Assembly (NCBI GenBank): GCA_902362725.1
Contig: CABIXM010000014.1
Span: 1-64,000, forward strand
Direction: 5' to 3'
From: Clostridiaceae bacterium
Lineage (GTDB): Bacteria > Bacillota > Clostridia > Lachnospirales > Lachnospiraceae
DNA length: 64,000 nucleotides
Positions within the stretch are counted from its first letter, which is position 1. The number at the start of each line of letters is the position of its first letter. Positions 1-64,000 of this stretch are shown in pieces. Made by a program: the position numbers and the translations under genes. The notes below the pieces were generated by a model. The model did no database searches. It worked only from the letters and a program-made list of their open reading frames with translations, and was not told the origin of the DNA.

Positions 1-88
1 CCTTGAAGACGACAAGGTAGATAGGGCAGAGGTGGAAGTGTGGTAACACATGGAGCTGACTGTTACTAATAGGTCGAGGGCTTGACCA
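1..88 (+). rRNA. rrl: 23S ribosomal RNA, 3' end (partial)
   Basis: The first bases match the well-known 3' terminus of bacterial 23S rRNA: the GACGACAAGGTAGATAGG segment, followed by the stretch that ends in TACTAATAGGTCGAGGGCTTGACC. The gene begins upstream of the window. No 5S rRNA follows before the first tRNA. Confidence 0.93.
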
Positions 89-178
89 AGAGTGTGAAGC
101 GAAAGCGGAACGCGAAGCGTCATAGGATAGAAAATGTCTAAAGAGATATGCAGTATATAGTTTTGAAGGTGTAATTAA

Positions 179-252
179 GGCCCGATGGCTCAGTTGGTTA
201 GAGCGCCGCCCTGTCACGGCGGAGGTCGTGGGTTCGAGTCCCATTCGGGTCG
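179..252 (+). tRNA. tRNA-Asp (GTC)
   Basis: Cloverleaf with acceptor GGCCCGA pairing with TCGGGTC, a GTTCGAGTC T-loop and anticodon loop CTGTCAC, giving anticodon GTC. CCA is not encoded. It is the first tRNA downstream of the rRNA operon and is probably co-transcribed with it. Confidence 0.95.
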
Positions 253-316
253 CTTATATTGAGTAATCAATATATAAATAATCGTACTGACTGCTACATG
301 CATGTCGAGTGCAAAT

Positions 317-389
317 GGGATCTTAGCTCAGCTGGGAGAGCATCTGCCTTACAAGCAGAGGGTCATAGGTTCGAGCCCTATAGGTCCCA
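317..389 (+). tRNA. tRNA-Val (TAC)
   Basis: Acceptor GGGATCT pairs with AGGTCCC; the T-arm is GGTTCGAGCCC and the anticodon loop CTTACAA gives anticodon TAC. It is the second tRNA of the post-rRNA cluster. Confidence 0.94.
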
Positions 390-412
390 TTTTACAACCT
401 AAAAGTTGTAGT

Positions 413-485
413 GCCGATGTGGCTCAATTGGCAGAGCAGCTGATTTGTAATCAGCAGGTTATCGGTTCGAGTCCGATCATCGGCT
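413..485 (+). tRNA. tRNA-Thr (TGT)
   Basis: Acceptor GCCGATG pairs with CATCGGC. The anticodon loop TTTGTAA gives anticodon TGT. It is the third tRNA of the cluster. Confidence 0.94.
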
Positions 486-531
486 TCACGGAACTGAAAA
501 ATGTGCGTTAGCCGTTGTTGGACCGTGTCAT

Positions 532-613
532 GGGGGAATTCCCGAGTGGCCAAAGGGGGCAGACTGTAAATCTGTTAGCTGTGCTTTCAGTGGTTCGAAT
601 CCACTTTCCCCCA
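532..613 (+). tRNA. tRNA-Tyr (GTA)
   Basis: An 82-nt class II tRNA with a long variable arm, acceptor GGGGGAA/TTCCCCC and anticodon loop CTGTAAA, giving anticodon GTA. The long variable arm with GTA anticodon is typical of bacterial tRNA-Tyr. Confidence 0.94.
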
Positions 614-655
614 CTCTGGTTTATCTTTTAGATAAGCCACTTTTTAATTTCATAT

Positions 656-729
656 CGCGAGGTGGAGCAGTCTGGAAGCTCGTCGGGCTCATAACCCGAA
701 GGTCACAGGTTCAAATCCTGTCCTCGCAA
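656..729 (+). tRNA. initiator tRNA-fMet (CAT)
   Basis: Begins CGCGAGG and ends CCTCGCA, so position 1 (C) faces A72: the unpaired first position that marks bacterial initiator tRNA. The anticodon stem carries the three G:C pairs (CGGGCTCATAACCCG) also characteristic of the initiator. Confidence 0.95.
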
Positions 730-775
730 CTTGAAGAGTACGAAGCACACGTCTCGTGCTCTTCTTTTGTAAGAT

Positions 776-848
<73 letters not shown>

Positions 849-855
849 CTTTTTT

Positions 856-888
856 AATTCCTGAAATTTATTCAGGAATTTTTTTTTG
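856..888 (+). terminator. Rho-independent terminator of the rRNA-tRNA transcript
   Basis: A 10-bp perfect stem (AATTCCTGAA / TTCAGGAATT) followed by a run of T residues, 8 nt after tRNA-Phe. Confidence 0.85.
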
Positions 889-894
889 TGCTAT

Positions 895-926
895 AGGAAG
901 AATCCTGTAAAGAAGGATTCTTCCTT
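895..926 (-). terminator. Hairpin at the 3' end of the PucR-type gene
   Basis: The inverted repeat AGGAAGAATCC / GGATTCTTCCT lies against the stop codon of the minus-strand regulator gene and reads toward the T-rich tRNA terminator. It probably terminates the regulator transcript. Its AATCCT...AGGATT core resembles the third hairpin of the dispersed repeat near 18.5 and 39.5 kb. Confidence 0.5.
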
Positions 927-2433
927 AGGAACGAGAGGACTGTTTTTTTAGCAGCTGGATACATATACGAAGATACAAGCGTTCATCGGGCTGAGTCAGT
1001 GTGCTTCCCAGAATCCGATAGATTTTATCCAGACGTTTCAGAAGACTGCTGCGATGAATAAAGAGAGCTTCAGCTGTCCGGGTAATACTCGCTTCATTTT
1101 GCAGAAAGAGATCAAGAGTTTGAAAGTATTCGCTGGATTTTCGGCGATCATGTTCCAGCAGTTGGCGGATTCCGGTAGAAAGCAGGGAATCCAGCGGAAA
1201 ATCATTCAGACAGGAATCCAGCATACAGGAAAGCGCATGATCCCGGAACAGAATAAGCCTTTCGGTTGTGGCGTGAATCTGTTCCAGAGCATAAACAGCC
1301 TGACGCAGGTAATCCTGAAGCTGTGTCAATTGTGTAAAAGGATTGCTTAAACCTGCGCAATATCCCATGCGGGAGACTGTATCGCCAAAACTTTTCAGAA
1401 GAGGCTGAAAATAAGGAGTCTGCTCCCGGGTGCGAAGGATGCCGACGATTTTTTCCTGATGAAGGACTGCGTAGACCATCTGTGGAAAAGAGGCGTTGAG
1501 GGTAGCATACATATAATCCACCGGAAGTGTACGTTCATTCTGGCATTCGCAGAGCTCGAAACAGAGCCAGACGTCGCCAGGATCCAGATGAAGAAGTTTC
1601 AGATCGTCCTTGCTGGGTGTATGGCCATTCAGAGCCTTTCGCAGGGCAGACAAGGCAGCGTTTTCCCGGTGTCCATAGGCGCGCAAATACTTGAAATACG
1701 CCTTTTCAAAATATCGGAAGAAATGAGCGTATATGGAAAGCTCCCAGGGCTGGAACGGATGTGGACTCTCAGCGATGGAGATACAGCCGCAAAACTGCTC
1801 AGAAAGATAAAGATTCTTGCAGTAAGCCCGTCCTGGTGATTCCACTGCAGTCTGATAGGGTTCCCGGATGACTCGTTCCAGAGAACAGACTTCTTTGATA
1901 CGCTCATTATATTCTATAGACATGGGGCCGGAGGCTGGAATAAGATAGGCACCTTTCTGTGAATCGTACTGTGAAGCAAAAAGCGGCTGTAGGTTGCTGT
2001 CTACCACACTGAGGGCTCGATGAAAAAAATCACTAAAAAGCAAAAAAATTTTCTGAAGATCAAAATCTGCATCCTTTTCCAGTTCATCACGAAGTTGCTG
2101 CTCCCAACTATCAAAGTGATCAAAAATCTGCTGAATGTAGTTATAGACCTGATACAATCCGGGAGCTTCCGAAATTTGCAGTAATGAAAGACCGGAAGAA
2201 ATCCAGGCCTTGGGAACACGTCGGCCGATACATAGAAAATTGCAGGAAGCAGATGGAGGAAAATCGGGAAGATTTTCTGTTTCTACCAGATAGAGAGCAC
2301 CATCTGTTGGTGTAAGTTCCGGCTCATAGAGCAGAGGACGAGAGAGACACATAGATTTTTGTATTTTTCCGTATTTTTTTGTCGGCCAGCTTTCCGGCAG
2401 ATAGGCAGCCAGAATATCCAGATTCAATAGCAT
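925..2433 (-). CDS. PucR-type transcriptional regulator
   Basis: A 502-aa protein whose last ~60 residues (SITRTAEALFIHRSSLLKRL region) are the PucR/CdaR C-terminal helix-turn-helix, in which a long N-terminal sensory region precedes one HTH. A weakly conserved sensor-like domain spans roughly residues 120-260. The start is fixed by GGAGG 8 nt upstream of the ATG. The gene is divergent from the 2783-5997 operon across a ~350-bp AT-rich spacer, so it very probably controls that operon. PucR-family regulators often sense a catabolic substrate; the ligand here cannot be read from the sequence. The family call is firm, the specificity is unknown. Confidence 0.8.
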   Translation of the reverse strand: MLLNLDILAAYLPESWPTKKYGKIQKSMCLSRPLLYEPELTPTDGALYLVETENLPDFPPSASCNFLCIGRRVPKAWISSGLSLLQISEAPGLYQVYNYIQQIFDHFDSWEQQLRDELEKDADFDLQKIFLLFSDFFHRALSVVDSNLQPLFASQYDSQKGAYLIPASGPMSIEYNERIKEVCSLERVIREPYQTAVESPGRAYCKNLYLSEQFCGCISIAESPHPFQPWELSIYAHFFRYFEKAYFKYLRAYGHRENAALSALRKALNGHTPSKDDLKLLHLDPGDVWLCFELCECQNERTLPVDYMYATLNASFPQMVYAVLHQEKIVGILRTREQTPYFQPLLKSFGDTVSRMGYCAGLSNPFTQLTQLQDYLRQAVYALEQIHATTERLILFRDHALSCMLDSCLNDFPLDSLLSTGIRQLLEHDRRKSSEYFQTLDLFLQNEASITRTAEALFIHRSSLLKRLDKIYRILGSTLTQPDERLYLRICIQLLKKQSSRS

Positions 2434-2782
2434 ATTGTCGCCTCCAGTCTTATATGTTTACTACAAAATGTCGCCCATATTTTTATACTGTTTTGTTTAT
2501 TATTATAAGATAATCGGGAGAAAAATTCCACAATAAAACAATTTAAATGGAAAAGTGTCTATATTTTATAGACTAAACAGGAAAAAAAGACTACGATTTT
2601 GTGCCCCTTTTCTTTGTTGAAGAAAGACCGGAAAAGAATGTCAGGTTTAGGAGGGCTTATTTTTGCGCCCTTTTTAAAAAAAGGATTCTATTTTATGCAG
2701 TCTGTTTTTTAGAAAGGCATTTTGCTATGATAAAGACAGAAACAACGGACAAAACAAAGAGCTGGAAAGGAGTATGAGCTAT
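2434..2782 (+). promoter_or_regulatory. Divergent regulatory spacer with extended -10 promoter
   Basis: About 350 bp without a gene, AT-rich, between the PucR gene and its likely target operon. An extended -10 element TGCTATGAT lies at 2723-2731, ~40 bp before the first start. No good -35 is visible at the right distance, which fits activator-dependent transcription. I see no clear palindromic operator. Confidence 0.5.
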
Positions 2783-4015
2783 ATGAGCAAAAAAGTGGAT
2801 GCAAGACTTCCCAAAGAGGTCGGAACAGGGCTGTATCCGGTAAAATCTCCCTGGGATAAGATGATTACCTATCATGAAGCTGCCCGTTACTGTCAGCGTT
2901 ATACAGCTGTGGTTAGTGCGGCGATTATGCAGGCCTACCGTATGCTGGTGAAGGATTATGAAGCGCGCAGCAAAGCTATCTGCAAGAATGCCTACAATCG
3001 TCTGGCCTATGTCTATCAGGCAATTCCTGGATATACAGAGATGAATGCAGATCAGCTTCGGATGCACCCGTTTATGCGGGGCAATTTTGTAGGTGGCCTG
3101 ATTGGTGATGCAGGCGACGAGGATCTTCTGATGTGCGGTCGTGTTAATGATTTTGGCACCTACCGGGCAGAAAAAGAGCTGGACGTCTGTTACTGGGATA
3201 TTATCGGGTCGGAGCTGTGCCGTTCTACGACCCAGTCTCTGCAGGCCTGTGCGGATTATGCAGCGAAGCTTCGTCCGGAAGGCCCCCATATCGAGTATCA
3301 TATGGTGGAAGCCAAGGGCTGTGGCGACCGGCATTGCCGGATTGTAGCGGAATGTCGGAAAAAGTATCCCATGCCGGAGCATGAGCAGTGGGAATGTTTT
3401 GGACCGGTGGCGACAGAAGCGCAGATCAAGTATACCAGGGAAGAGGATACGGTAGAGGATTCCATGATGTTCCGTGAGGAATGCGACTATCGATTCTCCA
3501 ATGGTACCAATTTTGAAAAAGACTGGCGCTCAGCATATCCGATGGTTACGATGTCCAACGGTGCGACTTATATCTTACCAACTTTGGATGATCTGGTTCG
3601 GGAAGGCACACTGACAGATGAAGAAGTGGATTACGCGATTCATTGTGTATGTGAGGCGGCAGGTAAAGCAACTTTTATTGATGATTTTGCAAAAGAAGGT
3701 CTGAGAACCTGGCTGGGTGTTCCGCATTCTATCGGTAATGATGATGGACGTATCATGGGTGGTTATCTGGAAATGTTTTTGCAGTCTATGCATATTGCCT
3801 ATGATATTGAAGCATTTAACCGGGAAGAGGTTATTTACCGGATAGATCGGATGGGATTGTCTAATCGGATGCCCAAAATGGTAAATGCTTATATCTGGTT
3901 CTGGTATGGCATGACTAAGAGTCTGGTGAATGCCCAGTGGTCCCTGTGGGAAGAGGCTTCCACAGAGGAGAAGGTTCGGATTAAGATCGCTAAAAAGGTT
4001 GATAAATTCTGCTGA
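2783..4015 (+). CDS. Cys-rich protein of unknown function, first gene of PucR-linked operon
   Basis: A 410-aa soluble protein that I cannot assign securely. Around its middle is a motif GCGDRHCRIVAEC, which recalls the Cys-rich signature of V4R/ATC-hydrolase-like domains (binding of small hydrophobic ligands or thiazoline-acid hydrolysis). That resemblance is by eye only. The second half (TLDDLVREGTLTDEEVDYAI onward) is helical and has no recognised motif. I chose ATG 2783 over ATG 2774 because the AAAGGAG site at 2766-2772 is 10 nt from 2783 but abuts 2774. The next gene, a GcvT-fold protein, starts 33 nt downstream, so the two are probably in one operon. Function unknown; a ligand-binding or hydrolase role in the same pathway is a guess. 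Confidence 0.7.
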   Translation: MSKKVDARLPKEVGTGLYPVKSPWDKMITYHEAARYCQRYTAVVSAAIMQAYRMLVKDYEARSKAICKNAYNRLAYVYQAIPGYTEMNADQLRMHPFMRGNFVGGLIGDAGDEDLLMCGRVNDFGTYRAEKELDVCYWDIIGSELCRSTTQSLQACADYAAKLRPEGPHIEYHMVEAKGCGDRHCRIVAECRKKYPMPEHEQWECFGPVATEAQIKYTREEDTVEDSMMFREECDYRFSNGTNFEKDWRSAYPMVTMSNGATYILPTLDDLVREGTLTDEEVDYAIHCVCEAAGKATFIDDFAKEGLRTWLGVPHSIGNDDGRIMGGYLEMFLQSMHIAYDIEAFNREEVIYRIDRMGLSNRMPKMVNAYIWFWYGMTKSLVNAQWSLWEEASTEEKVRIKIAKKVDKFC

Positions 4016-4048
4016 TGCAGCTGATTTTACAGAAAGGAGTCATGCATT

Positions 4049-5086
4049 ATGAAATATCCATATCCCGTTATGTATCAGAATGTCTACTGCTATGACGAAA
4101 TGAAACGGGCAGAGCACATGGCTGTGCGGGAGACCGTCGGCTGGTATCTCTGGACCCATCAGATTGTGGAGGTGACCGGAACAGATTGTACGGAATTTTT
4201 GGAAATGATGTTTCCGAAGCGTATCGGTAATCTGGCGGTCAGCCGGGAACGTTATACGCCTATGTTGAATGATGCCGCCGAGATTGTCGATGATGTGGTT
4301 GTGATGCGTATGGAAGAGAATCGGTACTGGGTATCCACGCTGTTTCGGGCAGATATGTTCCTCTGGTTTGACGCACACAGGGGAGAGCTGGATGTAGCCT
4401 ATGAGGACATCACAAAAAACTGGGAAATGTATGCGGTACAGGGACCGAAATCACTGGAAATGATAAATGCACTGACAGAAAATCCGGTGGATGGACAGAA
4501 GTTCTTCCAGATCCTTCCCAATAAAATCGACGGTATTGATGTGCTCATCAACCGGGCCGGCTTTACCGGTGAAAAGCTGGGCTTTGAAATCTATTATCCC
4601 AAGGAGAAAGCGCCGGAGCAGGAGAAAAAGCTGCGGGAGCTGGCGAAGACCTACGGAGGCCGGGAGGTTACAGAATTCCAGATCATGGCATGGACCTTAC
4701 CCTGTGAGGCGGGCTTCTATTACATGCGGGATCTGCGCCATACGAATCCCTATGAGGTAGGTTTGGATACAGGAATCTGCTGGGAGAAGGAGTTTATTGG
4801 AAAAGAGGCGCTGGCAGCCATACGGGATAAAGGAGCAGAGCGCGAAGTAGTCGGTTTTACCGTAGCGGAAAAAGATATCCACATCAAGGGACGCAATATG
4901 GGAAATGAAGGTGAAAAGGTGTTCCTGGATGGTGAAGAAATCGGCCGGGTAATGAAAATTACTTACAGCTATGTGTTAGATACCAATAACGGCACAATTA
5001 TTTGCAGGAAAGGGAGTCTGCGTCCGGGGAATAAAGTACTGCTGCATGGCCATGAGGCTGTGATCTGCGCACCAAAATTTATCTGA
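4049..5086 (+). CDS. GcvT-fold (aminomethyltransferase-like) protein, possible THF-dependent demethylase
   Basis: A 345-aa protein with the GcvT fold layout: an N-terminal tetrahydrofolate-binding region (WYLWTHQIVEVTG, then YTPMLNDAAEIVDDVVV), the AVQGPKS motif near residue 135, the GFTGEKLGFEIY motif near 175, and a C-terminal barrel (residues ~265-345). In the glycine cleavage system GcvT would sit with GcvH and GcvP, which are absent. Stand-alone GcvT-like proteins include folate-dependent demethylases such as DmdA and LigM. I infer methyl or one-carbon transfer from an unidentified substrate to THF. AGAAAGGAG precedes the ATG. Middle gene of the operon with the SDR gene 14 nt downstream. 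Confidence 0.8.
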   Translation: MKYPYPVMYQNVYCYDEMKRAEHMAVRETVGWYLWTHQIVEVTGTDCTEFLEMMFPKRIGNLAVSRERYTPMLNDAAEIVDDVVVMRMEENRYWVSTLFRADMFLWFDAHRGELDVAYEDITKNWEMYAVQGPKSLEMINALTENPVDGQKFFQILPNKIDGIDVLINRAGFTGEKLGFEIYYPKEKAPEQEKKLRELAKTYGGREVTEFQIMAWTLPCEAGFYYMRDLRHTNPYEVGLDTGICWEKEFIGKEALAAIRDKGAEREVVGFTVAEKDIHIKGRNMGNEGEKVFLDGEEIGRVMKITYSYVLDTNNGTIICRKGSLRPGNKVLLHGHEAVICAPKFI

Positions 5087-5100
5087 CGAGGAGGGAGCTT

Positions 5101-5997
5101 ATGAATCTGACACCGGAAATGATTTTAAGAGGATATCTGGCCAATACAGCGTCTCTGGAAGAAATGCTGTCGGTGAAGGGAAAAACAGCGATTGTGACAG
5201 GAGGAACTTCCGGTCTGGGCTTTTGTGTAGCACGCAGGCTTTGCCAGGGCGGTGCGAAGGTGGTAATTGCCGGTTCCGGTGAGGGAAAGGGAGAACTGGC
5301 CGTTAAAATTTTGAAAGAAGAGAACCTGGAAGTGACCTTCTGTAAAACCAATATCAGAAAAGAAGAGGAGGTCGAGCGCCTGGTAGCTTTTACGGCAGAA
5401 ATCTATGGCTCCGTGGACATTCTGGTTACAGCAGCAGGTATCTGGAGCTTTGCCCATATCGAGGATTTGCCAGAGGATGTATTTAAGGATACGCTGGATG
5501 TGAATCTTCTGGGCGCTTACCGCTGCGCAAAGTATGTGAGCCGCTACATGATCGAACATAAAATCAAAGGTAAGATGCTATTAGTGTCTTCTAACTCTGC
5601 GTATCTTCCACAGCCGGTCTTTGGCGGCTATGCCCACTATACGGCTTCCAAGGGCGGCGTGATTGCCATGACCACAGAGCTTGCTAAGGAGCTGAAGCGC
5701 TATGGCATCATGGTAAATACGGTAGCTCCGGGCGGTATGTTCACGCCGGGCTGTCTGACCAATGGTCCCATCCGTACCCTGTCGCCGGAAAAGCAGGCAG
5801 AGCTTGGTAAGGAAATGATGGTAGCAAAGTTGGATGAAATTCCGACAGCAGATTCTGTGGCGATTGTTGTCTACGGTATGTGTACCCGCATGGCAGATGG
5901 AGTTACCGGTGAATGTATCGTAGCGGATTCCGGTATGATGCGGAATATTATGGCTTTCCAGCCTGCGATTGAGGAGTATCCGCCTAAGGAAGGGTAG
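5101..5997 (+). CDS. Short-chain dehydrogenase/reductase (SDR)
   Basis: A 298-aa classical SDR with the Rossmann motif TGGTSGLG near residue 35, an AAGIW region equivalent to NNAG, the catalytic Ser of SSNSAYL, and the catalytic YTASKGG (Y-x3-K). It oxidises or reduces an alcohol/ketone with NAD(P)H. An N-terminal extension of ~25 residues (LTPEMILRGYLANTASLEEML) precedes the core and is unusual for the family. GAGGAGGGAG lies before the ATG. It is the last gene of the PucR-linked operon. Substrate unknown; context suggests action on the product or substrate of the GcvT-like enzyme. Confidence 0.88.
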   Translation: MNLTPEMILRGYLANTASLEEMLSVKGKTAIVTGGTSGLGFCVARRLCQGGAKVVIAGSGEGKGELAVKILKEENLEVTFCKTNIRKEEEVERLVAFTAEIYGSVDILVTAAGIWSFAHIEDLPEDVFKDTLDVNLLGAYRCAKYVSRYMIEHKIKGKMLLVSSNSAYLPQPVFGGYAHYTASKGGVIAMTTELAKELKRYGIMVNTVAPGGMFTPGCLTNGPIRTLSPEKQAELGKEMMVAKLDEIPTADSVAIVVYGMCTRMADGVTGECIVADSGMMRNIMAFQPAIEEYPPKEG

Positions 5998-6039
5998 TAT
6001 AAAGAGAAAACAGAATCAATGAAAAGCATATATTTAGAT

Positions 6040-6073
6040 AGGAAGGCCTCGCAGGTTTGTGGGGCCTTTTTTC
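6040..6073 (+). terminator. Terminator of the GcvT-SDR operon
   Basis: Imperfect stem AAGGCCTCGCA / TGTGGGGCCTT followed by a T run, ~45 nt after the SDR stop. Confidence 0.7.
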
Positions 6074-6129
6074 TGTGAAATAAAATAAATAATGTATTAA
6101 AAAAAGCCCGTAAATACAGGCTTTTCCAG

Positions 6130-6203
6130 TGGAAGTAATGGGGCTCGAACCCATGACCTCTCGCGTGTGAGGCGAACGCTCATCCCAGCTGAGCTATACT
6201 TCC
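6130..6203 (-). tRNA. tRNA-Val (CAC)
   Basis: On the minus strand: acceptor GGAAGTA / TACTTCC, T-arm GGGTTCGAGCCC, and anticodon loop CTCACAC giving CAC. It reads codon GUG and complements the Val-TAC gene at 317. Confidence 0.93.
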
Positions 6204-6226
6204 GTATTTATAAAATCTTTGTTCCA

Positions 6227-6299
6227 TGGACCTGAAGGGATTCGAACCCTCGACCTCTGCGTTGCGAACGCAGCGCTCTCCCAACTGAGCTACAAGCCC
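6227..6299 (-). tRNA. tRNA-Ala (CGC)
   Basis: On the minus strand: acceptor GGGCTTG / CAGGTCC with a G3:U70 wobble (the alanine identity element) and anticodon loop TTCGCAA giving CGC. It lies 24 nt upstream of Val-CAC on the same strand and is probably co-transcribed. Confidence 0.92.
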
Positions 6300-6499
6300 T
6301 TGCTGTTTCTATGTTTCATTGTAGCACTTTACCTCAGGAAATCAAGAGAGAATCCTAAAAAAAGCAACTTTTTTTCCAGAAAATTTGCGAGAACCTAAAA
6401 TGAACAGGCAGATTCGTGATATAATTGCGGTAAAACAGAAATCCATAGTATAATAAAAACAACATCAGGATGCAGGGATAGAAAAGAGGAGGTTATGGT
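6300..6499 (+). promoter_or_regulatory. Upstream region of the threonine-aldolase-like gene
   Basis: A -10-like TATAAT occurs at about 6420 (GTGATATAATTG) with no convincing -35. A strong AGAGGAGG site precedes the start at 6500. Nothing else is recognisable. Confidence 0.4.
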
Positions 6500-7525
6500 A
6501 TGATTTCATTTGAGAACGATTATTCAGCAGGAGCCCATCCGCGGATTATACAGAGATTGACGGAGACGAACATGGAGCCGCTGCCAGGCTATGGCTCGGA
6601 TGTATATTGTGAAAATGCCAAACGTAAAATCCGGGAAGCGGCGGAGTGCCCGAATGCGGTTGTGGAATTTCTGGTGGGTGGAACCCAGACCAATGCGGTG
6701 GTGATTGCGTCCATGCTGCAGCCTTATGAAGGCGTGGTAGCGGCTGAGACTGGCCATGTGAGCGCGCATGAAGCGGGCGCTATCGAAAATACCGGTCATA
6801 AAGTACTGACCCTGCCCCAGCATCTGGGCAAAATTGATGCGGGCGAGCTTAAGAATTATATGGAGACTTTTTATGCGGATGGCAATCATGAGCATATGGT
6901 ATTTCCGGGGATGGTGTATGTGTCCTGGCCGACGGAGTACGGTACGCTCTATAACAAGGCTGAACTGGAGGCCATCGCGGAGGTATGTCATGCCTATGAG
7001 ATGCCGCTGTATCTGGACGGCGCGCGTCTGGGCTACGGTCTCATGAGCCCGGAGGCGGATATGACCCTGCCGGATATTGCACGGATCTGTGACGTCTTTT
7101 ATATCGGAGGCACTAAGGTGGGCGCACTCTGCGGGGAAGCTGTAGTATTTCCGAAAGGGAACGCGCCGAAGCATTTCATGACGCGGATCAAACAGCAGGG
7201 AGCGCTGCTGGCGAAGGGGCGTCTCTTGGGCATTCAGTTTGACGAGCTGTTTACGGGAAATCTGTATCTGAATATCAGCCGCAATGCCATCGAAATGGCG
7301 GAGCAGTTGAAGCGTCTGCTTCATGACAAAAATTATACTTTCTATTTGGAATCCCCGACCAACCAGCAGTTTGTGATTATGGAAAATGAAAGACTGGAGG
7401 AATTGAAGAAACACGTGGCAGTCAGCTTCTGGGAGAAAGCCGATGACACGCACACGGTGGTAAGGCTGGCGACCGGCTGGTCTACGACAGTCCAGGATAT
7501 GGAAGAGCTGGGCGAGTGGCTATAA
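6500..7525 (+). CDS. Low-specificity threonine aldolase-like PLP enzyme
   Basis: A 341-aa fold-type I PLP enzyme of the beta-eliminating lyase/threonine aldolase family. Visible marks are GGTQTNAVV near residue 60 (phosphate binding), YLDGARLGYGL near residue 170 (Asp contacting the pyridine nitrogen) and IGGTKVGALCGE near 205, with the Schiff-base lysine. It would cleave L-threonine or allo-threonine to glycine and acetaldehyde. Length agrees with the family. AGAGGAGG precedes the ATG. It stands apart from the next gene by ~60 nt and may be monocistronic. Confidence 0.88.
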   Translation: MISFENDYSAGAHPRIIQRLTETNMEPLPGYGSDVYCENAKRKIREAAECPNAVVEFLVGGTQTNAVVIASMLQPYEGVVAAETGHVSAHEAGAIENTGHKVLTLPQHLGKIDAGELKNYMETFYADGNHEHMVFPGMVYVSWPTEYGTLYNKAELEAIAEVCHAYEMPLYLDGARLGYGLMSPEADMTLPDIARICDVFYIGGTKVGALCGEAVVFPKGNAPKHFMTRIKQQGALLAKGRLLGIQFDELFTGNLYLNISRNAIEMAEQLKRLLHDKNYTFYLESPTNQQFVIMENERLEELKKHVAVSFWEKADDTHTVVRLATGWSTTVQDMEELGEWL

Positions 7526-7587
7526 AGATAGCAAAAATCGGTGTGTTGCATCGAAGAATAAAACAGAGAAAGTGATTTAAAGATTGC

Positions 7588-9210
7588 GTGGACAGACAGA
7601 ATAATAGAAGACAGGACAAGTTCGGCGGGCCGCTTTATGAGAAGCTGGCTGCCTACGGAGCTTCGGATTTTTACGCCTTTCATATGCCGGGGCACAAGCG
7701 GCTTATGGGGGAATTTGAGAATCCATTTCAAATAGATATTACGGAGATAGACGGCTTTGACGATCTGCATCATCCGGAGAATGACGGGGTGCTGACGGAG
7801 GCCCAGCGGCGGGCGGCGCAGGTGTTCGGGGCCGGGGAGACGCATTTCCTGGTAAATGGAAGTACGGCGGGAATCCTGAGCGCCATCTCAGGCTGCACGA
7901 AGTATGGCGGAACGCTTCTGATGGCCCGGAACTGTCACCGGTCTGCCTATCACGGGGCGGAGCTCAGGGGAGCAAAAACGGTGTATCTTTATCCACAATA
8001 CATCCCGGAATTGGGGATAAACGGCGTGATTTTGCCGGAAGATGTGGAAAATGTATTGCAAAAGTCCATCATAGAGAAAAAACAGCAGGCGGATGGAAAA
8101 ACAGAGAAAGACTCCGGTGGAGACAGGGAAAAAAATCAAAACCGGATTCAGACAGATATCCAGGCTGTCATGATAGTATCCCCTACCTACGATGGCGTCT
8201 GCTCAGATGTGCGCCGGATCGCGGGAATTTGTCATCGATATGGCGTTCCGCTGATTGTGGATCAGGCTCATGGGGCGCATTTTCCATTTTCAAAATACTT
8301 TCCGGAGGACGCGGTGAGCGCAGGGGCAGATGTGGTGATTCACAGTGTGCATAAGACGCTGCCGGCCATGACACAGACGGCGCTTCTGCATGTGCAGGGA
8401 GAAATCGCGAATCGGGAGCGAATTCGGAAATTTCTGTCTATCTATCAGAGCAGCAGCCCGTCTTATGTGTTGATGGCTTCCATTGACGCCTGTGTGGATT
8501 TGATAGAGCGGGACGGCGAGGAGCTGTTCGCGAAGCATGTGCGGGAGCTTAAGAATTTCCGGGAGAGCTGCCGGGAGCTGAAATGGCTGTATCTGGCCGG
8601 ACTGGACAGTGAGAAGGACGGTATATGGCAGTTGGAAGCGAAACTGGCGGAGTTCGGGCAGACGGCGGATTTTGATCGGAGCAAGCTGCTGATTTCCGCA
8701 AGGAGAGCGAATCTGGCAGGAGCCGGGCTGACAGGAGAAGAACTGTCGCGGATTCTGCGGGAGCGCTATCATATCCAGATGGAAATGAGCGGGCCGGATT
8801 ATGTGGTTGGAATCGCGGGAATCGCGGATTCGGAAGAAGGGTTCGGGAGACTGGCGGAAGCGCTGCATGAGCTCGATCAGGATATGGATGAAAAGATACC
8901 GGTCGGCGTGAGCACAGCAGATAAAGTGAGCGCCAAGATCAACGCGCTGCCACGTCTGAAGGCCGTTCTGACTATTGGTGAAGCAGCGGAGGCCGAAGGC
9001 GCTTGCAGGCCTCTGGCGGCCTGTGAGGGCGCTGTGGCGGGCAATTACGTGTATCTGTACCCGCCGGGAATTCCGGTTCTGGCGCCGGGGGAGCGGGTGA
9101 CGGAAGAGCTGCTGAAATGCATAGAGGAATGGCTGGAGGCCGGTTATGAGGTGCATGGGCTGAAATACGACGGAGACGGGATTCCGAAGCTTGGGATTGT
9201 AAAAGAATAA
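7588..9210 (+). CDS. Orn/Lys/Arg decarboxylase-family PLP enzyme
   Basis: A 540-aa protein of the aminotransferase-fold Orn/Lys/Arg decarboxylase family (YaaO/SpeA-like, without the N-terminal wing of enterobacterial enzymes). It has FHMPGHKR near residue 32, the Gly/Thr loop NGSTAGI, DQAHGAHF (Asp to PLP nitrogen) and HSVHKTLPAMTQ with the PLP lysine. The start is GTG 7588 because no ATG occurs before the essential PGHKR motif; the ribosome binding site is weak. A Lys/Glu/Gln-rich insert (KKQQADGKTEKDSGGD, ~residues 163-185) is not part of the usual fold. In Firmicutes this gene commonly sits before tmk/gmk and holB, as here. Substrate unresolved (lysine, ornithine or arginine). Confidence 0.87.
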   Translation: MDRQNNRRQDKFGGPLYEKLAAYGASDFYAFHMPGHKRLMGEFENPFQIDITEIDGFDDLHHPENDGVLTEAQRRAAQVFGAGETHFLVNGSTAGILSAISGCTKYGGTLLMARNCHRSAYHGAELRGAKTVYLYPQYIPELGINGVILPEDVENVLQKSIIEKKQQADGKTEKDSGGDREKNQNRIQTDIQAVMIVSPTYDGVCSDVRRIAGICHRYGVPLIVDQAHGAHFPFSKYFPEDAVSAGADVVIHSVHKTLPAMTQTALLHVQGEIANRERIRKFLSIYQSSSPSYVLMASIDACVDLIERDGEELFAKHVRELKNFRESCRELKWLYLAGLDSEKDGIWQLEAKLAEFGQTADFDRSKLLISARRANLAGAGLTGEELSRILRERYHIQMEMSGPDYVVGIAGIADSEEGFGRLAEALHELDQDMDEKIPVGVSTADKVSAKINALPRLKAVLTIGEAAEAEGACRPLAACEGAVAGNYVYLYPPGIPVLAPGERVTEELLKCIEEWLEAGYEVHGLKYDGDGIPKLGIVKE

Positions 9211-9220
9211 AACGGAGAAA

Positions 9221-9811
9221 ATGATGGGAAAATTATTTTATGTAATCGGGAAAAGCGCCACAGGCAAGGATACCATTTTTCAGAAGCTTCTGGAAAACGA
9301 AAGTCTGGCTCTGAAGCCGCTGGTGCTGTACACCACCCGTCCTATGCGGGCCGGGGAGGAGCAGGGGGTGCAGTATCATTTTACGGATGAAGCGGGTCTG
9401 ACAGAACTTCAGAACGCCGGGAAGGTGATCGAACTTCGGGCTTACGATACGGTACATGGAGTGTGGAAATATTTTACAGCTGATACAGAGGCGACCGATC
9501 TGGAAAAATATAACTATGCGGGCGTCGGCGTACTGGAGTCCTACCGGGCACTTCGGAATTATTATGGGGCAGAGCGAGTGATTCCCATTTACATTGAAGT
9601 GGAGGACGGAGAGCGGCTGCAGAGAGCTCTCGATCGGGAGCGCGGACAGCAGGAGCCTAAGTACGCAGAGCTTTGTCGGCGGTTCCTGGCGGACAGTGAG
9701 GATTTCGCGGAGGAGAAAATTGCGGAGGCCGGGATCGAAAAGCGGTTTTATAACCGGGATTTGAAGGAAAGCATAGAGAAAATCTCAGCGTATATAAAAG
9801 AACATAAGTGA
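9221..9811 (+). CDS. Guanylate kinase-like protein
   Basis: A 196-aa P-loop kinase of the guanylate kinase family: GKSATGKDT near residues 9-17, the TTRPMRAGEEQGVQYHF GMP-binding region near 38, and a C-terminal Arg-rich lid. It probably phosphorylates GMP or a related nucleotide. It starts 10 nt after the decarboxylase gene and so is likely translationally linked to it. Whether it is the housekeeping Gmk or the divergent paralogue often found beside the decarboxylase in Clostridia cannot be decided here. Two adjacent ATGs (9221, 9224) are possible starts. Confidence 0.82.
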   Translation: MMGKLFYVIGKSATGKDTIFQKLLENESLALKPLVLYTTRPMRAGEEQGVQYHFTDEAGLTELQNAGKVIELRAYDTVHGVWKYFTADTEATDLEKYNYAGVGVLESYRALRNYYGAERVIPIYIEVEDGERLQRALDRERGQQEPKYAELCRRFLADSEDFAEEKIAEAGIEKRFYNRDLKESIEKISAYIKEHK

Positions 9812-9979
9812 GAACCTTCAGATAAAAGAAATTACAGTCCGCAGGCGGATTTGCGGAGCAGAACAAAAGTATAAAAAGCTGTTTTTTCTAAAAAATGTAT
9901 GTTATACTAAAAAGAGTATTTTTTCATCAAGTTAGTTTTGATAAAATGAATAACGGTAGAAAGAAGGGAGTGTGAATAT

Positions 9980-10969
9980 ATGGCCGGATTTTCCGAAATC
10001 TTGGGGCACGAGCAGATCATCGAGCATCTGCAGAATGCCATAAAGCTTCAAAAAGTATCCCATGCCTATATTCTGGATGGAGAAGAAGGAGCGGGAAAGA
10101 ACATGCTGGCCCGGGCCTTTGCCCAGACACTCCAGTGTGAACGGGGCGGAACTGAGCCCTGCGGGGAGTGCCATTCCTGCAAGCAGGCCATGAGCGGCAA
10201 TCAGCCGGATATCATCACGGTGACCCATGAGAAGCCCGCCAGCATCGGCGTGGAGGACATCCGCGGCCAGCTCTGCGGCGATATCCAGATTAAGCCCTAC
10301 AGCAGTCCTTATAAGATTTACATCGTGGACGAGGCCGAGAAGATGACCGTACAGGCCCAGAACGCCCTCCTGAAGACCATCGAGGAGCCGCCTGCCTACG
10401 GCGTCATCATGCTGCTGACGACCAATGCGGACGCGTTTCTGCCGACGATTCTGTCCCGGTGCGTGACCCTGAAGCTGCGCCCGGTGAAGAACGAGATCAT
10501 CAGGCCCTATCTGATGGAGAAGTACCATATTCCAGATTACCAGGCTGAGGTATGCACCGCATTTGCCAGGGGAAATGTGGGGAAAGCGGAGCGGCTGGCC
10601 CAGTCGGAGCAGTTCGCGGAGCTGAAAAGCCACCTGCTTCATCTGCTGCGGCATCTGCGCGATATGGAGGTCTACGAGCTGACCGAGGCGGTACGTTCGG
10701 CGTCTGAATATAAGACGGAAATTAACGATTACCTCGATCTGATGGCTCTGTGGTTCCGGGATGTGCTTCTATTCAAGGCCACACGCCAGATCGACGGACT
10801 GGTTTTCGCGGAAGAAATTAATGCTATCAGCGCCCAGGCCCAGAAAAGCTCTTACGAGGGGCTGGAGCGGATTTTAAAGGCACTGGAGAAGGCCAAGGTG
10901 CGGTTGAACGCCAACGTAAACTTTGAGCTGACCATGGAGCTTCTCATGCTGACGATAAAGGAGAATTAA
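9980..10969 (+). CDS. holB: DNA polymerase III subunit delta'
   Basis: A 329-aa clamp-loader AAA+ ATPase: Walker A variant DGEEGAGKNM near 36, zinc-finger cysteines C-x8-C-x2-C (RGGTEPCGECHSC), VDEAEKM Walker B and the TTNADAFLPTILSRC sensor region. It is part of the replisome clamp loader. AAGGGAGTG precedes the ATG. It is followed immediately by ricT, the same order as holB-yaaT in Bacillus. The Walker A ends GKN rather than GKT/S, so this subunit probably binds but does not hydrolyse ATP. Confidence 0.93.
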   Translation: MAGFSEILGHEQIIEHLQNAIKLQKVSHAYILDGEEGAGKNMLARAFAQTLQCERGGTEPCGECHSCKQAMSGNQPDIITVTHEKPASIGVEDIRGQLCGDIQIKPYSSPYKIYIVDEAEKMTVQAQNALLKTIEEPPAYGVIMLLTTNADAFLPTILSRCVTLKLRPVKNEIIRPYLMEKYHIPDYQAEVCTAFARGNVGKAERLAQSEQFAELKSHLLHLLRHLRDMEVYELTEAVRSASEYKTEINDYLDLMALWFRDVLLFKATRQIDGLVFAEEINAISAQAQKSSYEGLERILKALEKAKVRLNANVNFELTMELLMLTIKEN

Positions 10970-10970
10970 A

Positions 10971-11891
10971 ATGGAAAAAGTCATAGGCGTCAGATTCCGG
11001 AACGCGGGAAAAATATATTTCTTTTCCCCCGGAAAGCTGGATATCCCCAAGGGAAAGCATGTGATCGTGGAAACCGCCAGAGGCGTGGAATACGGATATG
11101 TGGTAGTGGGTACCAAAGAGGTGGAGGATAAGAAGATTATTCAGCCCCTGAAGCCGGTGATCCGGATCGCGACCCAGGAGGACGATACCCGGGAGGCGGC
11201 CAACCGCTTCAAGGAAAAAGAGGCGTTTAAGATCTGTCAGGAAAAGATTAAAAAACACGGACTGGAAATGAAGCTGATCCAGGCAGAGTATACCTTTGAT
11301 AATAACAAGGTACTGTTTTATTTTACCGCAGACGGACGCATCGATTTCCGCGAGCTGGTAAAGGATCTGGCCAGCGTGTTCCGTACCCGTATCGAGCTGC
11401 GTCAGATCGGCGTCCGGGATGAGACAAAGATTCTGGGCGGCATCGGTATCTGCGGAAGACCATTGTGCTGTCATACCCATCTGTCTGATTTCGTACCGGT
11501 GTCCATCAAGATGGCCAAGGAGCAGAATCTGTCCCTGAACCCCACGAAGATTTCCGGCGTGTGCGGCAGACTGATGTGCTGCCTGAAGCATGAGCAGGAG
11601 ACCTACGAGGAGCTGAACAGCCATTTGCCGGGACTGGGGGACTATGTGACCACTTCCGACGGCCTGAAGGGCGAGGTACAGAGTGTCAATGTGCTGCGTC
11701 AGAAGGTGAAGGTAGTCGTGACCATCGAGGGCGACGAAAAGGAGATCCGGGAGTATCCGGTGGAAGAGCTGAAGTTCCGCCCGCGGAAGAAGAAGGCCGA
11801 TAAAGGGGATAAGGGCAATTCCGACAAGGAGCTGAAGAAGCTGGAGGCTCTGGAAAAGCAGGAGAGGAAATCAAAGCTGGATGACAATTAA
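10971..11891 (+). CDS. ricT: RicT/YaaT (PSP1 domain) sporulation and RNA-maturation factor
   Basis: A 306-aa PSP1 C-terminal domain protein with the family's Cys-rich signature: GICGRPLCCHTHL near 165 and GVCGRLMCCLKHEQ near 203. In Bacillus RicT, with RicA and RicF, binds Fe-S clusters and affects RNase Y, sporulation and competence. A Lys/Glu-rich C-terminal tail (from ~270) is probably disordered. The ATG lies 1 nt after the holB stop codon, with AAAGGAG inside holB, and the 3' end overlaps the next gene by 11 nt, so these genes form one tightly packed operon. Confidence 0.93.
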   Translation: MEKVIGVRFRNAGKIYFFSPGKLDIPKGKHVIVETARGVEYGYVVVGTKEVEDKKIIQPLKPVIRIATQEDDTREAANRFKEKEAFKICQEKIKKHGLEMKLIQAEYTFDNNKVLFYFTADGRIDFRELVKDLASVFRTRIELRQIGVRDETKILGGIGICGRPLCCHTHLSDFVPVSIKMAKEQNLSLNPTKISGVCGRLMCCLKHEQETYEELNSHLPGLGDYVTTSDGLKGEVQSVNVLRQKVKVVVTIEGDEKEIREYPVEELKFRPRKKKADKGDKGNSDKELKKLEALEKQERKSKLDDN

Positions 11892-12618
11892 GTTGAAGGA
11901 TGGAGAACGGCTGGATGATCTGCAGCGGAACGGTTATCAGATTATCCAGAATCCCAGTAAGTTTTGTTTTGGCATGGACGCGGTGCTGTTGTCCGGGTTC
12001 GCGAAGGTGAAGCTGGGGGAGCGGGCGCTCGATCTGGGGACGGGAACGGGTATCATTCCGATTCTGCTCCGGGGCAAGACAAAGGGCGAGCATTTCACGG
12101 GCCTGGAGATCCAGGAGGAAAGCGCGGATATGGCCAGACGAAGCGTGGAATTAAACGCGCTTTCGGATTCCGTTTCCATTGTCCGGGGTGATATAAAGGA
12201 AGCGGCTTCTATCTTCGGAGCGGCTTCTTTTGATGTGGTGACCTGCAATCCGCCCTATATGACGGGCAGTCACGGCATCGTGAATCCAGAGCTGCCCAAA
12301 GCCATCGCGCGCCATGAGATTCTGTGCAGCTTCGAAGACGTGGCCAGGGAGGCGGCGAAGGTACTGCGGCCCGGCGGACGCTTTTATCTGGTACACCGGC
12401 CCTTTCGGCTGGCGGAAATCATCACCACGCTGGTAAAGTATAAGTTGGAGCCCAAACGGATGCAGTTAGTCTATCCATATGTGGATAAGGAACCGAATAT
12501 GGTGCTTCTGGAGGCCTGCCGGGGCGGGCGTTCCCGAATGACCGTGGAGAAGCCGCTGATTGTATACAAAGAGCCCGGCGTCTATATGGACGAAATCTAC
12601 GATATTTACGGCTATTAA
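11881..12618 (+). CDS. tRNA1(Val) adenine-N6 methyltransferase family (YabB/TrmN6)
   Basis: A 245-aa SAM-dependent methyltransferase with LDLGTGTGIIPILL (motif I, ~residue 42) and the amino-methyltransferase motif CNPPYM (~122). Matches the YabB/TrmN6 family that methylates A37 of tRNA1(Val). It overlaps the end of ricT by 11 nt and precedes rsmI by 9 nt, matching the yaaT-yabB-rsmI order of Bacillus. The YazA (GIY-YIG) gene that lies between these two in Bacillus is missing. Confidence 0.88.
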   Translation: MTIKLKDGERLDDLQRNGYQIIQNPSKFCFGMDAVLLSGFAKVKLGERALDLGTGTGIIPILLRGKTKGEHFTGLEIQEESADMARRSVELNALSDSVSIVRGDIKEAASIFGAASFDVVTCNPPYMTGSHGIVNPELPKAIARHEILCSFEDVAREAAKVLRPGGRFYLVHRPFRLAEIITTLVKYKLEPKRMQLVYPYVDKEPNMVLLEACRGGRSRMTVEKPLIVYKEPGVYMDEIYDIYGY

Positions 12619-12627
12619 GGAGATAAC

Positions 12628-13470
12628 ATGCAGGGAACGTTATATCTGTGCGCCACACCCATCGGTAATCTGGAGGATATTACCTTTCGGGTGCTGCGTA
12701 TCTTAAAAGAGGTGGATGTGATTGCGGCAGAGGATACCCGCAATAGCATCAAGCTTCTGAATCATTTTGAAATTCATACGCCCATGACCAGCTATCATGA
12801 GTACAACAAGTTCGATAAGGGCCGGGAGCTGGTGGAGCAGCTTCGGGCGGGCAAAAATATCGCGCTGATCACGGATGCCGGAATGCCGGGTATCTCTGAT
12901 CCGGGCGAGGAGCTGGTGAAAATGTGCGCGGAGGCGGGCATTACGGTGACGGTGCTGCCGGGAGCCTGCGCCTGCGTGACGGCACTGACGCTGTCGGGGC
13001 TCGGGACCAGGAGGTTTGCCTTTGAGGCCTTTCTGCCGTCGGATAAGAAGGAACGCCAGAACGTGCTGGAGGAGCTGAAAAGCGAGACGCGGACGATGAT
13101 TATCTATGAAGCGCCCCATCGGCTTCTGAAGACCCTTGGGGAGCTTCGTGATACCCTGGGAAATCGGCGGATTTCGGTGTGCCGGGAGCTGACGAAGAAG
13201 CACGAGACCATTTTCCGGACGGATCTGGAAGCAGCGATTCGTCATTATGAGACGGAAGCGGCCAGGGGCGAGTGCGTGCTGGTCATCGAGGGCCGCAACC
13301 GGGAAGAGATGGAAAAGGAAAAGCAGGCGGCCTGGGAGCAGATGACCATTGCGGAGCATGTGGCGCTATATGAGCAGCAGGGAATCCAGCACAAGGAAGC
13401 CATGCGGTTGGCGGCCAAAGATCGTGGCGTATCCAAAAGAGATATTTACCAGGCTCTGCTGGAAGGATAA
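12628..13470 (+). CDS. rsmI: 16S rRNA (cytidine-1402-2'-O)-methyltransferase
   Basis: A 280-aa tetrapyrrole-methylase-fold protein with LYLCATPIGNLEDIT at the N terminus, AEDTRNSIKLLNH near 34, the SAM-binding DAGMPGISDPG near 88, and a C-terminal helical region. Modifies C1402 in the 16S decoding centre. AAGGAG lies 6 nt before the ATG. Followed by a terminator. Confidence 0.95.
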   Translation: MQGTLYLCATPIGNLEDITFRVLRILKEVDVIAAEDTRNSIKLLNHFEIHTPMTSYHEYNKFDKGRELVEQLRAGKNIALITDAGMPGISDPGEELVKMCAEAGITVTVLPGACACVTALTLSGLGTRRFAFEAFLPSDKKERQNVLEELKSETRTMIIYEAPHRLLKTLGELRDTLGNRRISVCRELTKKHETIFRTDLEAAIRHYETEAARGECVLVIEGRNREEMEKEKQAAWEQMTIAEHVALYEQQGIQHKEAMRLAAKDRGVSKRDIYQALLEG

Positions 13471-13482
13471 TTTTGCGAAAAG

Positions 13483-13520
13483 AAAAAACCGGGGACCCAT
13501 TGTTGGGTTGCCGGTTTTTA
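13483..13520 (+). terminator. Terminator after rsmI
   Basis: Stem AAAACCGG ... CCGGTTTT with an inner GGACCCATTGTTGGGTT hairpin, followed by T residues. Ends the holB-rsmI operon. Confidence 0.75.
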
Positions 13521-13537
13521 TGTACCGATAAATATAA

Positions 13538-13792
13538 TTAAATTAAGTTAGCCTTTTTTGCTAATTCCTCAATTGACTTTTTGGAAACCATTTTACCATG
13601 GAATTCAATAAGATCATCTCGGTCTCCTGTGAAAATATCCGTCGGTGCATACTTCTTTAAAATAATTTTGTCATCTTCAACATAGATCTCGAGAGAATCG
13701 CGTTCTTCAATTCCGAATACTTTTCGTAATTCCATAGGAAGCGTGATACGTCCGAGTTCATCCAGTCTTCTGACCACTCCGGTGTTCTTCAT
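13538..13792 (-). CDS. abrB: AbrB-family transition-state regulator
   Basis: An 84-aa swapped-hairpin AbrB-type DNA-binding protein: VVRRLDELGRITLPMELRKV at residues 5-24 is the hallmark. The chosen ATG at 13792 has a strong AAGGAGGAG site; the longer ORF start 30 nt upstream has none. In Bacillus abrB lies on the opposite strand between rsmI and metS, exactly the arrangement here relative to rsmI. It probably controls growth-phase genes. The C-terminal ~35 residues differ from Bacillus AbrB and carry a Lys-rich tail. Confidence 0.92.
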   Translation of the reverse strand: MKNTGVVRRLDELGRITLPMELRKVFGIEERDSLEIYVEDDKIILKKYAPTDIFTGDRDDLIEFHGKMVSKKSIEELAKKANLI

Positions 13793-13833
13793 TGCTTCTC
13801 CTCCTTCATTTAATGGTAACACTCGATTTCAAT

Positions 13834-13862
13834 ATTATAACAAAAAAACCATAAGATTCCAA
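13834..13862 (-). promoter_or_regulatory. Promoter of the abrB gene
   Basis: On the minus strand, TTGGAA (13862-13857) and TATAAT (13839-13834) are separated by exactly 17 nt, ~42 nt upstream of the abrB start. Confidence 0.75.
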
Positions 13863-14025
13863 TAGGTAAATAAATTTCTTAATGATATTTTAATGAACAA
13901 ATTGATAAAAAAACATAAAAAAAGGATAAATTAGCAAAAATTTGGGGGAGATAATATGAAAAGCAAAGAAAATTCCATAAATGCGGATTAGAAAGAATAT
14001 ATTGATAAAAAAGGGAGAAGATGTC

Positions 14026-14628
14026 ATGCTGAATTATCTTTGGGCGGCCATGCTGATCCTGGGAATTGTTTACGGAACTTTACAGGGAAGACTGCCGGAG
14101 TTGACGGAGGCAGCGCTTACGTCGGCGGGGGAGGCGGTGAACCTGTGCGTCACTATGGCGGGGATTATGGCGCTGTGGGTGGGGGTGATGGAGATTGCCC
14201 AAAAGAGTGGCATCATTGGCCGGGTGTCCCGTGTCATCGGGCCGTTTCTGGATTTCATGTTTCCGCGGCTGCCGCGGGAGCATCCGGCCAGAGAGTATAT
14301 CACGACCAATGTGATCGCCAATATCTTCGGTCTCGGCTGGGCTGCCACTCCGGCAGGGCTGAAAGCCATGGAGGCGCTGAGCGATCTGGAGGAGGAGCGA
14401 CGGAAGACCGGACAGCAGGCGCGGAAAAAGGGGACAGCCAGCAACGAAATGTGTACTTTTCTGGTCCTGAATATCGCGTCTCTGCAGCTGATTCCGGTGA
14501 ATATCATCGCTTATCGGAGCCAGTATGGCAGTGTGAATCCGGCTGCGATTCTGGCTCCTTCGCTGGTGGCGACGCTGATCAGCGCCGTGGTGGCGGTGGT
14601 GTTCTGTAAGCTGATGGACAGGGGGTGA
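14026..14628 (+). CDS. spmA: Spore maturation protein A
   Basis: A 200-aa nucleoside-recognition (Gate) domain membrane protein with several hydrophobic segments and the conserved ITTNVIANIFGLGWAATPAGLKAM region (~residues 94-116). SpmA and SpmB together are needed for spore core dehydration in Bacillus and Clostridium. The start at 14026 is preferred because AAGGGAG precedes it by ~8 nt; the longer ORF lacks one. The gene ends 4 nt before spmB. Confidence 0.92.
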   Translation: MLNYLWAAMLILGIVYGTLQGRLPELTEAALTSAGEAVNLCVTMAGIMALWVGVMEIAQKSGIIGRVSRVIGPFLDFMFPRLPREHPAREYITTNVIANIFGLGWAATPAGLKAMEALSDLEEERRKTGQQARKKGTASNEMCTFLVLNIASLQLIPVNIIAYRSQYGSVNPAAILAPSLVATLISAVVAVVFCKLMDRG

Positions 14629-14632
14629 GAAA

Positions 14633-15172
14633 ATGGCAAGGGTGATGCTTTACATATCGGATCTTATCGTGCCGTTTCTGATTTTCTATGTGGTGATGGA
14701 GGGGCTGGCCGCGAAGCGGCCGGTGTATGATGATTTTGTAAAGGGGGCGAAGGACGGGCTGAAGACGGTGGTGCAGATTCTGCCGACGCTGGTGGGACTG
14801 ATGGTGGCGGTGGGCGTGCTGCGTGCTTCCGGGTTCCTGGATTTTCTGGCGGGAGTGCTGGGCGGCCTGACGGAGAAGATACATTTCCCGTCGGAGCTTC
14901 TGCCTCTTGCTATCGTGCGGATGTTCTCGGCTTCAGCGGCCACGGGGCTGGCACTGGATGTTTTTAAGGAGTACGGGACGGACAGTTATGTGGGGCTGGC
15001 GGCGTCCATTATGATGGGGTGTACGGAGACGGTCTTTTATACCATGAGTATCTATTTTATGACGGCGAAGGTGAAGAAGACCCGCTATACGCTGCCGGGG
15101 GCGCTGTTGGCGACGGTGGCGGGAATCGCAGTCAGCGTGTGGTTGGCGGGGAAGATGATTTTGAATGGTTAG
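14633..15172 (+). CDS. spmB: Spore maturation protein B
   Basis: A 179-aa membrane protein of the same Gate-domain superfamily: LIVPFLIFYVVMEGL at the start, RMFSASAATGLALDVF near 100 and GCTETVFYTMSIYF near 128. Partner of SpmA; the two half-size Gate proteins probably form one complex. GGGGGTGAG precedes the ATG. Converges with the DUF885 gene, whose stop lies only 6 nt away. Confidence 0.93.
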   Translation: MARVMLYISDLIVPFLIFYVVMEGLAAKRPVYDDFVKGAKDGLKTVVQILPTLVGLMVAVGVLRASGFLDFLAGVLGGLTEKIHFPSELLPLAIVRMFSASAATGLALDVFKEYGTDSYVGLAASIMMGCTETVFYTMSIYFMTAKVKKTRYTLPGALLATVAGIAVSVWLAGKMILNG

Positions 15173-15178
15173 CTACAA

Positions 15179-17185
15179 CTAATCCGTGGCAGTCCAGGCG
15201 GGCAGGTAAGCCTGGAGGATGGAAAAAGGGGCGGGGCCGGTGCGGAGCAGATAGCTGTGGAAATCCTTCAGCGCAAATTGCGCTCCGAGACCATTTTCCG
15301 CTTCTTTTTTCAGCTCCAGAATCTCCACCGCACCCAGATAATATTTGAGGTAATTGGCGGGATCCTGCTGGATGGTCTGATAGATCTCGGCGAGTGCAGC
15401 GGAATCGGTGACGCTGTAGCCGTTCCAGAATTGGTTCATTTCCGAAGGGGTCCAGCCTTCGTAGTGGATACCCACGTCCGAGCGGGCGTAGAGACCCAGC
15501 AGGAAGAAGGAGTTGGCGGCTAAGAGGTCGGCCATATCCGGATCGAGACCGGCGTAGCGGTAGGACAGGCGCTCGGCATAGGTGGCCCAGCCTTCGACAA
15601 AGCCGCCGAAGTAGAAGAGGCTGCGGACTGGGGACTGCGGCGGGGTCTGTTCGGAGAGCGTCTGATACAGATGGCCGGGGAAGCCCTCGTGGGCCAGGGT
15701 GGTAAAGAGGGTCAGACCGTCGTAATCGGCAGCAGGATTGATGTAGATGACATGATTCCACATGGCGTCCAGGGGTGGCGTAAGGTAGAAGGCGGGGCTT
15801 AAGTGCTCCTGGAGGGACGGGGAGACGGATTTGATGGAAATGTGGATGGCGTGGTCAGTGCCGTCAGCGTCCGCGCCGTTATGGGCGTAGCTCGTGGCAG
15901 CAGGAAAATCAGTCTGCATTCGGGTCTGTAATTCTTCCAGAATCTGCTCCGGTTCCTGGATTTCGATGGTGCGGGAAATGTCGGTCAGCAGCTCCGGGCG
16001 GCGTTTGACCAGCGCGGCCATCTGGCGCACATCGGACAGGAGCTGGCGGTCGATGAGGTCGCGGATTTCGGGCAGGGTGCGGCCGGAGCCAACGACGGCG
16101 TCCACCAGGGCCTGATAGTAGGCGCGGCCTTCCGGGTAATGGGCCAGGCCCAAGGGATTCGAGCCGGAGCCTTTCAGGGAGGAGAGGGTTTCGATGAGGT
16201 GAGCGTAGGCGGGGAAAACGTGGGATTCGAGCACTCGTTGGTTGAGGTTTACATAATATAAGATTTGACGGTCGGAAAGCTGGTTTTTTTGAGAAAGTTC
16301 CGTAAGGCGTTCGGAGAAGCTGGCTGCCAAAAAATGTTCGATGATTGCCTCGGAACCTTCCTCAGGTGTGTCGAGAATCTCATTGGAGCTTCGGACAGAG
16401 TCAATATCGGTGGCGGCTATGTTTTCAGGCTTGTTCTGATTACTATTACTTTGGTTGGCGTTGTTGAATTGTGTCCCATTCAGAAAATCCTGACACCCCG
16501 CAATCACCGCGTCTGCGCTTTCATCCGTCATAAAAAGTCCAGCCGCAGCCTTCTTCTTTTCATACTCGCATAATTCCTCAAAATACACATCTGTCTTCGC
16601 CAGCAGCCGCAGATAGACATCCACATCCGCCTCCGAATCAAAGGTGTACTCCGCCAGCAGCACCGGCAGCTGTGCCTGCACACCCAGCAGCGGACTGCAA
16701 ACTTCCTCATAATAAGGAAAATGGAGCAGTGTAAGCTCCCGGGGAATCTGCGTGTCCAGGATGTCGAAGGTCAGACGGTTCTGATAAGACAGTTTACTTC
16801 GCGGAAAATCCGACAGGGCGGCGAACGCATTTTCCAGAGCGGCGGCTGACCGGGCTTTTGCTTCCTCCGAGTAAGAGCCATAGGAAATCGGGAACTTACG
16901 AATTCCGTAAGAAGCCGGGTCAGCCAGCGTGTAATGGAGTGTCAGTGTGCTGCCGGTGACAGATTCCCGGAAGAGTCCGTTGGTGAAGGCTTCGAAGGCC
17001 TCATCGGCGGAAGTAGTGTCCGTACCGGGCAGACAGGAGCGGGAGAGAAGCAGAGCCGCCGTTAAAAAAGCAGAGAGAAAAAGAACAACGAGGAAGGACT
17101 TTTTGCACATACGGCTGTGGCTGGCAGGCCCGGGATGGGGATTTTTCTGCAAAGTGGAAGGGAAAATTGTGGATAACATGTTCAT
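15179..17185 (-). CDS. DUF885 family secreted peptidase-like protein
   Basis: A 668-aa protein from the ATG at 17185. The open frame extends further upstream, but that part runs through the ctc terminator and antisense to ctc and is not believable. A basic N terminus and one hydrophobic segment (SFLVVLFLSAFLTAALLLS) suggest membrane anchoring or secretion. Near the C-terminal third is HEGFPGH, the HExxH-like zinc motif characteristic of DUF885, followed by a second conserved EGWATYAE with the third ligand Glu. The family is regarded as zinc metallopeptidase-like, with exact substrates mostly unknown. Start uncertain: MCKKS at 17110 is an alternative but has no ribosome binding site; 17185 has only a weak GGTGG. 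Confidence 0.82.
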   Translation of the reverse strand: MNMLSTIFPSTLQKNPHPGPASHSRMCKKSFLVVLFLSAFLTAALLLSRSCLPGTDTTSADEAFEAFTNGLFRESVTGSTLTLHYTLADPASYGIRKFPISYGSYSEEAKARSAAALENAFAALSDFPRSKLSYQNRLTFDILDTQIPRELTLLHFPYYEEVCSPLLGVQAQLPVLLAEYTFDSEADVDVYLRLLAKTDVYFEELCEYEKKKAAAGLFMTDESADAVIAGCQDFLNGTQFNNANQSNSNQNKPENIAATDIDSVRSSNEILDTPEEGSEAIIEHFLAASFSERLTELSQKNQLSDRQILYYVNLNQRVLESHVFPAYAHLIETLSSLKGSGSNPLGLAHYPEGRAYYQALVDAVVGSGRTLPEIRDLIDRQLLSDVRQMAALVKRRPELLTDISRTIEIQEPEQILEELQTRMQTDFPAATSYAHNGADADGTDHAIHISIKSVSPSLQEHLSPAFYLTPPLDAMWNHVIYINPAADYDGLTLFTTLAHEGFPGHLYQTLSEQTPPQSPVRSLFYFGGFVEGWATYAERLSYRYAGLDPDMADLLAANSFFLLGLYARSDVGIHYEGWTPSEMNQFWNGYSVTDSAALAEIYQTIQQDPANYLKYYLGAVEILELKKEAENGLGAQFALKDFHSYLLRTGPAPFSILQAYLPAWTATD

Positions 17186-17257
17186 GGGAAACCACCGAAA
17201 TAACTCTTGGTGTAGTTTATGAGTAGAACGGGGAAAAAAGAAATTGTTACTTGCAAA

Positions 17258-17302
17258 AAGCCCATATATCGGACTTTCATGTTCGACATATGGGCTTTTC
17301 TG
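17258..17302 (-). terminator. Terminator of ctc
   Basis: Stem AAAAGCCCATAT / ATATGGGCTTTT around a 20-nt loop, lying 26 nt past the ctc stop on the minus strand. Its symmetric A/T runs would let it work on both strands. Confidence 0.75.
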
Positions 17303-17327
17303 TTCTATTTCCATGTTTGGGTTTGAA

Positions 17328-17915
17328 TTATGCTTCTGCGGTCTCACCGTCAGCGTCTTCGTCAGCCGCTGCGGCATGAACCTCCAGTACGGTAGCAACG
17401 GTAGCTTCCGGGGAAGTATGCAGGTCAATGGCAGGATTCTTGGCAATATCCAGATCCTTTACCTTCAGTGTCTCGCCGACCTTCATGTGGCTGACGTCAA
17501 CCTTGATCTTGTCAACCAGATCTGCGGGCAGTGCCTTGTAGGTAACTTCCTGAAGCATCTGCTGTACCACGCCGGCCTGTACGTCGTCCTGACCAAGCAG
17601 GATCACCTCAGCTACGGAATGAACCTTTTCATTGCTTACCAGTGCCTGGAAATCAATCTCCAGAAGCTGTCCTCTTAAGGAATCATAATCGATCTCCTTA
17701 ATCAGCGCGTCATAGGTCTCGCCTGCGACCTCCAGCATTACCTGGCTTCCTTTTCCTTCGGATCTTAAGATTTTCTCAGCGTCTGCCTTGGTAATCTGAA
17801 GAGGAATGGATTCCTTCATCTCGCGGCCGTAGATATTGCCGGTAACATAACCTTCACGTCTAAGTTTCTTGGCTTTCGTCAACATGTCTCTTTTTTCAGC
17901 TTTTAAAGTATTCAT
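17328..17915 (-). CDS. rplY: 50S ribosomal protein L25 / general stress protein Ctc
   Basis: A 195-aa two-domain L25/TL5/Ctc protein: N-terminal 5S-rRNA-binding domain (LKAEKRDMLTKAKKLRREGYVTGNIYG, ~1-90) and C-terminal beta domain (VSHMKVGETLKVKDLDI region) with an acidic Ala-rich tail. It binds 5S rRNA in the central protuberance. The start is supported by GGAGGAAAAG upstream on the minus strand. A TATAAT on the minus strand near 18015 is the likely -10. Confidence 0.93.
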   Translation of the reverse strand: MNTLKAEKRDMLTKAKKLRREGYVTGNIYGREMKESIPLQITKADAEKILRSEGKGSQVMLEVAGETYDALIKEIDYDSLRGQLLEIDFQALVSNEKVHSVAEVILLGQDDVQAGVVQQMLQEVTYKALPADLVDKIKVDVSHMKVGETLKVKDLDIAKNPAIDLHTSPEATVATVLEVHAAAADEDADGETAEA

Positions 17916-18125
17916 TTATCTTTTCCTCCAAAATCTGAATCGCTTAGCAGCCTTCCACTTTGTGTAACAAACAGGTATTGTTAAGTGGTTCTATATTTAC
18001 TTTACGGTGCTTATTATAGCACTGATTTTTTAAAGTTAAAGAGTAAATTTCAACAAAAATGAGCATCGAAATTCGATAAAAAACTGAAAATTTTTAAACG
18101 AATAAGAGAAGAAAAGTCGGCAGGC
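17916..18125. other. Spacer between ctc and the metG leader
   Basis: Contains the minus-strand promoter region of ctc (TATAAT complement near 18015) and AT-rich DNA. No gene seen. Confidence 0.4.
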
Positions 18126-18154
18126 TTGACAAAAGGTTTTGGCCGTGTTACGCT
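18126..18154 (+). promoter_or_regulatory. Promoter of the metG T-box transcript
   Basis: TTGACA at 18126-18131, 17-nt spacer, TACGCT at 18149-18154, ending ~25 nt before the T-box Stem I begins. Confidence 0.65.
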
Positions 18155-18179
18155 TCTTTTATATGAGCAAAATGCAAAC

Positions 18180-18447
18180 GCGATGAAGAAAAGAGTAAGC
18201 TGTATGAACCTTTTACAGAGAATTCCCGGTGGCTGAGAGGGATGGAGGCAAAAGAGCTGAAGATGGTTTCTGAGCGGCACGGATGAACGCAGAAGTTTCT
18301 GCGATAAGCCGTGAAGGGTGCGCCCGTTACAGCGTCAGGGTATGCAGGTACCCGCAGAGGTCTGTTTCGTGAGGAACAGGCGAATGGAAGTGGTAACACG
18401 GGAATCATCCCCGTCTTCTTTGGTATTGAGGAAGACGGGGATTTTTT
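18180..18447 (+). promoter_or_regulatory. T-box leader (methionine) of metG
   Basis: The 5' leader has T-box landmarks: GCGATGAAGA at the start, an AGAGAA...GGTGGCTGAGAG Stem I region, a CTGAGC motif followed by a candidate ATG specifier at 18283-18285, and the T-box sequence GAAGTGGTAACACGGG near 18387-18402. TGGT in the T-box would pair with an ACCA tRNA end, matching the A discriminator of tRNA-Met. An intrinsic terminator overlaps the T-box. It should read through when uncharged tRNA-Met binds. The specifier assignment is by analogy and position. Confidence 0.85.
18407..18447 (+). terminator. T-box intrinsic terminator
   Basis: Stem ATCCCCGTCTTC / GAAGACGGGGAT followed by TTTTTT. The 5' arm overlaps the T-box antiterminator segment, as expected for the switch. 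Confidence 0.85.
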
Positions 18448-18596
18448 GCTCTATAGGAAACATTATACTATATGAAAGTATAAAAGTTGGGTTTCCTATA
18501 GAGCAAAACCCTCCGGGGGAGCGCACTGCGGCGGAATGGAATTGTGTCGCTGGAGCGACCCGCCGCAGGCGAAGAATCCTGTTTCACAGGATTCTT
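18447..18596. repeat. Structured intergenic repeat, copy A
   Basis: Three consecutive hairpins. First, 15-bp perfect arms TGCTCTATAGGAAAC / GTTTCCTATAGAGCA (18447-18461, 18491-18505). Second, CTGCGGCGG / CCGCCGCAG enclosing TCGCTGGAGCGA. Third, AAGAATCCTG / CAGGATTCTT. The core 18521-18596 is nearly the same as 39450-39522. It sits between the T-box terminator and metG. Confidence 0.8.
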
Positions 18597-18634
18597 ATTT
18601 AAATTTTCGTTTGCATAGAAAAGAGAGGTAAAAA

Positions 18635-20608
18635 ATGGACAAGAAAAAATTTTATATGACTACGGCTATTGCCTACACATCCGGCAAGCCCCACATCGGC
18701 AACACCTATGAGATCGTACTGGCGGACGCCATCGCCCGTTTCCGGAGACTCCAGGGCTACGACGTATTCTTCCAGACCGGTACCGACGAGCACGGCCAGA
18801 AGATCGAGCTGAAGGCTGAGGAGGCAGGCGTAACGCCGAAGGAATTCGTAGACAATGTATCTGGCGAGATTAAGCGCATCTGGGATCTGATGAATACTTC
18901 CTATGATAAATTTATCCGCACCACCGATGATTATCACGAGAAGCAGGTACAGAAGATCTTCAAGAAGCTGTATGACCAGGGCGATATCTACAAGGGCGCT
19001 TACGAGGGTATGTACTGTACGCCCTGCGAGTCCTTCTGGACCCAGTCCCAGCTGGTGGACGGCAAGTGTCCGGACTGCGGCCGTGAGGTTCAGCCGGCTA
19101 AGGAGGAGGCTTATTTCTTCCGTATGAGTAAATACGCTGACCGTCTGATTGACCACATCAACAAGCATCCGGAATTCATTCAGCCGGTCTCCAGAAAGAA
19201 TGAGATGATGAACAACTTCCTGCTTCCGGGTCTGCAGGATCTCTGTGTATCCCGTACCTCCTTTAAATGGGGTATCCCGGTGGATTTCGATCCGAAGCAT
19301 GTGGTATACGTATGGCTGGATGCGCTGACCAACTACATCACCGGCATTGGCTACGAGTGCGACGGAGAGTCCAGTGACCTGTTCAAGAAGGAGTGGCCGG
19401 CGGATCTGCATCTGATCGGCAAGGACATTATCCGTTTCCATACCATTTACTGGCCCATTTTCCTGATGGCGCTGGATCTGCCGCTGCCGAAGCAGGTATT
19501 CGGTCATCCGTGGCTGCTGCAGGGAGACGGCAAGATGAGCAAGTCCAAGGGAAATGTACTCTACGCAGACGATCTGGTAGATATGTTCGGCGTGGACGCG
19601 GTGCGTTACTTCGTACTGCATGAGATGCCCTTTGACAATGACGGCGTAATCACCTGGGAGCTGATGGTGGAGCGTATGAACTCCGACCTGGCGAACACCC
19701 TGGGCAACCTGGTGAACCGTACCGTATCCATGTCTAATAAGTATTTTGACGGCGTGGTGAATAACACAGGCGTGCTGGAGCCGGTTGACCGGGAGCTTCG
19801 CGAGGCTGCGGTAAGCGCGGCGGAGAAGGCTTCCGCGAAAATGGACGATCTGCGCGTGGCAGACGCCATCACCGAGATCTTTAACCTGTTCAAACGCTGC
19901 AATAAATACATCGACGAGACCATGCCCTGGGCTCTGGCCAAGGACGAGAGCAAAAAGGACCGTCTGGCGACCGTGCTCTACAACCTAGTAGAGAGCATCA
20001 GCATTGGCGCAAGCCTCTTAGAGCCGTTTATGCCGGAGACTGCCGACAAGATTCTGGCACAGCTGGGCGCGAGAAAGCGTTCCCTGGAGGTTATGAACAT
20101 GTTCGGTCTCTATCAGTCCGGCAATAAGGTAACCGACAAGCCGGAGATTCTGTTCGCGAGACTGGACGTGAAAGAGGTTCTGGAGAAGGTTGAAGCTAAG
20201 AAGGCTGCGGACGCGGCAGAGCAGGCTCAGCCGGAAGAGGCAAAAGAGGAGGCTGCAGACGTCATCGACATCGAGCCGAAGGCAGAGATTACCTTTGACG
20301 ATTTCGCGAAGCTGCAGTTCCAGGTGGGCGAAATCATTGCCTGCGAGGCCGTGAAGAAGTCTAAAAAGCTTCTGTGCTCCCAGGTCCGCATCGGAAGCCA
20401 GGTAAAGCAGATCGTATCCGGTATTAAGTCTCATTACACACCGGAGGAAATGGTCGGTAAGAAGGTCATGGTAGTCGTGAACCTGAAGCCGGCGAAGCTG
20501 GCAGGTATCCTGTCTGAAGGAATGCTTTTGTGCGCTGAGGACGCAGAGGGTAATCTGGCACTGATGACGCCGGAGAAGGATATGCCGGCAGGCGCGGAGA
20601 TCTGCTAG
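18635..20608 (+). CDS. metG: Methionyl-tRNA synthetase
   Basis: A 657-aa class I synthetase. GKPHIGNTYE (HIGH motif) at ~13, zinc-knuckle cysteines in CTPCESFWTQ and CPDCGREV (~127-150), KMSKSKGN near 298, an anticodon-binding helical domain, an Ala/Glu-rich linker (~520-545) and a C-terminal EMAP-type tRNA-binding domain (~548-657) that makes it the dimeric type. AGAGAGG precedes the ATG. Controlled by the upstream T-box. In Bacillus tatD follows metS directly; here it lies 34 kb away. Confidence 0.97.
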   Translation: MDKKKFYMTTAIAYTSGKPHIGNTYEIVLADAIARFRRLQGYDVFFQTGTDEHGQKIELKAEEAGVTPKEFVDNVSGEIKRIWDLMNTSYDKFIRTTDDYHEKQVQKIFKKLYDQGDIYKGAYEGMYCTPCESFWTQSQLVDGKCPDCGREVQPAKEEAYFFRMSKYADRLIDHINKHPEFIQPVSRKNEMMNNFLLPGLQDLCVSRTSFKWGIPVDFDPKHVVYVWLDALTNYITGIGYECDGESSDLFKKEWPADLHLIGKDIIRFHTIYWPIFLMALDLPLPKQVFGHPWLLQGDGKMSKSKGNVLYADDLVDMFGVDAVRYFVLHEMPFDNDGVITWELMVERMNSDLANTLGNLVNRTVSMSNKYFDGVVNNTGVLEPVDRELREAAVSAAEKASAKMDDLRVADAITEIFNLFKRCNKYIDETMPWALAKDESKKDRLATVLYNLVESISIGASLLEPFMPETADKILAQLGARKRSLEVMNMFGLYQSGNKVTDKPEILFARLDVKEVLEKVEAKKAADAAEQAQPEEAKEEAADVIDIEPKAEITFDDFAKLQFQVGEIIACEAVKKSKKLLCSQVRIGSQVKQIVSGIKSHYTPEEMVGKKVMVVVNLKPAKLAGILSEGMLLCAEDAEGNLALMTPEKDMPAGAEIC

Positions 20609-20638
20609 GTATAAGAAAGAACTGGATATAAAATACAG

Positions 20639-20680
20639 AAAAAAGCAGTATTCGGATCAAAATCCGGATGCTGTTTTTTT
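20639..20680 (+). terminator. Terminator of metG
   Basis: Stem AAAGCAGTATTCGGAT / ATCCGGATGCTGTTT with a short loop and a following T run. Confidence 0.8.
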
Positions 20681-20687
20681 GATCTCA

Positions 20688-20699
20688 TGTTTCGAAACA
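20688..20699. promoter_or_regulatory. 12-bp palindrome TGTTTCGAAACA, candidate sugar-operon operator
   Basis: A perfect palindrome lies 52 bp upstream of the -35 of the sugar operon, with a related half site TTTTTCGAAAG ~35 bp downstream. Similar TTTCAAACGAAA occurs in the DeoR/activase intergenic region near 32796. The regulator could be the DeoR protein encoded at 31959; this is inference. Confidence 0.4.
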
Positions 20700-20750
20700 A
20701 TATAAAAAAGAAACAAAAAAAGTTTTTTTCGAAAGTAATTTATATTTCTA

Positions 20751-20779
20751 TTGACAAGCGTGAAACTGATCTATATAAT
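20751..20779 (+). promoter_or_regulatory. Promoter of the sugar operon
   Basis: TTGACA (20751-20756), 17-nt spacer, TATAAT (20774-20779): a consensus sigma-A promoter, 47 nt before the ROK gene start. Confidence 0.88.
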
Positions 20780-20825
20780 GATAAATATAAAATATAACAA
20801 AACAAATTCAATTTGGAGAAAAAAT

Positions 20826-21770
20826 ATGTGCAAAAAGTACAGGATTGGAATTGATGCAGGTGGAACCAAAGTAGCATACGGTTTGTTTGATGCGGACGGG
20901 CAGCTCCTGGATCGGATGCAGCATCCGTCGGATATCAATGCAGATGGCCCGGCCTTCAGCGACCGGATGATTGAGACCATCCGTGAGATCGAGAAGAAGC
21001 ATAACCTGAAGAACGGGGATTTGCAGGGAATCGGAATCTGCATGCCGTCCTATATTCTTTTTGATACCGGTTACGTCTATCTGACCTCGGCGCTGACGAA
21101 TATTCGCGATTTTCCCATGAAGGAATATCTGCAGGAGCGTCTGCCGGGTGTAAAGATTGTACTGGATAACGACAGCAATGCCGCAGCCCTGGCAGAGTAC
21201 CGCAAGGGAGCCGGACGGGGAAGCCGCCATATGATCTATATGGCCACCAGCACCGGAATCGGAAGCGGCATTATTGTAGATGGAAAGCTGTTCCGCGGAA
21301 GCTACGGCTGGGCTGGAGAGTGCGGACACATGCTGGCGACGCCGGACGAGGGCATCATGTGCGGATGCCGGAACAGGGGCTGCTTCATGTCCCACGCCAG
21401 CGGACGCTACGTGCCGAAGCATCTGAAAATCAAGATGCTGGAGGGCAGGGAAACTTCCATGGTGGACAAGGAAGATTTAAGCTGTGAGGATCTGCTGGCA
21501 GCCTACAACGAGGGCGACGAGCTGGCCATCGAAATGGTGGAGCAGATGGCGCACTACATTGCGGTCTGTGCGTACAACTGCTTCATGATGCTGAATATCA
21601 ACGTATTCGTATTCGGCGGCGGCCTGACCCATTTTGGCGACGCGCTGTTCGGCAGAGTGAGAAAGGAATTTGATCGTTACAATCAGATTCCCCTTCCGGT
21701 AGAATTCCGGTTCGCGGAACTGAAGAAAGATTTCGGTATCGTGGGAGCATCCGAACTGGTGCTTGACTGA
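20826..21770 (+). CDS. ROK-family sugar kinase (first copy)
   Basis: A 314-aa ROK protein: N-terminal ATP site GIDAGGTKVAYGLFD, catalytic Asp in VLDNDSNAAALAE, TSTGIGSGII, the zinc-site region GHMLATPDEGIMCGCRNRGC and C-terminal NVFVFGGGL. It has no N-terminal HTH, so it is a kinase and not a ROK repressor. The start at 20826 has GGAG 7 nt upstream; the longer ORF has no such site and would overlap the promoter. The usual GCxE after the second Cys pair is GCFM. A paralogue closes the operon at 30098. Probably phosphorylates the imported sugar. Confidence 0.88.
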   Translation: MCKKYRIGIDAGGTKVAYGLFDADGQLLDRMQHPSDINADGPAFSDRMIETIREIEKKHNLKNGDLQGIGICMPSYILFDTGYVYLTSALTNIRDFPMKEYLQERLPGVKIVLDNDSNAAALAEYRKGAGRGSRHMIYMATSTGIGSGIIVDGKLFRGSYGWAGECGHMLATPDEGIMCGCRNRGCFMSHASGRYVPKHLKIKMLEGRETSMVDKEDLSCEDLLAAYNEGDELAIEMVEQMAHYIAVCAYNCFMMLNINVFVFGGGLTHFGDALFGRVRKEFDRYNQIPLPVEFRFAELKKDFGIVGASELVLD

Positions 21771-21784
21771 TAAGGAGAGAGGGT

Positions 21785-22873
21785 ATGCGGATATTTACGG
21801 GAGGCTATACGGAGCCGATTTTGATGGGATCGGGCGAGATAGTAGAAGGAAGATGCAAGGGTATCGCCTGCTATGATTTCGATGAACAGACCGGGAAGCT
21901 GGCCTACCGGACAGTGACTGGTGACATTCAGAATCCCTCTTACGTACTGGCAGACGCAGAGGGCGCGTATCTGTACTGTGTCAATGAGCTGAAGGACTGG
22001 AATGGCATTGATGGTTCCACTGTTTCCGCATTTGTCATTGACCGGGAGACGGGAGCGCTTCGGCGCATCAACCGACAGTTTACCTGTGGGGCAGATGCCT
22101 GTCACCTGAGTTTTTCTCCAGATAAAAAGTACCTTCTGGTATCCAATTATTCCGGCGGCAGCCTGGCCGTGTACCGGATCCGGGAGGATCACGGACTGGA
22201 ACCGGCGACCTGTGTCCTGAGGCACCGGGGCCGGGGCGCGAACCCGGAGCGGCAGGAAGGTCCCCATATCCATCAGACTGTGATGGCGCCGGACGGACAG
22301 CATGTCTATGTGTCGGATCTGGGACAGGACGTATTTGCCTGCTACCGGGCGGACTGGGAGAAGGGATGGTTGCTTCCGGAGAAAGAGAAGAACATCTACG
22401 GTATCCCGGGACAGGGAACGAGACATGGCGCTTTCGATGGAAATGGAACACATTTCTATGTGATGACAGAACTGACCTGTGAGGTCAATGTCTATCAGTA
22501 TAAAGCCGGACAGGCAGAGCTGATGCAGACCATATCCGCGTTTGCGGATCCGGCGCAACAGACGGAAGGCTGTCTTGGCGCGGGTATCCGGATTCATCCC
22601 AGTGGGAAATGGGTCTACGGTGCGGTACGCGGTACAAACCATATCGCGGTATTCCGGGTGGAAGCGGATGGACGCCTGACACTGACAGAGACGAAGCTAA
22701 GCGGCGGTGAAATTCCCCGGGAGTTTATTCTGTCCCCGGACGGCAGGTATCTGCTGGCGGCAAATCAGGATACCGACAATATTTGCGTATTCGCAATAGA
22801 TGAGCATACAGGTGGTCTTAAGGAGGTCTGGAACCAGGAAAATGTCTACTGTGTCACCTGTATCACCTTCTGA
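21785..22873 (+). CDS. Lactonase family beta-propeller (6-phosphogluconolactonase-like)
   Basis: A 362-aa seven-bladed propeller of the YbhE/Pgl lactonase family with repeated blade motifs (NPSYVLADAEGAYLY, CHLSFSPDKKYLLVSNYSGG, PHIHQTVMAPDGQHVYVSDLG, GIRIHPSGKWVYG, PREFILSPDGRYLLAANQ). Expected to hydrolyse a sugar lactone to the acid. AAGGAG lies before the ATG, 14 nt after the ROK stop. With a 6-phosphogluconate dehydrogenase and KDG-kinase-like gene nearby, a gluconolactone or phosphogluconolactone substrate is plausible but unproven. Confidence 0.88.
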   Translation: MRIFTGGYTEPILMGSGEIVEGRCKGIACYDFDEQTGKLAYRTVTGDIQNPSYVLADAEGAYLYCVNELKDWNGIDGSTVSAFVIDRETGALRRINRQFTCGADACHLSFSPDKKYLLVSNYSGGSLAVYRIREDHGLEPATCVLRHRGRGANPERQEGPHIHQTVMAPDGQHVYVSDLGQDVFACYRADWEKGWLLPEKEKNIYGIPGQGTRHGAFDGNGTHFYVMTELTCEVNVYQYKAGQAELMQTISAFADPAQQTEGCLGAGIRIHPSGKWVYGAVRGTNHIAVFRVEADGRLTLTETKLSGGEIPREFILSPDGRYLLAANQDTDNICVFAIDEHTGGLKEVWNQENVYCVTCITF

Positions 22874-22914
22874 TGAATGAAGCAGATTGTGCACCTTACA
22901 GCTCAGAACGGGAG

Positions 22915-22943
22915 TTGTGGGAGACAGAGGTAAAAACTATAAT
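22915..22943 (+). promoter_or_regulatory. Internal promoter before the ABC importer genes
   Basis: TTGTGG (22915-22920), 17-nt spacer, TATAAT (22938-22943), about 100 nt upstream of the binding-protein gene. It allows extra transcription of the importer genes. Confidence 0.65.
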
Positions 22944-23041
22944 AGAGACAAATAAAGGACGGCGAAGCAACAACGATAATTTACAGGCAGAAGGCCTGTC
23001 GGTTATAGAAAAAACACAAAAAAGTAACAGGAGGAAACAAC

Positions 23042-24055
23042 ATGAAAAAGAAGGGATTAGCACTCTTACTGGCAGCGACCATGATCTGTGGTCTGGCAGC
23101 ATGCGGAAAGTCTGGCGGGGAGACCAAGACTGACGCAGCAGCAGACACAGCGCAGACCGAGGACACCGGCAACACAGCAGCGGCTTCCGGTGACGGCATT
23201 ACTGTAGGCTGGATTGTACAGGATATGGCGAATGAGTCTCAGTCTTATTCCTGCCGTATCGCAGAAGAGAAAGCGAAAGAGCTGGGAATCAACCTGACCT
23301 CTTACGATCAGGCTGGCGACGCTCAGAAGGCTACTGACGCTATCAGCACCTGTATCGCACAGGGTGTAGATGCTATCATTATCAACCCGGCAGATCCGCA
23401 GGCGGTTGTACCGGCTCTGATGGAAGCGAAAGAAGCCGGTATCGTAGTAGGACTTTTCTCTTCTGACCTGGCGGCAGAGAGCCAGCAGTACAGAGATTTC
23501 TTCTGCGGAACCAATGATACCATGGCAGGCGAGCAGGCGGCTCAGGCGATTATCGACGCATTCCCGGACGGCTGTAATGTAGTAGAGATCGGCGGACAGT
23601 CCGGACATGACGCGCAGGTTAAGAGAAGCGACGGCTTCAAGGCTGGTCTGGAAGGCTCCAACATCACGGTTCTGGATTCCAAGAACTGCGATCAGTGGGC
23701 AACTGAGGACAGTATGGCTATCATGGAAGACTTCATCGTAAAATACGGCGATAAGATCGACGCGGTATTCTGTCATTGGGACAACGGCGCTACCGGCGTT
23801 ATCAACGCGCTTGAAAACGCGAATATGGACGGCGTATATATCGTAGCAGTAGACGGATGCTCCGCAGGTTACGATCATGTTAAGGACGGCACCCAGGCTG
23901 TATGCATCGGCCAGTCCTTCACCAACATGGTAGCTCAGTCTCTGGATTGCGCACAGAAGGCAGTTGCAGGCGAGAGCTTCGAAGAAATCAACTGGATCCC
24001 GCTTGACACCGTTACATCTGAAAATGTAGACAGCTTACCCTATCCGGAGTGGTAA
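23042..24055 (+). CDS. Sugar ABC transporter substrate-binding lipoprotein
   Basis: A 337-aa periplasmic-binding-protein family 1 member (RbsB-like). Signal peptide MKKKGLALLLAATMICGLAAC with lipobox LAAC (Cys21). A Gly/Ser/Thr/Ala linker precedes the mature domain at ~residue 50. Motifs such as GVDAIIINPADPQAV near 110 and GSNITVLDSKNCDQW near 205 fit the ribose/galactose binding-protein group. Strong AGGAGG. The ligand cannot be read from sequence. Confidence 0.92.
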   Translation: MKKKGLALLLAATMICGLAACGKSGGETKTDAAADTAQTEDTGNTAAASGDGITVGWIVQDMANESQSYSCRIAEEKAKELGINLTSYDQAGDAQKATDAISTCIAQGVDAIIINPADPQAVVPALMEAKEAGIVVGLFSSDLAAESQQYRDFFCGTNDTMAGEQAAQAIIDAFPDGCNVVEIGGQSGHDAQVKRSDGFKAGLEGSNITVLDSKNCDQWATEDSMAIMEDFIVKYGDKIDAVFCHWDNGATGVINALENANMDGVYIVAVDGCSAGYDHVKDGTQAVCIGQSFTNMVAQSLDCAQKAVAGESFEEINWIPLDTVTSENVDSLPYPEW

Positions 24056-24082
24056 AAAAGAGAGAGTAACACAGAAGTGATT

Positions 24083-24116
24083 AGCTTGCTCTGGTATCTG
24101 CCAGAGCAAGCTTTTC
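24083..24116 (+). terminator. Attenuating hairpin between binding protein and ATPase genes
   Basis: A 12-bp perfect stem AGCTTGCTCTGG / CCAGAGCAAGCT followed by CTTTTCTT. The weak T tract suggests partial termination or 3'-end protection, giving more binding protein than membrane components. Confidence 0.6.
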
Positions 24117-24165
24117 TTAAAAATGGAGATAGTTAAAGGCGATTTTTCTAAAAGGAGATATATCA

Positions 24166-25644
24166 GTGGAACAGAAAAAAGATTTGATATTGAAGGTCAG
24201 CGGCGTAACGAAACGATTTCCGGGTGTTCTGGCGCTGAATAAAGTATCTTTGGAAATTCCCAAGGGCGTGGTATATGGAATTGTTGGAGAAAATGGAGCA
24301 GGAAAATCTACGCTGATGAAGATTCTGTCCGGCGTCTATGAAAAGGATGAGGGTACGATTGAGTTTGATGGGGAGATCATTGAGCATACCACACCGATTC
24401 AGGCGCTGCGCAGGGGCTTGAGCATCATTTACCAGGAGTTCAATTTGGTCAATACGATGACTGTGGGTGAAAATATTTTCCTCGGAAGATTCTCGGAAAA
24501 TCATGGGATGAAGGGTACCCATCAGAAGGCCCGCGAGCTTCTGGACAGCATCGGTAGCAAGATTGACACCTATACGCTGGTGGGGGATTTAAGCGCTTCC
24601 GAAATGCAGATGGTAGAGATTACCAAGGCTCTTTCCTTTGATTCGAAGCTGATCATCATGGATGAACCCAGCAGCAGTCTGACCACAGAGGAGCTGAAGA
24701 AGCTGGGCGAGATCATTTTCCAGTTGAGAAATAAGGGCATTTCTATCATCTATATCAGCCACAAGCTGGATGAGATTTTTGAATACTGCAATATTGTCAC
24801 CATTATGCGTGACGGTAATGTCATTGACACCAAACCTATCGAGGAACTGACCAGAAGCGAGATGATTGCCAAGATGGTGGGCCGTACCATCGAAAATGAG
24901 TACCCGCCCCGGGCACATTTCGTGGGAGAACCTCTTCTGGAGGTGAAAAACCTCAACACAAGTAAGCTACACGATATCAACTTTACTCTGCACAAAGGCG
25001 AGATCCTGGGTCTGGTAGGCCTGGTGGGAGCCGGAAGAACCGAGATCATCCGGGCCATCTATGGAGCGGATAAGGTCAAGAGCAAGGAGCTCATCATGGA
25101 AGGAAAACCTGTGACCGTATCGAGCCCCAGAGACGCGAAAGCGCTGGGCATGGGACTGGTTCCCGAGGACCGGAAGCAGGAGGGCCTGATTTTACGCTTT
25201 TCCGTAGGTGAAAATATCACCATGGCGGCCCTGAGCGAGATTGCGAAAAAGGGTGTGCTGAACCGTAAGAAAGAGAAGGAGATCGAGAATCGTCAGATTG
25301 AAAACCTTCTGATCAAGACGCCGAGCGCGGCTGCCAAGGTGTTGAATCTGTCCGGTGGAAACCAGCAGAAATGCGTCGTGGGAAGATGGCTGGAGCTGAA
25401 TCCCAAGGTATTGATTCTGGACGAGCCGACCAGAGGCATCGACGTAGGAGCAAAGTATGAGATTTATGTGCTGATGAACAAGATCGTGGAGCAGGGAGGA
25501 GCCATCATTATGATTTCCTCTGAGCTTCCGGAAGTTCTGAGCATGAGCAACCGCGTACTGACAGTCTGCGACGGCCGGATTACCGGAGAATTCTCTCCGG
25601 AGGAAGTAGATCCGAGCGAGATCATGGACAGGGCCATCGGATAA
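24166..25644 (+). CDS. Sugar ABC transporter ATP-binding protein (two ATPase domains)
   Basis: A 492-aa RbsA/MglA-type tandem ATPase. Domain 1 has Walker A GENGAGKST (~residue 42) and signature DLSASEMQMVEI; domain 2 has the degenerate Walker A GLVGAGRTE (~residue 287) and LSGGNQQKCVVGRWL. This tandem with a degenerate second Walker A is typical for ribose/galactose importers. Start codon is GTG at 24166 with AAAGGAG upstream. Confidence 0.93.
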   Translation: MEQKKDLILKVSGVTKRFPGVLALNKVSLEIPKGVVYGIVGENGAGKSTLMKILSGVYEKDEGTIEFDGEIIEHTTPIQALRRGLSIIYQEFNLVNTMTVGENIFLGRFSENHGMKGTHQKARELLDSIGSKIDTYTLVGDLSASEMQMVEITKALSFDSKLIIMDEPSSSLTTEELKKLGEIIFQLRNKGISIIYISHKLDEIFEYCNIVTIMRDGNVIDTKPIEELTRSEMIAKMVGRTIENEYPPRAHFVGEPLLEVKNLNTSKLHDINFTLHKGEILGLVGLVGAGRTEIIRAIYGADKVKSKELIMEGKPVTVSSPRDAKALGMGLVPEDRKQEGLILRFSVGENITMAALSEIAKKGVLNRKKEKEIENRQIENLLIKTPSAAAKVLNLSGGNQQKCVVGRWLELNPKVLILDEPTRGIDVGAKYEIYVLMNKIVEQGGAIIMISSELPEVLSMSNRVLTVCDGRITGEFSPEEVDPSEIMDRAIG

Positions 25645-25660
25645 GGGAAGAGGTAATAGA

Positions 25661-26632
25661 ATGGGAAAATCAATCGACGTAAAAAAATTCTTGTTACACA
25701 ATCTTGTGTTGCTGGGCATCGTGGTACTGTGCGTGGTAACGGCGATTGTGGAGCCTTTATTTCTGACACAGAATAACTTTACCAATATTTTGAGACAGTT
25801 CGGTCCCTTAAGCTTTGTAGCGCTGGGTATGACCTACGTGATCATTGGCGGCTTTCTGGACCTGTCTGTGGTAGGTATCATTTCACTGGTAGGCGTGGTG
25901 ACGCTGTCCCTGATTGACCCGTTGGGTCAGGTGGGCGCGCTGCTCTGCGGCCTGCTTCTGGGAACCTTCTTAGGCTTCCTGAACGGCGTGATCCTGGTGG
26001 GCTTTGGCGCCCGGATTCAGGCGGAGGTTCTGTTCATCACCTATGGAATGAGCTCGATCTTCGGGGCTATTGCGCTGATTTATACCAATTCCGAGACGGA
26101 GCATATGTCCCGCCTGTCCAATCCCTACACCATTTTCACTTGGATTGGAAAGGGAAAAGTGGGCCCCCTGGCGGTATCCATGATTCTCTTTGTCATTTCA
26201 CTGGTGGCGGTGGAGTGGTTCTACCGTAAGACTCTCTGGGGCCGACAGATCGCGCTGATGGGCGGCAATAAGATTGCGGCGACGCTTTGTGGTTACAATA
26301 TGAAGCGCACCATGGTTCTGGTATATACCATCTGCGGCCTGTTCGCAGGCATGGGTTCGATTGTTCTGATTTCACGTGTTACGACCGCGTCTCCGGTGGC
26401 CGGAGCAGGCTATGAGACGGACGCCATCATGTCCGTAGTCGTAGGCGGCACGGCGCTGGCCGGAGGAACCGGAAGCGGCATCCGGACCGTGCTCGGAGTA
26501 CTGTTAATTATCTTGTTATCCAACTGTATGAATATGCTGGGCGTGTCTACTTATCTGCAGACCATCATGAAGGGTCTCGTTCTTGTCATCGCTATCTGGC
26601 TGGATAATCGTAAAGAACAACAGATTCATTAA
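25661..26632 (+). CDS. Sugar ABC transporter permease 1
   Basis: A 323-aa multi-pass membrane protein of the RbsC family. Conserved GMTYVIIGGFLDLSV near the second membrane segment, a cytoplasmic loop with GGNKIAATLCGYN, and GAGYETDAIMSVVVGGTALAGG near residue 245, the EAA-like coupling region. AAGAGG precedes the ATG. First of two permeases, presumably forming a heterodimer. Confidence 0.92.
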   Translation: MGKSIDVKKFLLHNLVLLGIVVLCVVTAIVEPLFLTQNNFTNILRQFGPLSFVALGMTYVIIGGFLDLSVVGIISLVGVVTLSLIDPLGQVGALLCGLLLGTFLGFLNGVILVGFGARIQAEVLFITYGMSSIFGAIALIYTNSETEHMSRLSNPYTIFTWIGKGKVGPLAVSMILFVISLVAVEWFYRKTLWGRQIALMGGNKIAATLCGYNMKRTMVLVYTICGLFAGMGSIVLISRVTTASPVAGAGYETDAIMSVVVGGTALAGGTGSGIRTVLGVLLIILLSNCMNMLGVSTYLQTIMKGLVLVIAIWLDNRKEQQIH

Positions 26633-26644
26633 GGAGGGCAGAAG

Positions 26645-27613
26645 ATGGATACCAAGCGTGTTTTCATAAAAGCAAAACAAGTTTTACTGAAGCAGAAAGC
26701 AGTATTGGCGATTCTGGCAATGCTGATTCTAATGTTGTTTTTCAACACACAGTTTTACAGTGTATACAACTGGATGAACGTATTCCGTTCCGCGACGGTA
26801 CAGGGAATCATTGCCATGGGCGTGACTATGACCGTGCTCTGCGCGGCCTGCGATCTGTCGGTGGGTGGAATCATGTGTCTGTCCGGTGTTATTACGGTTC
26901 TGATGATCAATTCCGGTATGCCCATCGCGGTAGCCTGCCTCTGCGCATTGCTGGCCGGAGCGGCTGTGGGTCTGGTCAATGGGTTCCTGGTAGTACATCA
27001 GAGAACGGAGCCCTTTATCATTACTCTGGGTATGGGAACCCTGCTGAAGGGTATCTGCCAGCAGCTGACGGACGCGCACCCGATTGCCTGCACCAATATG
27101 GAATTCATGAAGATTTCCAATACCAAGATTTTCGGACATATTCCGATTCTGGTGCTGTATATGGCGATCATTCTGGTGATTTTTTTCTGCGTGCTGCGGT
27201 TTACGACCTACGGAAGAAACTGCTATGCCATCGGAGGCAATTATGATGTGGCGAAATATTCCGGTATCAATACGGTGATGATCAAGTGGTCCACTTTTGT
27301 AATCTCCGGCGTGATGGCGGCGCTGGCGGGTATTCTCCTGTCCTCCAGAATGAACTCTGCGTCCTCCGTGTACGGAGACAATACCGGTATGCTGGTCAAC
27401 TGCGGCGTCGTAATCGGCGGAACCTCCTTCGCGGGTGGTATCGGCGGTGTGGTACAGAGCTTTATAGGAGTGTTCGTTTTGCAGTTGATGTCTAACTGTA
27501 TGGACTGTCTGGGAATCGGAGCCTATGTGCAGCAGCTTCTGCAGGGTATCATTATTGTACTGATTCTGGGATTTGACTGCTTCGGCCGTCTGAGAAAGCG
27601 GGAGCATGTATAA
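26645..27613 (+). CDS. Sugar ABC transporter permease 2
   Basis: A 322-aa RbsC-family permease, paralogous to the previous gene: GVTMTVLCAACDLSVGG, loop GGNYDVAKYSGINT and VNCGVVIGGTSFAGGIGG match the same positions. AAGGAGG lies before the ATG, 12 nt after permease 1. Two distinct permeases beside one tandem ATPase mark the heterodimeric subtype of the CUT2 group. Confidence 0.92.
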   Translation: MDTKRVFIKAKQVLLKQKAVLAILAMLILMLFFNTQFYSVYNWMNVFRSATVQGIIAMGVTMTVLCAACDLSVGGIMCLSGVITVLMINSGMPIAVACLCALLAGAAVGLVNGFLVVHQRTEPFIITLGMGTLLKGICQQLTDAHPIACTNMEFMKISNTKIFGHIPILVLYMAIILVIFFCVLRFTTYGRNCYAIGGNYDVAKYSGINTVMIKWSTFVISGVMAALAGILLSSRMNSASSVYGDNTGMLVNCGVVIGGTSFAGGIGGVVQSFIGVFVLQLMSNCMDCLGIGAYVQQLLQGIIIVLILGFDCFGRLRKREHV

Positions 27614-27631
27614 GTAAAGGAGAGACAGACT

Positions 27632-28675
27632 ATGAGCGTGACAGTGAAAGCATTTGACAAACTTCGGGACGGACGGATCGCGAACCTGTACACCATTGAG
27701 AATCAGAAGGGGATGCAAGCCGTATTGACGGATTTCGGAGCCGTTCTGGTGAAGCTTCTGGTGCTGGATCAGGACGGAAAGCTGAGAGATGTGGTGCTGG
27801 GTTATGACGAACTGGAAAAATACGAGGATAATTTTGATATGCTGGGAACGACAGTGGGCCGTAATGTGAACCGGATTGAGAAGGGCCGTTTTACTATCGA
27901 CGGCGTGGAGTATCAGCTGGAAATCAATGAGAATGATAATAACATTCACAGCAGCATGGCCCACGGCTTCCACAAGGTCCTCTGGGAGGCAGAGAGTTTC
28001 ACGGATGACAGCGTATCCTTCACCTATCACAGCCCCGACATGGAAAACGGATTTCCGGGCAATCTGGATATCTCACTGACCTATACGCTGACGGATACAG
28101 GCGCTCTGATTCTGTCCTATTATGGAACCACAGATAAAAAGACACTGGTAAATCTTACCAATCACTCTTATTTTAACCTGTCTGGCTATGAGACGGGCAA
28201 TATTTTGGATACCATCGTGTGGATCAACGCGGAGCAGTTTACACCGGTGCGGAAGGGAATCATTCCCACCGGGGAAATCCGCGATGTGGCTGGTACGCCC
28301 ATGGATTTTCGGAAGCCCAGGGCCATCGGGCAGGAGATTCACGCCGATGACGAGCAGCTGAAGCTGGTCTATGGCTACGATCACAATTTCGTTTTGAAAG
28401 GTTTCGGAAAGGGACTCCGCAAAGCCGCGACAGCCGAGAGTCCCAAGTCGGGCATTCGGATGACCGTGTATACAGATCTGCCGGGCCTGCAGTTTTACGC
28501 AGGCAATACCACCCGGGACATCATAGGAAAGGGCGGTGTGCTGATTACGAAAAATAGCGGCTTCTGTATGGAAAGCCATTATTACGCCAACAGCATCAAC
28601 ACTCCGAATTTCCCGCAGCCCATTCTGGATAAGGGCGGGCTGTATAAGACGACGACTATCTATCAGTTTACATAA
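27632..28675 (+). CDS. galM: Galactose mutarotase (aldose 1-epimerase)
   Basis: A 347-aa GalM-type beta-sandwich. Key features are GRNVNRIEKGRF (~residue 72), the catalytic His of NLTNHSYFNLSG (~173), and the acid/base Glu near the C terminus (SGFCMESHYYANSINTPNFP). Interconverts the alpha and beta anomers of a hexose. AAGGAGAG precedes the ATG. Belongs to the sugar operon; its presence argues for a free reducing sugar in the pathway. Confidence 0.92.
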   Translation: MSVTVKAFDKLRDGRIANLYTIENQKGMQAVLTDFGAVLVKLLVLDQDGKLRDVVLGYDELEKYEDNFDMLGTTVGRNVNRIEKGRFTIDGVEYQLEINENDNNIHSSMAHGFHKVLWEAESFTDDSVSFTYHSPDMENGFPGNLDISLTYTLTDTGALILSYYGTTDKKTLVNLTNHSYFNLSGYETGNILDTIVWINAEQFTPVRKGIIPTGEIRDVAGTPMDFRKPRAIGQEIHADDEQLKLVYGYDHNFVLKGFGKGLRKAATAESPKSGIRMTVYTDLPGLQFYAGNTTRDIIGKGGVLITKNSGFCMESHYYANSINTPNFPQPILDKGGLYKTTTIYQFT

Positions 28676-28707
28676 TGAAAACATAAAAGAAGGAGGAGTC
28701 TGTGGTC

Positions 28708-30096
28708 ATGAAAAAACAGGTAAAAATTGTAACAATTGGTGGAGGCAGCAGTTACACGCCTGAGCTGATCGAGGGGTTCATCAGGCGCTATGAAGAGCTT
28801 CCCATCGGGGAAATGTGGCTGGTGGATGTGGAGCGCGGCAAAGAAAAGCTGCGTATCGTATCGGAACTGGCACAGAGAATGTGGGATGCTTCGCCCTATC
28901 AGGTAAAGGTGCATACGACGCTGGATCGCCGGGAAGCGCTTCCGGGGGCGGATTTTGTGACCACACAGTTCCGTGTGGGACTTCTGGAGGCTCGGATTAA
29001 GGATGAGCGTATCCCGGATCTGCACGGAATGCTGGGGCAGGAGACCAACGGCGCAGGCGGTATCTTCAAGGCCTTCCGGACTATTCCGGTTATCGGACAG
29101 ATTATCGACGATATGCGGGAGCTGTGTCCGGATGCCTGGCTGATCAATTTTACGAATCCCAGCGGTATGGTGACTGAGGCGGCCATCAAAAAATTTGGCT
29201 GGAAGAAGACCATCGGTCTGTGTAACGTGCCGACCATCGCGCAGATGCGGGAGTCGGGCAATATCGGCGAGACTGAAGAGGAGCTGACTTATCAGTTCGC
29301 CGGACTGAATCATTTCCACTGGCATAAAGTGACAAACCGCGACGGCGAGGATGTGACAGCGGAGGTTCTGAAGCATGTCAATGAGAAGAACGGCGGTACG
29401 CCGGTGAATATCTATCAGGAGCCGTTCCCGGAGGAACTGCTGGATTCCATGAAAATGGTTCCCTGCGGTTATCACAGATATTATTTTATGCAGCGGGAGA
29501 TGCTGGAACACAGTATCCAGGAGTTCAAAAAGGGCGGAACCAGAGCCGAGCAGATGTATCAGGTGGAGCATGAGCTGTTTGAGCTCTACGCTCAGCCGGG
29601 ACTTCACGAGAAGCCGGAGCAGCTTGGCAAGCGCGGCGGAGCCTATTATAGTGACGCGGCCTGTGAGTGTATCAGCGCCATTTACAATGACAGGCATCTG
29701 AGAATGACGGTCAGCACCGAAAATAAGGGTGCGCTTCCCTGTCTGGCACCGGATTCCATCGTGGAGGTCAGCAGCCTGATTTCCGCCAGGGGAGCGGAGC
29801 CCATCGCATGGGGCGAGATGCCGCCTGCGGCAAGAGGCTGGCTGCAGCTGATGAAGGCCATGGAGGAGTGCGTCATCGAGGCGGCTATTACGGGAGATTA
29901 TGGTCTGGCGCTGGAGGCCTTTACCATGAATCCGTTGATCGAAAGCGGAAAAGAGGGCAAGCGGGTGTTAGATGAGCTTTTGGTAGCCCATGAGAAGTAC
30001 CTGCCCCAGTTTGCGGAGAAGATTCAGGAACTGAAGGCTGCCGGTGTGGAGACCGACGACGAGGTAGTCCGGGAGCTTCTGAGAAAGGGACTGTAG
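28708..30096 (+). CDS. Glycoside hydrolase family 4, 6-phospho-beta-glucosidase-like
   Basis: A 462-aa NAD- and Mn-dependent GH4 enzyme: N-terminal Rossmann motif VTIGGGSSYTPELIEG, NGAGGIFKAFRTIPV, metal ligands Cys in GLCNVPT and His in NHFHWHK, and RGGAYYSDAACECI toward the C terminus. GH4 cleaves glycosides by an oxidation-elimination route, usually on 6-phosphorylated disaccharides. GTG 28702 is an alternative start; AGGAGG at 28691 is close to either. Uptake here is by ABC transport, not a PTS, so phosphorylation by the ROK kinases would have to precede or replace the 6-phosphate. Confidence 0.92.
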   Translation: MKKQVKIVTIGGGSSYTPELIEGFIRRYEELPIGEMWLVDVERGKEKLRIVSELAQRMWDASPYQVKVHTTLDRREALPGADFVTTQFRVGLLEARIKDERIPDLHGMLGQETNGAGGIFKAFRTIPVIGQIIDDMRELCPDAWLINFTNPSGMVTEAAIKKFGWKKTIGLCNVPTIAQMRESGNIGETEEELTYQFAGLNHFHWHKVTNRDGEDVTAEVLKHVNEKNGGTPVNIYQEPFPEELLDSMKMVPCGYHRYYFMQREMLEHSIQEFKKGGTRAEQMYQVEHELFELYAQPGLHEKPEQLGKRGGAYYSDAACECISAIYNDRHLRMTVSTENKGALPCLAPDSIVEVSSLISARGAEPIAWGEMPPAARGWLQLMKAMEECVIEAAITGDYGLALEAFTMNPLIESGKEGKRVLDELLVAHEKYLPQFAEKIQELKAAGVETDDEVVRELLRKGL

Positions 30097-30097
30097 C

Positions 30098-31060
30098 ATG
30101 AAGTTTTATATTGGAATTGACGTGGGTGGTACGAAGATTGCTTACGGTCTGTTTGATGAAGCGCGCAAGCTGCTGGTGAGAAAGCAGACAGCTTCGGATG
30201 ATCAGAAGGAAGGCCAGGAGTTTTTTGAGCCGGTGCTGGAGATTATCCGGGGATTTATGGAGGAGACCGGGAACCGTGGAGGAACCGTGGAGGGTATCGG
30301 CATCGGGATCACAGGTTTTGTAGATTTTGAAAAAGGAGCCCTGACGAAGACGGCCAGTCTGCCGAAGCTTAATAATTTTGCAGTGGTGGATTACCTGAAA
30401 TCCAGGCTGGATCAGGATATCCGCATCGTCATGGACAATGACTGTCACTGTGGCGCGCTGGCGGAATATCGGCAGGGCGCTGGCCGGGGACGCCGGAATA
30501 TGTTGTACTGTCCGGTCAGCACCGGAATCTCCAGCGGCATGATCATTGACGGAAGGCTGTTTCGCGGCAGCAACGGGGCATCCGGCGAGAGCGGGCATAT
30601 GCTTGCTGCAGTGCCGGAAGAGGTGGGCATGGCCTGCAGCTGTGGCAATGTGGGCTGCTTTAATTCTCTGGGTTCCGGAAAAGCAATCTTAAAATATGTA
30701 AAAAAATGGATCAAAGAAGACGGGGAAAGCTCTATTCTGCCGGAACTGGCAGGGGGCGTGGATCAGATTACGACCCGCCATATCAACGAGGCATATGAGA
30801 AAGGCGACGCAGTAGCCATCCGGGCTGTAGAACAGATGGCCCACTATCTGGCCATCTGGATTTTCGACGTTTACATGCTTCTGAATATCGACTGCATCGT
30901 ATTCAGCGGCGGTCTGCTGGCCATGGGCGACAAGCTGTTCGGGCGGATGAAAGAGGAGTTTGAGCGGTATCACACCAATGAGTTCCCGGTGGAATTTTTT
31001 CAGACGGAGCTGGGAAGCGATTCTGGACTTATCGGCGCGGTTGAGTTATTATTTGACTGA
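30098..31060 (+). CDS. ROK-family sugar kinase (second copy)
   Basis: A 320-aa ROK kinase paralogous to 20826: GIDVGGTKIAYGLFDE, VMDNDCHCGALAE, STGISSGMIIDGRLFRGSNGASGESGHMLA, CSCGNVGC, NIDCIVFSGGL. The ATG lies 1 nt after the GH4 stop. The catalytic Asp is kept, but the two positions after it are CHC rather than the usual SNA. Presumably phosphorylates the second sugar released, or the disaccharide before GH4. Compared with the first copy, the overall likeness shows a duplication within the operon. Confidence 0.88.
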   Translation: MKFYIGIDVGGTKIAYGLFDEARKLLVRKQTASDDQKEGQEFFEPVLEIIRGFMEETGNRGGTVEGIGIGITGFVDFEKGALTKTASLPKLNNFAVVDYLKSRLDQDIRIVMDNDCHCGALAEYRQGAGRGRRNMLYCPVSTGISSGMIIDGRLFRGSNGASGESGHMLAAVPEEVGMACSCGNVGCFNSLGSGKAILKYVKKWIKEDGESSILPELAGGVDQITTRHINEAYEKGDAVAIRAVEQMAHYLAIWIFDVYMLLNIDCIVFSGGLLAMGDKLFGRMKEEFERYHTNEFPVEFFQTELGSDSGLIGAVELLFD

Positions 31061-31071
31061 GGTGAAATAAT

Positions 31072-31905
31072 ATGAGTATTCGACTGATTGCGTTCGACTT
31101 GGACGGAACGCTTCTGAAAGAGGATAAGACAGTTTCCGGGAGAACCATGGCCGCGCTTCAGAATGCGACGGATCGCGGCATCTATCTGGTGCCCTCCACA
31201 GGCAGAATTTACGACGGCATGCCGGATGTGGTAAAGAATATGCCTTTTGTCCGCTATGCCATAACGGTCAATGGAGCGCAGATTTATGACGTGAAAGAAA
31301 AAAGGATTTTGCACCGGGCAGAGCTGACCCGGGCGGAGTCAGAGGCTGTCTTTGCTTACGGCAGAGATTGGGAAGTACTCTGCGGCTGCTATCAGAATGG
31401 CCAGGGCCTGATGGAAGAGAAGGATTTTGCGGATCTGCGGTTCTATGCCCAGAATGTAAAGGCGGCAGAAATGATGAAGCAGGTGTACCGGCCTTTGAAA
31501 AATATGGAGAAAAGGATCTTCGATATAGAGCCGACGATTCAGAAGATTCAGTATTATTTCCGGGAAATTCCGGAGAGGAACCGGAGACTGCCGGAGATGA
31601 AGGCGCATTTTCCCAATCTGGAGATTTCCACATCCCTGCCGAACAACATTGAGATTAATTCGGCTAAGGCGAATAAGGGCCTGGCACTAAAATTCCTGTG
31701 CGGATATCTGGGAATCGGGCTGGAGGAATGTATGGCGTTCGGCGACGGAACCAACGATCTGGCGCTTCTGAAGACTGCAGGCAGAGGCATGGCCATGGCT
31801 AATGCGGACCCGGAAGTGTTGAAAGCAACGGCGTATCATACGGCCTGTACCAATGAAGAGGACGGCGTGGCGATCGAGATAGAAACCTGTTTAAAAGAAG
31901 TATAA
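31072..31905 (+). CDS. HAD-superfamily Cof-type phosphatase
   Basis: A 277-aa HAD IIB (Cof) hydrolase: FDLDGTLLKED at residues 8-18, VPSTGR motif II, Lys in the SAKANKGLAL region (~200) and GDGTNDLALL near 225. Usually dephosphorylates sugar phosphates. GAGGTG lies before the ATG, 11 nt after the ROK stop. Last gene of the operon; probably relieves sugar-phosphate build-up or acts in the pathway. Confidence 0.9.
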   Translation: MSIRLIAFDLDGTLLKEDKTVSGRTMAALQNATDRGIYLVPSTGRIYDGMPDVVKNMPFVRYAITVNGAQIYDVKEKRILHRAELTRAESEAVFAYGRDWEVLCGCYQNGQGLMEEKDFADLRFYAQNVKAAEMMKQVYRPLKNMEKRIFDIEPTIQKIQYYFREIPERNRRLPEMKAHFPNLEISTSLPNNIEINSAKANKGLALKFLCGYLGIGLEECMAFGDGTNDLALLKTAGRGMAMANADPEVLKATAYHTACTNEEDGVAIEIETCLKEV

Positions 31906-31911
31906 GAAGAT

Positions 31912-31961
31912 AAAAATACCGCTTTTCCGGAAAAAAGCAAACCGAAAAAGCGGTGTTTTTA
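31912..31961. terminator. Bidirectional terminator between HAD and DeoR genes
   Basis: Inverted repeat AAATACCGCTTTT / AAAAAGCGGTGTTTTT with T runs on both strands, serving two convergent genes. Confidence 0.8.
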
Positions 31962-32714
31962 TGCCTGTGTCGTGGTGGTGATGACCTGGATGCCGTGGCG
32001 TTCCATGGTCTCTTTGCATTCCGGGGTAATTTGGTCGTCGGTAACGACCATGGAGACCTCTTCGGAATCGAACAGCTTGGCGACGCTGCGTTTTCCGAAT
32101 TTATCGGAGGTGGTCAACACGATGACATGGTCGGCCTGCTTCGCAAATTCTTTTACCACGGCACTTCGGGTGTGATTGATATTAGTGAAGCCGTTTTCCT
32201 CGGTGTAGCCGTCTACGCCGACGAACAGCTTGTCTACGTGGTATTCCCGGGCGCAGAGCTGCGTGACGGGGCCGGTGGTAACCTCGGCTACCGTATCGTA
32301 ATCGCCGCCCAGCAGAATAATGTGCGCGGTAGGCACCTGATTCAGGTAGCGGGCGATATAAGCGGAATTGGTGATAATGGTGACGTCTTTCTGAATGGCC
32401 GCTTCCAGCGCGAACAGGGCGCAGGTGGAACCGGACTCAATCATAATGGTCTCCATGGGCTCGACGATCTCCATGGCCCGTTTGGCGATGGCCTTTTTCT
32501 CCGAATAATGGAAAGCCATACGGGAATTGATGGCGTCCGGCGAGGCCTTTGTGGCGTAGCCGTGCTGACGTCTTAAGAGTCCCTGGGACTCCAGCTCCTC
32601 CAGGTCCTTGCGGATAGTTACCATGGAGAGCTTCAGAAGCTCGGACAGCTCCTGGACGCTGACCTTTTCTTTCTCATTGACGAGGTTTATGATTTGTAAA
32701 TGGCGTTCTTTCAT
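31959..32714 (-). CDS. DeoR-family sugar-responsive regulator
   Basis: A 251-aa DeoR protein: N-terminal winged HTH (VSVQELSELLKLSMVTIRKDLEELE, ~residues 17-41) and C-terminal DeoRC sensor (ESGSTCALFALEAA, NSAYIARYL, LFVGVDGYTEENG). DeoR regulators usually repress sugar operons and respond to sugar phosphates. The ATG at 32714 has AAGGAG ~10 nt upstream; the longer version starting at 32735 has none. Divergent from the glycyl-radical activase gene and flanked by the sugar operons it most likely controls. Confidence 0.9.
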   Translation of the reverse strand: MKERHLQIINLVNEKEKVSVQELSELLKLSMVTIRKDLEELESQGLLRRQHGYATKASPDAINSRMAFHYSEKKAIAKRAMEIVEPMETIMIESGSTCALFALEAAIQKDVTIITNSAYIARYLNQVPTAHIILLGGDYDTVAEVTTGPVTQLCAREYHVDKLFVGVDGYTEENGFTNINHTRSAVVKEFAKQADHVIVLTTSDKFGKRSVAKLFDSEEVSMVVTDDQITPECKETMERHGIQVITTTTQA

Positions 32715-32829
32715 TTGCTTCGTTCTCCTTTGCATTTATTATATAATAAGTGGGAAAATAATGCCACATATTTTCGCTAAAAATTTCAAGAATATTTCAA
32801 ACGAAATATAAAATAATTTCAAAAATAAG

Positions 32830-32858
32830 TTTACAAACAATAATGCGAATGATAAACT
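32830..32858 (+). promoter_or_regulatory. Promoter of the activase gene
   Basis: TTTACA (32830-32835), 17-nt spacer, TAAACT (32853-32858), ~30 nt before the start. The upstream TTTCAAACGAAA (32796-32807) resembles the palindrome before the ABC operon. Confidence 0.5.
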
Positions 32859-32888
32859 AAGAATAAGAAAAGAAAAAGGAGTTATTTC

Positions 32889-33668
32889 ATGGGAAATTCA
32901 GCAGAAAAAGGGCTTATTTTTAATATTCAGAAGTTCAGTATCAACGACGGACCGGGCATTCGCTCCACCGTATTTTTCGCGGGCTGTCCCTTAAGCTGCC
33001 GCTGGTGTTCTAACCCGGAATCCCAGAACCGCTTCCGGAAGAAGGCGCTGGCGTCGGGCGATAAGAAGCTCATTGGCCGGGAATGGACCGTGGAAGAGGT
33101 GCTGGAGGAAGTGGAGAAGGACCGGGAGTTCTATGAGGAATCCGGGGGCGGTATCACCCTGTCCGGCGGTGAGGTATTGCAGCAGCACGCCTTTGCGGTG
33201 GAGCTTCTGAAGGAGGCGCAGAGCCGGGGACTGCACTGCGCGGCGGAGACTACTGGGTATGCCAGCCACGAGGTATTTCGGGAGTTTGTGGAGTATATTG
33301 ACCTGCTTCTTTTTGATATGAAGCATTGGGATCGGGAAAAGCATTTTGAAAAGACAGGCGTGTATAACGATATAATTCTGGAAAATATGGGATACGCAGT
33401 GTCCCAGGGGATTCCGCTGATTGCCCGGATTCCGGTGATCCCGAAGTTCAATGCCAGCCTGAAGGATGCGGCAGGGATGGCAGAAAACTTATGTAAACTT
33501 GGAATCCGTGAGGTACATCTGCTCCCTTTCCATCAGTTCGGGGAAAAGAAATACGAGCAGCTGGAGACAGAGTATGAGATGAGCGGTGTGCCGCAGCTGC
33601 ATCCGGAGCAGTTGCAGAAGTACATCCAGGTATTCCTGGACAGGGGACTGGACGCCAGCTTTAAGTAA
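32889..33668 (+). CDS. Glycyl-radical enzyme activating protein (radical SAM)
   Basis: A 259-aa PflA-type radical SAM enzyme: NDGPGIRSTVFFAGCPLSCRWCSNPES contains the C-x3-C-x2-C 4Fe-4S motif (~residues 31-38), followed by ITLSGGEVLQQ. It lacks the Cys-rich ferredoxin-like insert (two extra clusters) that many GRE dehydratase activases carry, and is correspondingly short. AAAAGGAG precedes the ATG. It would install the glycyl radical on the enzyme at 36324, which is on the opposite strand 2.7 kb away. Confidence 0.93.
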   Translation: MGNSAEKGLIFNIQKFSINDGPGIRSTVFFAGCPLSCRWCSNPESQNRFRKKALASGDKKLIGREWTVEEVLEEVEKDREFYEESGGGITLSGGEVLQQHAFAVELLKEAQSRGLHCAAETTGYASHEVFREFVEYIDLLLFDMKHWDREKHFEKTGVYNDIILENMGYAVSQGIPLIARIPVIPKFNASLKDAAGMAENLCKLGIREVHLLPFHQFGEKKYEQLETEYEMSGVPQLHPEQLQKYIQVFLDRGLDASFK

Positions 33669-33680
33669 ATACAGCGAAGG

Positions 33681-33728
33681 AAAACCGGCTGCCCGGGCTT
33701 ATGATAAGCTCCGGACAGCCGGTTTTTT
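33681..33728. terminator. Bidirectional terminator between activase and gnd
   Basis: Stem AAAACCGGCTG / CAGCCGGTTTTTT with inner pairing CCGGGCTTATGATAAGCTCCGG. Serves two convergent genes. Confidence 0.8.
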
Positions 33729-33746
33729 CAGGGGATACAGTCTGAA

Positions 33747-35198
33747 TTAAGCGTTGTAAGTGCTGGCTGCGGTATCGCCGCCGTGGCCGGTCCAGTTGGT
33801 ATGGAAGAACTGTCCGCGGGGAGCGTCCAGCCGCTCATAGGTGTGCGCGCCGAAATAATCGCGTTGCGCCTGTAAAAGATTGGCCGGAAGCCGGTCGGTG
33901 GTGTAGCCGTCGAAATAGCTTAAGGCCGCCGTCATAGCCGGAGCCGGGACGCCGTACTGGATGGCTGCCGCCGCGACTTTCCGCCAGGCCGGAAGCAGCC
34001 GCTCCATGGTCTCACGAAAATAGGGATCCAGCAGCAGGTTGGCGAGGGCTGGATTGGCGTCGTAGGCTTCCTTGATTTTACCCAGGAAAACGCTTCGGAT
34101 GATACAGCCGCCGCGCCACATGAGGGCGATGCCGCCGTAATTCAGGTTCCAGCCGTAGTGCTCCGCCGCCGTACGCATCAGGGAATAGCCCTGGGCATAG
34201 GAAATGATTTTGCTGGCGTAGAGAGCCTGATGGATGGCTTCCACCATCTCTTTTCTGTCGCCGGTAAAAGCCGGGATGGCGCGCCGGTACGCTGACGCCG
34301 CCGCCACACGCTCTTCCTTCATGGCGGAGAGGCAGCGGGCGAATACGGCTTCGCCGATCAGGGTCAGCGGAACGCCCTCGTCCAGGGCGGCAATGCCGGT
34401 CCATTTGCCGGTTCCCTTCTGTCCTGCCGTATCGAGAATCTTCTCCACGATGGGGCTGCCGTCGGTATCCTTGTAAGCGAGAATGTCCCGCGTAATTTCG
34501 ATGAGGTAGCTGTCCAGTTCCGTCTGATTCCAACAGGCAAAGACTTCTTGCATCTCGTCGTCCGACATACCAAGCAGATCCCGCATAAGCTGGTAAGCCT
34601 CGCAGATCAGCTGCATATCGCCATATTCGATGCCGTTGTGTACCATTTTCACAAAATGGCCTGCGCCGTTCTCGCCGACCCAGTCGCAGCAGGGGCTGCC
34701 GTCCTCCACCTTCGCGCAGATGGCCTGGAAGATGGGCTTTACGAAGGGCCAGGCAGCAGGCGAACCGCCGGGCATCATGCTGGGGCCCCTGAGCGCGCCC
34801 TCTTCGCCGCCGGATACGCCGGTTCCCACATAGAGTTTTCCCTGAGCTTCCACAGAAGCGGTTCTGCGGATGGTGTCGGGAAAATGGGAGTTGCCGCCGT
34901 CTATGATGATATCGCCGTCCTCCAGAAGCGGTAACAGCTGTGTAATCATATCGTCTACGGCCTGGCCGGCTTTTACCATCAGGAAAACCTTGCGGGGTTT
35001 TTTCAGGGCGTCCACCAGCTCGGTCAGGGAGTGGCAGCCGATGATGTTTTTGCCGGAAGCGCGGCCGTTTACAAATTTGTCGACTTTCTCGGTGGTGCGG
35101 TTGTAGACAGCCACGGTAAAGCCTTTGGATTCCATATTCATGACCAGATTTTCGCCCATGACGGCCAGGCCGATGAGACCGATATCTGCTTCTTTCAT
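33747..35198 (-). CDS. gnd: 6-phosphogluconate dehydrogenase (decarboxylating)
   Basis: A 483-aa Gnd: N-terminal GLAVMGENLVMN Rossmann region, the signature GTGVSGGEEGALRGPSMMPGG near 127, catalytic Lys/His region HFVKMVHNGIEYGDMQLICE near 183, and C-terminal GQFFHTNWTGHGG. Full length. Converts 6-phosphogluconate to ribulose 5-phosphate with CO2 and NAD(P)H. AAGGAGG precedes the ATG. Last gene of the GRE-kinase-gnd operon, 15 nt after the kinase stop. Confidence 0.95.
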   Translation of the reverse strand: MKEADIGLIGLAVMGENLVMNMESKGFTVAVYNRTTEKVDKFVNGRASGKNIIGCHSLTELVDALKKPRKVFLMVKAGQAVDDMITQLLPLLEDGDIIIDGGNSHFPDTIRRTASVEAQGKLYVGTGVSGGEEGALRGPSMMPGGSPAAWPFVKPIFQAICAKVEDGSPCCDWVGENGAGHFVKMVHNGIEYGDMQLICEAYQLMRDLLGMSDDEMQEVFACWNQTELDSYLIEITRDILAYKDTDGSPIVEKILDTAGQKGTGKWTGIAALDEGVPLTLIGEAVFARCLSAMKEERVAAASAYRRAIPAFTGDRKEMVEAIHQALYASKIISYAQGYSLMRTAAEHYGWNLNYGGIALMWRGGCIIRSVFLGKIKEAYDANPALANLLLDPYFRETMERLLPAWRKVAAAAIQYGVPAPAMTAALSYFDGYTTDRLPANLLQAQRDYFGAHTYERLDAPRGQFFHTNWTGHGGDTAASTYNA

Positions 35199-35213
35199 AT
35201 TCTGTATGCCTCC

Positions 35214-36287
35214 TTATCTCTGCACGCGGGCGTTGCCTTTATAGATATCCCAGACCTGTTTTTCATCTGCCGGTTCCGCATAGTCGTTGAGACTGGATGC
35301 GGCCAGGACGCCGGACGCCCAGCCGAACTGCAGGCATTTATCGGGAGCCCAGCCGTTCAGCACGCCGTAGAGCAGGCCGCCGGAGAAGCCGTCGCCGCCG
35401 CCGATGCGGTCCAGAACCTGAATCGGACGGGGCTCTTCCACGTACCACTGGCCGTCAGCCAGAAGAATGGCGCCCCAGAGGTGTTCATTGGCGGAAAGTA
35501 CCTGCCGGAGGGTGGTGGCAAACATGCGGGTATGAGGGTAACGTTCTTTTACCTGGGAAATCATGCCTTTGAAGGAATCTATTTTCTCGGAAAGGTCTTT
35601 GCCACCGGTCTCGGGGCCTTCAAAGCCCAGGCAGAGCTGGAAATCCTCTTCGTTGCCGATGAGAATATCGGCCTGGGAAGCGATCTCGTGGAAAGCCTGG
35701 TGAAGCTCAGCATCCCGTCCGGCCCAGAAGGTGGCCCGATAGTTCAGATCAAAGGAAATCAGGGTGCCGTACTGCTTCGCCACTTTGGCGAGAGCTAGGC
35801 AGCAGGCGGTAGTCTCGGGACTCATGGCCGCAATCAGGCCGGAGAGATGCAGGATGCCTACGCCTTCCTGGCCGAAGATGCGCTCCACATCGAACTCGTC
35901 GATGGAAAGGGTGCGGCCCACTTCGCCTGCTCGGTCATTCCAGACCCGGGGCGCCCGGAGACCGAAGCCGGAATCCGCGATATTGAACTGATGACGATAG
36001 CCCCAGGGGCCGCCCTGATCGACTTCCGCGCCTTCAAAAGCGATATTGCGGGCGCGAAGCTGACGCCGGATAAAATCCGCCATGGGACTTCCTTTTACAA
36101 ATTTTGTAAGAATCAGGCACTCGCGTCCCAAGGAGGACGCCACGTTCAGGACGTTGGATTCGGCGCTGGTGGCCTGCATATAGAATAAATTGCTGTTCTG
36201 CACACTCATCCGGTTTTCCGGGGTGATGCGCAGCCCCATACTGGTCGGGGCTGCGATGGCATAACGTTTCGTTTTCATGGATGTCAT
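35214..36287 (-). CDS. PfkB-family sugar kinase, KDG-kinase-like
   Basis: A 357-aa ribokinase-fold kinase: an N-terminal substrate region (TSAESNVLNVASSLG), NEEDFQL near 220, and the ATP/anion-hole motif DRIGGGDGFSGGLLYG near 302 with catalytic Asp. It resembles 2-keto-3-deoxygluconate kinases. AAAGGAG precedes the first ATG; a second ATG 9 nt on is possible. It is the middle gene of the GRE-kinase-gnd operon, 36 nt after the GRE. If it makes KDPG, the KDPG-type aldolase at 49285 could use it. Confidence 0.88.
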   Translation of the reverse strand: MTSMKTKRYAIAAPTSMGLRITPENRMSVQNSNLFYMQATSAESNVLNVASSLGRECLILTKFVKGSPMADFIRRQLRARNIAFEGAEVDQGGPWGYRHQFNIADSGFGLRAPRVWNDRAGEVGRTLSIDEFDVERIFGQEGVGILHLSGLIAAMSPETTACCLALAKVAKQYGTLISFDLNYRATFWAGRDAELHQAFHEIASQADILIGNEEDFQLCLGFEGPETGGKDLSEKIDSFKGMISQVKERYPHTRMFATTLRQVLSANEHLWGAILLADGQWYVEEPRPIQVLDRIGGGDGFSGGLLYGVLNGWAPDKCLQFGWASGVLAASSLNDYAEPADEKQVWDIYKGNARVQR

Positions 36288-36323
36288 AAAAATCTCCTTT
36301 GCTGGCCGGCAGAGAAGCCGGAC

Positions 36324-38738
36324 TTAGAGAGACTGCTCCGTTCTTCCGATGATATCGTCCTGGGTCTTCTTGGATAATACGTTGAAGAAAGCACTGTAGC
36401 CTGCCACGCGGACGATCAGATCCTTGTGCTTCTCCGGGTGGAGCTGAGCGTCGATCAGGGTCTCCCGGGATACAATGTTGTACTGGACATGATAGCCGTG
36501 GAGTCGGTTGAAGAAGGTGCGGATCAACATCTCCAGCTTCTGTTTGTTCTCTTCCCTGGACAGTACCTGGGGCGTCATTTTCTGGTTCAGCAGAACACCA
36601 CCGGTAATTTTGTCGGTGGGAAGCTTGGACACGGTCTTAAATACGGCGGTGGGGCCGTTTTTGTCGCAGTTATGGGCCGGGCTGCAGCCTTCTGCCAGCG
36701 GCTCAAAGGCGTGGCGTCCGTCCGGAGTGGCCATGGTTCCCATACCCTGCCCCACATTAGCGCTGATGGAGGAGGTTCCCGCGTAGCGGATACCGCCGAT
36801 GGGGCCGCGGTGGTAGCGGGTGCTGGGGTATTTCTTAATCTCGTCGATATAGGTGTCGTAGGCGCGTACCACCAGGAGATCTACGTCGTCGTTGTCATTG
36901 CCGTATTTGGGTGCGTCGTTGATGAGCATTTCCTGAATCTTCTGGTTCTCCGGGGACTGGAAGTCGTCGAGAATCGCGTTCCAGAGCTCATCCCGGGTGA
37001 TTTTTTTCTCATCATAGACTAGCTTCTTGACAGCGGCCAGGGAGTCCGCCATGTTGGCAATGCCCACCTGAAGGCCGGAGATAAAGTCGTAGACTGCACC
37101 GCCCTCTTTGATGGTCTTGCCGCGGCCGATACAGTCGTCGGTCAGGGCAGAGCAGAGGATATCGGGCACATCCCGCTCGGAGGCCTTGTCGATGGCATTT
37201 TCCACAATGACGCTGTAACGGGTCAGTTCACGCAGGGATTTATCCCAGGCGTCTAGCAGCTCCTCGTAGCTCTCCATATCCTGGAAGTGTCCGTAGCCCT
37301 TTACAAAGCGCTTGCCGCTGGTCAGATCCACGCCGTCATTCATGACGCAGAGGAGCAGACGGGGGAAGTTAATGTAGGACATGCCGGTACAGCGGTAGCC
37401 CCATTTTCCGGGAACGGCGGTCTCCACGCAGCCAATGGCGCTGTAGTTATAGGCATCTTCCTCTTTGACGCCCCACTGGATAAAGGACGGGATGATAATT
37501 TCGTCGTTGTTCAGGGCCGGCATGCCGAAGCCCAGCTTCATGACCTCGATGCATTCGTCGAAAAATTTCGGATCCAGGTTTGCGTGATAGCGAACCGTCA
37601 GGTTCGGCTGGGTCAGACGGGTCTGGGCCACAGACTGGAGCACCAGGAAGCTTAAGGGATTGACAGCGTCCTTTTTGTCTACGGTCTGGCCGCCGATGGT
37701 GACATTCTGGTACATGGGCGAACCTGCGGAGCTTAAGGTGTGGGCCTGGGAACGGACCTTATTGATGGTCAGGGTCTTGATCCACAGACAGGTCAGTAGT
37801 TCCAGAGCTTCCTCTCTGGTGATGGTTCCGTCCTGCAGGGACTTCTCATAGTAGGGATCCATATACTGGTCGAAACGGCCGTAACTTAAGGAATGGCCGT
37901 TGGACTCAATTTGCAGAATCAGCTGGATAAACCAGACGGACTGTACAGCCTCGCGGAAGTTGGAAGCGGGTTCGTAGGGAACCTTGGCGCAGATACGGCT
38001 CATTTCCAAAAGTTCGGCTTTCCGTGCGGCGTCGCTTTCCCTGGCGGCCAGATCAGCGGCCAGTTCACTGTAGCGGAGCGCAAAAGCCCGGACCGCTTCG
38101 ATGACAATCAGAACGGCCTTATAGAATACATTTTTGTCGATGCTGTCCGGGTCGGTCAGGTCGAGGGCTTCCTTGCAGGCGCGGGCCTTGGCTTCGTAAC
38201 CCCGCAGTCCTTCTTTCAGAAGACGCTCGTAATTCACAGCCAGGTGGGCGTCTCCAGCGTTCAGCTTGCCTTCCATGCCAAACAGGCCGGTCTCCATAAA
38301 GACGCTGACTTCGTCGGGCAGAAGGGCTTCGCCACGGGCGCGGAGATTGTTATTCTCCCAGAAGGGAGCGATGGACCGAAGCTGTTCTTTGGTTTCCTCG
38401 GTGATGTAGAACACGTCGCCGTCGCGCTTCTCGAACAGATCCAGCTCATTCATGACGAATTCCAGGGTATATTCGGGGAAAACGGGAGCATTGCGGTTCT
38501 TGGTAGCTTGATTTCCTGCGAGAAGGGATTTATCTTCAATATAGACGGTCATATGCTCCAGAATCTTCTGCAGCATCAGGGCACGCACCATGACCCTGGG
38601 CTGGTTCAGGCTCTCACGGTAAGCCTCCGTGGCCCAGATGGCACGCTCGGCGTCCACATAGGGTTTCTCATCCAGAACTTCTTCGCGAAAAGCCTGCATG
38701 CGTTCGGTTAAAGTGCCGAAATGGTTTTCGTTTTTCAT
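36324..38738 (-). CDS. Glycyl radical enzyme (PflD/YbiW-like dehydratase/lyase)
   Basis: An 804-aa GRE. The active-site thiyl Cys is C437 within IGCVETAVPGKWGYRCTG with Glu439; the glycyl radical is G780 in RVAGYSAF; C-terminal DIIGRTEQSL. The GCVE pattern separates it from true pyruvate formate-lyase (which has two adjacent Cys) and places it among dehydratase/lyase GREs. The GCVET-PGKWGYRCTG stretch recalls the E. coli YbiW/PflD group. From memory, that group has been linked to ring-opening of 1,5-anhydroglucitol 6-phosphate; I cannot verify this here. First gene of an operon with KDG-kinase-like and gnd genes. AAGGAGG precedes the ATG. Substrate not assignable from sequence. Confidence 0.92.
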   Translation of the reverse strand: MKNENHFGTLTERMQAFREEVLDEKPYVDAERAIWATEAYRESLNQPRVMVRALMLQKILEHMTVYIEDKSLLAGNQATKNRNAPVFPEYTLEFVMNELDLFEKRDGDVFYITEETKEQLRSIAPFWENNNLRARGEALLPDEVSVFMETGLFGMEGKLNAGDAHLAVNYERLLKEGLRGYEAKARACKEALDLTDPDSIDKNVFYKAVLIVIEAVRAFALRYSELAADLAARESDAARKAELLEMSRICAKVPYEPASNFREAVQSVWFIQLILQIESNGHSLSYGRFDQYMDPYYEKSLQDGTITREEALELLTCLWIKTLTINKVRSQAHTLSSAGSPMYQNVTIGGQTVDKKDAVNPLSFLVLQSVAQTRLTQPNLTVRYHANLDPKFFDECIEVMKLGFGMPALNNDEIIIPSFIQWGVKEEDAYNYSAIGCVETAVPGKWGYRCTGMSYINFPRLLLCVMNDGVDLTSGKRFVKGYGHFQDMESYEELLDAWDKSLRELTRYSVIVENAIDKASERDVPDILCSALTDDCIGRGKTIKEGGAVYDFISGLQVGIANMADSLAAVKKLVYDEKKITRDELWNAILDDFQSPENQKIQEMLINDAPKYGNDNDDVDLLVVRAYDTYIDEIKKYPSTRYHRGPIGGIRYAGTSSISANVGQGMGTMATPDGRHAFEPLAEGCSPAHNCDKNGPTAVFKTVSKLPTDKITGGVLLNQKMTPQVLSREENKQKLEMLIRTFFNRLHGYHVQYNIVSRETLIDAQLHPEKHKDLIVRVAGYSAFFNVLSKKTQDDIIGRTEQSL

Positions 38739-38784
38739 AGTGACCTCCTTTGAACGTAAATCATAGTACTTTCGTATATATATT

Positions 38785-38813
38785 ATACTACCATTGAACG
38801 GTCACTACGTCAA
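38785..38813 (-). promoter_or_regulatory. Promoter of the GRE operon
   Basis: On the minus strand TTGACG (38813-38808), 17-nt spacer, TAGTAT (38790-38785), with an overlapping TATAAT 3 nt further on. About 45 nt before the GRE start. Confidence 0.65.
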
Positions 38814-38854
38814 TTCAAACTTTCAAATAAAAGAATAAAAAGTTTCGTTAGAAA

Positions 38855-39118
38855 TTATATATTTTCTTTTCGGTATTCCAGAGGGGTGCAGCCATTGATT
38901 TCACGGAAGCGTCTGGTAAAATAGCTTATATCGGAAAAACCGCAGACTGTGGCGATCTCCCCGGCCTTTTTTTCAGTGGAAAGGAGTAGCCCGGCAGCCT
39001 TCTCTATGCGGTATCGCAGCAGATAGCGGATAGCCCCTGGAGCAGACATCTCCCAATGAGCTGCTCCAAGCCACACCGGCCCGAATTCATAAGAAGCCCT
39101 CTTTTTCTTTGGTTTCTT
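38855..39118 (-). pseudogene. AraC-family regulator remnant
   Basis: Only the C-terminal AraC helix-turn-helix is left: YLLRYRIEKAAGLLLSTEKK, then IATVCGFSDISYFTRRFREI and CTPLEY, ~73 residues. The upstream part of the first HTH is not recognisable (RASYEFGPVWLGAAHWEMSA) and the frame closes at a TAA near 39119. There is no sensor domain and no usable start. On the same strand as and just upstream of the GRE operon, so it may be the ruined former regulator of it. Confidence 0.75.
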
Positions 39119-39132
39119 TTAGGAAAAGTCCA

Positions 39133-39372
39133 TCACATTATTTTCTGCAAATCAATCTGCCGCACCTGTTCCAGCAGAAACTTATACCGTTTCTGCACCG
39201 AATAAATCTCATAAGTATAGCAGTCGATCAGATCCGGATCAACCACCGTCTCGAAATTCGCGTAGGCTGTGTCCAGCGCGTTTTTTGTAAGCGTCAAATC
39301 TTCCATCAGCTGCCGCCGGGCCGAGAAGCGTTCGTATTCCTCCAGCGGCTCATCTTTTTTGAATAATCCCAT
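39133..39372 (-). CDS. DUF2508 (YaaL-like) protein
   Basis: A 79-aa acidic helical protein, MGLFKKDEPLEEYERFSARRQL at the start and a YTYEIYSVQKRYKFLL helix near the end. Matches the YaaL/DUF2508 family, which in Bacillus lies directly next to bofA, as here (but on opposite strands). Function unknown. Confidence 0.8.
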   Translation of the reverse strand: MGLFKKDEPLEEYERFSARRQLMEDLTLTKNALDTAYANFETVVDPDLIDCYTYEIYSVQKRYKFLLEQVRQIDLQKIM

Positions 39373-39396
39373 AAAATCCCCCGTATCTGAAAAGTC

Positions 39397-39525
39397 TTTT
39401 GTATAAATAGGATATTCCGATGGACTCTCCTATTATACAAAGAATTATCGCGCTGCGGCGGAGTGGAATGATGTCGCTGAAGCGACCCGCCGCAGGCGGA
39501 AAATCCTGCAAGCAGGATTCTTTGT
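39397..39525. repeat. Structured intergenic repeat, copy B
   Basis: Same three-hairpin design as 18447-18596: first CTTTTGTATAAATAGGA / TCCTATTATACAAAG, then CTGCGGCGG / CCGCCGCAG enclosing TCGCTGAAGCGA, then AAATCCTGC / GCAGGATTCT. The core 39450-39522 differs from copy A by only a few bases. Lies between the DUF2508 gene and bofA. Confidence 0.8.
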
Positions 39526-39655
39526 TCTAGTAGGAGTATAGACCGGTGGAACAGGAAATATACGGAAAAACCTGGTTGGGTGAATTATTTTCAGGCGGCG
39601 TATGTATAAATCGGGGAAATGGACTGTATACATAATAAAAAAAGCAGGCGGTTCT

Positions 39656-39847
39656 ATGAAAATTATCAACTTTCTTCTCCGCGCCGTATTCGGCGCCATC
39701 GGGATCCAGATCATCAACGCCATCCTCCTTTCCCAGAATATTTCTGTTTTTGTGGGGTTAAATCCGTTGACCCTTTGTACGGCAGGAACCCTCGGAATCA
39801 GCGGGATTGGGCTCCTCTACGGAATCGCGGCCTTCGGAATTTTGTGA
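39656..39847 (+). CDS. bofA: BofA, sigma-K processing inhibitor
   Basis: A 63-aa membrane protein: hydrophobic AVFGAIGIQIINAILL, then the BofA signature VGLNPLTLCTAGTLGISGIGLLYGI. BofA inhibits the SpoIVFB protease that activates pro-sigma K during sporulation. The start at 39656 has AGGCGG 5 nt upstream; the longer frame does not. In Bacillus yaaL-bofA are co-directional, here they are divergent across the repeat. Confidence 0.87.
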   Translation: MKIINFLLRAVFGAIGIQIINAILLSQNISVFVGLNPLTLCTAGTLGISGIGLLYGIAAFGIL

Positions 39848-39858
39848 ACCATTTACAA

Positions 39859-39887
39859 TAGACAAACAGAAGAGCACAGGCTATACT
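39859..39887 (+). promoter_or_regulatory. Promoter of the Tad pilus operon
   Basis: TAGACA (39859-39864), 17-nt spacer, TATACT (39882-39887). A leader of ~110 nt follows, with hairpins ACCGTC/GGCGGT, CCGGC/GCCGG and TGGTTTG/CAAACCA before the first small gene. No known riboswitch recognised. Confidence 0.65.
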
Positions 39888-40003
39888 TTAGCTACCGTCA
39901 GAGATGGCGGTTCGATCGATCAGAATTCTTACAAAAGACCGGCAGAACGTGAGCCGGTACTGTCTTGGTTTGTGTCAAACCATAATTCCTGAGTGGACAA
40001 GGA

Positions 40004-40150
40004 ATGGAAGGAGGACAAGAGGAAATTTTGAAGGAAAAAGGGGAAAAGGAGAGAAGAGAGCCTGCGCCATTCCTGATGGCTGCAGTATTTCTGGGACTGG
40101 AGCTGTGGCTCAGTCTGATGACCGGATTGCTGCTGAGCTCCGGAATGTAG
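40004..40150 (+). CDS. Small single-span membrane protein at the head of the Tad operon
   Basis: A 48-aa ORF: a charged N terminus (EEILKEKGEKERREPAP) followed by one hydrophobic span (FLMAAVFLGLELWLSLMT). An in-frame TTG at 40028 with AGAGG upstream is an alternative start. It ends a few bases before the tadZ gene, and the tadZ ATG at 40154 has no ribosome binding site of its own, which fits translational coupling. No family recognised. It may be a membrane anchor for the pilus machine. Confidence 0.55.
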   Translation: MEGGQEEILKEKGEKERREPAPFLMAAVFLGLELWLSLMTGLLLSSGM

Positions 40151-40168
40151 AAGATGAGAGGAAGGCAG

Positions 40169-41125
40169 ATGGCGGTCTGCAGCGGAGAACGGGAGTATGT
40201 GCGGCGGTTTGTGGAGTTTGCGAACCGGCGGCAGGCTTCCATGCTGGCAGTCCATGGATTTACCGACAGTGGGGAGCTTTCCGCGTATACAAAAGAACAC
40301 CCGGTGGATATTCTGCTTTTGTCGGAGGAGCTGGCGTGTGATTTGCCGAAGAAAAAGGAATACGGAACTGTCATTCTGTTGTCGGGGGAGGAGTATCAGG
40401 CTGTTCCCCAGACAGAATATCCGATCATCTACAAGTACCAGTCCTGTCCGCAGATTCTGAGACAGGCCATGGATTTCTATGCGGAGCAGGCGGCTGCAGT
40501 TCCGGGTGTGGTGCTTCGCAGGGAAAAGATGAAGTGTATCGGCGTCTACTCGCCGGTGGGGAGAACCGGCCAGACCGGCTTTGCCCTGGCGCTGGGGAAG
40601 GAGATTGCGAAGAAGAAGCGGACACTGTACCTGAATCTGGAGGAATATTCCGGGTTCTCCGAGCTGTATCCTACGGAGGAGGGCTGGACATTATCGGAGC
40701 TATTGTACTTTCTGAAGCAGGGGAAACCGGCCTTCGGCTGGAAACTGGAGGGATTGATTCGCTCCTTGGGCGAGCTGGATTATATTCCGCCGCTTCATTC
40801 CCCGGTGGAGTATGAGCAGGTAAAGCGGGAGGACTGGAAGGAGCTTCTGGAGCTTTTAGGCCGGGAGAGCCGCTATGAGGTGGTGATTCTGGATCTGAGC
40901 GGGGTCGTGGACGGCTGGTATGAACTACTGGAGGAGTGCAGCTGCGTTTACACGCCAGTGGAGAAGGACGAGACTGCGAAAGCAAAGCTGCGGCAGTACG
41001 AGGAGACCATGAAGCTGCTGGAGCTGGAAGAAGTACTGGAGCGGACACAGAAGCTGGAATTGTCCACCTATGACGGACTGGAGCTGCTGGTGAAGGCCGA
41101 AGGAAAAAGGTGGTGCGAGCCGTGA
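40169..41125 (+). CDS. TadZ/CpaE-like pilus assembly ATPase
   Basis: A 318-aa protein with an N-terminal receiver-like domain (VDILLLSEEL) and a C-terminal MinD/ParA-type domain: YSPVGRTGQTGFALALG as Walker A region and a TLYLNLEEYSGF region. The Walker A lysine is replaced by Gln, so ATP hydrolysis is doubtful. TadZ directs the Tad machine to a cell pole. The ATG at 40169 has GAGGAAGG upstream; ATG 40154 is the alternative. Overlaps the start of tadA. Confidence 0.85.
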   Translation: MAVCSGEREYVRRFVEFANRRQASMLAVHGFTDSGELSAYTKEHPVDILLLSEELACDLPKKKEYGTVILLSGEEYQAVPQTEYPIIYKYQSCPQILRQAMDFYAEQAAAVPGVVLRREKMKCIGVYSPVGRTGQTGFALALGKEIAKKKRTLYLNLEEYSGFSELYPTEEGWTLSELLYFLKQGKPAFGWKLEGLIRSLGELDYIPPLHSPVEYEQVKREDWKELLELLGRESRYEVVILDLSGVVDGWYELLEECSCVYTPVEKDETAKAKLRQYEETMKLLELEEVLERTQKLELSTYDGLELLVKAEGKRWCEP

Positions 41126-42279
41126 GAAAGGACTGGGAAAAGTGGTCCCGGGAGCTTCGAAAACGGGTACAGGAGCAGCTCGATCTGTCCAGAGAACTGT
41201 CGGATGAGGAAGTGCAGGAGCTGATTGACCGGGAGATCCTGAAGACAAGCCGGGAGAACTGTCTGCTTCTGGAGGAAAAGTTGCGGCTGCAAAAGGAACT
41301 TTTCAATTCCATGCGCCGTCTGGATATGCTTCAGGAGCTGATCGAAGATCCGGATGTGACCGAGATTATGGTGAACGGGCCCCGGGATATCTTTATCGAG
41401 CGGAGCGGGCGGCTGACCCGCTGGGAGCGGTGCTTTTCTTCCAAGGGGAAGCTGGAGGACGTGGTGCAGCAGATCGTCAGTTTCTGTAACCGAAGCGTCT
41501 CCAAGGCTAACCCGATCGCGGACGCGCGTCTGGCGGACGGATCACGCGTCAATATCGTGCTGGATCCGGTGGCGCTGAACGGGCCTGTAGTGACGATTCG
41601 TCGGTTCCCGAAGGAGCCGGTGCGGATGCGGCAGCTGCTGGAATGGGGATCCATAAGCGCGGATGCCGCGGCATTTTTACAGCAGGTGGTGAAGGCAGGT
41701 TACAACATCTTTGTGAGCGGCGGAACCGGATCCGGAAAAACCACCGTGCTGAACGCCCTGTCAGAATATATTCCGTCGGACGAACGGATTATTACCATTG
41801 AGGATAATGCGGAGTTGCAGCTGGACCGGGTGACGAATCTGGTAACACTTGAGGCGAGAAATGCCAACCTGGAGGGCGAGCGGGAAATTACGATTCGGGA
41901 TTTGATCAAAACTTCTTTACGAATGCGTCCTGATCGGATCATCGTCGGTGAGATCCGCGGGGCAGAGGCCATCGATATGCTGCAGGCTATGAATACAGGA
42001 CATGACGGATCTTTGAGCACAGGCCACGCCAACAGTCCCGGGGACATGTTGTCCCGTCTGGAGACCATGGTGCTGATGGGTATGGATCTGCCGCTTACGG
42101 CAGTACGGCGTCAGATAGCGTCGGGGGTAGACCTGATCGTGCACCTGGGACGTCTCAGGGACGGCAGCCGGAAGGTTTTGGAGATCGTGGAGCTGGACGG
42201 CATGGAGCAGGGGAGATCCGCCTGCGGCCCCTCTTCACTTTTGAGGAAGAGCCGGGTCAGGAGAAGGCGGCGAGGATAA
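41110..42279 (+). CDS. tadA: Tad secretion ATPase TadA/CpaF, 3' end frameshifted
   Basis: A 389-aa secretion ATPase: TEIMVNGPRDIFIERSG in the N-terminal region, RLADGSRVNIV, Walker A SGGTGSGKTTVLNAL near 200, DNAELQL and RMRPDRIIVGEIRGAEA Walker B/Asp box near 268, then GHDGSLSTGHANS His box. At 42210-42213 a run of four G lies in GAGCAGGGGAGATC. Reading on in the -1 frame gives the family-typical C terminus (GEIRLRPLFTFEEE, then GELLHTGKLRAAG) ending with TAG at 42351-42353, 5 nt before tadB. The annotated frame instead ends in an Arg-rich tail. Starts GTG 41110, 41113 or 41122. See findings. Confidence 0.9.
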   Translation: MVRAVRKDWEKWSRELRKRVQEQLDLSRELSDEEVQELIDREILKTSRENCLLLEEKLRLQKELFNSMRRLDMLQELIEDPDVTEIMVNGPRDIFIERSGRLTRWERCFSSKGKLEDVVQQIVSFCNRSVSKANPIADARLADGSRVNIVLDPVALNGPVVTIRRFPKEPVRMRQLLEWGSISADAAAFLQQVVKAGYNIFVSGGTGSGKTTVLNALSEYIPSDERIITIEDNAELQLDRVTNLVTLEARNANLEGEREITIRDLIKTSLRMRPDRIIVGEIRGAEAIDMLQAMNTGHDGSLSTGHANSPGDMLSRLETMVLMGMDLPLTAVRRQIASGVDLIVHLGRLRDGSRKVLEIVELDGMEQGRSACGPSSLLRKSRVRRRRRG

Positions 42280-42358
42280 AAGGAAGCCTTTATAAGAAAG
42301 GGGAGCTTCTGCATACCGGGAAGCTCCGGGCGGCGGGAATAGGAGGCGGATAGGCAGT

Positions 42359-43096
42359 ATGGATTATCGGACTTATCGCTTCAGCAGACGGGAATATCTG
42401 CGTTACGGGCTGGAGACCGTTGGGATCACCGGAGTGGTGGCCTTCTGCTTTTATAATTCCCTGATTGCCCTGGCCCTGTGGCCTGTAGTGGCGTTCTGGT
42501 ATCTGCGGGAAAAGAAAGGCGTCCTTCTGGCGAAGCGCAAAGCTGCGCTGAAGGGTCAGTTCAAGGATGCGGTGCAGGCCATAGCCGCCGCGTTGGCTGC
42601 GGGCTATTCCGTGGAAAATGCGGTGCGGGAGGCCGGGAAGGATCTGCGGCTGCTCTATGAAGAGCGGACCGATATGGTACAGGAGCTGGCAGCCATGGAG
42701 CGGCGGATGGATTCCAACCAGACTCTGGAGGCGGCAGTGCAGGATTTTGCGGAGCGCAGCGGTCTTCCCGAGGCGGAGACCTTTGCGGAGATCTTTGCAG
42801 TGGGAAAGCGAAGCGGCGGGGATCTTATCGGGATTTTGGAAGACACGGCGCGGACTATCGCCCAGACTGTGGAGACGGAGCGAGCCATCGATGCCGCATT
42901 GGCCTCCCGGCGCTATGAGCAGAAGATTATGAATCTGATTCCGTTCGTGATTGTCATGTATCTGCGAATGGGCTGTCCGGGCTTTATGGAGCCGGTCTAT
43001 GGTAATGTGGTCGGGGTGTGCGTGATGACAGGGTGCCTGGGGTTGTATCTGGCGGCCTGGTACCTGGGAAAGCGGATGCTGGAAATCGAGGTGTAG
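42359..43096 (+). CDS. tadB: TadB-like type II secretion F membrane protein
   Basis: A 245-aa protein with an N-terminal hydrophobic pair, the T2SF domain FKDAVQAIAAALAAGYSVENAVREAG (~residues 69-94), AEIFAVGKRSGGDL, and two C-terminal membrane spans. It forms the inner-membrane platform with TadC. GGAGG precedes the ATG. Its 3' end is 1 nt before the next gene. Confidence 0.87.
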   Translation: MDYRTYRFSRREYLRYGLETVGITGVVAFCFYNSLIALALWPVVAFWYLREKKGVLLAKRKAALKGQFKDAVQAIAAALAAGYSVENAVREAGKDLRLLYEERTDMVQELAAMERRMDSNQTLEAAVQDFAERSGLPEAETFAEIFAVGKRSGGDLIGILEDTARTIAQTVETERAIDAALASRRYEQKIMNLIPFVIVMYLRMGCPGFMEPVYGNVVGVCVMTGCLGLYLAAWYLGKRMLEIEV

Positions 43097-43097
43097 C

Positions 43098-44444
43098 GTG
43101 AAGCTGTTGGAGAAGATGAACCGGAGGCTGCTGGGAAAGGGCTATCCGGGCCGGGAGGCGGTAGCCGAGAACTTCCGGATTCTGAACACTGAGAAACAGG
43201 TGGATGAAAAACTGGAAGAATTTTACATAGAGAAGCTGAAGCTTCTGGCACTGGTGCTGCTTAGCGGCGTGCTTCTGACAGTCGTGTTGGCTGTGAGCGA
43301 GAGCAGAAGCTCCCTGTTGGAAGACGGATACTTCCTGCCCCGGCGGGAAAAGAGCTATACGCAGGAACTATGGGTGATTCCGGATAAGGAATCCGGAAAG
43401 GCGAAAGAAGAACTGACATTGGAGATAGAACCCCGGGGAATGACGGCGGAGCAGGTAAAAACTCTGCTGGCCGAGGAGACCGGGAAGATGGAAGGGTATA
43501 TTCTGGGAAAAAACCGTTCTCTGGAAGAAGTACGGACGGATCTGAACCTGATCCGGGAGATAGAGGGGACGTCTGTCACCGTGGAGTGGGAGCTGGATTC
43601 CTACGAGGTCCTGAATCTGGATGGGAGTATTCGGAAGGACAAGGTGACGGAGGAAGGAACCATTGTAGGACTCCGGGGACGTCTGCAATGCGAAGGACAG
43701 GAGAGCGTCTATGAGGCTTATGTCCGGGTGCTGCCAGAGATCTTAAGTCCGATGCAGCAGTGGCAGGAGGCGCTCATGGCGGCCCTCCAGAGGCTGCAGG
43801 CCGAGACGAGGCTTGCGGAGCGGAAGGAGCTGCCGAAGGCTGTGGATGGCGTCAGCGTGAGTTGGAAGGAGAAAGAAAGTTCCACGGCGGGACTGATCCC
43901 GGTTCTGACCCTGCTCTGTCTGGCACTGGTGTATACCGCAAAGGATCAGGAGCTGAAAAAACAGGTGCAGGAGCGGGAATGGGAGCTGCGGCGGGATTAC
44001 GCGCAGATGGTCAGCAAGCTGGTATTGCTGATGGGCGCGGGAAGCGCGGTGCGGACGGCCTGGGAGACCATGGCGCGGGATTATGAGCGAAAGCGGGAAG
44101 CCGGAGGCGGACGGCGCTATGTCTACGAAGAGATGACGCTGGCCTGCCGGGAGCTGCAGAACGGCGTCTCGGAGGGACGGGCCTATGAGAACTTTGGGCT
44201 TCGCTGTCGGCTGCCCTGTTACCTGAAGCTGTCGGCCCTTCTGGAGCAGAATCTGAAAAAGGGAAATAAGGGGCTGACACAGATGCTGCAGGCAGAGGTG
44301 ACCGAGGCTTTTGAGCAGCGGAAGGAGCTGGCCCGGGAGCAGGGGGAAAAAGCGTCCACAAGACTTTTATTTCCCATGGTGCTGATGCTGGCTGTGGTGA
44401 TGCTTCTGGTGCTGATTCCGGCGGGCATGTCGATGCAGGTGTAG
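43098..44444 (+). CDS. tadC: TadC-like type II secretion F membrane protein
   Basis: A 448-aa protein of the TadC kind. One span near residue 50 (LKLLALVLLSGVLLTVVLAV) is followed by a ~200-residue extracellular part, a second span (~270) and a C-terminal T2SF domain (YAQMVSKLVLLMGAGSAVRTAWETMA, then GVSEGRAYENFG) with a final span. The large inserted domain of ~200 residues is longer than in typical TadC and is probably specific to Clostridia. Starts with GTG, 1 nt after tadB. Confidence 0.85.
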   Translation: MKLLEKMNRRLLGKGYPGREAVAENFRILNTEKQVDEKLEEFYIEKLKLLALVLLSGVLLTVVLAVSESRSSLLEDGYFLPRREKSYTQELWVIPDKESGKAKEELTLEIEPRGMTAEQVKTLLAEETGKMEGYILGKNRSLEEVRTDLNLIREIEGTSVTVEWELDSYEVLNLDGSIRKDKVTEEGTIVGLRGRLQCEGQESVYEAYVRVLPEILSPMQQWQEALMAALQRLQAETRLAERKELPKAVDGVSVSWKEKESSTAGLIPVLTLLCLALVYTAKDQELKKQVQEREWELRRDYAQMVSKLVLLMGAGSAVRTAWETMARDYERKREAGGGRRYVYEEMTLACRELQNGVSEGRAYENFGLRCRLPCYLKLSALLEQNLKKGNKGLTQMLQAEVTEAFEQRKELAREQGEKASTRLLFPMVLMLAVVMLLVLIPAGMSMQV

Positions 44445-44466
44445 ACAGAGATAGGAGGAAAAGAAA

Positions 44467-44655
44467 ATGCGGTTATGGTACAGATGGAAGCGGTTATGGA
44501 GCAATCTCTGGGAGGACGAGCGGGGAATCGGAACCGTGGAGATGATTCTGATTTTGGTGGTATTGATTGCGCTGGTTCTGATTTTTAAGAGCAAGCTGAC
44601 CTCTCTGGTCAATGAGATTTTCGATAAGATTACGAGCCAGAGCCGTCTGGTGTAG
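44467..44655 (+). CDS. flp: Flp-type pilin
   Basis: A 62-aa type IVb pilin: short basic leader, cleavage site ERG/IGTVE with Gly at -1 and Glu at +5, followed by the hydrophobic stretch MILILVVLIALVLIF. Cleaved by the prepilin peptidase encoded at 46996 and assembled by TadABC. AGGAGG lies upstream of the ATG. Confidence 0.88.
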   Translation: MRLWYRWKRLWSNLWEDERGIGTVEMILILVVLIALVLIFKSKLTSLVNEIFDKITSQSRLV

Positions 44656-44664
44656 GCTGGAGCG

Positions 44665-46056
44665 ATGATGCGCAGAAGGGGAGAAATCACGGTTTTCCTA
44701 AGTCTGCTGCTCTCGGTAGTGCTGTTTTTCTTTCAGGCGCTGTTTCAGTCGGCGGGGTATGCCCTGTTCCGCAGCCAGCTGGAGGAGGCACTGGAGCTCT
44801 GTGAGTACTCGGTGCTCTCGGAGTATCACCGGACACTGTGGGAACGGTACGAGCTTTTTTATCTGGATCTGGGCTACGGAGGCGGAGCGGAGAAGACGGC
44901 GTATCTGAATCAGCAGGCGGAGAAATATCTGAACCTGAACCTGAAGCCGGGGAAGGTAAAAGCTTTGGAGACCTGGGATTACGCACGGGCGACGGATCAG
45001 AGGGGTATGGCTTACTATGAGCAGGCGGTATCAGTTATGAAGGCGAAGACGGGCGCTTCGCTTCTGGATAAGCTTGCGGAGTATGGGGAATACGGGCAGC
45101 AGGCCGCCGATGGCGGCGCAGCCTATCAGGAGGCGGACAGCCGGGAGAGCCAGAAGCTGGAAGATTTAAGGAGGCGCAGGGAAGAAGAGGAGGAAAAGGG
45201 GACGCCCAACCCGGCGGATCAGGTGGAACAGCTGAAGCATGGCAGTATCCTGAATCTGGTACTGCAGGATCCGGGGGCTGTCTCCGGAAAACGTGCGGAT
45301 TTGGCGGAAAGCCCGTCTAAGCGGACGCTTCCAGAGGGAGCAGGCCCGAGAGGACGCAATAAGCCCGGCGTAGTGAATGACGCCTGGTTTCTGGCCTATC
45401 TGCTGGAGCATTTCAGCTACGCGTCCGCATACCTGACAGGAGAGAGCGAGAGCGGGCCGTGGCTGGATTATCAGCTGGAATACCTGATAGCCGGGGAGGA
45501 GACGGATATCGCCAATCTGGAAGCGGTCTGCGGGCGGCTGCTGGCCATCCGGGAGGGTATGAACTATGCGTATCTGCTGTCGGATTCCGGAAAAGTAGCG
45601 GAGTGCGCCGCACTGGCGGCAGCCCTGGTGGGGGTGACCCTGATTCCGGGCCTGGTGGAGGCGGTGAAGCAGGTATTGCTGCTGGCCTGGGCTTTTGCGG
45701 AGAGTGTGCTGGATGTGCGGCTGCTGTTAAATGGAAAGCGGGTAGCCTTTCAGAAGGACGCTGCGACCTGGAAGCTCTCTTTAAGCGGAGCGCTGGAGCT
45801 GGAGGATTTGTCCGGGCTTGACGAGGCGGAAGACGCAGATGGTTTGTTATACCGGGATTATCTGGGGATCTTGCTGACCCTGACCGGTAGGGAGAAGCGG
45901 ATCCTGCGGAGTCTGGACGCCATCGAAGGAGTAGTTTGGGAGGCGGATGGGCAGTGGTTCTATGTGGATCAGTGCATTGACGCTTTCCTTATCCGGACGG
46001 TCGTGAACGGCGGGCAGGAATACACGGCAGAACGGATGTTCTGCTACGAATGGTGA
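44665..46056 (+). CDS. DUF5702 pilus-associated protein
   Basis: A 463-aa protein: basic start and one hydrophobic segment (ITVFLSLLLSVVLFFFQALF), then a long soluble domain with FQSAGYALFRSQLEEALELCEYSVLSEYHRTLWERYELFYLDLGYG. This matches DUF5702 proteins common in Lachnospiraceae Tad clusters. A Glu/Lys/Pro-rich unstructured part lies near 165-190. Likely a pseudopilin-like, surface-exposed component; no catalytic motif seen. ATG 44665 and 44668 are both possible. Confidence 0.8.
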   Translation: MMRRRGEITVFLSLLLSVVLFFFQALFQSAGYALFRSQLEEALELCEYSVLSEYHRTLWERYELFYLDLGYGGGAEKTAYLNQQAEKYLNLNLKPGKVKALETWDYARATDQRGMAYYEQAVSVMKAKTGASLLDKLAEYGEYGQQAADGGAAYQEADSRESQKLEDLRRRREEEEEKGTPNPADQVEQLKHGSILNLVLQDPGAVSGKRADLAESPSKRTLPEGAGPRGRNKPGVVNDAWFLAYLLEHFSYASAYLTGESESGPWLDYQLEYLIAGEETDIANLEAVCGRLLAIREGMNYAYLLSDSGKVAECAALAAALVGVTLIPGLVEAVKQVLLLAWAFAESVLDVRLLLNGKRVAFQKDAATWKLSLSGALELEDLSGLDEAEDADGLLYRDYLGILLTLTGREKRILRSLDAIEGVVWEADGQWFYVDQCIDAFLIRTVVNGGQEYTAERMFCYEW

Positions 46057-46089
46057 AAATGAGGCAAAGGCAGGAAAAGGGGGTGTACC

Positions 46090-46992
46090 GTGATGCTCTT
46101 TCGTACAGGGTTAAATCTGAAAAAATTCAACGCTCTCCAGGCAGCGGATGACGGCGCGACTGTTGATCTCATACATTTTCTTGAATCTTTATCTTGCTCT
46201 GAAAGCGGGAGAGTATCACGGTGTGCCTCCGGGAAACGGGGCAGTATGACCGTGGAGGCGGCGCTGGTATTTCCTGTTTTTTTGCTGACGGTGACGGCTT
46301 TTGTGTATCTGCTGGCGATGACCCAGCTGAAGACGGAGGTGGGAAGGAGCCTGACGGACAGTGGAAAGCAGCTGGCAGAGATTGCGGAGTACGCGGATAC
46401 AGCCGGAAGTATCGAATCTTCCGCAGCGGTTATACTATATGGAAAGCAGGAGCTGAAGGAATACCTGGATGGAAGGGTGGCGACTGCCATCTTGCAGGAT
46501 GGCGTCGGGGGAATCTCGACCCTGGGAAGCAGCTGGGAAGAGGATACGGGGCTGATTACGCTTCAGGCCTCCTGTCAGGCGGTGTTCCCACCGGGGATTA
46601 CCTGGTTTCATCCGATCCGGATCATGCAGAAACGAGTGGTGCGGGGCTGGATTGGTTTTGACGGGAGGGAGGAGTCCGGAGACTCCGAAAAAGAAGAGGT
46701 GGTCTATGTGACCGATTACGGAAGCGTGTACCATAAGGATTTGAGCTGCCGCTATCTGAAGCTGTCCATCCGGCAGAGCGATCTGTCGAAAGTATCAGAT
46801 CTGCGCAATGAATCCGGCGGCAAGTATTATCCCTGTGAGAAATGCTGGGAGAAAGGGGCAGATCGGGTGTTCCTGACGGAGGACGGAACCCGGTATCACC
46901 AGAGCCTGAACTGTTCCGCTCTGATTCGCGGGATTCATACGGTGCTGCTGTCGGAGACATTGCTGCCGCCCTGTTCGGTGTGTGGAGGTTGA
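46090..46992 (+). CDS. TadE-like pseudopilin with duplicated C-terminal CxxC modules
   Basis: A 300-aa protein. The segment SMTVEAALVFPVFLLTVTAFVYLL (~residues 53-76) is a TadE-type hydrophobic domain with the Thr-Val-Glu motif. The first ~50 residues before it are an unusual leader. The last ~100 residues hold two tandem units of similar design: VYHKDLSC...YYPCEKC and RYHQSLNC...PPCSVC, each with a single Cys and a CxxC pair, suggestive of a metal-binding or disulfide module. Starts with GTG 46090 or ATG 46093. Confidence 0.78.
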   Translation: MMLFRTGLNLKKFNALQAADDGATVDLIHFLESLSCSESGRVSRCASGKRGSMTVEAALVFPVFLLTVTAFVYLLAMTQLKTEVGRSLTDSGKQLAEIAEYADTAGSIESSAAVILYGKQELKEYLDGRVATAILQDGVGGISTLGSSWEEDTGLITLQASCQAVFPPGITWFHPIRIMQKRVVRGWIGFDGREESGDSEKEEVVYVTDYGSVYHKDLSCRYLKLSIRQSDLSKVSDLRNESGGKYYPCEKCWEKGADRVFLTEDGTRYHQSLNCSALIRGIHTVLLSETLLPPCSVCGG

Positions 46993-46995
46993 ACC

Positions 46996-47412
46996 ATGTG
47001 GAAGGAATATTATGTGGCCGCTCTGCTTTTTTTGAACGGCGTGTGGGACTGGAAAAAGAGAGAGGTGTGCCTTCCGAGTATTCTGGTCTCGCTGGCAGCA
47101 GGACTTGTGGGGGCCTGCTGGTATCAGGAACTGTCGATCCGGGAGCTGGCGGGAGGCCTGGGAATCGGCGTCGGGATGATGGTTTTGGCCTTTCTTACGA
47201 AGGGTGCTGTCGGACTGGGGGACGGGTGGCTTCTGTGCGCTACCGGCGTGCTGCTTGGGATGGCCGGAAATTTTGAGCTTCTGCTGATGGGTGCAGTGCT
47301 CTGCGCAGTGGTCCTTAGCGGCGGTCTGCTGCTGGGAAAAGCCCGTTGGAAGGATACCTTTCCTTTTGTGCCGTTTTTATGCGCAGCGCAGCTTTTGAGG
47401 ATTTTGCTATGA
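46996..47412 (+). CDS. Prepilin peptidase (TadV/CpaA-like)
   Basis: A 138-aa A24 family aspartic peptidase, with first catalytic Asp in VWDWKKREV and second in GLGDGW (GxGD), six or so hydrophobic segments. It processes the Flp and TadE-like pilins. Only the peptidase half, without the methylase domain of full-length PilD, is usual for Tad systems. Its stop overlaps the next start (ATGA). Confidence 0.87.
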   Translation: MWKEYYVAALLFLNGVWDWKKREVCLPSILVSLAAGLVGACWYQELSIRELAGGLGIGVGMMVLAFLTKGAVGLGDGWLLCATGVLLGMAGNFELLLMGAVLCAVVLSGGLLLGKARWKDTFPFVPFLCAAQLLRILL

Positions 47413-47825
47413 GTGTCAGGTGGAGACGGGGAAGCTTTACGGTGGAGGCTTCAATTTTGATGCCCTTTTTGATTCTGATTGTTTTTGTCATGGTGTGCCT
47501 GGGATTGTTCTGGCATGATCGAAGCGTGCTGGCTTCCTGTGCGGCTGAGCTGGCAGGCAAGGGGGCGGCACGGAAATATGAGACAGATGCCCATCTGGAG
47601 AACTGGCTTACGACGGAGGTAGCGGGGCTTGTGGAAGGGCGGCTGTATCTGCTGAGTGTGACGGAGAGCGGAGCAAAGATTTCATGGGGAAAAATCACAG
47701 TGACTTATACCGGGTACAGTCCGCTGCTTGGCGGGCTTAAGACCCGGGAGCAGGAGAGCGCGTCGCGGCACAATCCGGTGAGTACCCTTCGCAAAAGCAG
47801 GCAGATAAAAGAATTGGCGGAGTAA
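47409..47825 (+). CDS. TadE/TadF-like pseudopilin
   Basis: A 138-aa protein with SFTVEASILMPFLILIVFVMVCLGLFWHD near the N terminus: TadE-type hydrophobic domain with T-V-E. The ATG at 47409 overlaps the TGA of the peptidase gene (ATGA), so translation is coupled. The rest is soluble, with a Gly/Ser-rich end. Confidence 0.85.
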   Translation: MSVRWRRGSFTVEASILMPFLILIVFVMVCLGLFWHDRSVLASCAAELAGKGAARKYETDAHLENWLTTEVAGLVEGRLYLLSVTESGAKISWGKITVTYTGYSPLLGGLKTREQESASRHNPVSTLRKSRQIKELAE

Positions 47826-47870
47826 CTGGTCGGGTATGGGCCAGTTATCTGGCAGGAAAGGTGTAGAGAG

Positions 47871-48917
47871 ATGGAGGTTAGCTACAGACGGGAGCTGGAT
47901 CACAATTATCTGGTTCTGGAGGAAAAGGAATATGAGGAAAATTATCAGGTTCAGATGCTTTTGAAGAACCGGATTCCGGGTTTTCTGGAATGTCGGATGA
48001 CCCGGGTGGATCGGGACGCTTCATTTTATTACGAGATCACTTCCCGGCAGAATCTGCGGTTGGTGCTGGAGCGGAAGCGTATCAGCCTGACAGAACTGGT
48101 GAAGCTTCTGGAGGGACTGGAAAATGCGGCCGCGACCTGCGAAGAGTATCTGCTGGATTCGGAACGGATCCTGTTGCAGCCGGATTTTATCTATCTGGAT
48201 CCGGATACCTGGAAGATTCGGGTGTGCTTCTATCCCTTTGAGGAGCAGGATATGGGAGGAGCGCTCCTGGGACTGGCGGAATATCTGCTGGATCATCTGG
48301 ACCGGCAGGACTCCGGCGCGGTGACGCTGGGGTATGAATTTTACCGGATGGCGGGCGAGGAGAATCCTTCCATCCGAAAGCTTCTGGAGGAATGGGGCGA
48401 AGGTGTTGCAGGAAAGGACACGGAAGGACAGAGTGAAAGTCCGGATGTGGAAAAACAGGAGGAGAGGAAACCGGAACGTTTCTGCGGGGAGACCGTGGAG
48501 CGCTCCGGTTCGGGGACGGTCCGCTATCGGGAAAGTCTGCCGGAGAACCGACTGGCTGAGAATTTCCCGGAGTGGGTGGATACGGCTTCCGGCGGCACCG
48601 CCTGCCTGGCTCATGTGCGGGAACCCGGGCTGTTCCTGCGAAGCGAGAGCGCGGCTTACCCGGATCTTCGTATCATGAAGGAAAGCTTCCTTGTGGGTAA
48701 GAAAAAAGACGCCGTAGACGGCTGGCTGAAGGTCCGGGGCATCTCCCGGATCCACGCCAAAATCTCCCGGGAAGAAGACTGCTACTATCTGACCGATCTC
48801 AATTCCACCAATGGCACCTTCCTGAACGGTGGTCGTCTGGGCGTCAACGAAAAAGCCCGTCTGCGTCCCGGCGATTCGGTGGGATTTGCGGATGTCCGGT
48901 ATGTGGTGGAAGGGTAA
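47871..48917 (+). CDS. DUF6382-FHA domain protein
   Basis: A 348-aa protein. The N-terminal ~170 residues resemble the DUF6382 domain (YLVLEEKEYEENYQVQM, then PGFLECRMTRVD). A variable linker (~175-245) precedes a C-terminal FHA domain with ISRIHAKIS and LNSTNGTFLNG, the phosphothreonine-binding residues. Suggests the Tad operon includes a phospho-signalling sensor. GGAAAGG precedes the ATG. This is the last gene of the Tad operon. Confidence 0.85.
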   Translation: MEVSYRRELDHNYLVLEEKEYEENYQVQMLLKNRIPGFLECRMTRVDRDASFYYEITSRQNLRLVLERKRISLTELVKLLEGLENAAATCEEYLLDSERILLQPDFIYLDPDTWKIRVCFYPFEEQDMGGALLGLAEYLLDHLDRQDSGAVTLGYEFYRMAGEENPSIRKLLEEWGEGVAGKDTEGQSESPDVEKQEERKPERFCGETVERSGSGTVRYRESLPENRLAENFPEWVDTASGGTACLAHVREPGLFLRSESAAYPDLRIMKESFLVGKKKDAVDGWLKVRGISRIHAKISREEDCYYLTDLNSTNGTFLNGGRLGVNEKARLRPGDSVGFADVRYVVEG

Positions 48918-48924
48918 AAGAAGC

Positions 48925-48953
48925 TTGTAAACAGTACATAAATCCGCTATACT
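48925..48953 (+). promoter_or_regulatory. Promoter of the 61-aa small gene
   Basis: TTGTAA (48925-48930), 17-nt spacer, TATACT (48948-48953), ~20 nt before the start. Confidence 0.65.
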
Positions 48954-48970
48954 GAAGGTGCAGAAAGGCG

Positions 48971-49156
48971 GTGGAAAGAGTGGAAGAAATGCAAGACAAA
49001 GAATTAGTGGTACTCCTGATTGACCAGTACACGAATTTGCAGCGTATCAAAAAAGCAAACGGCGATACGGTAAATGAAGAACTGGATTATCAAATCAGAG
49101 CTACGGCTGCAAAGCTTACCTCTATCGGAATGAACCTGGAGGAACTGACTCTGTAG
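48971..49156 (+). CDS. Small conserved-looking hypothetical protein
   Basis: A 61-aa acidic protein (or 55 aa from ATG 48989) with an amphipathic helical pattern (KELVVLLIDQYTNLQRIKK, then QIRATAAKLTSIGMNLEEL). No family recognised. It has its own consensus-like promoter and lies outside the Tad operon. The presence of promoter and terminator supports a real gene. Confidence 0.5.
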   Translation: MERVEEMQDKELVVLLIDQYTNLQRIKKANGDTVNEELDYQIRATAAKLTSIGMNLEELTL

Positions 49157-49218
49157 AGAGGCGTAGAACGGAGACACATGAAACATACAAAAGAGAAAAG
49201 AACAATGAAGATAAAAAA

Positions 49219-49274
49219 CTGAGGATGCTGCAGATAACAGAAGTTATGCGGCATCCTCGAGTTTTTTTAAATCG
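49219..49274. terminator. Bidirectional terminator (small gene and dga operon)
   Basis: Long stem GAGGATGCTGC / GCGGCATCCTC with T runs on both sides. It closes the 61-aa gene on the plus strand and the dga operon on the minus strand. Confidence 0.75.
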
Positions 49275-49284
49275 GTATCCGAAC

Positions 49285-50019
49285 TTATACCAGCTCTTTC
49301 ACGATAGCCAGCAGCTTCTTCACATCCTCGATGCGGGTGTTGCCGGTAGCCTTGTCGATGATAGAGGAGTATACATGCGGAATCACCTTCTCTACGCCGG
49401 CGTTCAGGATGGTCTCCATGATCTCGCGGAAGTTATCCAGGTCGATACCGCCGGTCGGCTCCATGATGAAGTGGTTTCTTGCACAAGCCTCAGCTACAGC
49501 CTTCATCTCATCCTTGCACTTCAGTCCGCCCATGGGGAAGTACTTGATGGAGTTGCCGCCCATCTCCTTGATCATGGCGATAGCGGTGTCTACCGGAACG
49601 ACAGCCGGCTCTGCGCACTCTCTGGACAGCGGGCCTGTGGAAATCTTTACATAGCCAACCTTGCCGCAGGGAGCACACATGGAGTTCAGATGAATCTCAT
49701 CGGTTCCCAGGTTTGCTCTGGTCCAGCCAACTGCGCAGAACGCCTGGTTGAAGTGGTTCGCCTTAACCTCTTTCGCGATCTCCGCTACGGCTCTCCACTG
49801 TGCCGGATTTCCGCCGCCCAGACCTACGGAAAGATTGCCCTCCAGTACGTCCATGTATTTCTTCATGTCCTCTACGGCACTCGGTACATCCGGATAATTT
49901 GCGGACAGAACGCCTACAGCCACATACTTCTCAGCTGCCTCGTAGATCTCCTTTGCGTTCTCCAGGCTGCCGCCCAGCACGTTTAAGCATACTCTGCCAT
50001 TATAATAATTTAATCCCAT
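49285..50019 (-). CDS. dgaF: DgaF, 2-keto-3-deoxygluconate-6-phosphate aldolase
   Basis: A 244-aa KDGP aldolase of the DgaF family. LGGGNPAQW near 70, SIKYFPMGGLK near 155 with the Schiff-base Lys, and EPTGGIDLDNF near 190. Converts KDPG made by DgaE into pyruvate and glyceraldehyde 3-phosphate. Last gene of the dga operon, starting 2 nt after the dgaE stop. Confidence 0.9.
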   Translation of the reverse strand: MGLNYYNGRVCLNVLGGSLENAKEIYEAAEKYVAVGVLSANYPDVPSAVEDMKKYMDVLEGNLSVGLGGGNPAQWRAVAEIAKEVKANHFNQAFCAVGWTRANLGTDEIHLNSMCAPCGKVGYVKISTGPLSRECAEPAVVPVDTAIAMIKEMGGNSIKYFPMGGLKCKDEMKAVAEACARNHFIMEPTGGIDLDNFREIMETILNAGVEKVIPHVYSSIIDKATGNTRIEDVKKLLAIVKELV

Positions 50020-50021
50020 TT

Positions 50022-51128
50022 TTATGCCTCCATAATCTCTTTCAGTTTCGCAACAATCAGTTCCTTATCACCCTCCACCAGCGGTCTCGGGTCAAAATCA
50101 AGACTTCCCAGGCTCATGAACTCGGTACGGCAGCGGATGGTCGGGGTACCGGCCTTCAGCTTGCCCTCCAGCTCTGTGGCGGTCATGCCGGCCTTCTCCG
50201 GGTCAACGAATACACGCGCACGGAAAATCGCCCGTCCAGCCTCGTCCTGAATCTTCTGTGCCTTCAGGTTCGGGATCTGGTTGATCTCGTCCACCAGCCA
50301 GTCCACGATCTTGACATTTTTCTCCACCTCAGCCTGCTTGTCCTTGTTCTCATACTGCTCCAGGGCAGCCAGAAGTCCCATGATGGCCTCTTTTCCCACC
50401 TTCATAGCGCGACCTACGCCGTGGTACTGCTTTTTAATATAGGAAATGAGCTCTTTCTTACCGGTCACAAAGCCGGATGTGGTCGCCTCCAGAGCCTTGG
50501 CACCGCTGTAGCATACCAGGTCGGCGCCCATGGCGATGTACTTGCGGAAATCCTCCTCAGCCGCGGCGTCTACCATCAGCGGCAGGTTGTGGCGGTGCGC
50601 GATGTCGATCATGGTCGGCAGATCCAGCATGCCCTTCTGTACACAATGATGGCTCTTTACATAGAGCAGCGCCACCGTTTTCTCATTGATTAACTCTTCC
50701 ACATCTTCTACGACTACTTCCGTCGCGCAGCCTGCCTCTACCGGTACGCCGCCGCCCAGACGCAGCATGGTTTCGATGGGCGCGTTGAAGTTGATGACAT
50801 GGCCTTTCTGAAGGATAATCTCATTGGCCAGTCCGGTGGAATCCGGCAGACGATCCATGATCGTCTTCTTTCCCTTGGAAATCATTCCTGCTACAGAAAG
50901 GGCGATGGCCGCGGACGCGCATACGGTCGGGCAGCTGTCCTCTCCGCCCGTATACTGAGAAATAATCTCTCCGGCTTTGTCAAGTAAATCTTCTACTACT
51001 ACATAGGACTGTCCGCCCGCTACGGCTGCCTTGGCCACCTTGTCGCTGATGGTGGATACACCCAGCACGGTTACACGGCCGCTGGCATTGATGACACGCG
51101 GAAGTCCGATTTCTTCATAAACAGTCAT
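50022..51128 (-). CDS. dgaE: DgaE, PLP-dependent D-glucosaminate-6-phosphate ammonia lyase
   Basis: A 368-aa SelA-like PLP enzyme. NASGRVTVLG at the N terminus (SelA-type), VCASAAIALSVAG near 70, a VDAAAEED motif near 185 (Asp to pyridine) and the YSGAKALEAT region with the Schiff-base Lys near 210. Converts D-glucosaminate 6-phosphate to KDPG and ammonia. A hairpin TGCCGC/GCGGCA (51180-51211) lies upstream between this gene and the IID gene, possibly a processing site. Confidence 0.9.
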   Translation of the reverse strand: MTVYEEIGLPRVINASGRVTVLGVSTISDKVAKAAVAGGQSYVVVEDLLDKAGEIISQYTGGEDSCPTVCASAAIALSVAGMISKGKKTIMDRLPDSTGLANEIILQKGHVINFNAPIETMLRLGGGVPVEAGCATEVVVEDVEELINEKTVALLYVKSHHCVQKGMLDLPTMIDIAHRHNLPLMVDAAAEEDFRKYIAMGADLVCYSGAKALEATTSGFVTGKKELISYIKKQYHGVGRAMKVGKEAIMGLLAALEQYENKDKQAEVEKNVKIVDWLVDEINQIPNLKAQKIQDEAGRAIFRARVFVDPEKAGMTATELEGKLKAGTPTIRCRTEFMSLGSLDFDPRPLVEGDKELIVAKLKEIMEA

Positions 51129-51279
51129 GTTGTCTCCTCATGATAGGTTTCTATCAATAATCATGATTAGAAAGGAAAATGCCGCTCAATCAGTCTTATG
51201 ATCTTGCGGCACCTCCTTAAACTATATTGGAAAGGAATTGTATCTGTAAGTTATTGTACCGACAGATATCGGCCGCCGT

Positions 51280-52131
51280 TTAAAAGATTCCCAACAGGGA
51301 AGTGATAACGGAGATAACAACAACGGACAGAAGAATCTTAGTGTAATGCGGTCCCTTCTTGCACAGGTAAGCATAGATAATGAATACAGCTGCAAGAGGA
51401 AGCAGACCCGGAGCTACCATATCCAGGACATCCTGAACTACGACAGTGCTTCCACCGGAGAAGCTGAAGCTCAGCGGTGTGGACAGAGTAACGTAGCTTG
51501 CGGACAGTGCACCCATCATGGTCAGACCGATAACATTTGCGGTAAAGATGATATTCTTCATACGTCCGCCGTGAAGCAGAGATACGATGGATTTCTTACC
51601 AAGTGTGTATCCCTGATGAATCAGGTAGTAAGAAATAAGAATCGTGATCAGCGGGTACAGAATCAGCGGCATAATTCCACCGAACGCAGAACCGTTGGAT
51701 GCGAACGGAAGGAAGATGGAGAAGATAATCGGCATAACCGCTGCCCAGATAATAGCGTCACCCATACCTGCAACAGGTCCCATCAGACCTGTCTTAATAC
51801 CGGTGATAGCGTCATCTGTGATATTCTCACCGTTGGCCTTCTGCTCCTCCATGGAGATTACGATACCCTGGATAATAGCACCGAGGATACCCTCTGTGTT
51901 GAAGAATACCAGATGTCTCTTCAGAGCAGCACTCAGCTCTTCGTCAGTGTCATACAGTTTCTTCAGAACCGGGGTCATGGATGCACAGAAGACAAGGCTC
52001 TGAAGACGCTCGTAGGAGTTGGAGAGCTCTGCACCGGCATAGTAGATCCACATGGACTTGGTAATATCTTTTTTCGTCAGTTTCTTAGCGGGAACTGCGG
52101 GAGTTTCCTGAGTCATCTTTGTCTCTTCCAT
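51280..52131 (-). CDS. dgaD: PTS mannose-family IID component
   Basis: A 283-aa IID protein: KDITKSMWIYYAGAELSNSYERLQSL at the N terminus, GIKTGLMGPVAGMGDAIIWA near 105 and several C-terminal membrane segments. Forms the membrane sugar channel with IIC. Overall order IIA-IIB-IIC-IID-DgaE-DgaF matches the dga operon described for Salmonella. Confidence 0.92.
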   Translation of the reverse strand: MEETKMTQETPAVPAKKLTKKDITKSMWIYYAGAELSNSYERLQSLVFCASMTPVLKKLYDTDEELSAALKRHLVFFNTEGILGAIIQGIVISMEEQKANGENITDDAITGIKTGLMGPVAGMGDAIIWAAVMPIIFSIFLPFASNGSAFGGIMPLILYPLITILISYYLIHQGYTLGKKSIVSLLHGGRMKNIIFTANVIGLTMMGALSASYVTLSTPLSFSFSGGSTVVVQDVLDMVAPGLLPLAAVFIIYAYLCKKGPHYTKILLSVVVISVITSLLGIF

Positions 52132-52136
52132 GGTAA

Positions 52137-52886
52137 TTAAGCCTCCTCCTCTTTCATTTTGAACAGACCCATCAGCAGAGCTGCGCAGGTTGCGAAGATA
52201 GCAACTGCCATGGTTCCAAGGTTAAGATACATAACGGCGAAGAAACCGATAAGGAAGAACGGAATCAGATTCTTCTTTCCGATAACAGTCAGTGTGATAG
52301 CGAAACCAAGTGCCGGCAGGATACCGCCCATGATTTCGAAAGAGTGAGACAGCCAAGTCGGCAGAATCTCGATAAGCTTCTGAGCTACGGATACTCCGAA
52401 GTAATCAATGATGAATACGATCGGGAAACGGATGATGAAGCCTGCGATGGACGGATACAGGAATGCTGCACGCATAATTCCTTTTGTATCAGCCTTCTCT
52501 GCGTAGCTGTCAGCCATATGTACCCAGAAAGCGTTGGTGGTTCTTCTCAGCTGGTCAACGAATACGCCAAGAACGCCGAACGGGATAGCCAGAGCAATTG
52601 CAGTCTCAGTATTCATTCCGGCAGCCACGCCAAGCGGGATGGCGATACAGCCAGCCAGAGCCGGGGCGCTCGGTACATTTCCGCCCGGGGTAGAAGTAAC
52701 GCCCAGGTATACAAGCTGAAGACCGGCGCCGATCATCATGGACTGTGCCATTTCTCCGGTGATTAATCCAACAAATACAGCGATGGTAACGGGCTGCAGC
52801 AAAGCGGAGGACAGGGTATAGCCCAGACGCAGACGGCAGAACCAGTAGTAACAGCCCATAAAAATTGCTATTCCTAAAACACTCAT
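52137..52886 (-). CDS. dgaC: PTS mannose-family IIC component
   Basis: A 249-aa polytopic protein with GLITGEMAQSMMIGAGLQLVYLGVTSTPGGNVPSAPALAG near residue 45, the IIC signature. Many hydrophobic segments. Starts 38 nt after the IIB gene stop and ends 5 nt before IID. Confidence 0.92.
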   Translation of the reverse strand: MSVLGIAIFMGCYYWFCRLRLGYTLSSALLQPVTIAVFVGLITGEMAQSMMIGAGLQLVYLGVTSTPGGNVPSAPALAGCIAIPLGVAAGMNTETAIALAIPFGVLGVFVDQLRRTTNAFWVHMADSYAEKADTKGIMRAAFLYPSIAGFIIRFPIVFIIDYFGVSVAQKLIEILPTWLSHSFEIMGGILPALGFAITLTVIGKKNLIPFFLIGFFAVMYLNLGTMAVAIFATCAALLMGLFKMKEEEA

Positions 52887-52924
52887 AATTACACTCCTTC
52901 GTATGTGATTGAAACGTTAAAAAG

Positions 52925-53413
52925 TTATTTGTAACGCTTTAAGATATCGTCAAGCTTCATCGGAGTATCCTCCGGAATGGTCTGGAAGATAATGTCAGCT
53001 CCCTTGCCCTTCAGGTACTCCAGGGTTTCCACATCCGGATCGTCCAGTGTGATATTCTGGAACACAACCTTGCGGTTCGGTGCGCCGCCCAGGCCGCCGA
53101 CCTGAATCTGCGGAACGGTAACGCCGCCGTCATAGACCTGTTTCATGGATTTGAGATCCGGAAGCAGCAGCAGAACCTTTCCGGCGCCGAACTGATCTTC
53201 GTTCCAATGCTTGATGGTATCCTCAATACCGTAGCACTCTACCTTAACTCCTGCAGGAGCGGAAAGCAGATAAATCTGAAGCATGAATTCATCAGCTGCC
53301 AGTTCGTCGCTTACGACAACGATTTTGTTGGCGGAGGACTGATTAACCCATTTTGTCATAACCTGTCCGTGAATCAGACGGCTGTCTATTCTGCATAATA
53401 CAATGTCTGCCAT
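52925..53413 (-). CDS. dgaB: PTS mannose-family IIB component
   Basis: A 162-aa cytoplasmic phosphotransfer protein with RIDSRLIHGQVMTKW at residues 7-21; the His in LIHGQ is the phosphorylation site. Also VGGLGGAPNRKVVF near 107. Transfers phosphate from IIA to the sugar. Confidence 0.92.
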   Translation of the reverse strand: MADIVLCRIDSRLIHGQVMTKWVNQSSANKIVVVSDELAADEFMLQIYLLSAPAGVKVECYGIEDTIKHWNEDQFGAGKVLLLLPDLKSMKQVYDGGVTVPQIQVGGLGGAPNRKVVFQNITLDDPDVETLEYLKGKGADIIFQTIPEDTPMKLDDILKRYK

Positions 53414-53415
53414 AA

Positions 53416-53832
53416 TTATCTCTCCTTTTTCAGTGATTGTTCTACTTCTTCAATAACATCTTTTACGGCATCTTTTCCAGACTGCAGTACTGCGTCACAG
53501 TTTACTGTGCCGGTAAAAGTGATTTGTGAGCACGCTTCCAGAAGCATGGGGGCATTCAGACCGGAATATACTTTGATATGAAAATCGCGGCCCAGCTTAG
53601 CGCCCACATTGGTGGTCGTTCCGCCGAATACATCGGTGAGAATGATGGAGCCTTCCGGCAGTTTTTCCACTTCTGCTTTGACTTTTCCCAGGTACTCGGG
53701 AAGTGTCATTTCGGGAAGCAGGGGAACTTCGCTTACGAAGTCTACAGCGCCGAGAATCATCCGGACGCCCTTTACCAGTGACATGCCCCAACCACCATGC
53801 GTCAGCAGTAAAATCTGAGGTTTGTTATCCAC
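53416..53832 (-). CDS. dgaA: PTS mannose-family IIA component
   Basis: A 138-aa IIA protein: LLTHGGWGMSLVKG holds the active-site His, and the ILTDVFGGTTTNVGA region is the conserved Thr/Asn loop. Receives phosphate from HPr. It is the first gene of the operon. AAGGAG precedes the ATG. Confidence 0.92.
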   Translation of the reverse strand: MDNKPQILLLTHGGWGMSLVKGVRMILGAVDFVSEVPLLPEMTLPEYLGKVKAEVEKLPEGSIILTDVFGGTTTNVGAKLGRDFHIKVYSGLNAPMLLEACSQITFTGTVNCDAVLQSGKDAVKDVIEEVEQSLKKER

Positions 53833-53893
53833 TTTCGTAACTCCTTTACTTAATATTACAAGTGTGAAATGGCCATTTCCGTGTTGCAGTTGA

Positions 53894-53922
53894 ATTGTAG
53901 CACACTACAAAACAAAATTCAA
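53894..53922 (-). promoter_or_regulatory. dga operon promoter
   Basis: On the minus strand TTGAAT (53922-53917), 17-nt spacer, TACAAT (53899-53894). An inverted repeat TGTAG-N4-CTACA overlaps the -10. Confidence 0.8.
53896..53909. promoter_or_regulatory. Operator 1, TGTAG-CACA-CTACA
   Basis: A 14-bp inverted repeat overlapping the -10 of the dga promoter. Same half sites as operator 2 (53958-53971). Candidate binding site of the RpiR-family regulator encoded just downstream on the other strand. Confidence 0.65.
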
Positions 53923-53957
53923 TATGGTAGCAAAACTTTGTATAAATTGACGAACAA

Positions 53958-53971
53958 TGTAGTTTGCTACA
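53958..53971. promoter_or_regulatory. Operator 2, TGTAG-TTTG-CTACA
   Basis: Second inverted repeat with the same TGTAG...CTACA halves, centre-to-centre 62 bp from operator 1. Together they could permit cooperative or looping repression. Confidence 0.65.
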
Positions 53972-54025
53972 AAAAATTGAAAAATGGATCCAGAAGGAAA
54001 TATAAAAGGGGAATACAGGAATACT

Positions 54026-54054
54026 TTGAAAAAACGCGGCGTTTATGATATGCT
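54026..54054 (+). promoter_or_regulatory. Promoter of the RpiR-family gene
   Basis: TTGAAA (54026-54031), 17-nt spacer, TATGCT (54049-54054), 46 nt before the start. Confidence 0.7.
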
Positions 54055-54100
54055 AAAAAGAAAATGTGTTTTTTTTGAAAAATGAAGGAGCAGAGAAAGG

Positions 54101-54943
54101 ATGAAAGAGCGGAAAAACGGGCTTTTTTCCGTCATGACGCGGATTGAGGGAATGTCGAACCAGTTTACAAAAACAGACTGGAAAATCGTTCAATATATGA
54201 AGGAAAACATGCAGGAATTTGTCTCCTGCAGCGCTCAGGATCTGGCGACCCAGATCGGAGTGTCTGACGCCAGTGTTATACGATTTGCACAAAAAGTGGG
54301 ATTTTCGGGATTGAATGAATTTCGCTACATTTTGCAAAGCGAGCTGGAGCGGGAGAACACAATTATCAATCAGAATTCCTATACATCCCTGATGCATGAT
54401 TACAATACCCTGACGGAGACGCTTTTTAAATTTACGAAGCCAGAGTATGTGGACTTGCTGCGGAAAAAAATGCTGAAGGCCAGACGGATTTTTATCGCCG
54501 GAATGGATCTGAATAAAAATATTGCCGAGATGGCGGGACATAAATTTATGCTTCTTGGGCTGGATGTGAGGGTGATTACCACCTATGATACGCTGAAGCT
54601 GTTCGCGAATCTGGCGACGAAGGACGATCTGTTTATCGTTATTACCCTGTCGGGCGCTCACCAGATGCTGGCGGACGCGCTGGGACGAATCGTGCAGAAC
54701 GAAAGTTATATTGTAGTGATTTCCAATTACGAGAGATCTTTGTGTTCGGCTTACGCGGATCTGACCTTCCTGATTCCGAAGACGAATCTGTTGGAAAACC
54801 ACGATACGATTACACGGGAAATATATATCCTGATGCTGTTTGATATTATTTTCCTGAATCTGCTGGAGGGGGATGAGAAGTCCCATGAGGCCTTTCAGAA
54901 GATTGCGCCGTTTTCCAGCTGGAATCAGAAGGACAATGATTAA
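54101..54943 (+). CDS. MurR/RpiR-family regulator of the dga operon
   Basis: A 280-aa protein: N-terminal HTH_6 (SCSAQDLATQIGVSDASVIRFAQKVGFSG, ~43-71) and C-terminal SIS phosphosugar-binding domain (KARRIFIAGMDLNKNIAEMAGHKFMLLG, then FIVITLSGAHQ). The SIS domain probably binds a phosphorylated intermediate. Divergent from the dga PTS operon and the natural candidate for the two TGTAG-N4-CTACA sites. AGGATG-type site upstream. Salmonella instead uses a LevR-type activator, so regulation here differs. Confidence 0.88.
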   Translation: MKERKNGLFSVMTRIEGMSNQFTKTDWKIVQYMKENMQEFVSCSAQDLATQIGVSDASVIRFAQKVGFSGLNEFRYILQSELERENTIINQNSYTSLMHDYNTLTETLFKFTKPEYVDLLRKKMLKARRIFIAGMDLNKNIAEMAGHKFMLLGLDVRVITTYDTLKLFANLATKDDLFIVITLSGAHQMLADALGRIVQNESYIVVISNYERSLCSAYADLTFLIPKTNLLENHDTITREIYILMLFDIIFLNLLEGDEKSHEAFQKIAPFSSWNQKDND

Positions 54944-54984
54944 GAGATACAAGGATTAAAATAAAGAAAGAAAAGAGATATAAC

Positions 54985-55761
54985 ATGATATTTGAGAGTC
55001 ATGCTCATTATGACGATGAGGCCTTTGACGCGGACCGGGAAGCGATTCTGGAGCAGTGTCAGAGGGATGGAATAGAATATATTGTAAATGTGAGCGCGAG
55101 CCTGAAGACGGTGAAGAGTACCCTGGCGTTGGCGGAGCGGTATCCGTTCATATATGCGGCGGTGGGCGTTCATCCGGATGAGGTGGGCGAGCTGAATGAG
55201 GAGAATTTCGCCTGGATGGAGGAGCAGTGCCGGAATCCAAAGACTGTGGCGGTGGGCGAGATTGGCCTGGATTATTACTGGGATAAGGAAAATCATGATC
55301 TGCAGAAGAAGTGGTTCCGGGCACAGATGGAGCTGGCGAAACGGACAGGCCTTCCGATGATTGTACACAGCCGGGAGGCGGCTGCGGATACACTGGAGGA
55401 GATTAGGGCTGCGCAGGACGAGCGGCTGCGCGGTGTGATTCACTGCTTTTCCTATTCGCCGGAGATGGCCGATGAGTATCTGAAGATGGGATATTATATC
55501 GGCGTCGGCGGCGTGGTCACCTTTAAGAACGCGAAGAAGCTCAAAGAGGTGGTAAAAATGCTGCCTCTGGATCGGATCCTGCTGGAGACGGACTGCCCGT
55601 ACCTGGCGCCGGAGCCCAACCGGGGCAGGCGGAATTCGTCGCTGAACCTGCCCTATGTGGCAGCGGCCATCGGGGAGCTGAAGGGCGCGGATGCGGATGA
55701 GGTGATCCGGGTGACGAATGAAAATGCGAAAAAAATGTACTTTGGAGGCAGAACGATATGA
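54985..55761 (+). CDS. tatD: TatD-family deoxyribonuclease
   Basis: A 258-aa TIM-barrel metal hydrolase. FESHAHYDD (HxH) at residues 3-11, VGEIGLDYYWD near 91, IVHSREA near 127, GVIHCF near 150 and ETDCPYLAPEPNRGRRN near 200. Full length. Corresponds to yabD, which follows metS in Bacillus. Its 3' end overlaps ksgA by 4 nt. Confidence 0.94.
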   Translation: MIFESHAHYDDEAFDADREAILEQCQRDGIEYIVNVSASLKTVKSTLALAERYPFIYAAVGVHPDEVGELNEENFAWMEEQCRNPKTVAVGEIGLDYYWDKENHDLQKKWFRAQMELAKRTGLPMIVHSREAAADTLEEIRAAQDERLRGVIHCFSYSPEMADEYLKMGYYIGVGGVVTFKNAKKLKEVVKMLPLDRILLETDCPYLAPEPNRGRRNSSLNLPYVAAAIGELKGADADEVIRVTNENAKKMYFGGRTI

Positions 55762-56645
55762 ACAGACCCGTTCCCACCCTGGGAAACCCGAAAAATACAA
55801 TTGAAATATTGAATAAATACAAATTTATCTTCCAGAAAAAGTTCGGTCAGAACTTCCTGATAGACGAGCACGTGCTGGGCAAAATTATCCGCTCCGCAGA
55901 AATCACCGAGGACGATTTCGTCGTGGAGATCGGCCCGGGTATCGGTACCCTGACCCAGTATCTGGCGGCCTCTGCCCGGGAGGTGGCGGCCATTGAGATC
56001 GACGACGCGCTGATTCCGATTCTGGAGGATACCTTAAGCGCCTATGATAACGTGACGGTCATCCACGAGGATGTGCTGAAAGTGGACTTATGTAAACTTG
56101 CGGAAGAAAAGAACGGTGGAAAGCCGATAAAAGTAGTGGCCAATCTGCCTTATTATATTACCACGCCGATTATCATGGGGCTGTTTGAAAACCATGTTCC
56201 GGTGGAGAGCATTACGATTATGGTGCAGAAGGAAGTGGCAGACCGGATGAAGACGGGACCCGGCTCCAAAGACTACGGCGCACTGTCCCTGGCCGTACAG
56301 TATTACGCAAAGCCGGAGCTGGTGGCCAATGTGCCACCCAACTGTTTCATGCCGCGTCCCCGGGTGGGCTCTGCGGTTATCCGCCTGACCCGCCATGCGG
56401 AGGTTCCGGTACAGGCGGAGGACGAGAAGCTGATGTTCCAGATGATCCGCGCCTCCTTCAATCAGCGCAGAAAGACCCTGGTCAATGGCCTCGGCAACGC
56501 GCCGGAGCTGCATATTCCGAAGGAAATGACCACAGAGGTATTGGACGAGATGGGCTTAAGCGCCAGCGTGCGCGGCGAGGCGCTGACATTGGAGCAGTTC
56601 GCGGAGCTGTCCAACCGCATTCTGGAAAAGAGAAAGAACGCATAG
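55758..56645 (+). CDS. rsmA: 16S rRNA (adenine-1518/1519-N6) dimethyltransferase
   Basis: A 295-aa KsgA/RsmA: KFGQNFLID near 29, SAM motif VEIGPGIGTLTQYL near 53, NLPYYITTPI near 128, and a C-terminal SFNQRRKTL region near 237. Universally conserved 16S dimethylase. ATGA overlap with tatD shows a tight operon. In Bacillus rnmV and yabE lie in between; they are absent here. Confidence 0.96.
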   Translation: MNRPVPTLGNPKNTIEILNKYKFIFQKKFGQNFLIDEHVLGKIIRSAEITEDDFVVEIGPGIGTLTQYLAASAREVAAIEIDDALIPILEDTLSAYDNVTVIHEDVLKVDLCKLAEEKNGGKPIKVVANLPYYITTPIIMGLFENHVPVESITIMVQKEVADRMKTGPGSKDYGALSLAVQYYAKPELVANVPPNCFMPRPRVGSAVIRLTRHAEVPVQAEDEKLMFQMIRASFNQRRKTLVNGLGNAPELHIPKEMTTEVLDEMGLSASVRGEALTLEQFAELSNRILEKRKNA

Positions 56646-56773
56646 AAGAAAAATGATAAAGATAGAAGCATAGAACCGCTGATTTTCAGGCATGAATTTC
56701 TCTGGACAGGCATAGAATATTCTAGCAAACGGTAGAAAAGACTATTTTTCACAAGGAAAAAGGGAGGGATTCT

Positions 56774-57871
56774 ATGTCTGACTATAAGCGGTTTGTCTCC
56801 TATATCTACGGATATAAGCAGGGCGAAAAGGGCGAGAGTACAGGCTTTGTGAAGGTAAATGCCAGAGGTGGAGAGTGTCGGATCTGGGTGCATGTGCGGG
56901 GGTTCTATACCCATCATCAGGAGCCCTACCGGGTCTATGCCTTCAAGCAGAGGAAGGAAGGACTGGAGGGCCAGTATCTGGGCGAGCTGGAAAGCCGCAA
57001 CGGGGCTCTGGAATGGGACGGCGTGACGAAGACGGACAGCCTGATGGGCGGTTTCAGCCTGGAGGAGAGCCGTGGCATCTACATAGAAGGCGGCAACCGG
57101 ATCTATGCCGCAGAGTGGGATGATTATCCGGTGGATGTGGAGCGGTTTGTGGCGGCGGGAGAGAAAAAGAAGATTGCGCCGCCTGTAAGGAAGGAAAAGA
57201 TTACAGGAGCTTTGGAAAATAAAGCGGAACGGGTGATCCCCTGGCAGCAGGCGAAGCCGGATATCAAAATCGTAGTTCAGAACAGGGACAATACGCCTGC
57301 CACTCCGCTGGCGGTTGATCTCCAGACCGAGCTCGATCGCCGCGCGACGGCCCTCTATGCGGCGGATCTTCCGGCGGACGCACCGGAGCCGGGGAAGGAA
57401 TCAGAAAATCCGGACACTGCTTCCAAATTAAAAATAGCAGAGACATCGTCCGAGAAAACGGAAAATCCAGAAAGCTGTAAAAGCCCGGAAAAGCAGCCTC
57501 CGGCAGACCCCAAGAAAGAACAATGGGAATATCTGGTAAAACATTTCCCGGTCATGCGCTATCAGGATCGGAACGGCGGCGTAATATTCAGCATCCGCCT
57601 GGGCAGCCGGGACTTAAACCGCGTCCCAAGAGACAAGTGGGAGCTTGGAAATAACAGCTTTCTGCTCCACGGCTTCTATCAGTATAAGCATTTGCTGCTG
57701 CTGCGCCGTGAGACTGAGGACTACATCGGATACTATCTGGGGGTACCCGGCGTCTACAATGAGCGGGAACAGATGCTGGCGTCCATGTTTGGCTTCGAGG
57801 AGTTCCGGCTGATGAAGGGCCAGGAGACAAGAGACGGCAGCTTCGGCTACTGGTGCCGGACCCTGCGGTAA
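56774..57871 (+). CDS. Uncharacterised Lachnospiraceae-type protein (probably DUF6128)
   Basis: A 365-aa protein with two conserved-looking parts: the N-terminal ~130 residues (FVSYIYGYKQGEKGESTGFVKV, then GGFSLEESRGIYI) and the C-terminal ~110 (SRDLNRVPRDKWELGNNSF, then HGFYQYKHLLLLR). A low-complexity Pro/Glu/Lys linker spans about 185-250. The form recalls DUF6128; this is by eye. No signal peptide or catalytic motif seen. AGGGAGGG precedes the ATG. Function unknown. Confidence 0.8.
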   Translation: MSDYKRFVSYIYGYKQGEKGESTGFVKVNARGGECRIWVHVRGFYTHHQEPYRVYAFKQRKEGLEGQYLGELESRNGALEWDGVTKTDSLMGGFSLEESRGIYIEGGNRIYAAEWDDYPVDVERFVAAGEKKKIAPPVRKEKITGALENKAERVIPWQQAKPDIKIVVQNRDNTPATPLAVDLQTELDRRATALYAADLPADAPEPGKESENPDTASKLKIAETSSEKTENPESCKSPEKQPPADPKKEQWEYLVKHFPVMRYQDRNGGVIFSIRLGSRDLNRVPRDKWELGNNSFLLHGFYQYKHLLLLRRETEDYIGYYLGVPGVYNEREQMLASMFGFEEFRLMKGQETRDGSFGYWCRTLR

Positions 57872-57940
57872 TGGAATAGCCAGTAGACTCACAGAGGCGG
57901 ATGAGAGAAAATCAGATTTAACATAAGGAGAGAAACCTGC

Positions 57941-58417
57941 ATGACAGCAGACGAAAAATACATGAAAGAGGCCCTGCGGCAGGCAAAAAAGGCTGAGGCA
58001 CTTCTGGAAGTGCCCATCGGCTGTGTCATTGTCCAGAATGACAAAATCATTGCCAGAGGCTATAATCGAAGAAATACAGACAAAAATACTTTGTCCCACG
58101 CGGAGCTGAACGCCATCCGCAAGGCCAGCAAAAAGACCGGCGACTGGCGGCTGGAGGACTGCACCATGTACATCACCCTGGAACCCTGCCAGATGTGCGC
58201 CGGGGCCATCGTCCAGGCCCGGATGGGCCGGGTGGTTATCGGGGCCATGAATCCGAAGGCGGGCTGCGCCGGTTCCATCCTGAACCTCCTGGAAATGTCC
58301 GAATTCAACCATCAGGTAAATGTGGAGCGGGGCGTACTGGAGGAAGAATGCAGCGCCATGCTCAGCGAATTTTTTAAAAAACTCCGTAAACAGAAGAAGC
58401 AGGTGAAGAAGGTATAG
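57941..58417 (+). CDS. tadA: tRNA-specific adenosine deaminase
   Basis: A 158-aa cytidine-deaminase-fold enzyme: LSHAELNAI (zinc-binding His and catalytic Glu) near 50 and LEPCQMCAGAI (two zinc Cys) near 80. Deaminates A34 to inosine in tRNA-Arg(ACG). AAGGAG upstream. Sits next to the SRP RNA gene, as in Bacillus (yaaJ-scr). Confidence 0.95.
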   Translation: MTADEKYMKEALRQAKKAEALLEVPIGCVIVQNDKIIARGYNRRNTDKNTLSHAELNAIRKASKKTGDWRLEDCTMYITLEPCQMCAGAIVQARMGRVVIGAMNPKAGCAGSILNLLEMSEFNHQVNVERGVLEEECSAMLSEFFKKLRKQKKQVKKV

Positions 58418-58558
58418 CGGTTCACACGTCACTGTCCCGCAAAGAGTTTTGGCATGTATATACCAGAAGCCCGAGTTATGAAAACGCAAAATGATGCTTT
58501 TAGTATAAATTCTGTGCATCGCGGCGGTTTTTTGTTCCTGTGAACAGGAACAAAAGCG

Positions 58559-58587
58559 TTGACAAAGCCGGGAATTAAAGCTATACT
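58559..58587 (+). promoter_or_regulatory. Promoter of the SRP RNA
   Basis: TTGACA (58559-58564), 17-nt spacer, TATACT (58582-58587). Consensus-like, fitting an abundant stable RNA. Confidence 0.85.
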
Positions 58588-58599
58588 GAGAAAGATCGT

Positions 58600-58897
58600 C
58601 TGATCGGCGATCCCAAATATGTCATAAAGCTTCCGCGCAGCCGGGGAATTAGCGGTTCCCTGTACCTGCAATCCGCTACAGCAGGGGTGATGTTCTGCCT
58701 CGGACTTTATGGAGCAGTATGCAGCCCTTTGCAAGCAGCATAGACGCCTGGGTCTTGCGCAACAGGAATCTGTGAACCGAGTCAGGTCAGGAATGGAGCA
58801 GCTCTAAGCAGAACCTCCTGTGTGCCGCGAGGTCGCCTGGGCCGAGCCGGCTACAGAGGTAACGGTACTGTTTCAGGGTTCAAAGCAGAACGCGCGG
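58600..58897 (+). ncRNA. ffs: Signal recognition particle RNA, large type
   Basis: Contains the SRP core: GTCAGGTCAGGAATGGAGCAG near 58781-58801 (helix 8 region) and TGTGCCGCGAGGTCGCCTGGGCC. The Alu-like part has AGCCGGGGAATTAGCGG and CCTGTACCTGCAATCCGCTA, as in Bacillus scRNA. The terminal stem CCGCGC (58633-58638) pairs with GCGCGG (58892-58897). Length of ~265-300 nt matches the Bacillus type with an Alu domain. Exact 5' end is inferred from the promoter. Confidence 0.9.
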
Positions 58898-58921
58898 ATT
58901 TAAAAATAAGAAGCAGACAAA

Positions 58922-58955
58922 GCAATCGTATGAAAGCATACGGTTGTTTTTTTGT
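58922..58955 (+). terminator. Terminator of the SRP RNA
   Basis: Stem CAATCGTATG / CATACGGTTG with loop AAAG, followed by TTTTTTT. Confidence 0.85.
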
Positions 58956-59008
58956 GCGGAAAAATACTTATTGATAAAATTAATACCGGAGAACTGTGAA
59001 ATTGGGTC

Positions 59009-59037
59009 TTGAAAAATACCCCAAGGGGGTATATAAT
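59009..59037 (+). promoter_or_regulatory. Copper-responsive promoter with CsoR operator
   Basis: TTGAAA (59009-59014), 17-nt spacer, TATAAT (59032-59037). The spacer carries ATACCCC-AA-GGGGGTAT (59016-59032), the GC-rich palindrome known for CsoR operators. Confidence 0.85.
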
Positions 59038-59072
59038 GAACGGGAAACAGGGAAAGAGTAAGAGGTAATTGA

Positions 59073-59384
59073 ATGGAAGAAAAGAAAGAATGCTGCTGTT
59101 GCAGCCATAAAACCAAAGAGCGTACCGAAAAAGAATACAGGGATCTCCTGAACCGCTTGAGCCGTATCGAGGGCCAGGTCCGGGGCATCCGCAAAATGGT
59201 GGAGACCGACTGCTACTGTACCGACATCCTGGTGCAGGTATCCGCCGTCAACGCGGCCCTGAACAGCTTCAATAAAGTGCTGCTGGCCAACCATATCCGC
59301 ACCTGCGTAGCCGAGGATATCCGGGAAGGCAAGGACGAGACCATAGACGAGCTGGTAACTGTATTACAGAAGCTGATGCGGTAA
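59073..59384 (+). CDS. csoR: CsoR-family copper-sensing repressor
   Basis: A 103-aa all-helical DUF156 regulator: RLSRIEGQVRGIRKMVE near 28-44, and the Cu(I) ligand set Cys49, His74, Cys78, with the 25- and 4-residue spacing of known CsoR proteins. An N-terminal CCCC run (Cys7-10) before His12 is not part of the canonical family. It binds the palindrome ~45 nt upstream; Cu(I) binding would release it and allow expression of csoR-copA. Confidence 0.9.
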   Translation: MEEKKECCCCSHKTKERTEKEYRDLLNRLSRIEGQVRGIRKMVETDCYCTDILVQVSAVNAALNSFNKVLLANHIRTCVAEDIREGKDETIDELVTVLQKLMR

Positions 59385-59469
59385 GGAACAGACAAGATGG
59401 AAAAAAGTCTGTCCACCCATTTTCCGGAAAAGGCAGGAAAACGGCGGCAGAAAAGAGGAGGCATAGATT

Positions 59470-61998
59470 ATGAAACAATACAACGTAACGGGTATGAGCT
59501 GTGCAGCCTGCAGCGCCCGCGTGGAAAAAGCGGTGAATAAAGTACCGGGCGTCACAGCCTGCTCGGTCAGCCTTTTGACCAACTCCATGGGAGTAGAAGG
59601 TACTGCGGAGCCGTCCGTCATTATCGCGGCGGTGGAGGCAGCCGGATACGGCGCTTCGGAAAAAGGTGCGGAGAACAGCAGCGCGAAAGTGTCCGCCGCA
59701 GCTGACGATGATTTCCTGAAGGACACCGAGACCCCGAAGATTCGAAGAAGACTGCTCGCGTCGCTGATCTTCCTGGCGCCGCTGATGTACCTGTCTATGG
59801 GCCATATGATGTGGGGCTGGCCGGTACCCGGCTTTATGGAGGGCAATCACGTGGCCATGGGACTGGCCCAGCTTCTTCTGACCGTCATCGTCATGGTGAT
59901 TAATCAGAAGTTCTTTATCAGCGGCTTCAAGGGCCTGCTTCACGGCGCGCCCAATATGGACACTCTGGTAGCATTGGGCTCCGGCGCGTCCTTCGGCTAC
60001 AGCACCTATGCGCTGTTCGCCATGACCGTAGCCCAGGTCCATATGGATATGGACGCTGTCATGGCCTACATGCATGAGTTCTATTTCGAGTCCGCGGCCA
60101 TGATTCTGACCCTGATTACCGTGGGAAAGATGCTGGAGGCCCATTCCAAGGGCAAGACCACAGACGCCCTGAAGGGTCTGATGAAGCTGGCCCCGAAGAC
60201 GGCGGTGCTGGTGCGGGACGGCGCGGAAGTGGAAGTACCCATCGGCCAGGTACGAAAAGGCGATGTCTTTGTGGTAAGACCCGGTGAAAATATACCTGTG
60301 GACGGTATTGTCCTGGAGGGCAGCAGCGCAGTGAACGAATCCGCCCTGACCGGCGAGAGCATTCCGGTGGATAAAAATGTGGGCGACGCCGTATCCGCGG
60401 CGACCCTGAATCAGTCTGGCTTCATCCGCTGCGAGGCCACCCGTGTGGGCGAAGACACCACCCTATCCCAGATCATCCAGATGGTCAGTGACGCGGCAGC
60501 CACAAAAGCGCCCATCGCGAAGATTGCGGACCGGGTATCCGGCGTCTTCGTACCGGCAGTTATCAGCATCGCGGCCATGACCATCATCATCTGGCTGCTG
60601 GCAGGCGAGAGCATAGGCTTTGCGCTGGCACGCGGAATCTCCGTGCTGGTTATCAGCTGCCCCTGCGCCCTGGGATTGGCGACACCCGTAGCCATCATGG
60701 TAGGAAATGGTATGGGCGCGAAAAACGGCATCATGTTTAAGACCGCCGCTTCTCTGGAAGCTACCGGCAAGACCCAGATCGTAGCATTAGATAAGACCGG
60801 AACCATCACCAGCGGCGAACCTAAGATTACGGACATTCTCCCGACGGAGGGTGTCCAGGAGGCAGAGCTTCTGAAGCTGGCCTATACATTGGAGAAAAAG
60901 AGCGAGCACCCGCTGGCCCGGGCCATCCTGGAGACCGGCAGGGAGCGCGGCGCAGACGATACTCTGGAGGTGGCAGATTTCCAGGCAGTACCGGGCGGCG
61001 GCCTGACCGGAAAACTGGACGGCACAGTTCTGACCGGCGGCAACCTGAAATATATCAGCGAGACCGCAGAGGTCTCCGACGCAGTTCGCAAGCAGTCAGA
61101 AAGATTGGCTGAGGACGGTAAGACCCCGCTGTTCTTCGCAAAAGACGGCAAGCTCATCGGCATCATTGCGGTAGCCGATGTCATCAAAGAGGACAGCCCC
61201 CAGGCAGTCCGTGAGCTGCAGGGCATGGGCATCCATGTAGTGATGCTGACCGGAGACAATGAGCGCACCGCCAAAGCCATTGGCCGTCAGGCCGGTGTGG
61301 ATGAGGTCATCGCCGGAGTCCTGCCCGAGGGCAAGGAGAGCGTCATCCGGAATCTGAAGAAGAAGGGCAAAGTAGCCATGGTCGGCGACGGCATCAACGA
61401 TGCCCCGGCCCTAACCCGCGCCGATATGGGCATCGCCATCGGAGCCGGTACGGATATCGCCATCGACGCCGCGGACGTAGTGTTGATGAAGAGCCGATTA
61501 AGCGACGTGCCCGCGGCCATCAGGCTCAGCCGCGCCACCTTACGGAACATCCACGAGAACCTGTTCTGGGCATTTTTCTACAATGTCATCGGAATTCCGC
61601 TGGCAGCAGGCGTGTGGATTCCGCTTTTCGGCTGGAAACTGAACCCCATGTTCGGCGCAGCGGCCATGAGCCTGTCCAGCTTCTGTGTAGTCACAAACGC
61701 CCTGCGTCTGAACCTGTTCAAGATGCATGACGCGAGTAAAGATAAAAAAATCAAGGCAAAGGCCGATCATAAGAAGGAGGAAACAACTATGACAAAGACC
61801 ATGAAAATCGAAGGTATGATGTGCGGACACTGCGAGGCTGCCGTAAAGAAAGCCCTGGAGGCAGTTGCAGGCGTAGAAGCAGCCGAGGTAAGCCACGAGG
61901 CCGGAACCGCGGTAGTTACACTGACCGCAGAGGTAGCCGACGATGTCCTGAAGAACGCCGTTGAAGCGAAAGACTACAAGGTAACCGACATCCAGTAA
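59470..61998 (+). CDS. copA: Copper-exporting P1B-type ATPase with C-terminal CopZ-like domain
   Basis: An 842-aa copper ATPase. N-terminal HMA domain with GMSCAAC (residues 8-14), the CPC ion-binding motif in [24 protein letters not shown] (phosphorylation Asp), SEHPLAR and [10 protein letters not shown], with eight membrane segments predicted from hydrophobicity. A second HMA domain (residues ~774-842, [11 protein letters not shown]) is fused at the C terminus, where most CopA proteins end after the last membrane segments. Its coding part has its own ribosome binding site (see next entry). Exports Cu(I). In operon with csoR. Confidence 0.95.
61789..61998 (+). CDS. copZ: CopZ-like copper chaperone, internal in-frame start within copA
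   Basis: From ATG 61789, in the same frame as copA, a 69-aa HMA protein: [21 protein letters not shown] at the start with the Cu-binding CGHC. A perfect AAGGAGG (61774-61780) lies 8 nt upstream. The codons there encode KKEETT in copA. This suggests that a free chaperone can be translated from the same mRNA in addition to the fusion. Evidence is sequence only. Confidence 0.6.
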
Positions 61999-62016
61999 AA
62001 CGCCGATGTCGTCCCC

Positions 62017-62108
62017 AGACGAAAGGCAGGTGCCCGCAAACTTTTTTCACCACGGTGTCCGAGAAACGTCCGAACACCTCGAAAAAATTTTGCGGGCACC
62101 GTCCGTCT
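62017..62108. terminator. Long palindrome after copA
   Basis: Outer AGACG/CGTCT, perfect 12-bp GGTGCCCGCAAA / TTTGCGGGCACC (62029-62040, 62089-62100), inner TTTTTTC/GAAAAAA and GGTGT/ACACC. Symmetric, so possibly a terminator of copA or a cruciform element. No T tail of the usual kind after it. Confidence 0.5.
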
Positions 62109-62187
62109 TAGACACATTGCCGTTTTCTCACTTACATGCTATAATGAGAATCTGTATCAAGTAAGACGATAAAAGGAGCTATGAAAA

Positions 62188-62451
62188 ATGGAATACATCT
62201 ATAAAACAAAAGGCACCTGTTCTTCCAAGATCCGCCTGGACATCAACGACGGCGTAGTCACCAACGTGGTCTTCACCGGCGGCTGCGACGGCAACCTGAA
62301 AGCCATCCCCCGCCTGGTGGACGGCATGACCGTGGAGCAGATCGAGGAGAAATGCAAAGGCATCCACTGCGGCTTCAAGTCCACATCCTGCGCCGACCAG
62401 CTGGCCTGCGCGGCCAGAGAGGCTTACGAAGCAGAGAAGAAGCAGAAATAA
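62188..62451 (+). CDS. TSCPD domain protein (TIGR03905 type)
   Basis: An 87-aa protein with GTCSSKI, FTGGCDGNLKAIPRLVDGM and KSTSCADQLA, the layout of the TIGR03905 group of TSCPD proteins. The same domain ends vitamin-B12-dependent ribonucleotide reductases. Function of the stand-alone protein is unknown. AAAAGGAG precedes the ATG. Confidence 0.88.
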   Translation: MEYIYKTKGTCSSKIRLDINDGVVTNVVFTGGCDGNLKAIPRLVDGMTVEQIEEKCKGIHCGFKSTSCADQLACAAREAYEAEKKQK

Positions 62452-62616
62452 GAACAAAGACACATTCCGGGAAAAGCCGACACAAGAAGTGCGGCTTTTC
62501 CTTTTGTTTTTCCGGAAATTTTGCAAAGAAATTTGGTTTTGGGAATTGTAAAGTCATTTTATATGGAATATACTTTGGATAATACGGAAAAATCCAGAGA
62601 GAAAAGAGTGAACAGT

Positions 62617-63219
62617 ATGGCAGAGACAGAGCTTCGGATCCGCCGGGCGACACTGGCAGACGCGGAAAGTATTTTGGATATCTACAGACCTTACGTGGAG
62701 GAAACCGTCATTACCTTTGAGTATCTGGTACCGAGCCTGGAGGAGTTTCGGGAGCGCATCGCCCATACCCTTGAGAAATATCCCTGCATCGTGGCGGAGC
62801 GGGACAGCGGGATCGTGGGTTACGCCTGCACCGGTGTGTTCAAGGACCGGGCGGCCTACGACTGGGGCGTGGAGACGACTATCTATGTGAAGAAGGACTG
62901 CAAGCGGGGCGGTATCGGTAGGAAATTGTATACAGCATTGGAAAAGGTATCGGCGGCCCAGCATATCCTGAACCTGAACGCCTGCATCGGCTATCCGGAG
63001 GTGGAGGACGAGTATCTGACCCGGGACAGCGCACATTTTCACGAGCATCTGGGCTACCGGCTGGTGGGAGAGTTCCACAAGTGCGGGTACAAGTTCGGCC
63101 GCTGGTACGATATGATCTGGATGGAGAAACTGATCGGCGATCACACGGTGGAGCCGAAGCCGGTGGTACCGTTTCCGGAGTTGGACGAGCTGACGCTGCA
63201 TAAGTGCGGCATCGAATAG
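62617..63219 (+). CDS. GNAT acetyltransferase, phosphinothricin-acetyltransferase-like
   Basis: A 200-aa GNAT enzyme: IRRATLADAESILDIYRPYVEET at the start, YDWGVETTIYVKKDCKRGGIGRKLY (acetyl-CoA binding motif with RGGIGR) near 80-105, then GYRLVGEFHKCGYKFGRWYDMIWME. Resembles PAT/Bar-type amino-acid-analogue acetyltransferases; the real substrate is unknown. Start at 62617 with weak AGAGA; the frame extends upstream without a ribosome binding site. Confidence 0.85.
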   Translation: MAETELRIRRATLADAESILDIYRPYVEETVITFEYLVPSLEEFRERIAHTLEKYPCIVAERDSGIVGYACTGVFKDRAAYDWGVETTIYVKKDCKRGGIGRKLYTALEKVSAAQHILNLNACIGYPEVEDEYLTRDSAHFHEHLGYRLVGEFHKCGYKFGRWYDMIWMEKLIGDHTVEPKPVVPFPELDELTLHKCGIE

Positions 63220-63233
63220 GAGATGAATTTACA

Positions 63234-63725
63234 ATGATCAGACATGCGGAAATACAGGATTTAACGGCCATCGAGGCCGTATACGCCCACGCGCGGAAAT
63301 TCATGGAGGAGACCGGCAACCCGAACCAGTGGGGCAAGAACCACCCGCCCAGGGCGACGCTGGAGAACGCGATCGCGGCTCGGAAGCTCTATGCGCTGGA
63401 GGAGGACGGACAGATTCACGGATCCTTCTACTTCGCTATCGAAGAGGAACCCAATTATCGGAAGATTGACGACGGATCCTGGCTGTCCGATGTGCCCTAT
63501 GGCGTGATTCATATGGTGGCCAGCGACGGCACGCTTCATGGATTTTTACAGCAGATCGTGGCTTTTTGTGAGCAACAGACGAAGCATCTGCGCATTGACA
63601 CGCACCATGACAACAAGGTCATGCAGCACGTGATCGCCAAGAACGGCTTCAGCCGCCGGGGCATCATTTATCTGGTAAATGAGGACGGTTCCGCCCGCAT
63701 TGCCTATGAGAAGCTGGGAGAATAA
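63234..63725 (+). CDS. GNAT family N-acetyltransferase
   Basis: A 163-aa protein: IRHAEIQDLTAIEAVYAHARKFM start, IHGSFYFAIEE and a C-terminal LRIDTHHDNKVMQHVIAKNGFSRRGIIYL typical of GNAT motif B. AGGAG lies ~10 nt before the ATG at 63234. Substrate unknown. Adjacent to a radical SAM gene. Confidence 0.83.
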   Translation: MIRHAEIQDLTAIEAVYAHARKFMEETGNPNQWGKNHPPRATLENAIAARKLYALEEDGQIHGSFYFAIEEEPNYRKIDDGSWLSDVPYGVIHMVASDGTLHGFLQQIVAFCEQQTKHLRIDTHHDNKVMQHVIAKNGFSRRGIIYLVNEDGSARIAYEKLGE

Positions 63726-63731
63726 GCGGCC

Positions 63732-64000
63732 ATGAAGCTTTTACTGACGGCGATCAACGCCAAATACATCCATTCCAACCTGGCAGTCTACAGCCTCCGG
63801 GCTTCCGCCGGATCCATCCGGGATCAGGTGGAGCTGGCCGAGTTCACGATTAATCACCGGACCGGGGAAATCCTGCGGGATATCTACCGGAAAAAGCCGG
63901 ACGTGTTGTTCTTTTCCTGTTATATCTGGAATATGGTATATGTGACGGAGCTGACCGCCGAGTGCAAAAAGGTGATGCCGGGAGTGCCCATCTGGCTTGG
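63732..64000 (+). CDS. B12-binding domain radical SAM protein (partial)
   Basis: Starts ATG 63732 and runs off the window. First ~90 residues (KLLLTAINAKYIHSNLAVYSLRA, then PDVLFFSCYIWN) match the N-terminal cobalamin-binding-like domain of radical SAM proteins in the DUF4080 group. The radical SAM CxxxCxxC part would lie outside. Confidence 0.85.
   Translation, partial: MKLLLTAINAKYIHSNLAVYSLRASAGSIRDQVELAEFTINHRTGEILRDIYRKKPDVLFFSCYIWNMVYVTELTAECKKVMPGVPIWL

Follow-up and report, generated by a model that had tools for sequence, protein, structure and literature searches.

A probable 1,5-anhydroglucitol degradation locus of a Lachnospiraceae bacterium, combining a YbiW-type glycyl radical enzyme with an ABC importer and ROK kinases

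The gene cluster analysed here lies in a 64,000-nucleotide stretch of DNA (the window) from a Lachnospiraceae bacterium, probably from the gut, and encodes a glycyl radical enzyme (GRE) of the YbiW clade. The glucose analogue 1,5-anhydroglucitol (AG) is known as a diabetes marker, and we estimate a probability of about 0.7 that this locus degrades AG by import, phosphorylation and ring opening by an oxygen-sensitive radical enzyme of the YbiW type. According to the review PMC12441222, which cites Ma et al. 2024 JACS 146:26187, YbiW of E. coli acts as a 1,5-anhydroglucitol 6-phosphate lyase, and AG is phosphorylated on entry by a phosphotransferase system (PTS). The new elements of the present variant are entry by an importer and a ROK kinase, which apparently replaces the E. 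coli phosphotransferase route, an attached GH4 glycosidase, a shortened activase, and the lack of an aldolase gene close by. A PTS-free AG route in Lachnospiraceae, if true, would mean that more gut bacteria are able to consume AG; it would also provide an AG kinase and an AG importer that can be tested, and would reveal that the last step is missing.

The gene content was observed directly. Analysis of open reading frames with Pfam and NCBIfam models confirmed the genes and orientations of the initial annotation: a plus-strand operon encoding, in order, a ROK kinase, a lactonase, an ABC sugar importer, a mutarotase, a GH4 glycosidase, a second ROK kinase and a HAD protein, adjoined by a DeoR regulator and an activase, and then by a minus-strand operon of GRE, PfkB-family kinase and gnd. 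The features are as follows.

20826..21770, plus strand: ROK1, ROK-family sugar kinase (PF00480), proposed 1,5-anhydroglucitol kinase
21785..22873, plus strand: 7-bladed beta-propeller lactonase of the gluconolactonase/6-phosphogluconolactonase type (PF10282, 311 bits)
23042..24055, plus strand: sugar-binding protein of a CUT2-type ABC importer (PF13407, 165 bits)
24166..25644, plus strand: importer ATPase with two ATPase domains (PF00005, two stretches)
25661..26632, plus strand: importer permease 1 (PF02653)
26645..27613, plus strand: importer permease 2 (PF02653)
27632..28675, plus strand: aldose 1-epimerase, GalM (PF01263, 269 bits)
28702..30096, plus strand: GH4 glycosidase, 6-phospho-beta-glucosidase-like (PF02056/PF11975)
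30098..31060, plus strand: ROK2, second ROK-family kinase (PF00480)
31072..31905, plus strand: HAD-IIB (Cof-type) phosphatase-like protein (TIGR00099, PF08282)
31959..32735, minus strand: DeoR-family regulator, divergent from the activase (PF08220/PF00455)
32736..32888, no strand: deoR/activase intergenic control region with two CGAAA/TTTCG half-sites
32889..33668, plus strand: radical-SAM GRE-activating enzyme, short form (TIGR02494, 278 bits)
33747..35198, minus strand: gnd, decarboxylating 6-phosphogluconate dehydrogenase (TIGR00873, 762 bits; cut-off 427)
35214..36287, minus strand: PfkB-family kinase (PF00294), proposed aldonate kinase paired with gnd
36324..38738, minus strand: YbiW-type GRE, proposed 1,5-anhydroglucitol-6-phosphate lyase

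The listed reading frame of ROK1 begins upstream, at a TTG at 20751. The GC content was 0.55-0.59 in GRE-PfkB-gnd and 0.50-0.55 from ROK1 to HAD, and did not strongly single out GRE-PfkB-gnd.

The GRE was full-length, with a PFL-like domain (PF02901, 699 bits) and a glycyl radical domain (PF01228, 115 bits), and its membership of the YbiW clade was directly observed. Its closest solved structures were 6xs4 (887 bits) and E. coli YbiW (869 bits), ahead of glycerol dehydratase (611) and PflD (479), and the aligned identity was 50% with YbiW, 41% with glycerol dehydratase and 37% with PflD. A phylogeny, which had been proposed as a check, was computed from 103 sequences, among which propanediol dehydratase, CutC and HypD are absent by name; it placed the window GRE and YbiW within one 87-sequence clade (support 0.987) that leaves glycerol dehydratase, PflD and PflB outside. 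Together with its nearest relatives the window GRE formed an 8-sequence clade (0.996; one locus is included twice), nested among aldolase-linked members. B12-independent glycerol dehydratase, propanediol dehydratase, CutC and HypD belong to the same enzyme family and gave lower scores. The identities CutC (NCBIfam score 533, cut-off 1050 bits) and HypD (575, cut-off 1100 bits) were rejected, as were propanediol dehydratase, on lower structure-match scores, and glycerol dehydratase, on its structure score and its position in the tree.

Alignment also bore out the Cys437 and Glu439 of the initial annotation as the thiyl cysteine (C437) and the glutamate base (E439), and located the radical glycine at G780. 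These three residues were kept in 82 of 82 clade members of at least 55% identity, and glycerol dehydratase has the same Cys, Glu and Gly. Forty-five polar columns were taken as clade columns, their residues being conserved to at least 97% across the 84-sequence clade but replaced by others in glycerol dehydratase and PflD; all 45 were present in the window GRE and 36 in YbiW, which is without the other nine. The nearest GRE in the genomes searched was 89% identical, and no second GRE stood out among the window's reading frames of at least 150 amino acids.

The substrates that we infer for the window proteins describe the following route. The CUT2-type importer would bring in AG or a similar monosaccharide-sized compound, and ROK1 would phosphorylate AG to AG 6-phosphate. 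The short activase would give the GRE its glycyl radical, and the GRE would open the ring of AG 6-phosphate by C-O cleavage to 1-deoxyfructose 6-phosphate, which is probably split by a fructose-6-phosphate-aldolase-like (FSA-like) enzyme encoded elsewhere, or by another enzyme where FSA is lacking. GH4, ROK2 and GalM would add a beta-glucoside branch, while lactonase, PfkB and gnd would convert gluconolactone or gluconate to 6-phosphogluconate and then ribulose 5-phosphate. The locus resembles YbiW-YbiY-FsaA of E. coli in the GRE clade, the catalytic Cys/Glu/Gly, the 36 shared clade columns and an activase in the same locus, its gene adjoining the GRE gene in E. coli. It differs in having an ABC importer and ROK kinases, where the review PMC12441222 describes PTS entry for E. 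coli; moreover, in E. coli fsaA adjoins ybiY, whereas the window has no aldolase match nearby and carries in addition GH4, lactonase and PfkB-gnd. Beta-glucoside operons of the BglK/BglA type combine a ROK kinase with a GH4 6-phospho-beta-glucosidase; the window likewise has GH4, ROK kinase and mutarotase together, but with a CUT2-type importer and a GRE attached.

The importer has all three component types of the CUT2 monosaccharide class (ribose-type binding protein, double ATPase and BPD_transp_2 permeases), and the PDB chains closest to its binding protein were sugar-binding proteins of the ribose/monosaccharide kind. The closest solved structures of ROK1 were ROK glucokinases, and it scored 195 bits with the ROK glucokinase model, under the cut-off of 260. 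In the window ROK1 lies 14.5 kb from the GRE, and 13 of 96 loci had a ROK1-like kinase no further than 4 kb from a YbiW-type GRE (GRE identity 58 to 89%); the ROK1 relatives near such GREs were 58-79% identical. ATPase matches at 79-81% occurred in four of the 12 genomes searched, always on the contig of the YbiW-type GRE, while the remaining matches among those listed reached at most 53%; three further genomes had the ATPase at 79-92%. Permeases 1 and 2 were 59-90% and 63-84% identical in the GRE loci of relatives.

The co-occurrence of the two operons, also proposed as a check, was recovered in other genomes, and the link between them holds. In G309 and G312 the importer/ROK/GH4 operon directly adjoins a YbiW-type GRE, activase and DeoR, this block being at the opposite end of the operon from that in the window, and the operon is still linked at 66-67% GRE and 90-92% ATPase identity. 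Because the set of ROK, lactonase, ABC, GalM, GH4, ROK and HAD genes adjoins the GRE, activase and DeoR in these two genomes, the arrangement is not a chance one. In two GRE loci other than the window's, GH4 was 86-89%, GalM 80-82%, ROK2 78-81% and the HAD-IIB protein 56-60% identical. Five more genomes have the importer and first kinase together with a YbiW-type GRE, and a single stretch of G148 carries ABC genes (28-40% identical), DeoR, a ROK1-like kinase (42%), GRE, activase and FSA. Among the six nearest relatives, ROK1 was absent from locus L006 and present as a partial stretch only in L005, and in the genomes of three of them (G001, G003, G004) no ATPase match exceeded 53%.

Of the two readings in the initial annotation, ring opening of AG 6-phosphate was favoured over dehydration of gluconate, because the GRE belongs to the YbiW clade, has C437, E439 and G780, and because 54 of the 70 relatives that could be evaluated (75-89% identical, with at least 900 bases downstream) have an FSA-like gene no more than 1.5 kb away from the GRE; the similarity ranking and the clade columns agree. 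Under the second reading, the GRE would dehydrate lactonase-made gluconate to 2-keto-3-deoxygluconate for phosphorylation by PfkB. The locus does hold both a lactonase and a PfkB whose closest PDB chain is the 2-keto-3-deoxygluconate kinase 2afb (NCBIfam matches under cut-off), but this reading is extremely improbable given the aldolase neighbours of the GRE's own clade. Furthermore, PfkB and gnd (at least 40% identity, within 5 kb) accompany a GRE in one of 96 loci, the window's own, the pair recurs in an 11-kb stretch (L151) that has no GRE, and no KDPG-aldolase gene was recognised by Pfam/NCBIfam among the locus genes scanned. The single locus and the L151 pair also led to the rejection of PfkB-gnd as part of the GRE pathway. 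The suggestion of gnd as an alternative branch survives in part: it probably forms with PfkB a separate gluconate branch, not downstream of the GRE. In the PfkB search at least 7996 of the 8000 scored candidates were at E 1e-60, and matches at 1e-90 were found in 2 of 200 family genomes.

It is also conceivable, but unlikely, that the GRE does cleave AG 6-phosphate and the ABC/ROK/GH4 operon is devoted to an unrelated beta-glucoside, the neighbours having no common substrate. Consistent with this, FSA without ROK1 stands by the GRE in most evaluable loci, and GH4 occurred with GalM, PTS-like or ABC-/ROK-like genes in the four stretches examined around GH4 relatives, all of them GRE-free (L156-L159, assigned partly by eye; L156 has the GH4-GalM pair). 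The window also encodes a mannose-family PTS (51280-53413) some 12.5 kb away from the GRE, so AG may enter by a PTS, which could deliver it as its phosphate. In L049, too, genes resembling a mannose-family PTS by eye were seen near the GRE. The ROK1-like kinases beside YbiW-type GREs, and the linkage kept in G309 and G312 despite the diverged GRE, argue instead for a shared substrate. Action of the GRE on another anhydro-hexitol phosphate, or a similarly shaped 6-phospho compound, would accord with the 36 of 45 columns in YbiW and with E. coli having two such enzymes of different substrates, PflD, of the PflD-PflC system, being a 1,5-anhydromannitol 6-phosphate lyase that performs a related reaction with the same product (PMC12441222). 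A PflD-like GRE is encoded in the same locus of six ABC/ROK1-type relatives (G002, G005, G006, G023, G310, G315). This alternative is nevertheless very unlikely, since the window GRE has every column that by definition differs from PflD, is closer to YbiW than to PflD, and is nested among aldolase-linked GREs.

For AG 6-phosphate ring opening, the last step of the route is the fate of the product. No FSA-like gene was matched in the window by tblastn. Searches of 13 related genomes gave FSA-like matches of at least 139 bits in eight of them, and the other five (G005, G006, G023, G310, G312) gave weak partial or transaldolase-like matches at most, or nothing. Among 86 evaluable GRE loci (FSA within 5 kb, ROK1 within 4 kb of the GRE), 59 had FSA only, 12 ROK1 only, 14 neither and one both. 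This rarity of FSA and ROK1 together, and the five FSA-negative genomes, suggest that organisms of the ABC/ROK type could process 1-deoxyfructose 6-phosphate by an undescribed aldolase-independent reaction, an idea that we regard as speculative and decidedly unlikely. In a bolder form, the co-conserved GH4 would convert phosphorylated beta-glucosides into AG 6-phosphate, through reduction rather than hydration; GH4 chemistry proceeds via a 3-keto-1,2-unsaturated sugar. The PDB chains closest to the window GH4 were 6-phospho-beta-glucosidases, and its best NCBIfam match was an alpha-galactosidase subfamily, under cut-off.

The lactonase relatives in ABC-type GRE loci were 54-66% identical; putative 6-phosphogluconolactonases were among its closest PDB chains, the gluconolactonase PpgL ranked fourth, and the NCBIfam matches were under cut-off. 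Though kept in these loci, the lactonase has no obvious part to play in the AG route.

Shared regulation is likewise what we infer: DeoR, which has relatives of 69-83% identity in the GRE loci of the nearest genomes, probably acts on the ROK1 operon and the GRE operon as well as on its own promoter and that of the activase. Nine CGAAA/TTTCG half-sites were counted over three control regions, against a mean of 0.73 in mononucleotide shuffles, the only shuffles used, with nine or more in none of 5000. AT-rich windows in general, which overlap these sites, averaged 1.1 half-sites, and the regions upstream of ROK1 in four relatives had 0-1; several comparisons showed little or no signal. When the regions were compared in pairs for a long shared operator, the scores barely exceeded those of eight shuffles each, and only the count of short half-sites stood out.

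The activase, encoded in the same locus as the GRE, differs from YbiY in being without the Cys-rich insert: its span from CxxxCxxC to SGGE has 51 residues and no Cys, compared to 97 residues and six Cys in YbiY. This short form makes the role of the Cys-rich insert of GRE activases testable in a natural setting.

The window ORF list and family scans bore out the genes named in the initial annotation and their orientations. On the minus strand, the genes for the glycyl radical enzyme (GRE), PfkB and gnd are tightly packed, with gaps of 36 and 15 bases; gnd converges with the plus-strand activase gene, which is itself divergent from the minus-strand deoR. The stretch that separates the GRE from the following plus-strand operon (38739-40153) holds, by eye, an apparent C-terminal AraC-type fragment on the minus strand. 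A database GRE whose identity to the window GRE rounds to 100% is labelled by its source Laedolimicola sp., a genus included in the Lachnospiraceae, and further matching database GREs are labelled uncultured Clostridium or Eubacteriales; the source organism appears to be of gut origin.

Passages of a review, PMC12441222, describe the conversion of 1,5-anhydroglucitol (AG) 6-phosphate to 1-deoxyfructose 6-phosphate by YbiW. Comparison of the window GRE with solved structures gave 887 bits for 6xs4 and 869 for E. coli YbiW, versus 611 for glycerol dehydratase, 569 for propanediol dehydratase and 479 for PflD. The kinship with YbiW raised at the outset was recovered in a FastTree analysis that covered 103 GREs, with a partial PflB as root and no named propanediol dehydratase, CutC or HypD sequences. 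The smallest clade holding both proteins comprised 87 sequences (support 0.987), with glycerol dehydratase, PflD and PflB outside. Several inner nodes separating the window GRE from YbiW had low supports (0.25-0.77). The residues C437, E439 and G780 are kept in all 82 GRE members at 55% identity or more. An 84-sequence clade has 45 polar columns with conservation of 97% or more that differ in glycerol dehydratase and PflD; of these, the window GRE matched 45 and YbiW 36.

The ROK1/importer operon and the GRE operon are linked. Their co-occurrence in other genomes, which the initial annotation had proposed as a check, was found in relatives such as G309 (locus L183) and G312 (loci L184 and L185), where the genes run GRE, activase, DeoR, ROK1, lactonase, binding protein, ATPase, two permeases, GalM, GH4, ROK2 and HAD, with one extra short ORF ahead of HAD in G312. 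Compared with their window counterparts, the GRE is 66-67% identical, the activase 75-76%, the lactonase 62-66% and HAD 56-60%, and DeoR, ROK1, importer, GalM, GH4 and ROK2 are 78-92% identical. Five further genomes (G002, G005, G006, G310 and G023) hold importer, lactonase, ROK1 and a YbiW-type GRE together, and the same loci contain a PflD-like GRE with its activase, as well as a kinase-like protein some 590 residues long. Matches of 79-81% to the importer ATPase were detected in 4 of the 12 genomes searched, always on the GRE contig, and the remaining matches among those listed reached at most 53%. Of 96 loci, 13 have a ROK1-like kinase no more than 4 kb from the GRE. Since the window GRE is nearer to those of its six closest relatives, L003-L008 (88-89%), than to those of G309 and G312 (66-67%), while its importer is nearer to the latter, one GRE of the clade seems to have replaced another, with the operon link kept and the block order changed. 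An ABC/ROK-type locus was not described in the listed titles or abstract openings on YbiW, anhydroglucitol and glycyl radical enzymes, nor in passages of PMC12441222, PMC12965863, PMC13259140 and PMC11574389, a body of text mostly without subscription papers, where it may be described.

A PflD-like GRE and activase share the locus with a YbiW-type GRE in L100, L101, L102, L147 with L103, and L186 with L187. In these five, the protein of about 590 residues carries a sugar-kinase-like motif (by eye), and the one copy scanned gave no Pfam or NCBIfam match; four of the five also hold a shikimate-dehydrogenase-like protein. Loci L188 and L189 combine an FSA-like gene (FSA, fructose-6-phosphate aldolase), a YbiW-type GRE (61%), a PflD-like GRE and a 42-43% relative of the same protein.

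In the E. coli pathway, cleavage by FsaA/FsaB is followed by reduction by GldA, and in the YbiW/PflD systems of this organism fsaA adjoins ybiY and fsaB-gldA is near pflD. Relatives' neighbourhoods were taken from the best 80 of 119 confirmed stretches, with GREs 75-89% identical to that of the window. An FSA-like gene was present within 1.5 kb of the GRE in 54 of the 70 loci having at least 900 bases downstream, and none was found beside the GRE in the window or in L003-L008. As these GREs nest among aldolase-linked members of the tree, loss of the aldolase gene from their neighbourhood would be the simplest reading. Among 13 related genomes, all of unstated completeness, 8 (G001-G004, G309, G315, G317 and G148) had FSA-like matches scoring 139 bits or more; the FSA model had no match in G005 and G006, a Pfam model gave a transaldolase-like match in G006, and G023, G310 and G312 gave weak partial matches. 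Across 86 evaluable loci, counted with kinship ignored, FSA (within 5 kb) occurred alone in 59, ROK1 (within 4 kb) alone in 12, both in 1 and neither in 14, the last class including the window, whose ROK1 is 14.5 kb from the GRE and thus beyond the limit. The GRE itself was uncommon in the genome samples, with matches in 10 of 299 at a threshold of E 1e-200 and in 21 of 295 at 1e-250.

G003 and G004 each contain three YbiW-clade GREs, 88, 58 and 57% identical to that of the window; the 58% GRE of both adjoins a ROK1-like kinase and ABC genes, and the 57% GRE of G003 an FSA-like gene. Amylase-like and glgB-like genes lie upstream of the GRE block in L003, L005 and L006 (the L003 copies were scanned, the others assigned by grouping). 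In L008, a Gfo/Idh/MocA oxidoreductase (13246-14205) adjoins the activase, and its matches include, weakly (48 bits), 1,5-anhydro-D-fructose reductase.

The activase was measurable in 90 of 96 loci, with a long insert of 5-10 Cys in 75 and a short one of 0-2 Cys in 15. Thirteen of the short-insert activases belong to the window, L003-L008, L074, G315, G309, G312, G310 and G023, and the other two to L036 and L043, both loci with FSA. The three control regions of the window (upstream of the ROK1 operon, between deoR and activase, and upstream of the GRE operon) contain nine CGAAA/TTTCG half-sites against a shuffle mean of 0.73, a count reached in none of 5000 mononucleotide shuffles. Half-sites numbered 2-3 upstream of the GRE in six relatives, 0-1 upstream of ROK1 in four, and, at ten FSA-type GREs, 0-1 in eight and 4 in two.

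Regarding the accompanying enzymes, the proteins nearest to the window GH4 are 6-phospho-beta-glucosidases. Three of the 96 GRE loci (window, G309 and G312) include GH4 at 50% identity or more; elsewhere, four GH4 relatives adjoin GalM or PTS- or ABC-looking genes (by eye), one of them with a ROK-like kinase. The lactonase is similar to 6-phosphogluconolactonase-like proteins and to one gluconolactonase. Recurrence of the PfkB-gnd pair in locus L151, amid dehydrogenase-looking genes, suggests that the two encode an aldonate kinase and a 6-phosphogluconate dehydrogenase. Family scans of the window also detected the following genes, of which the PTS may provide a second path for AG uptake or have no connection with it:

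50022-53413, minus strand: mannose-family PTS components IIB, IIC and IID, with a SelA-like PLP protein
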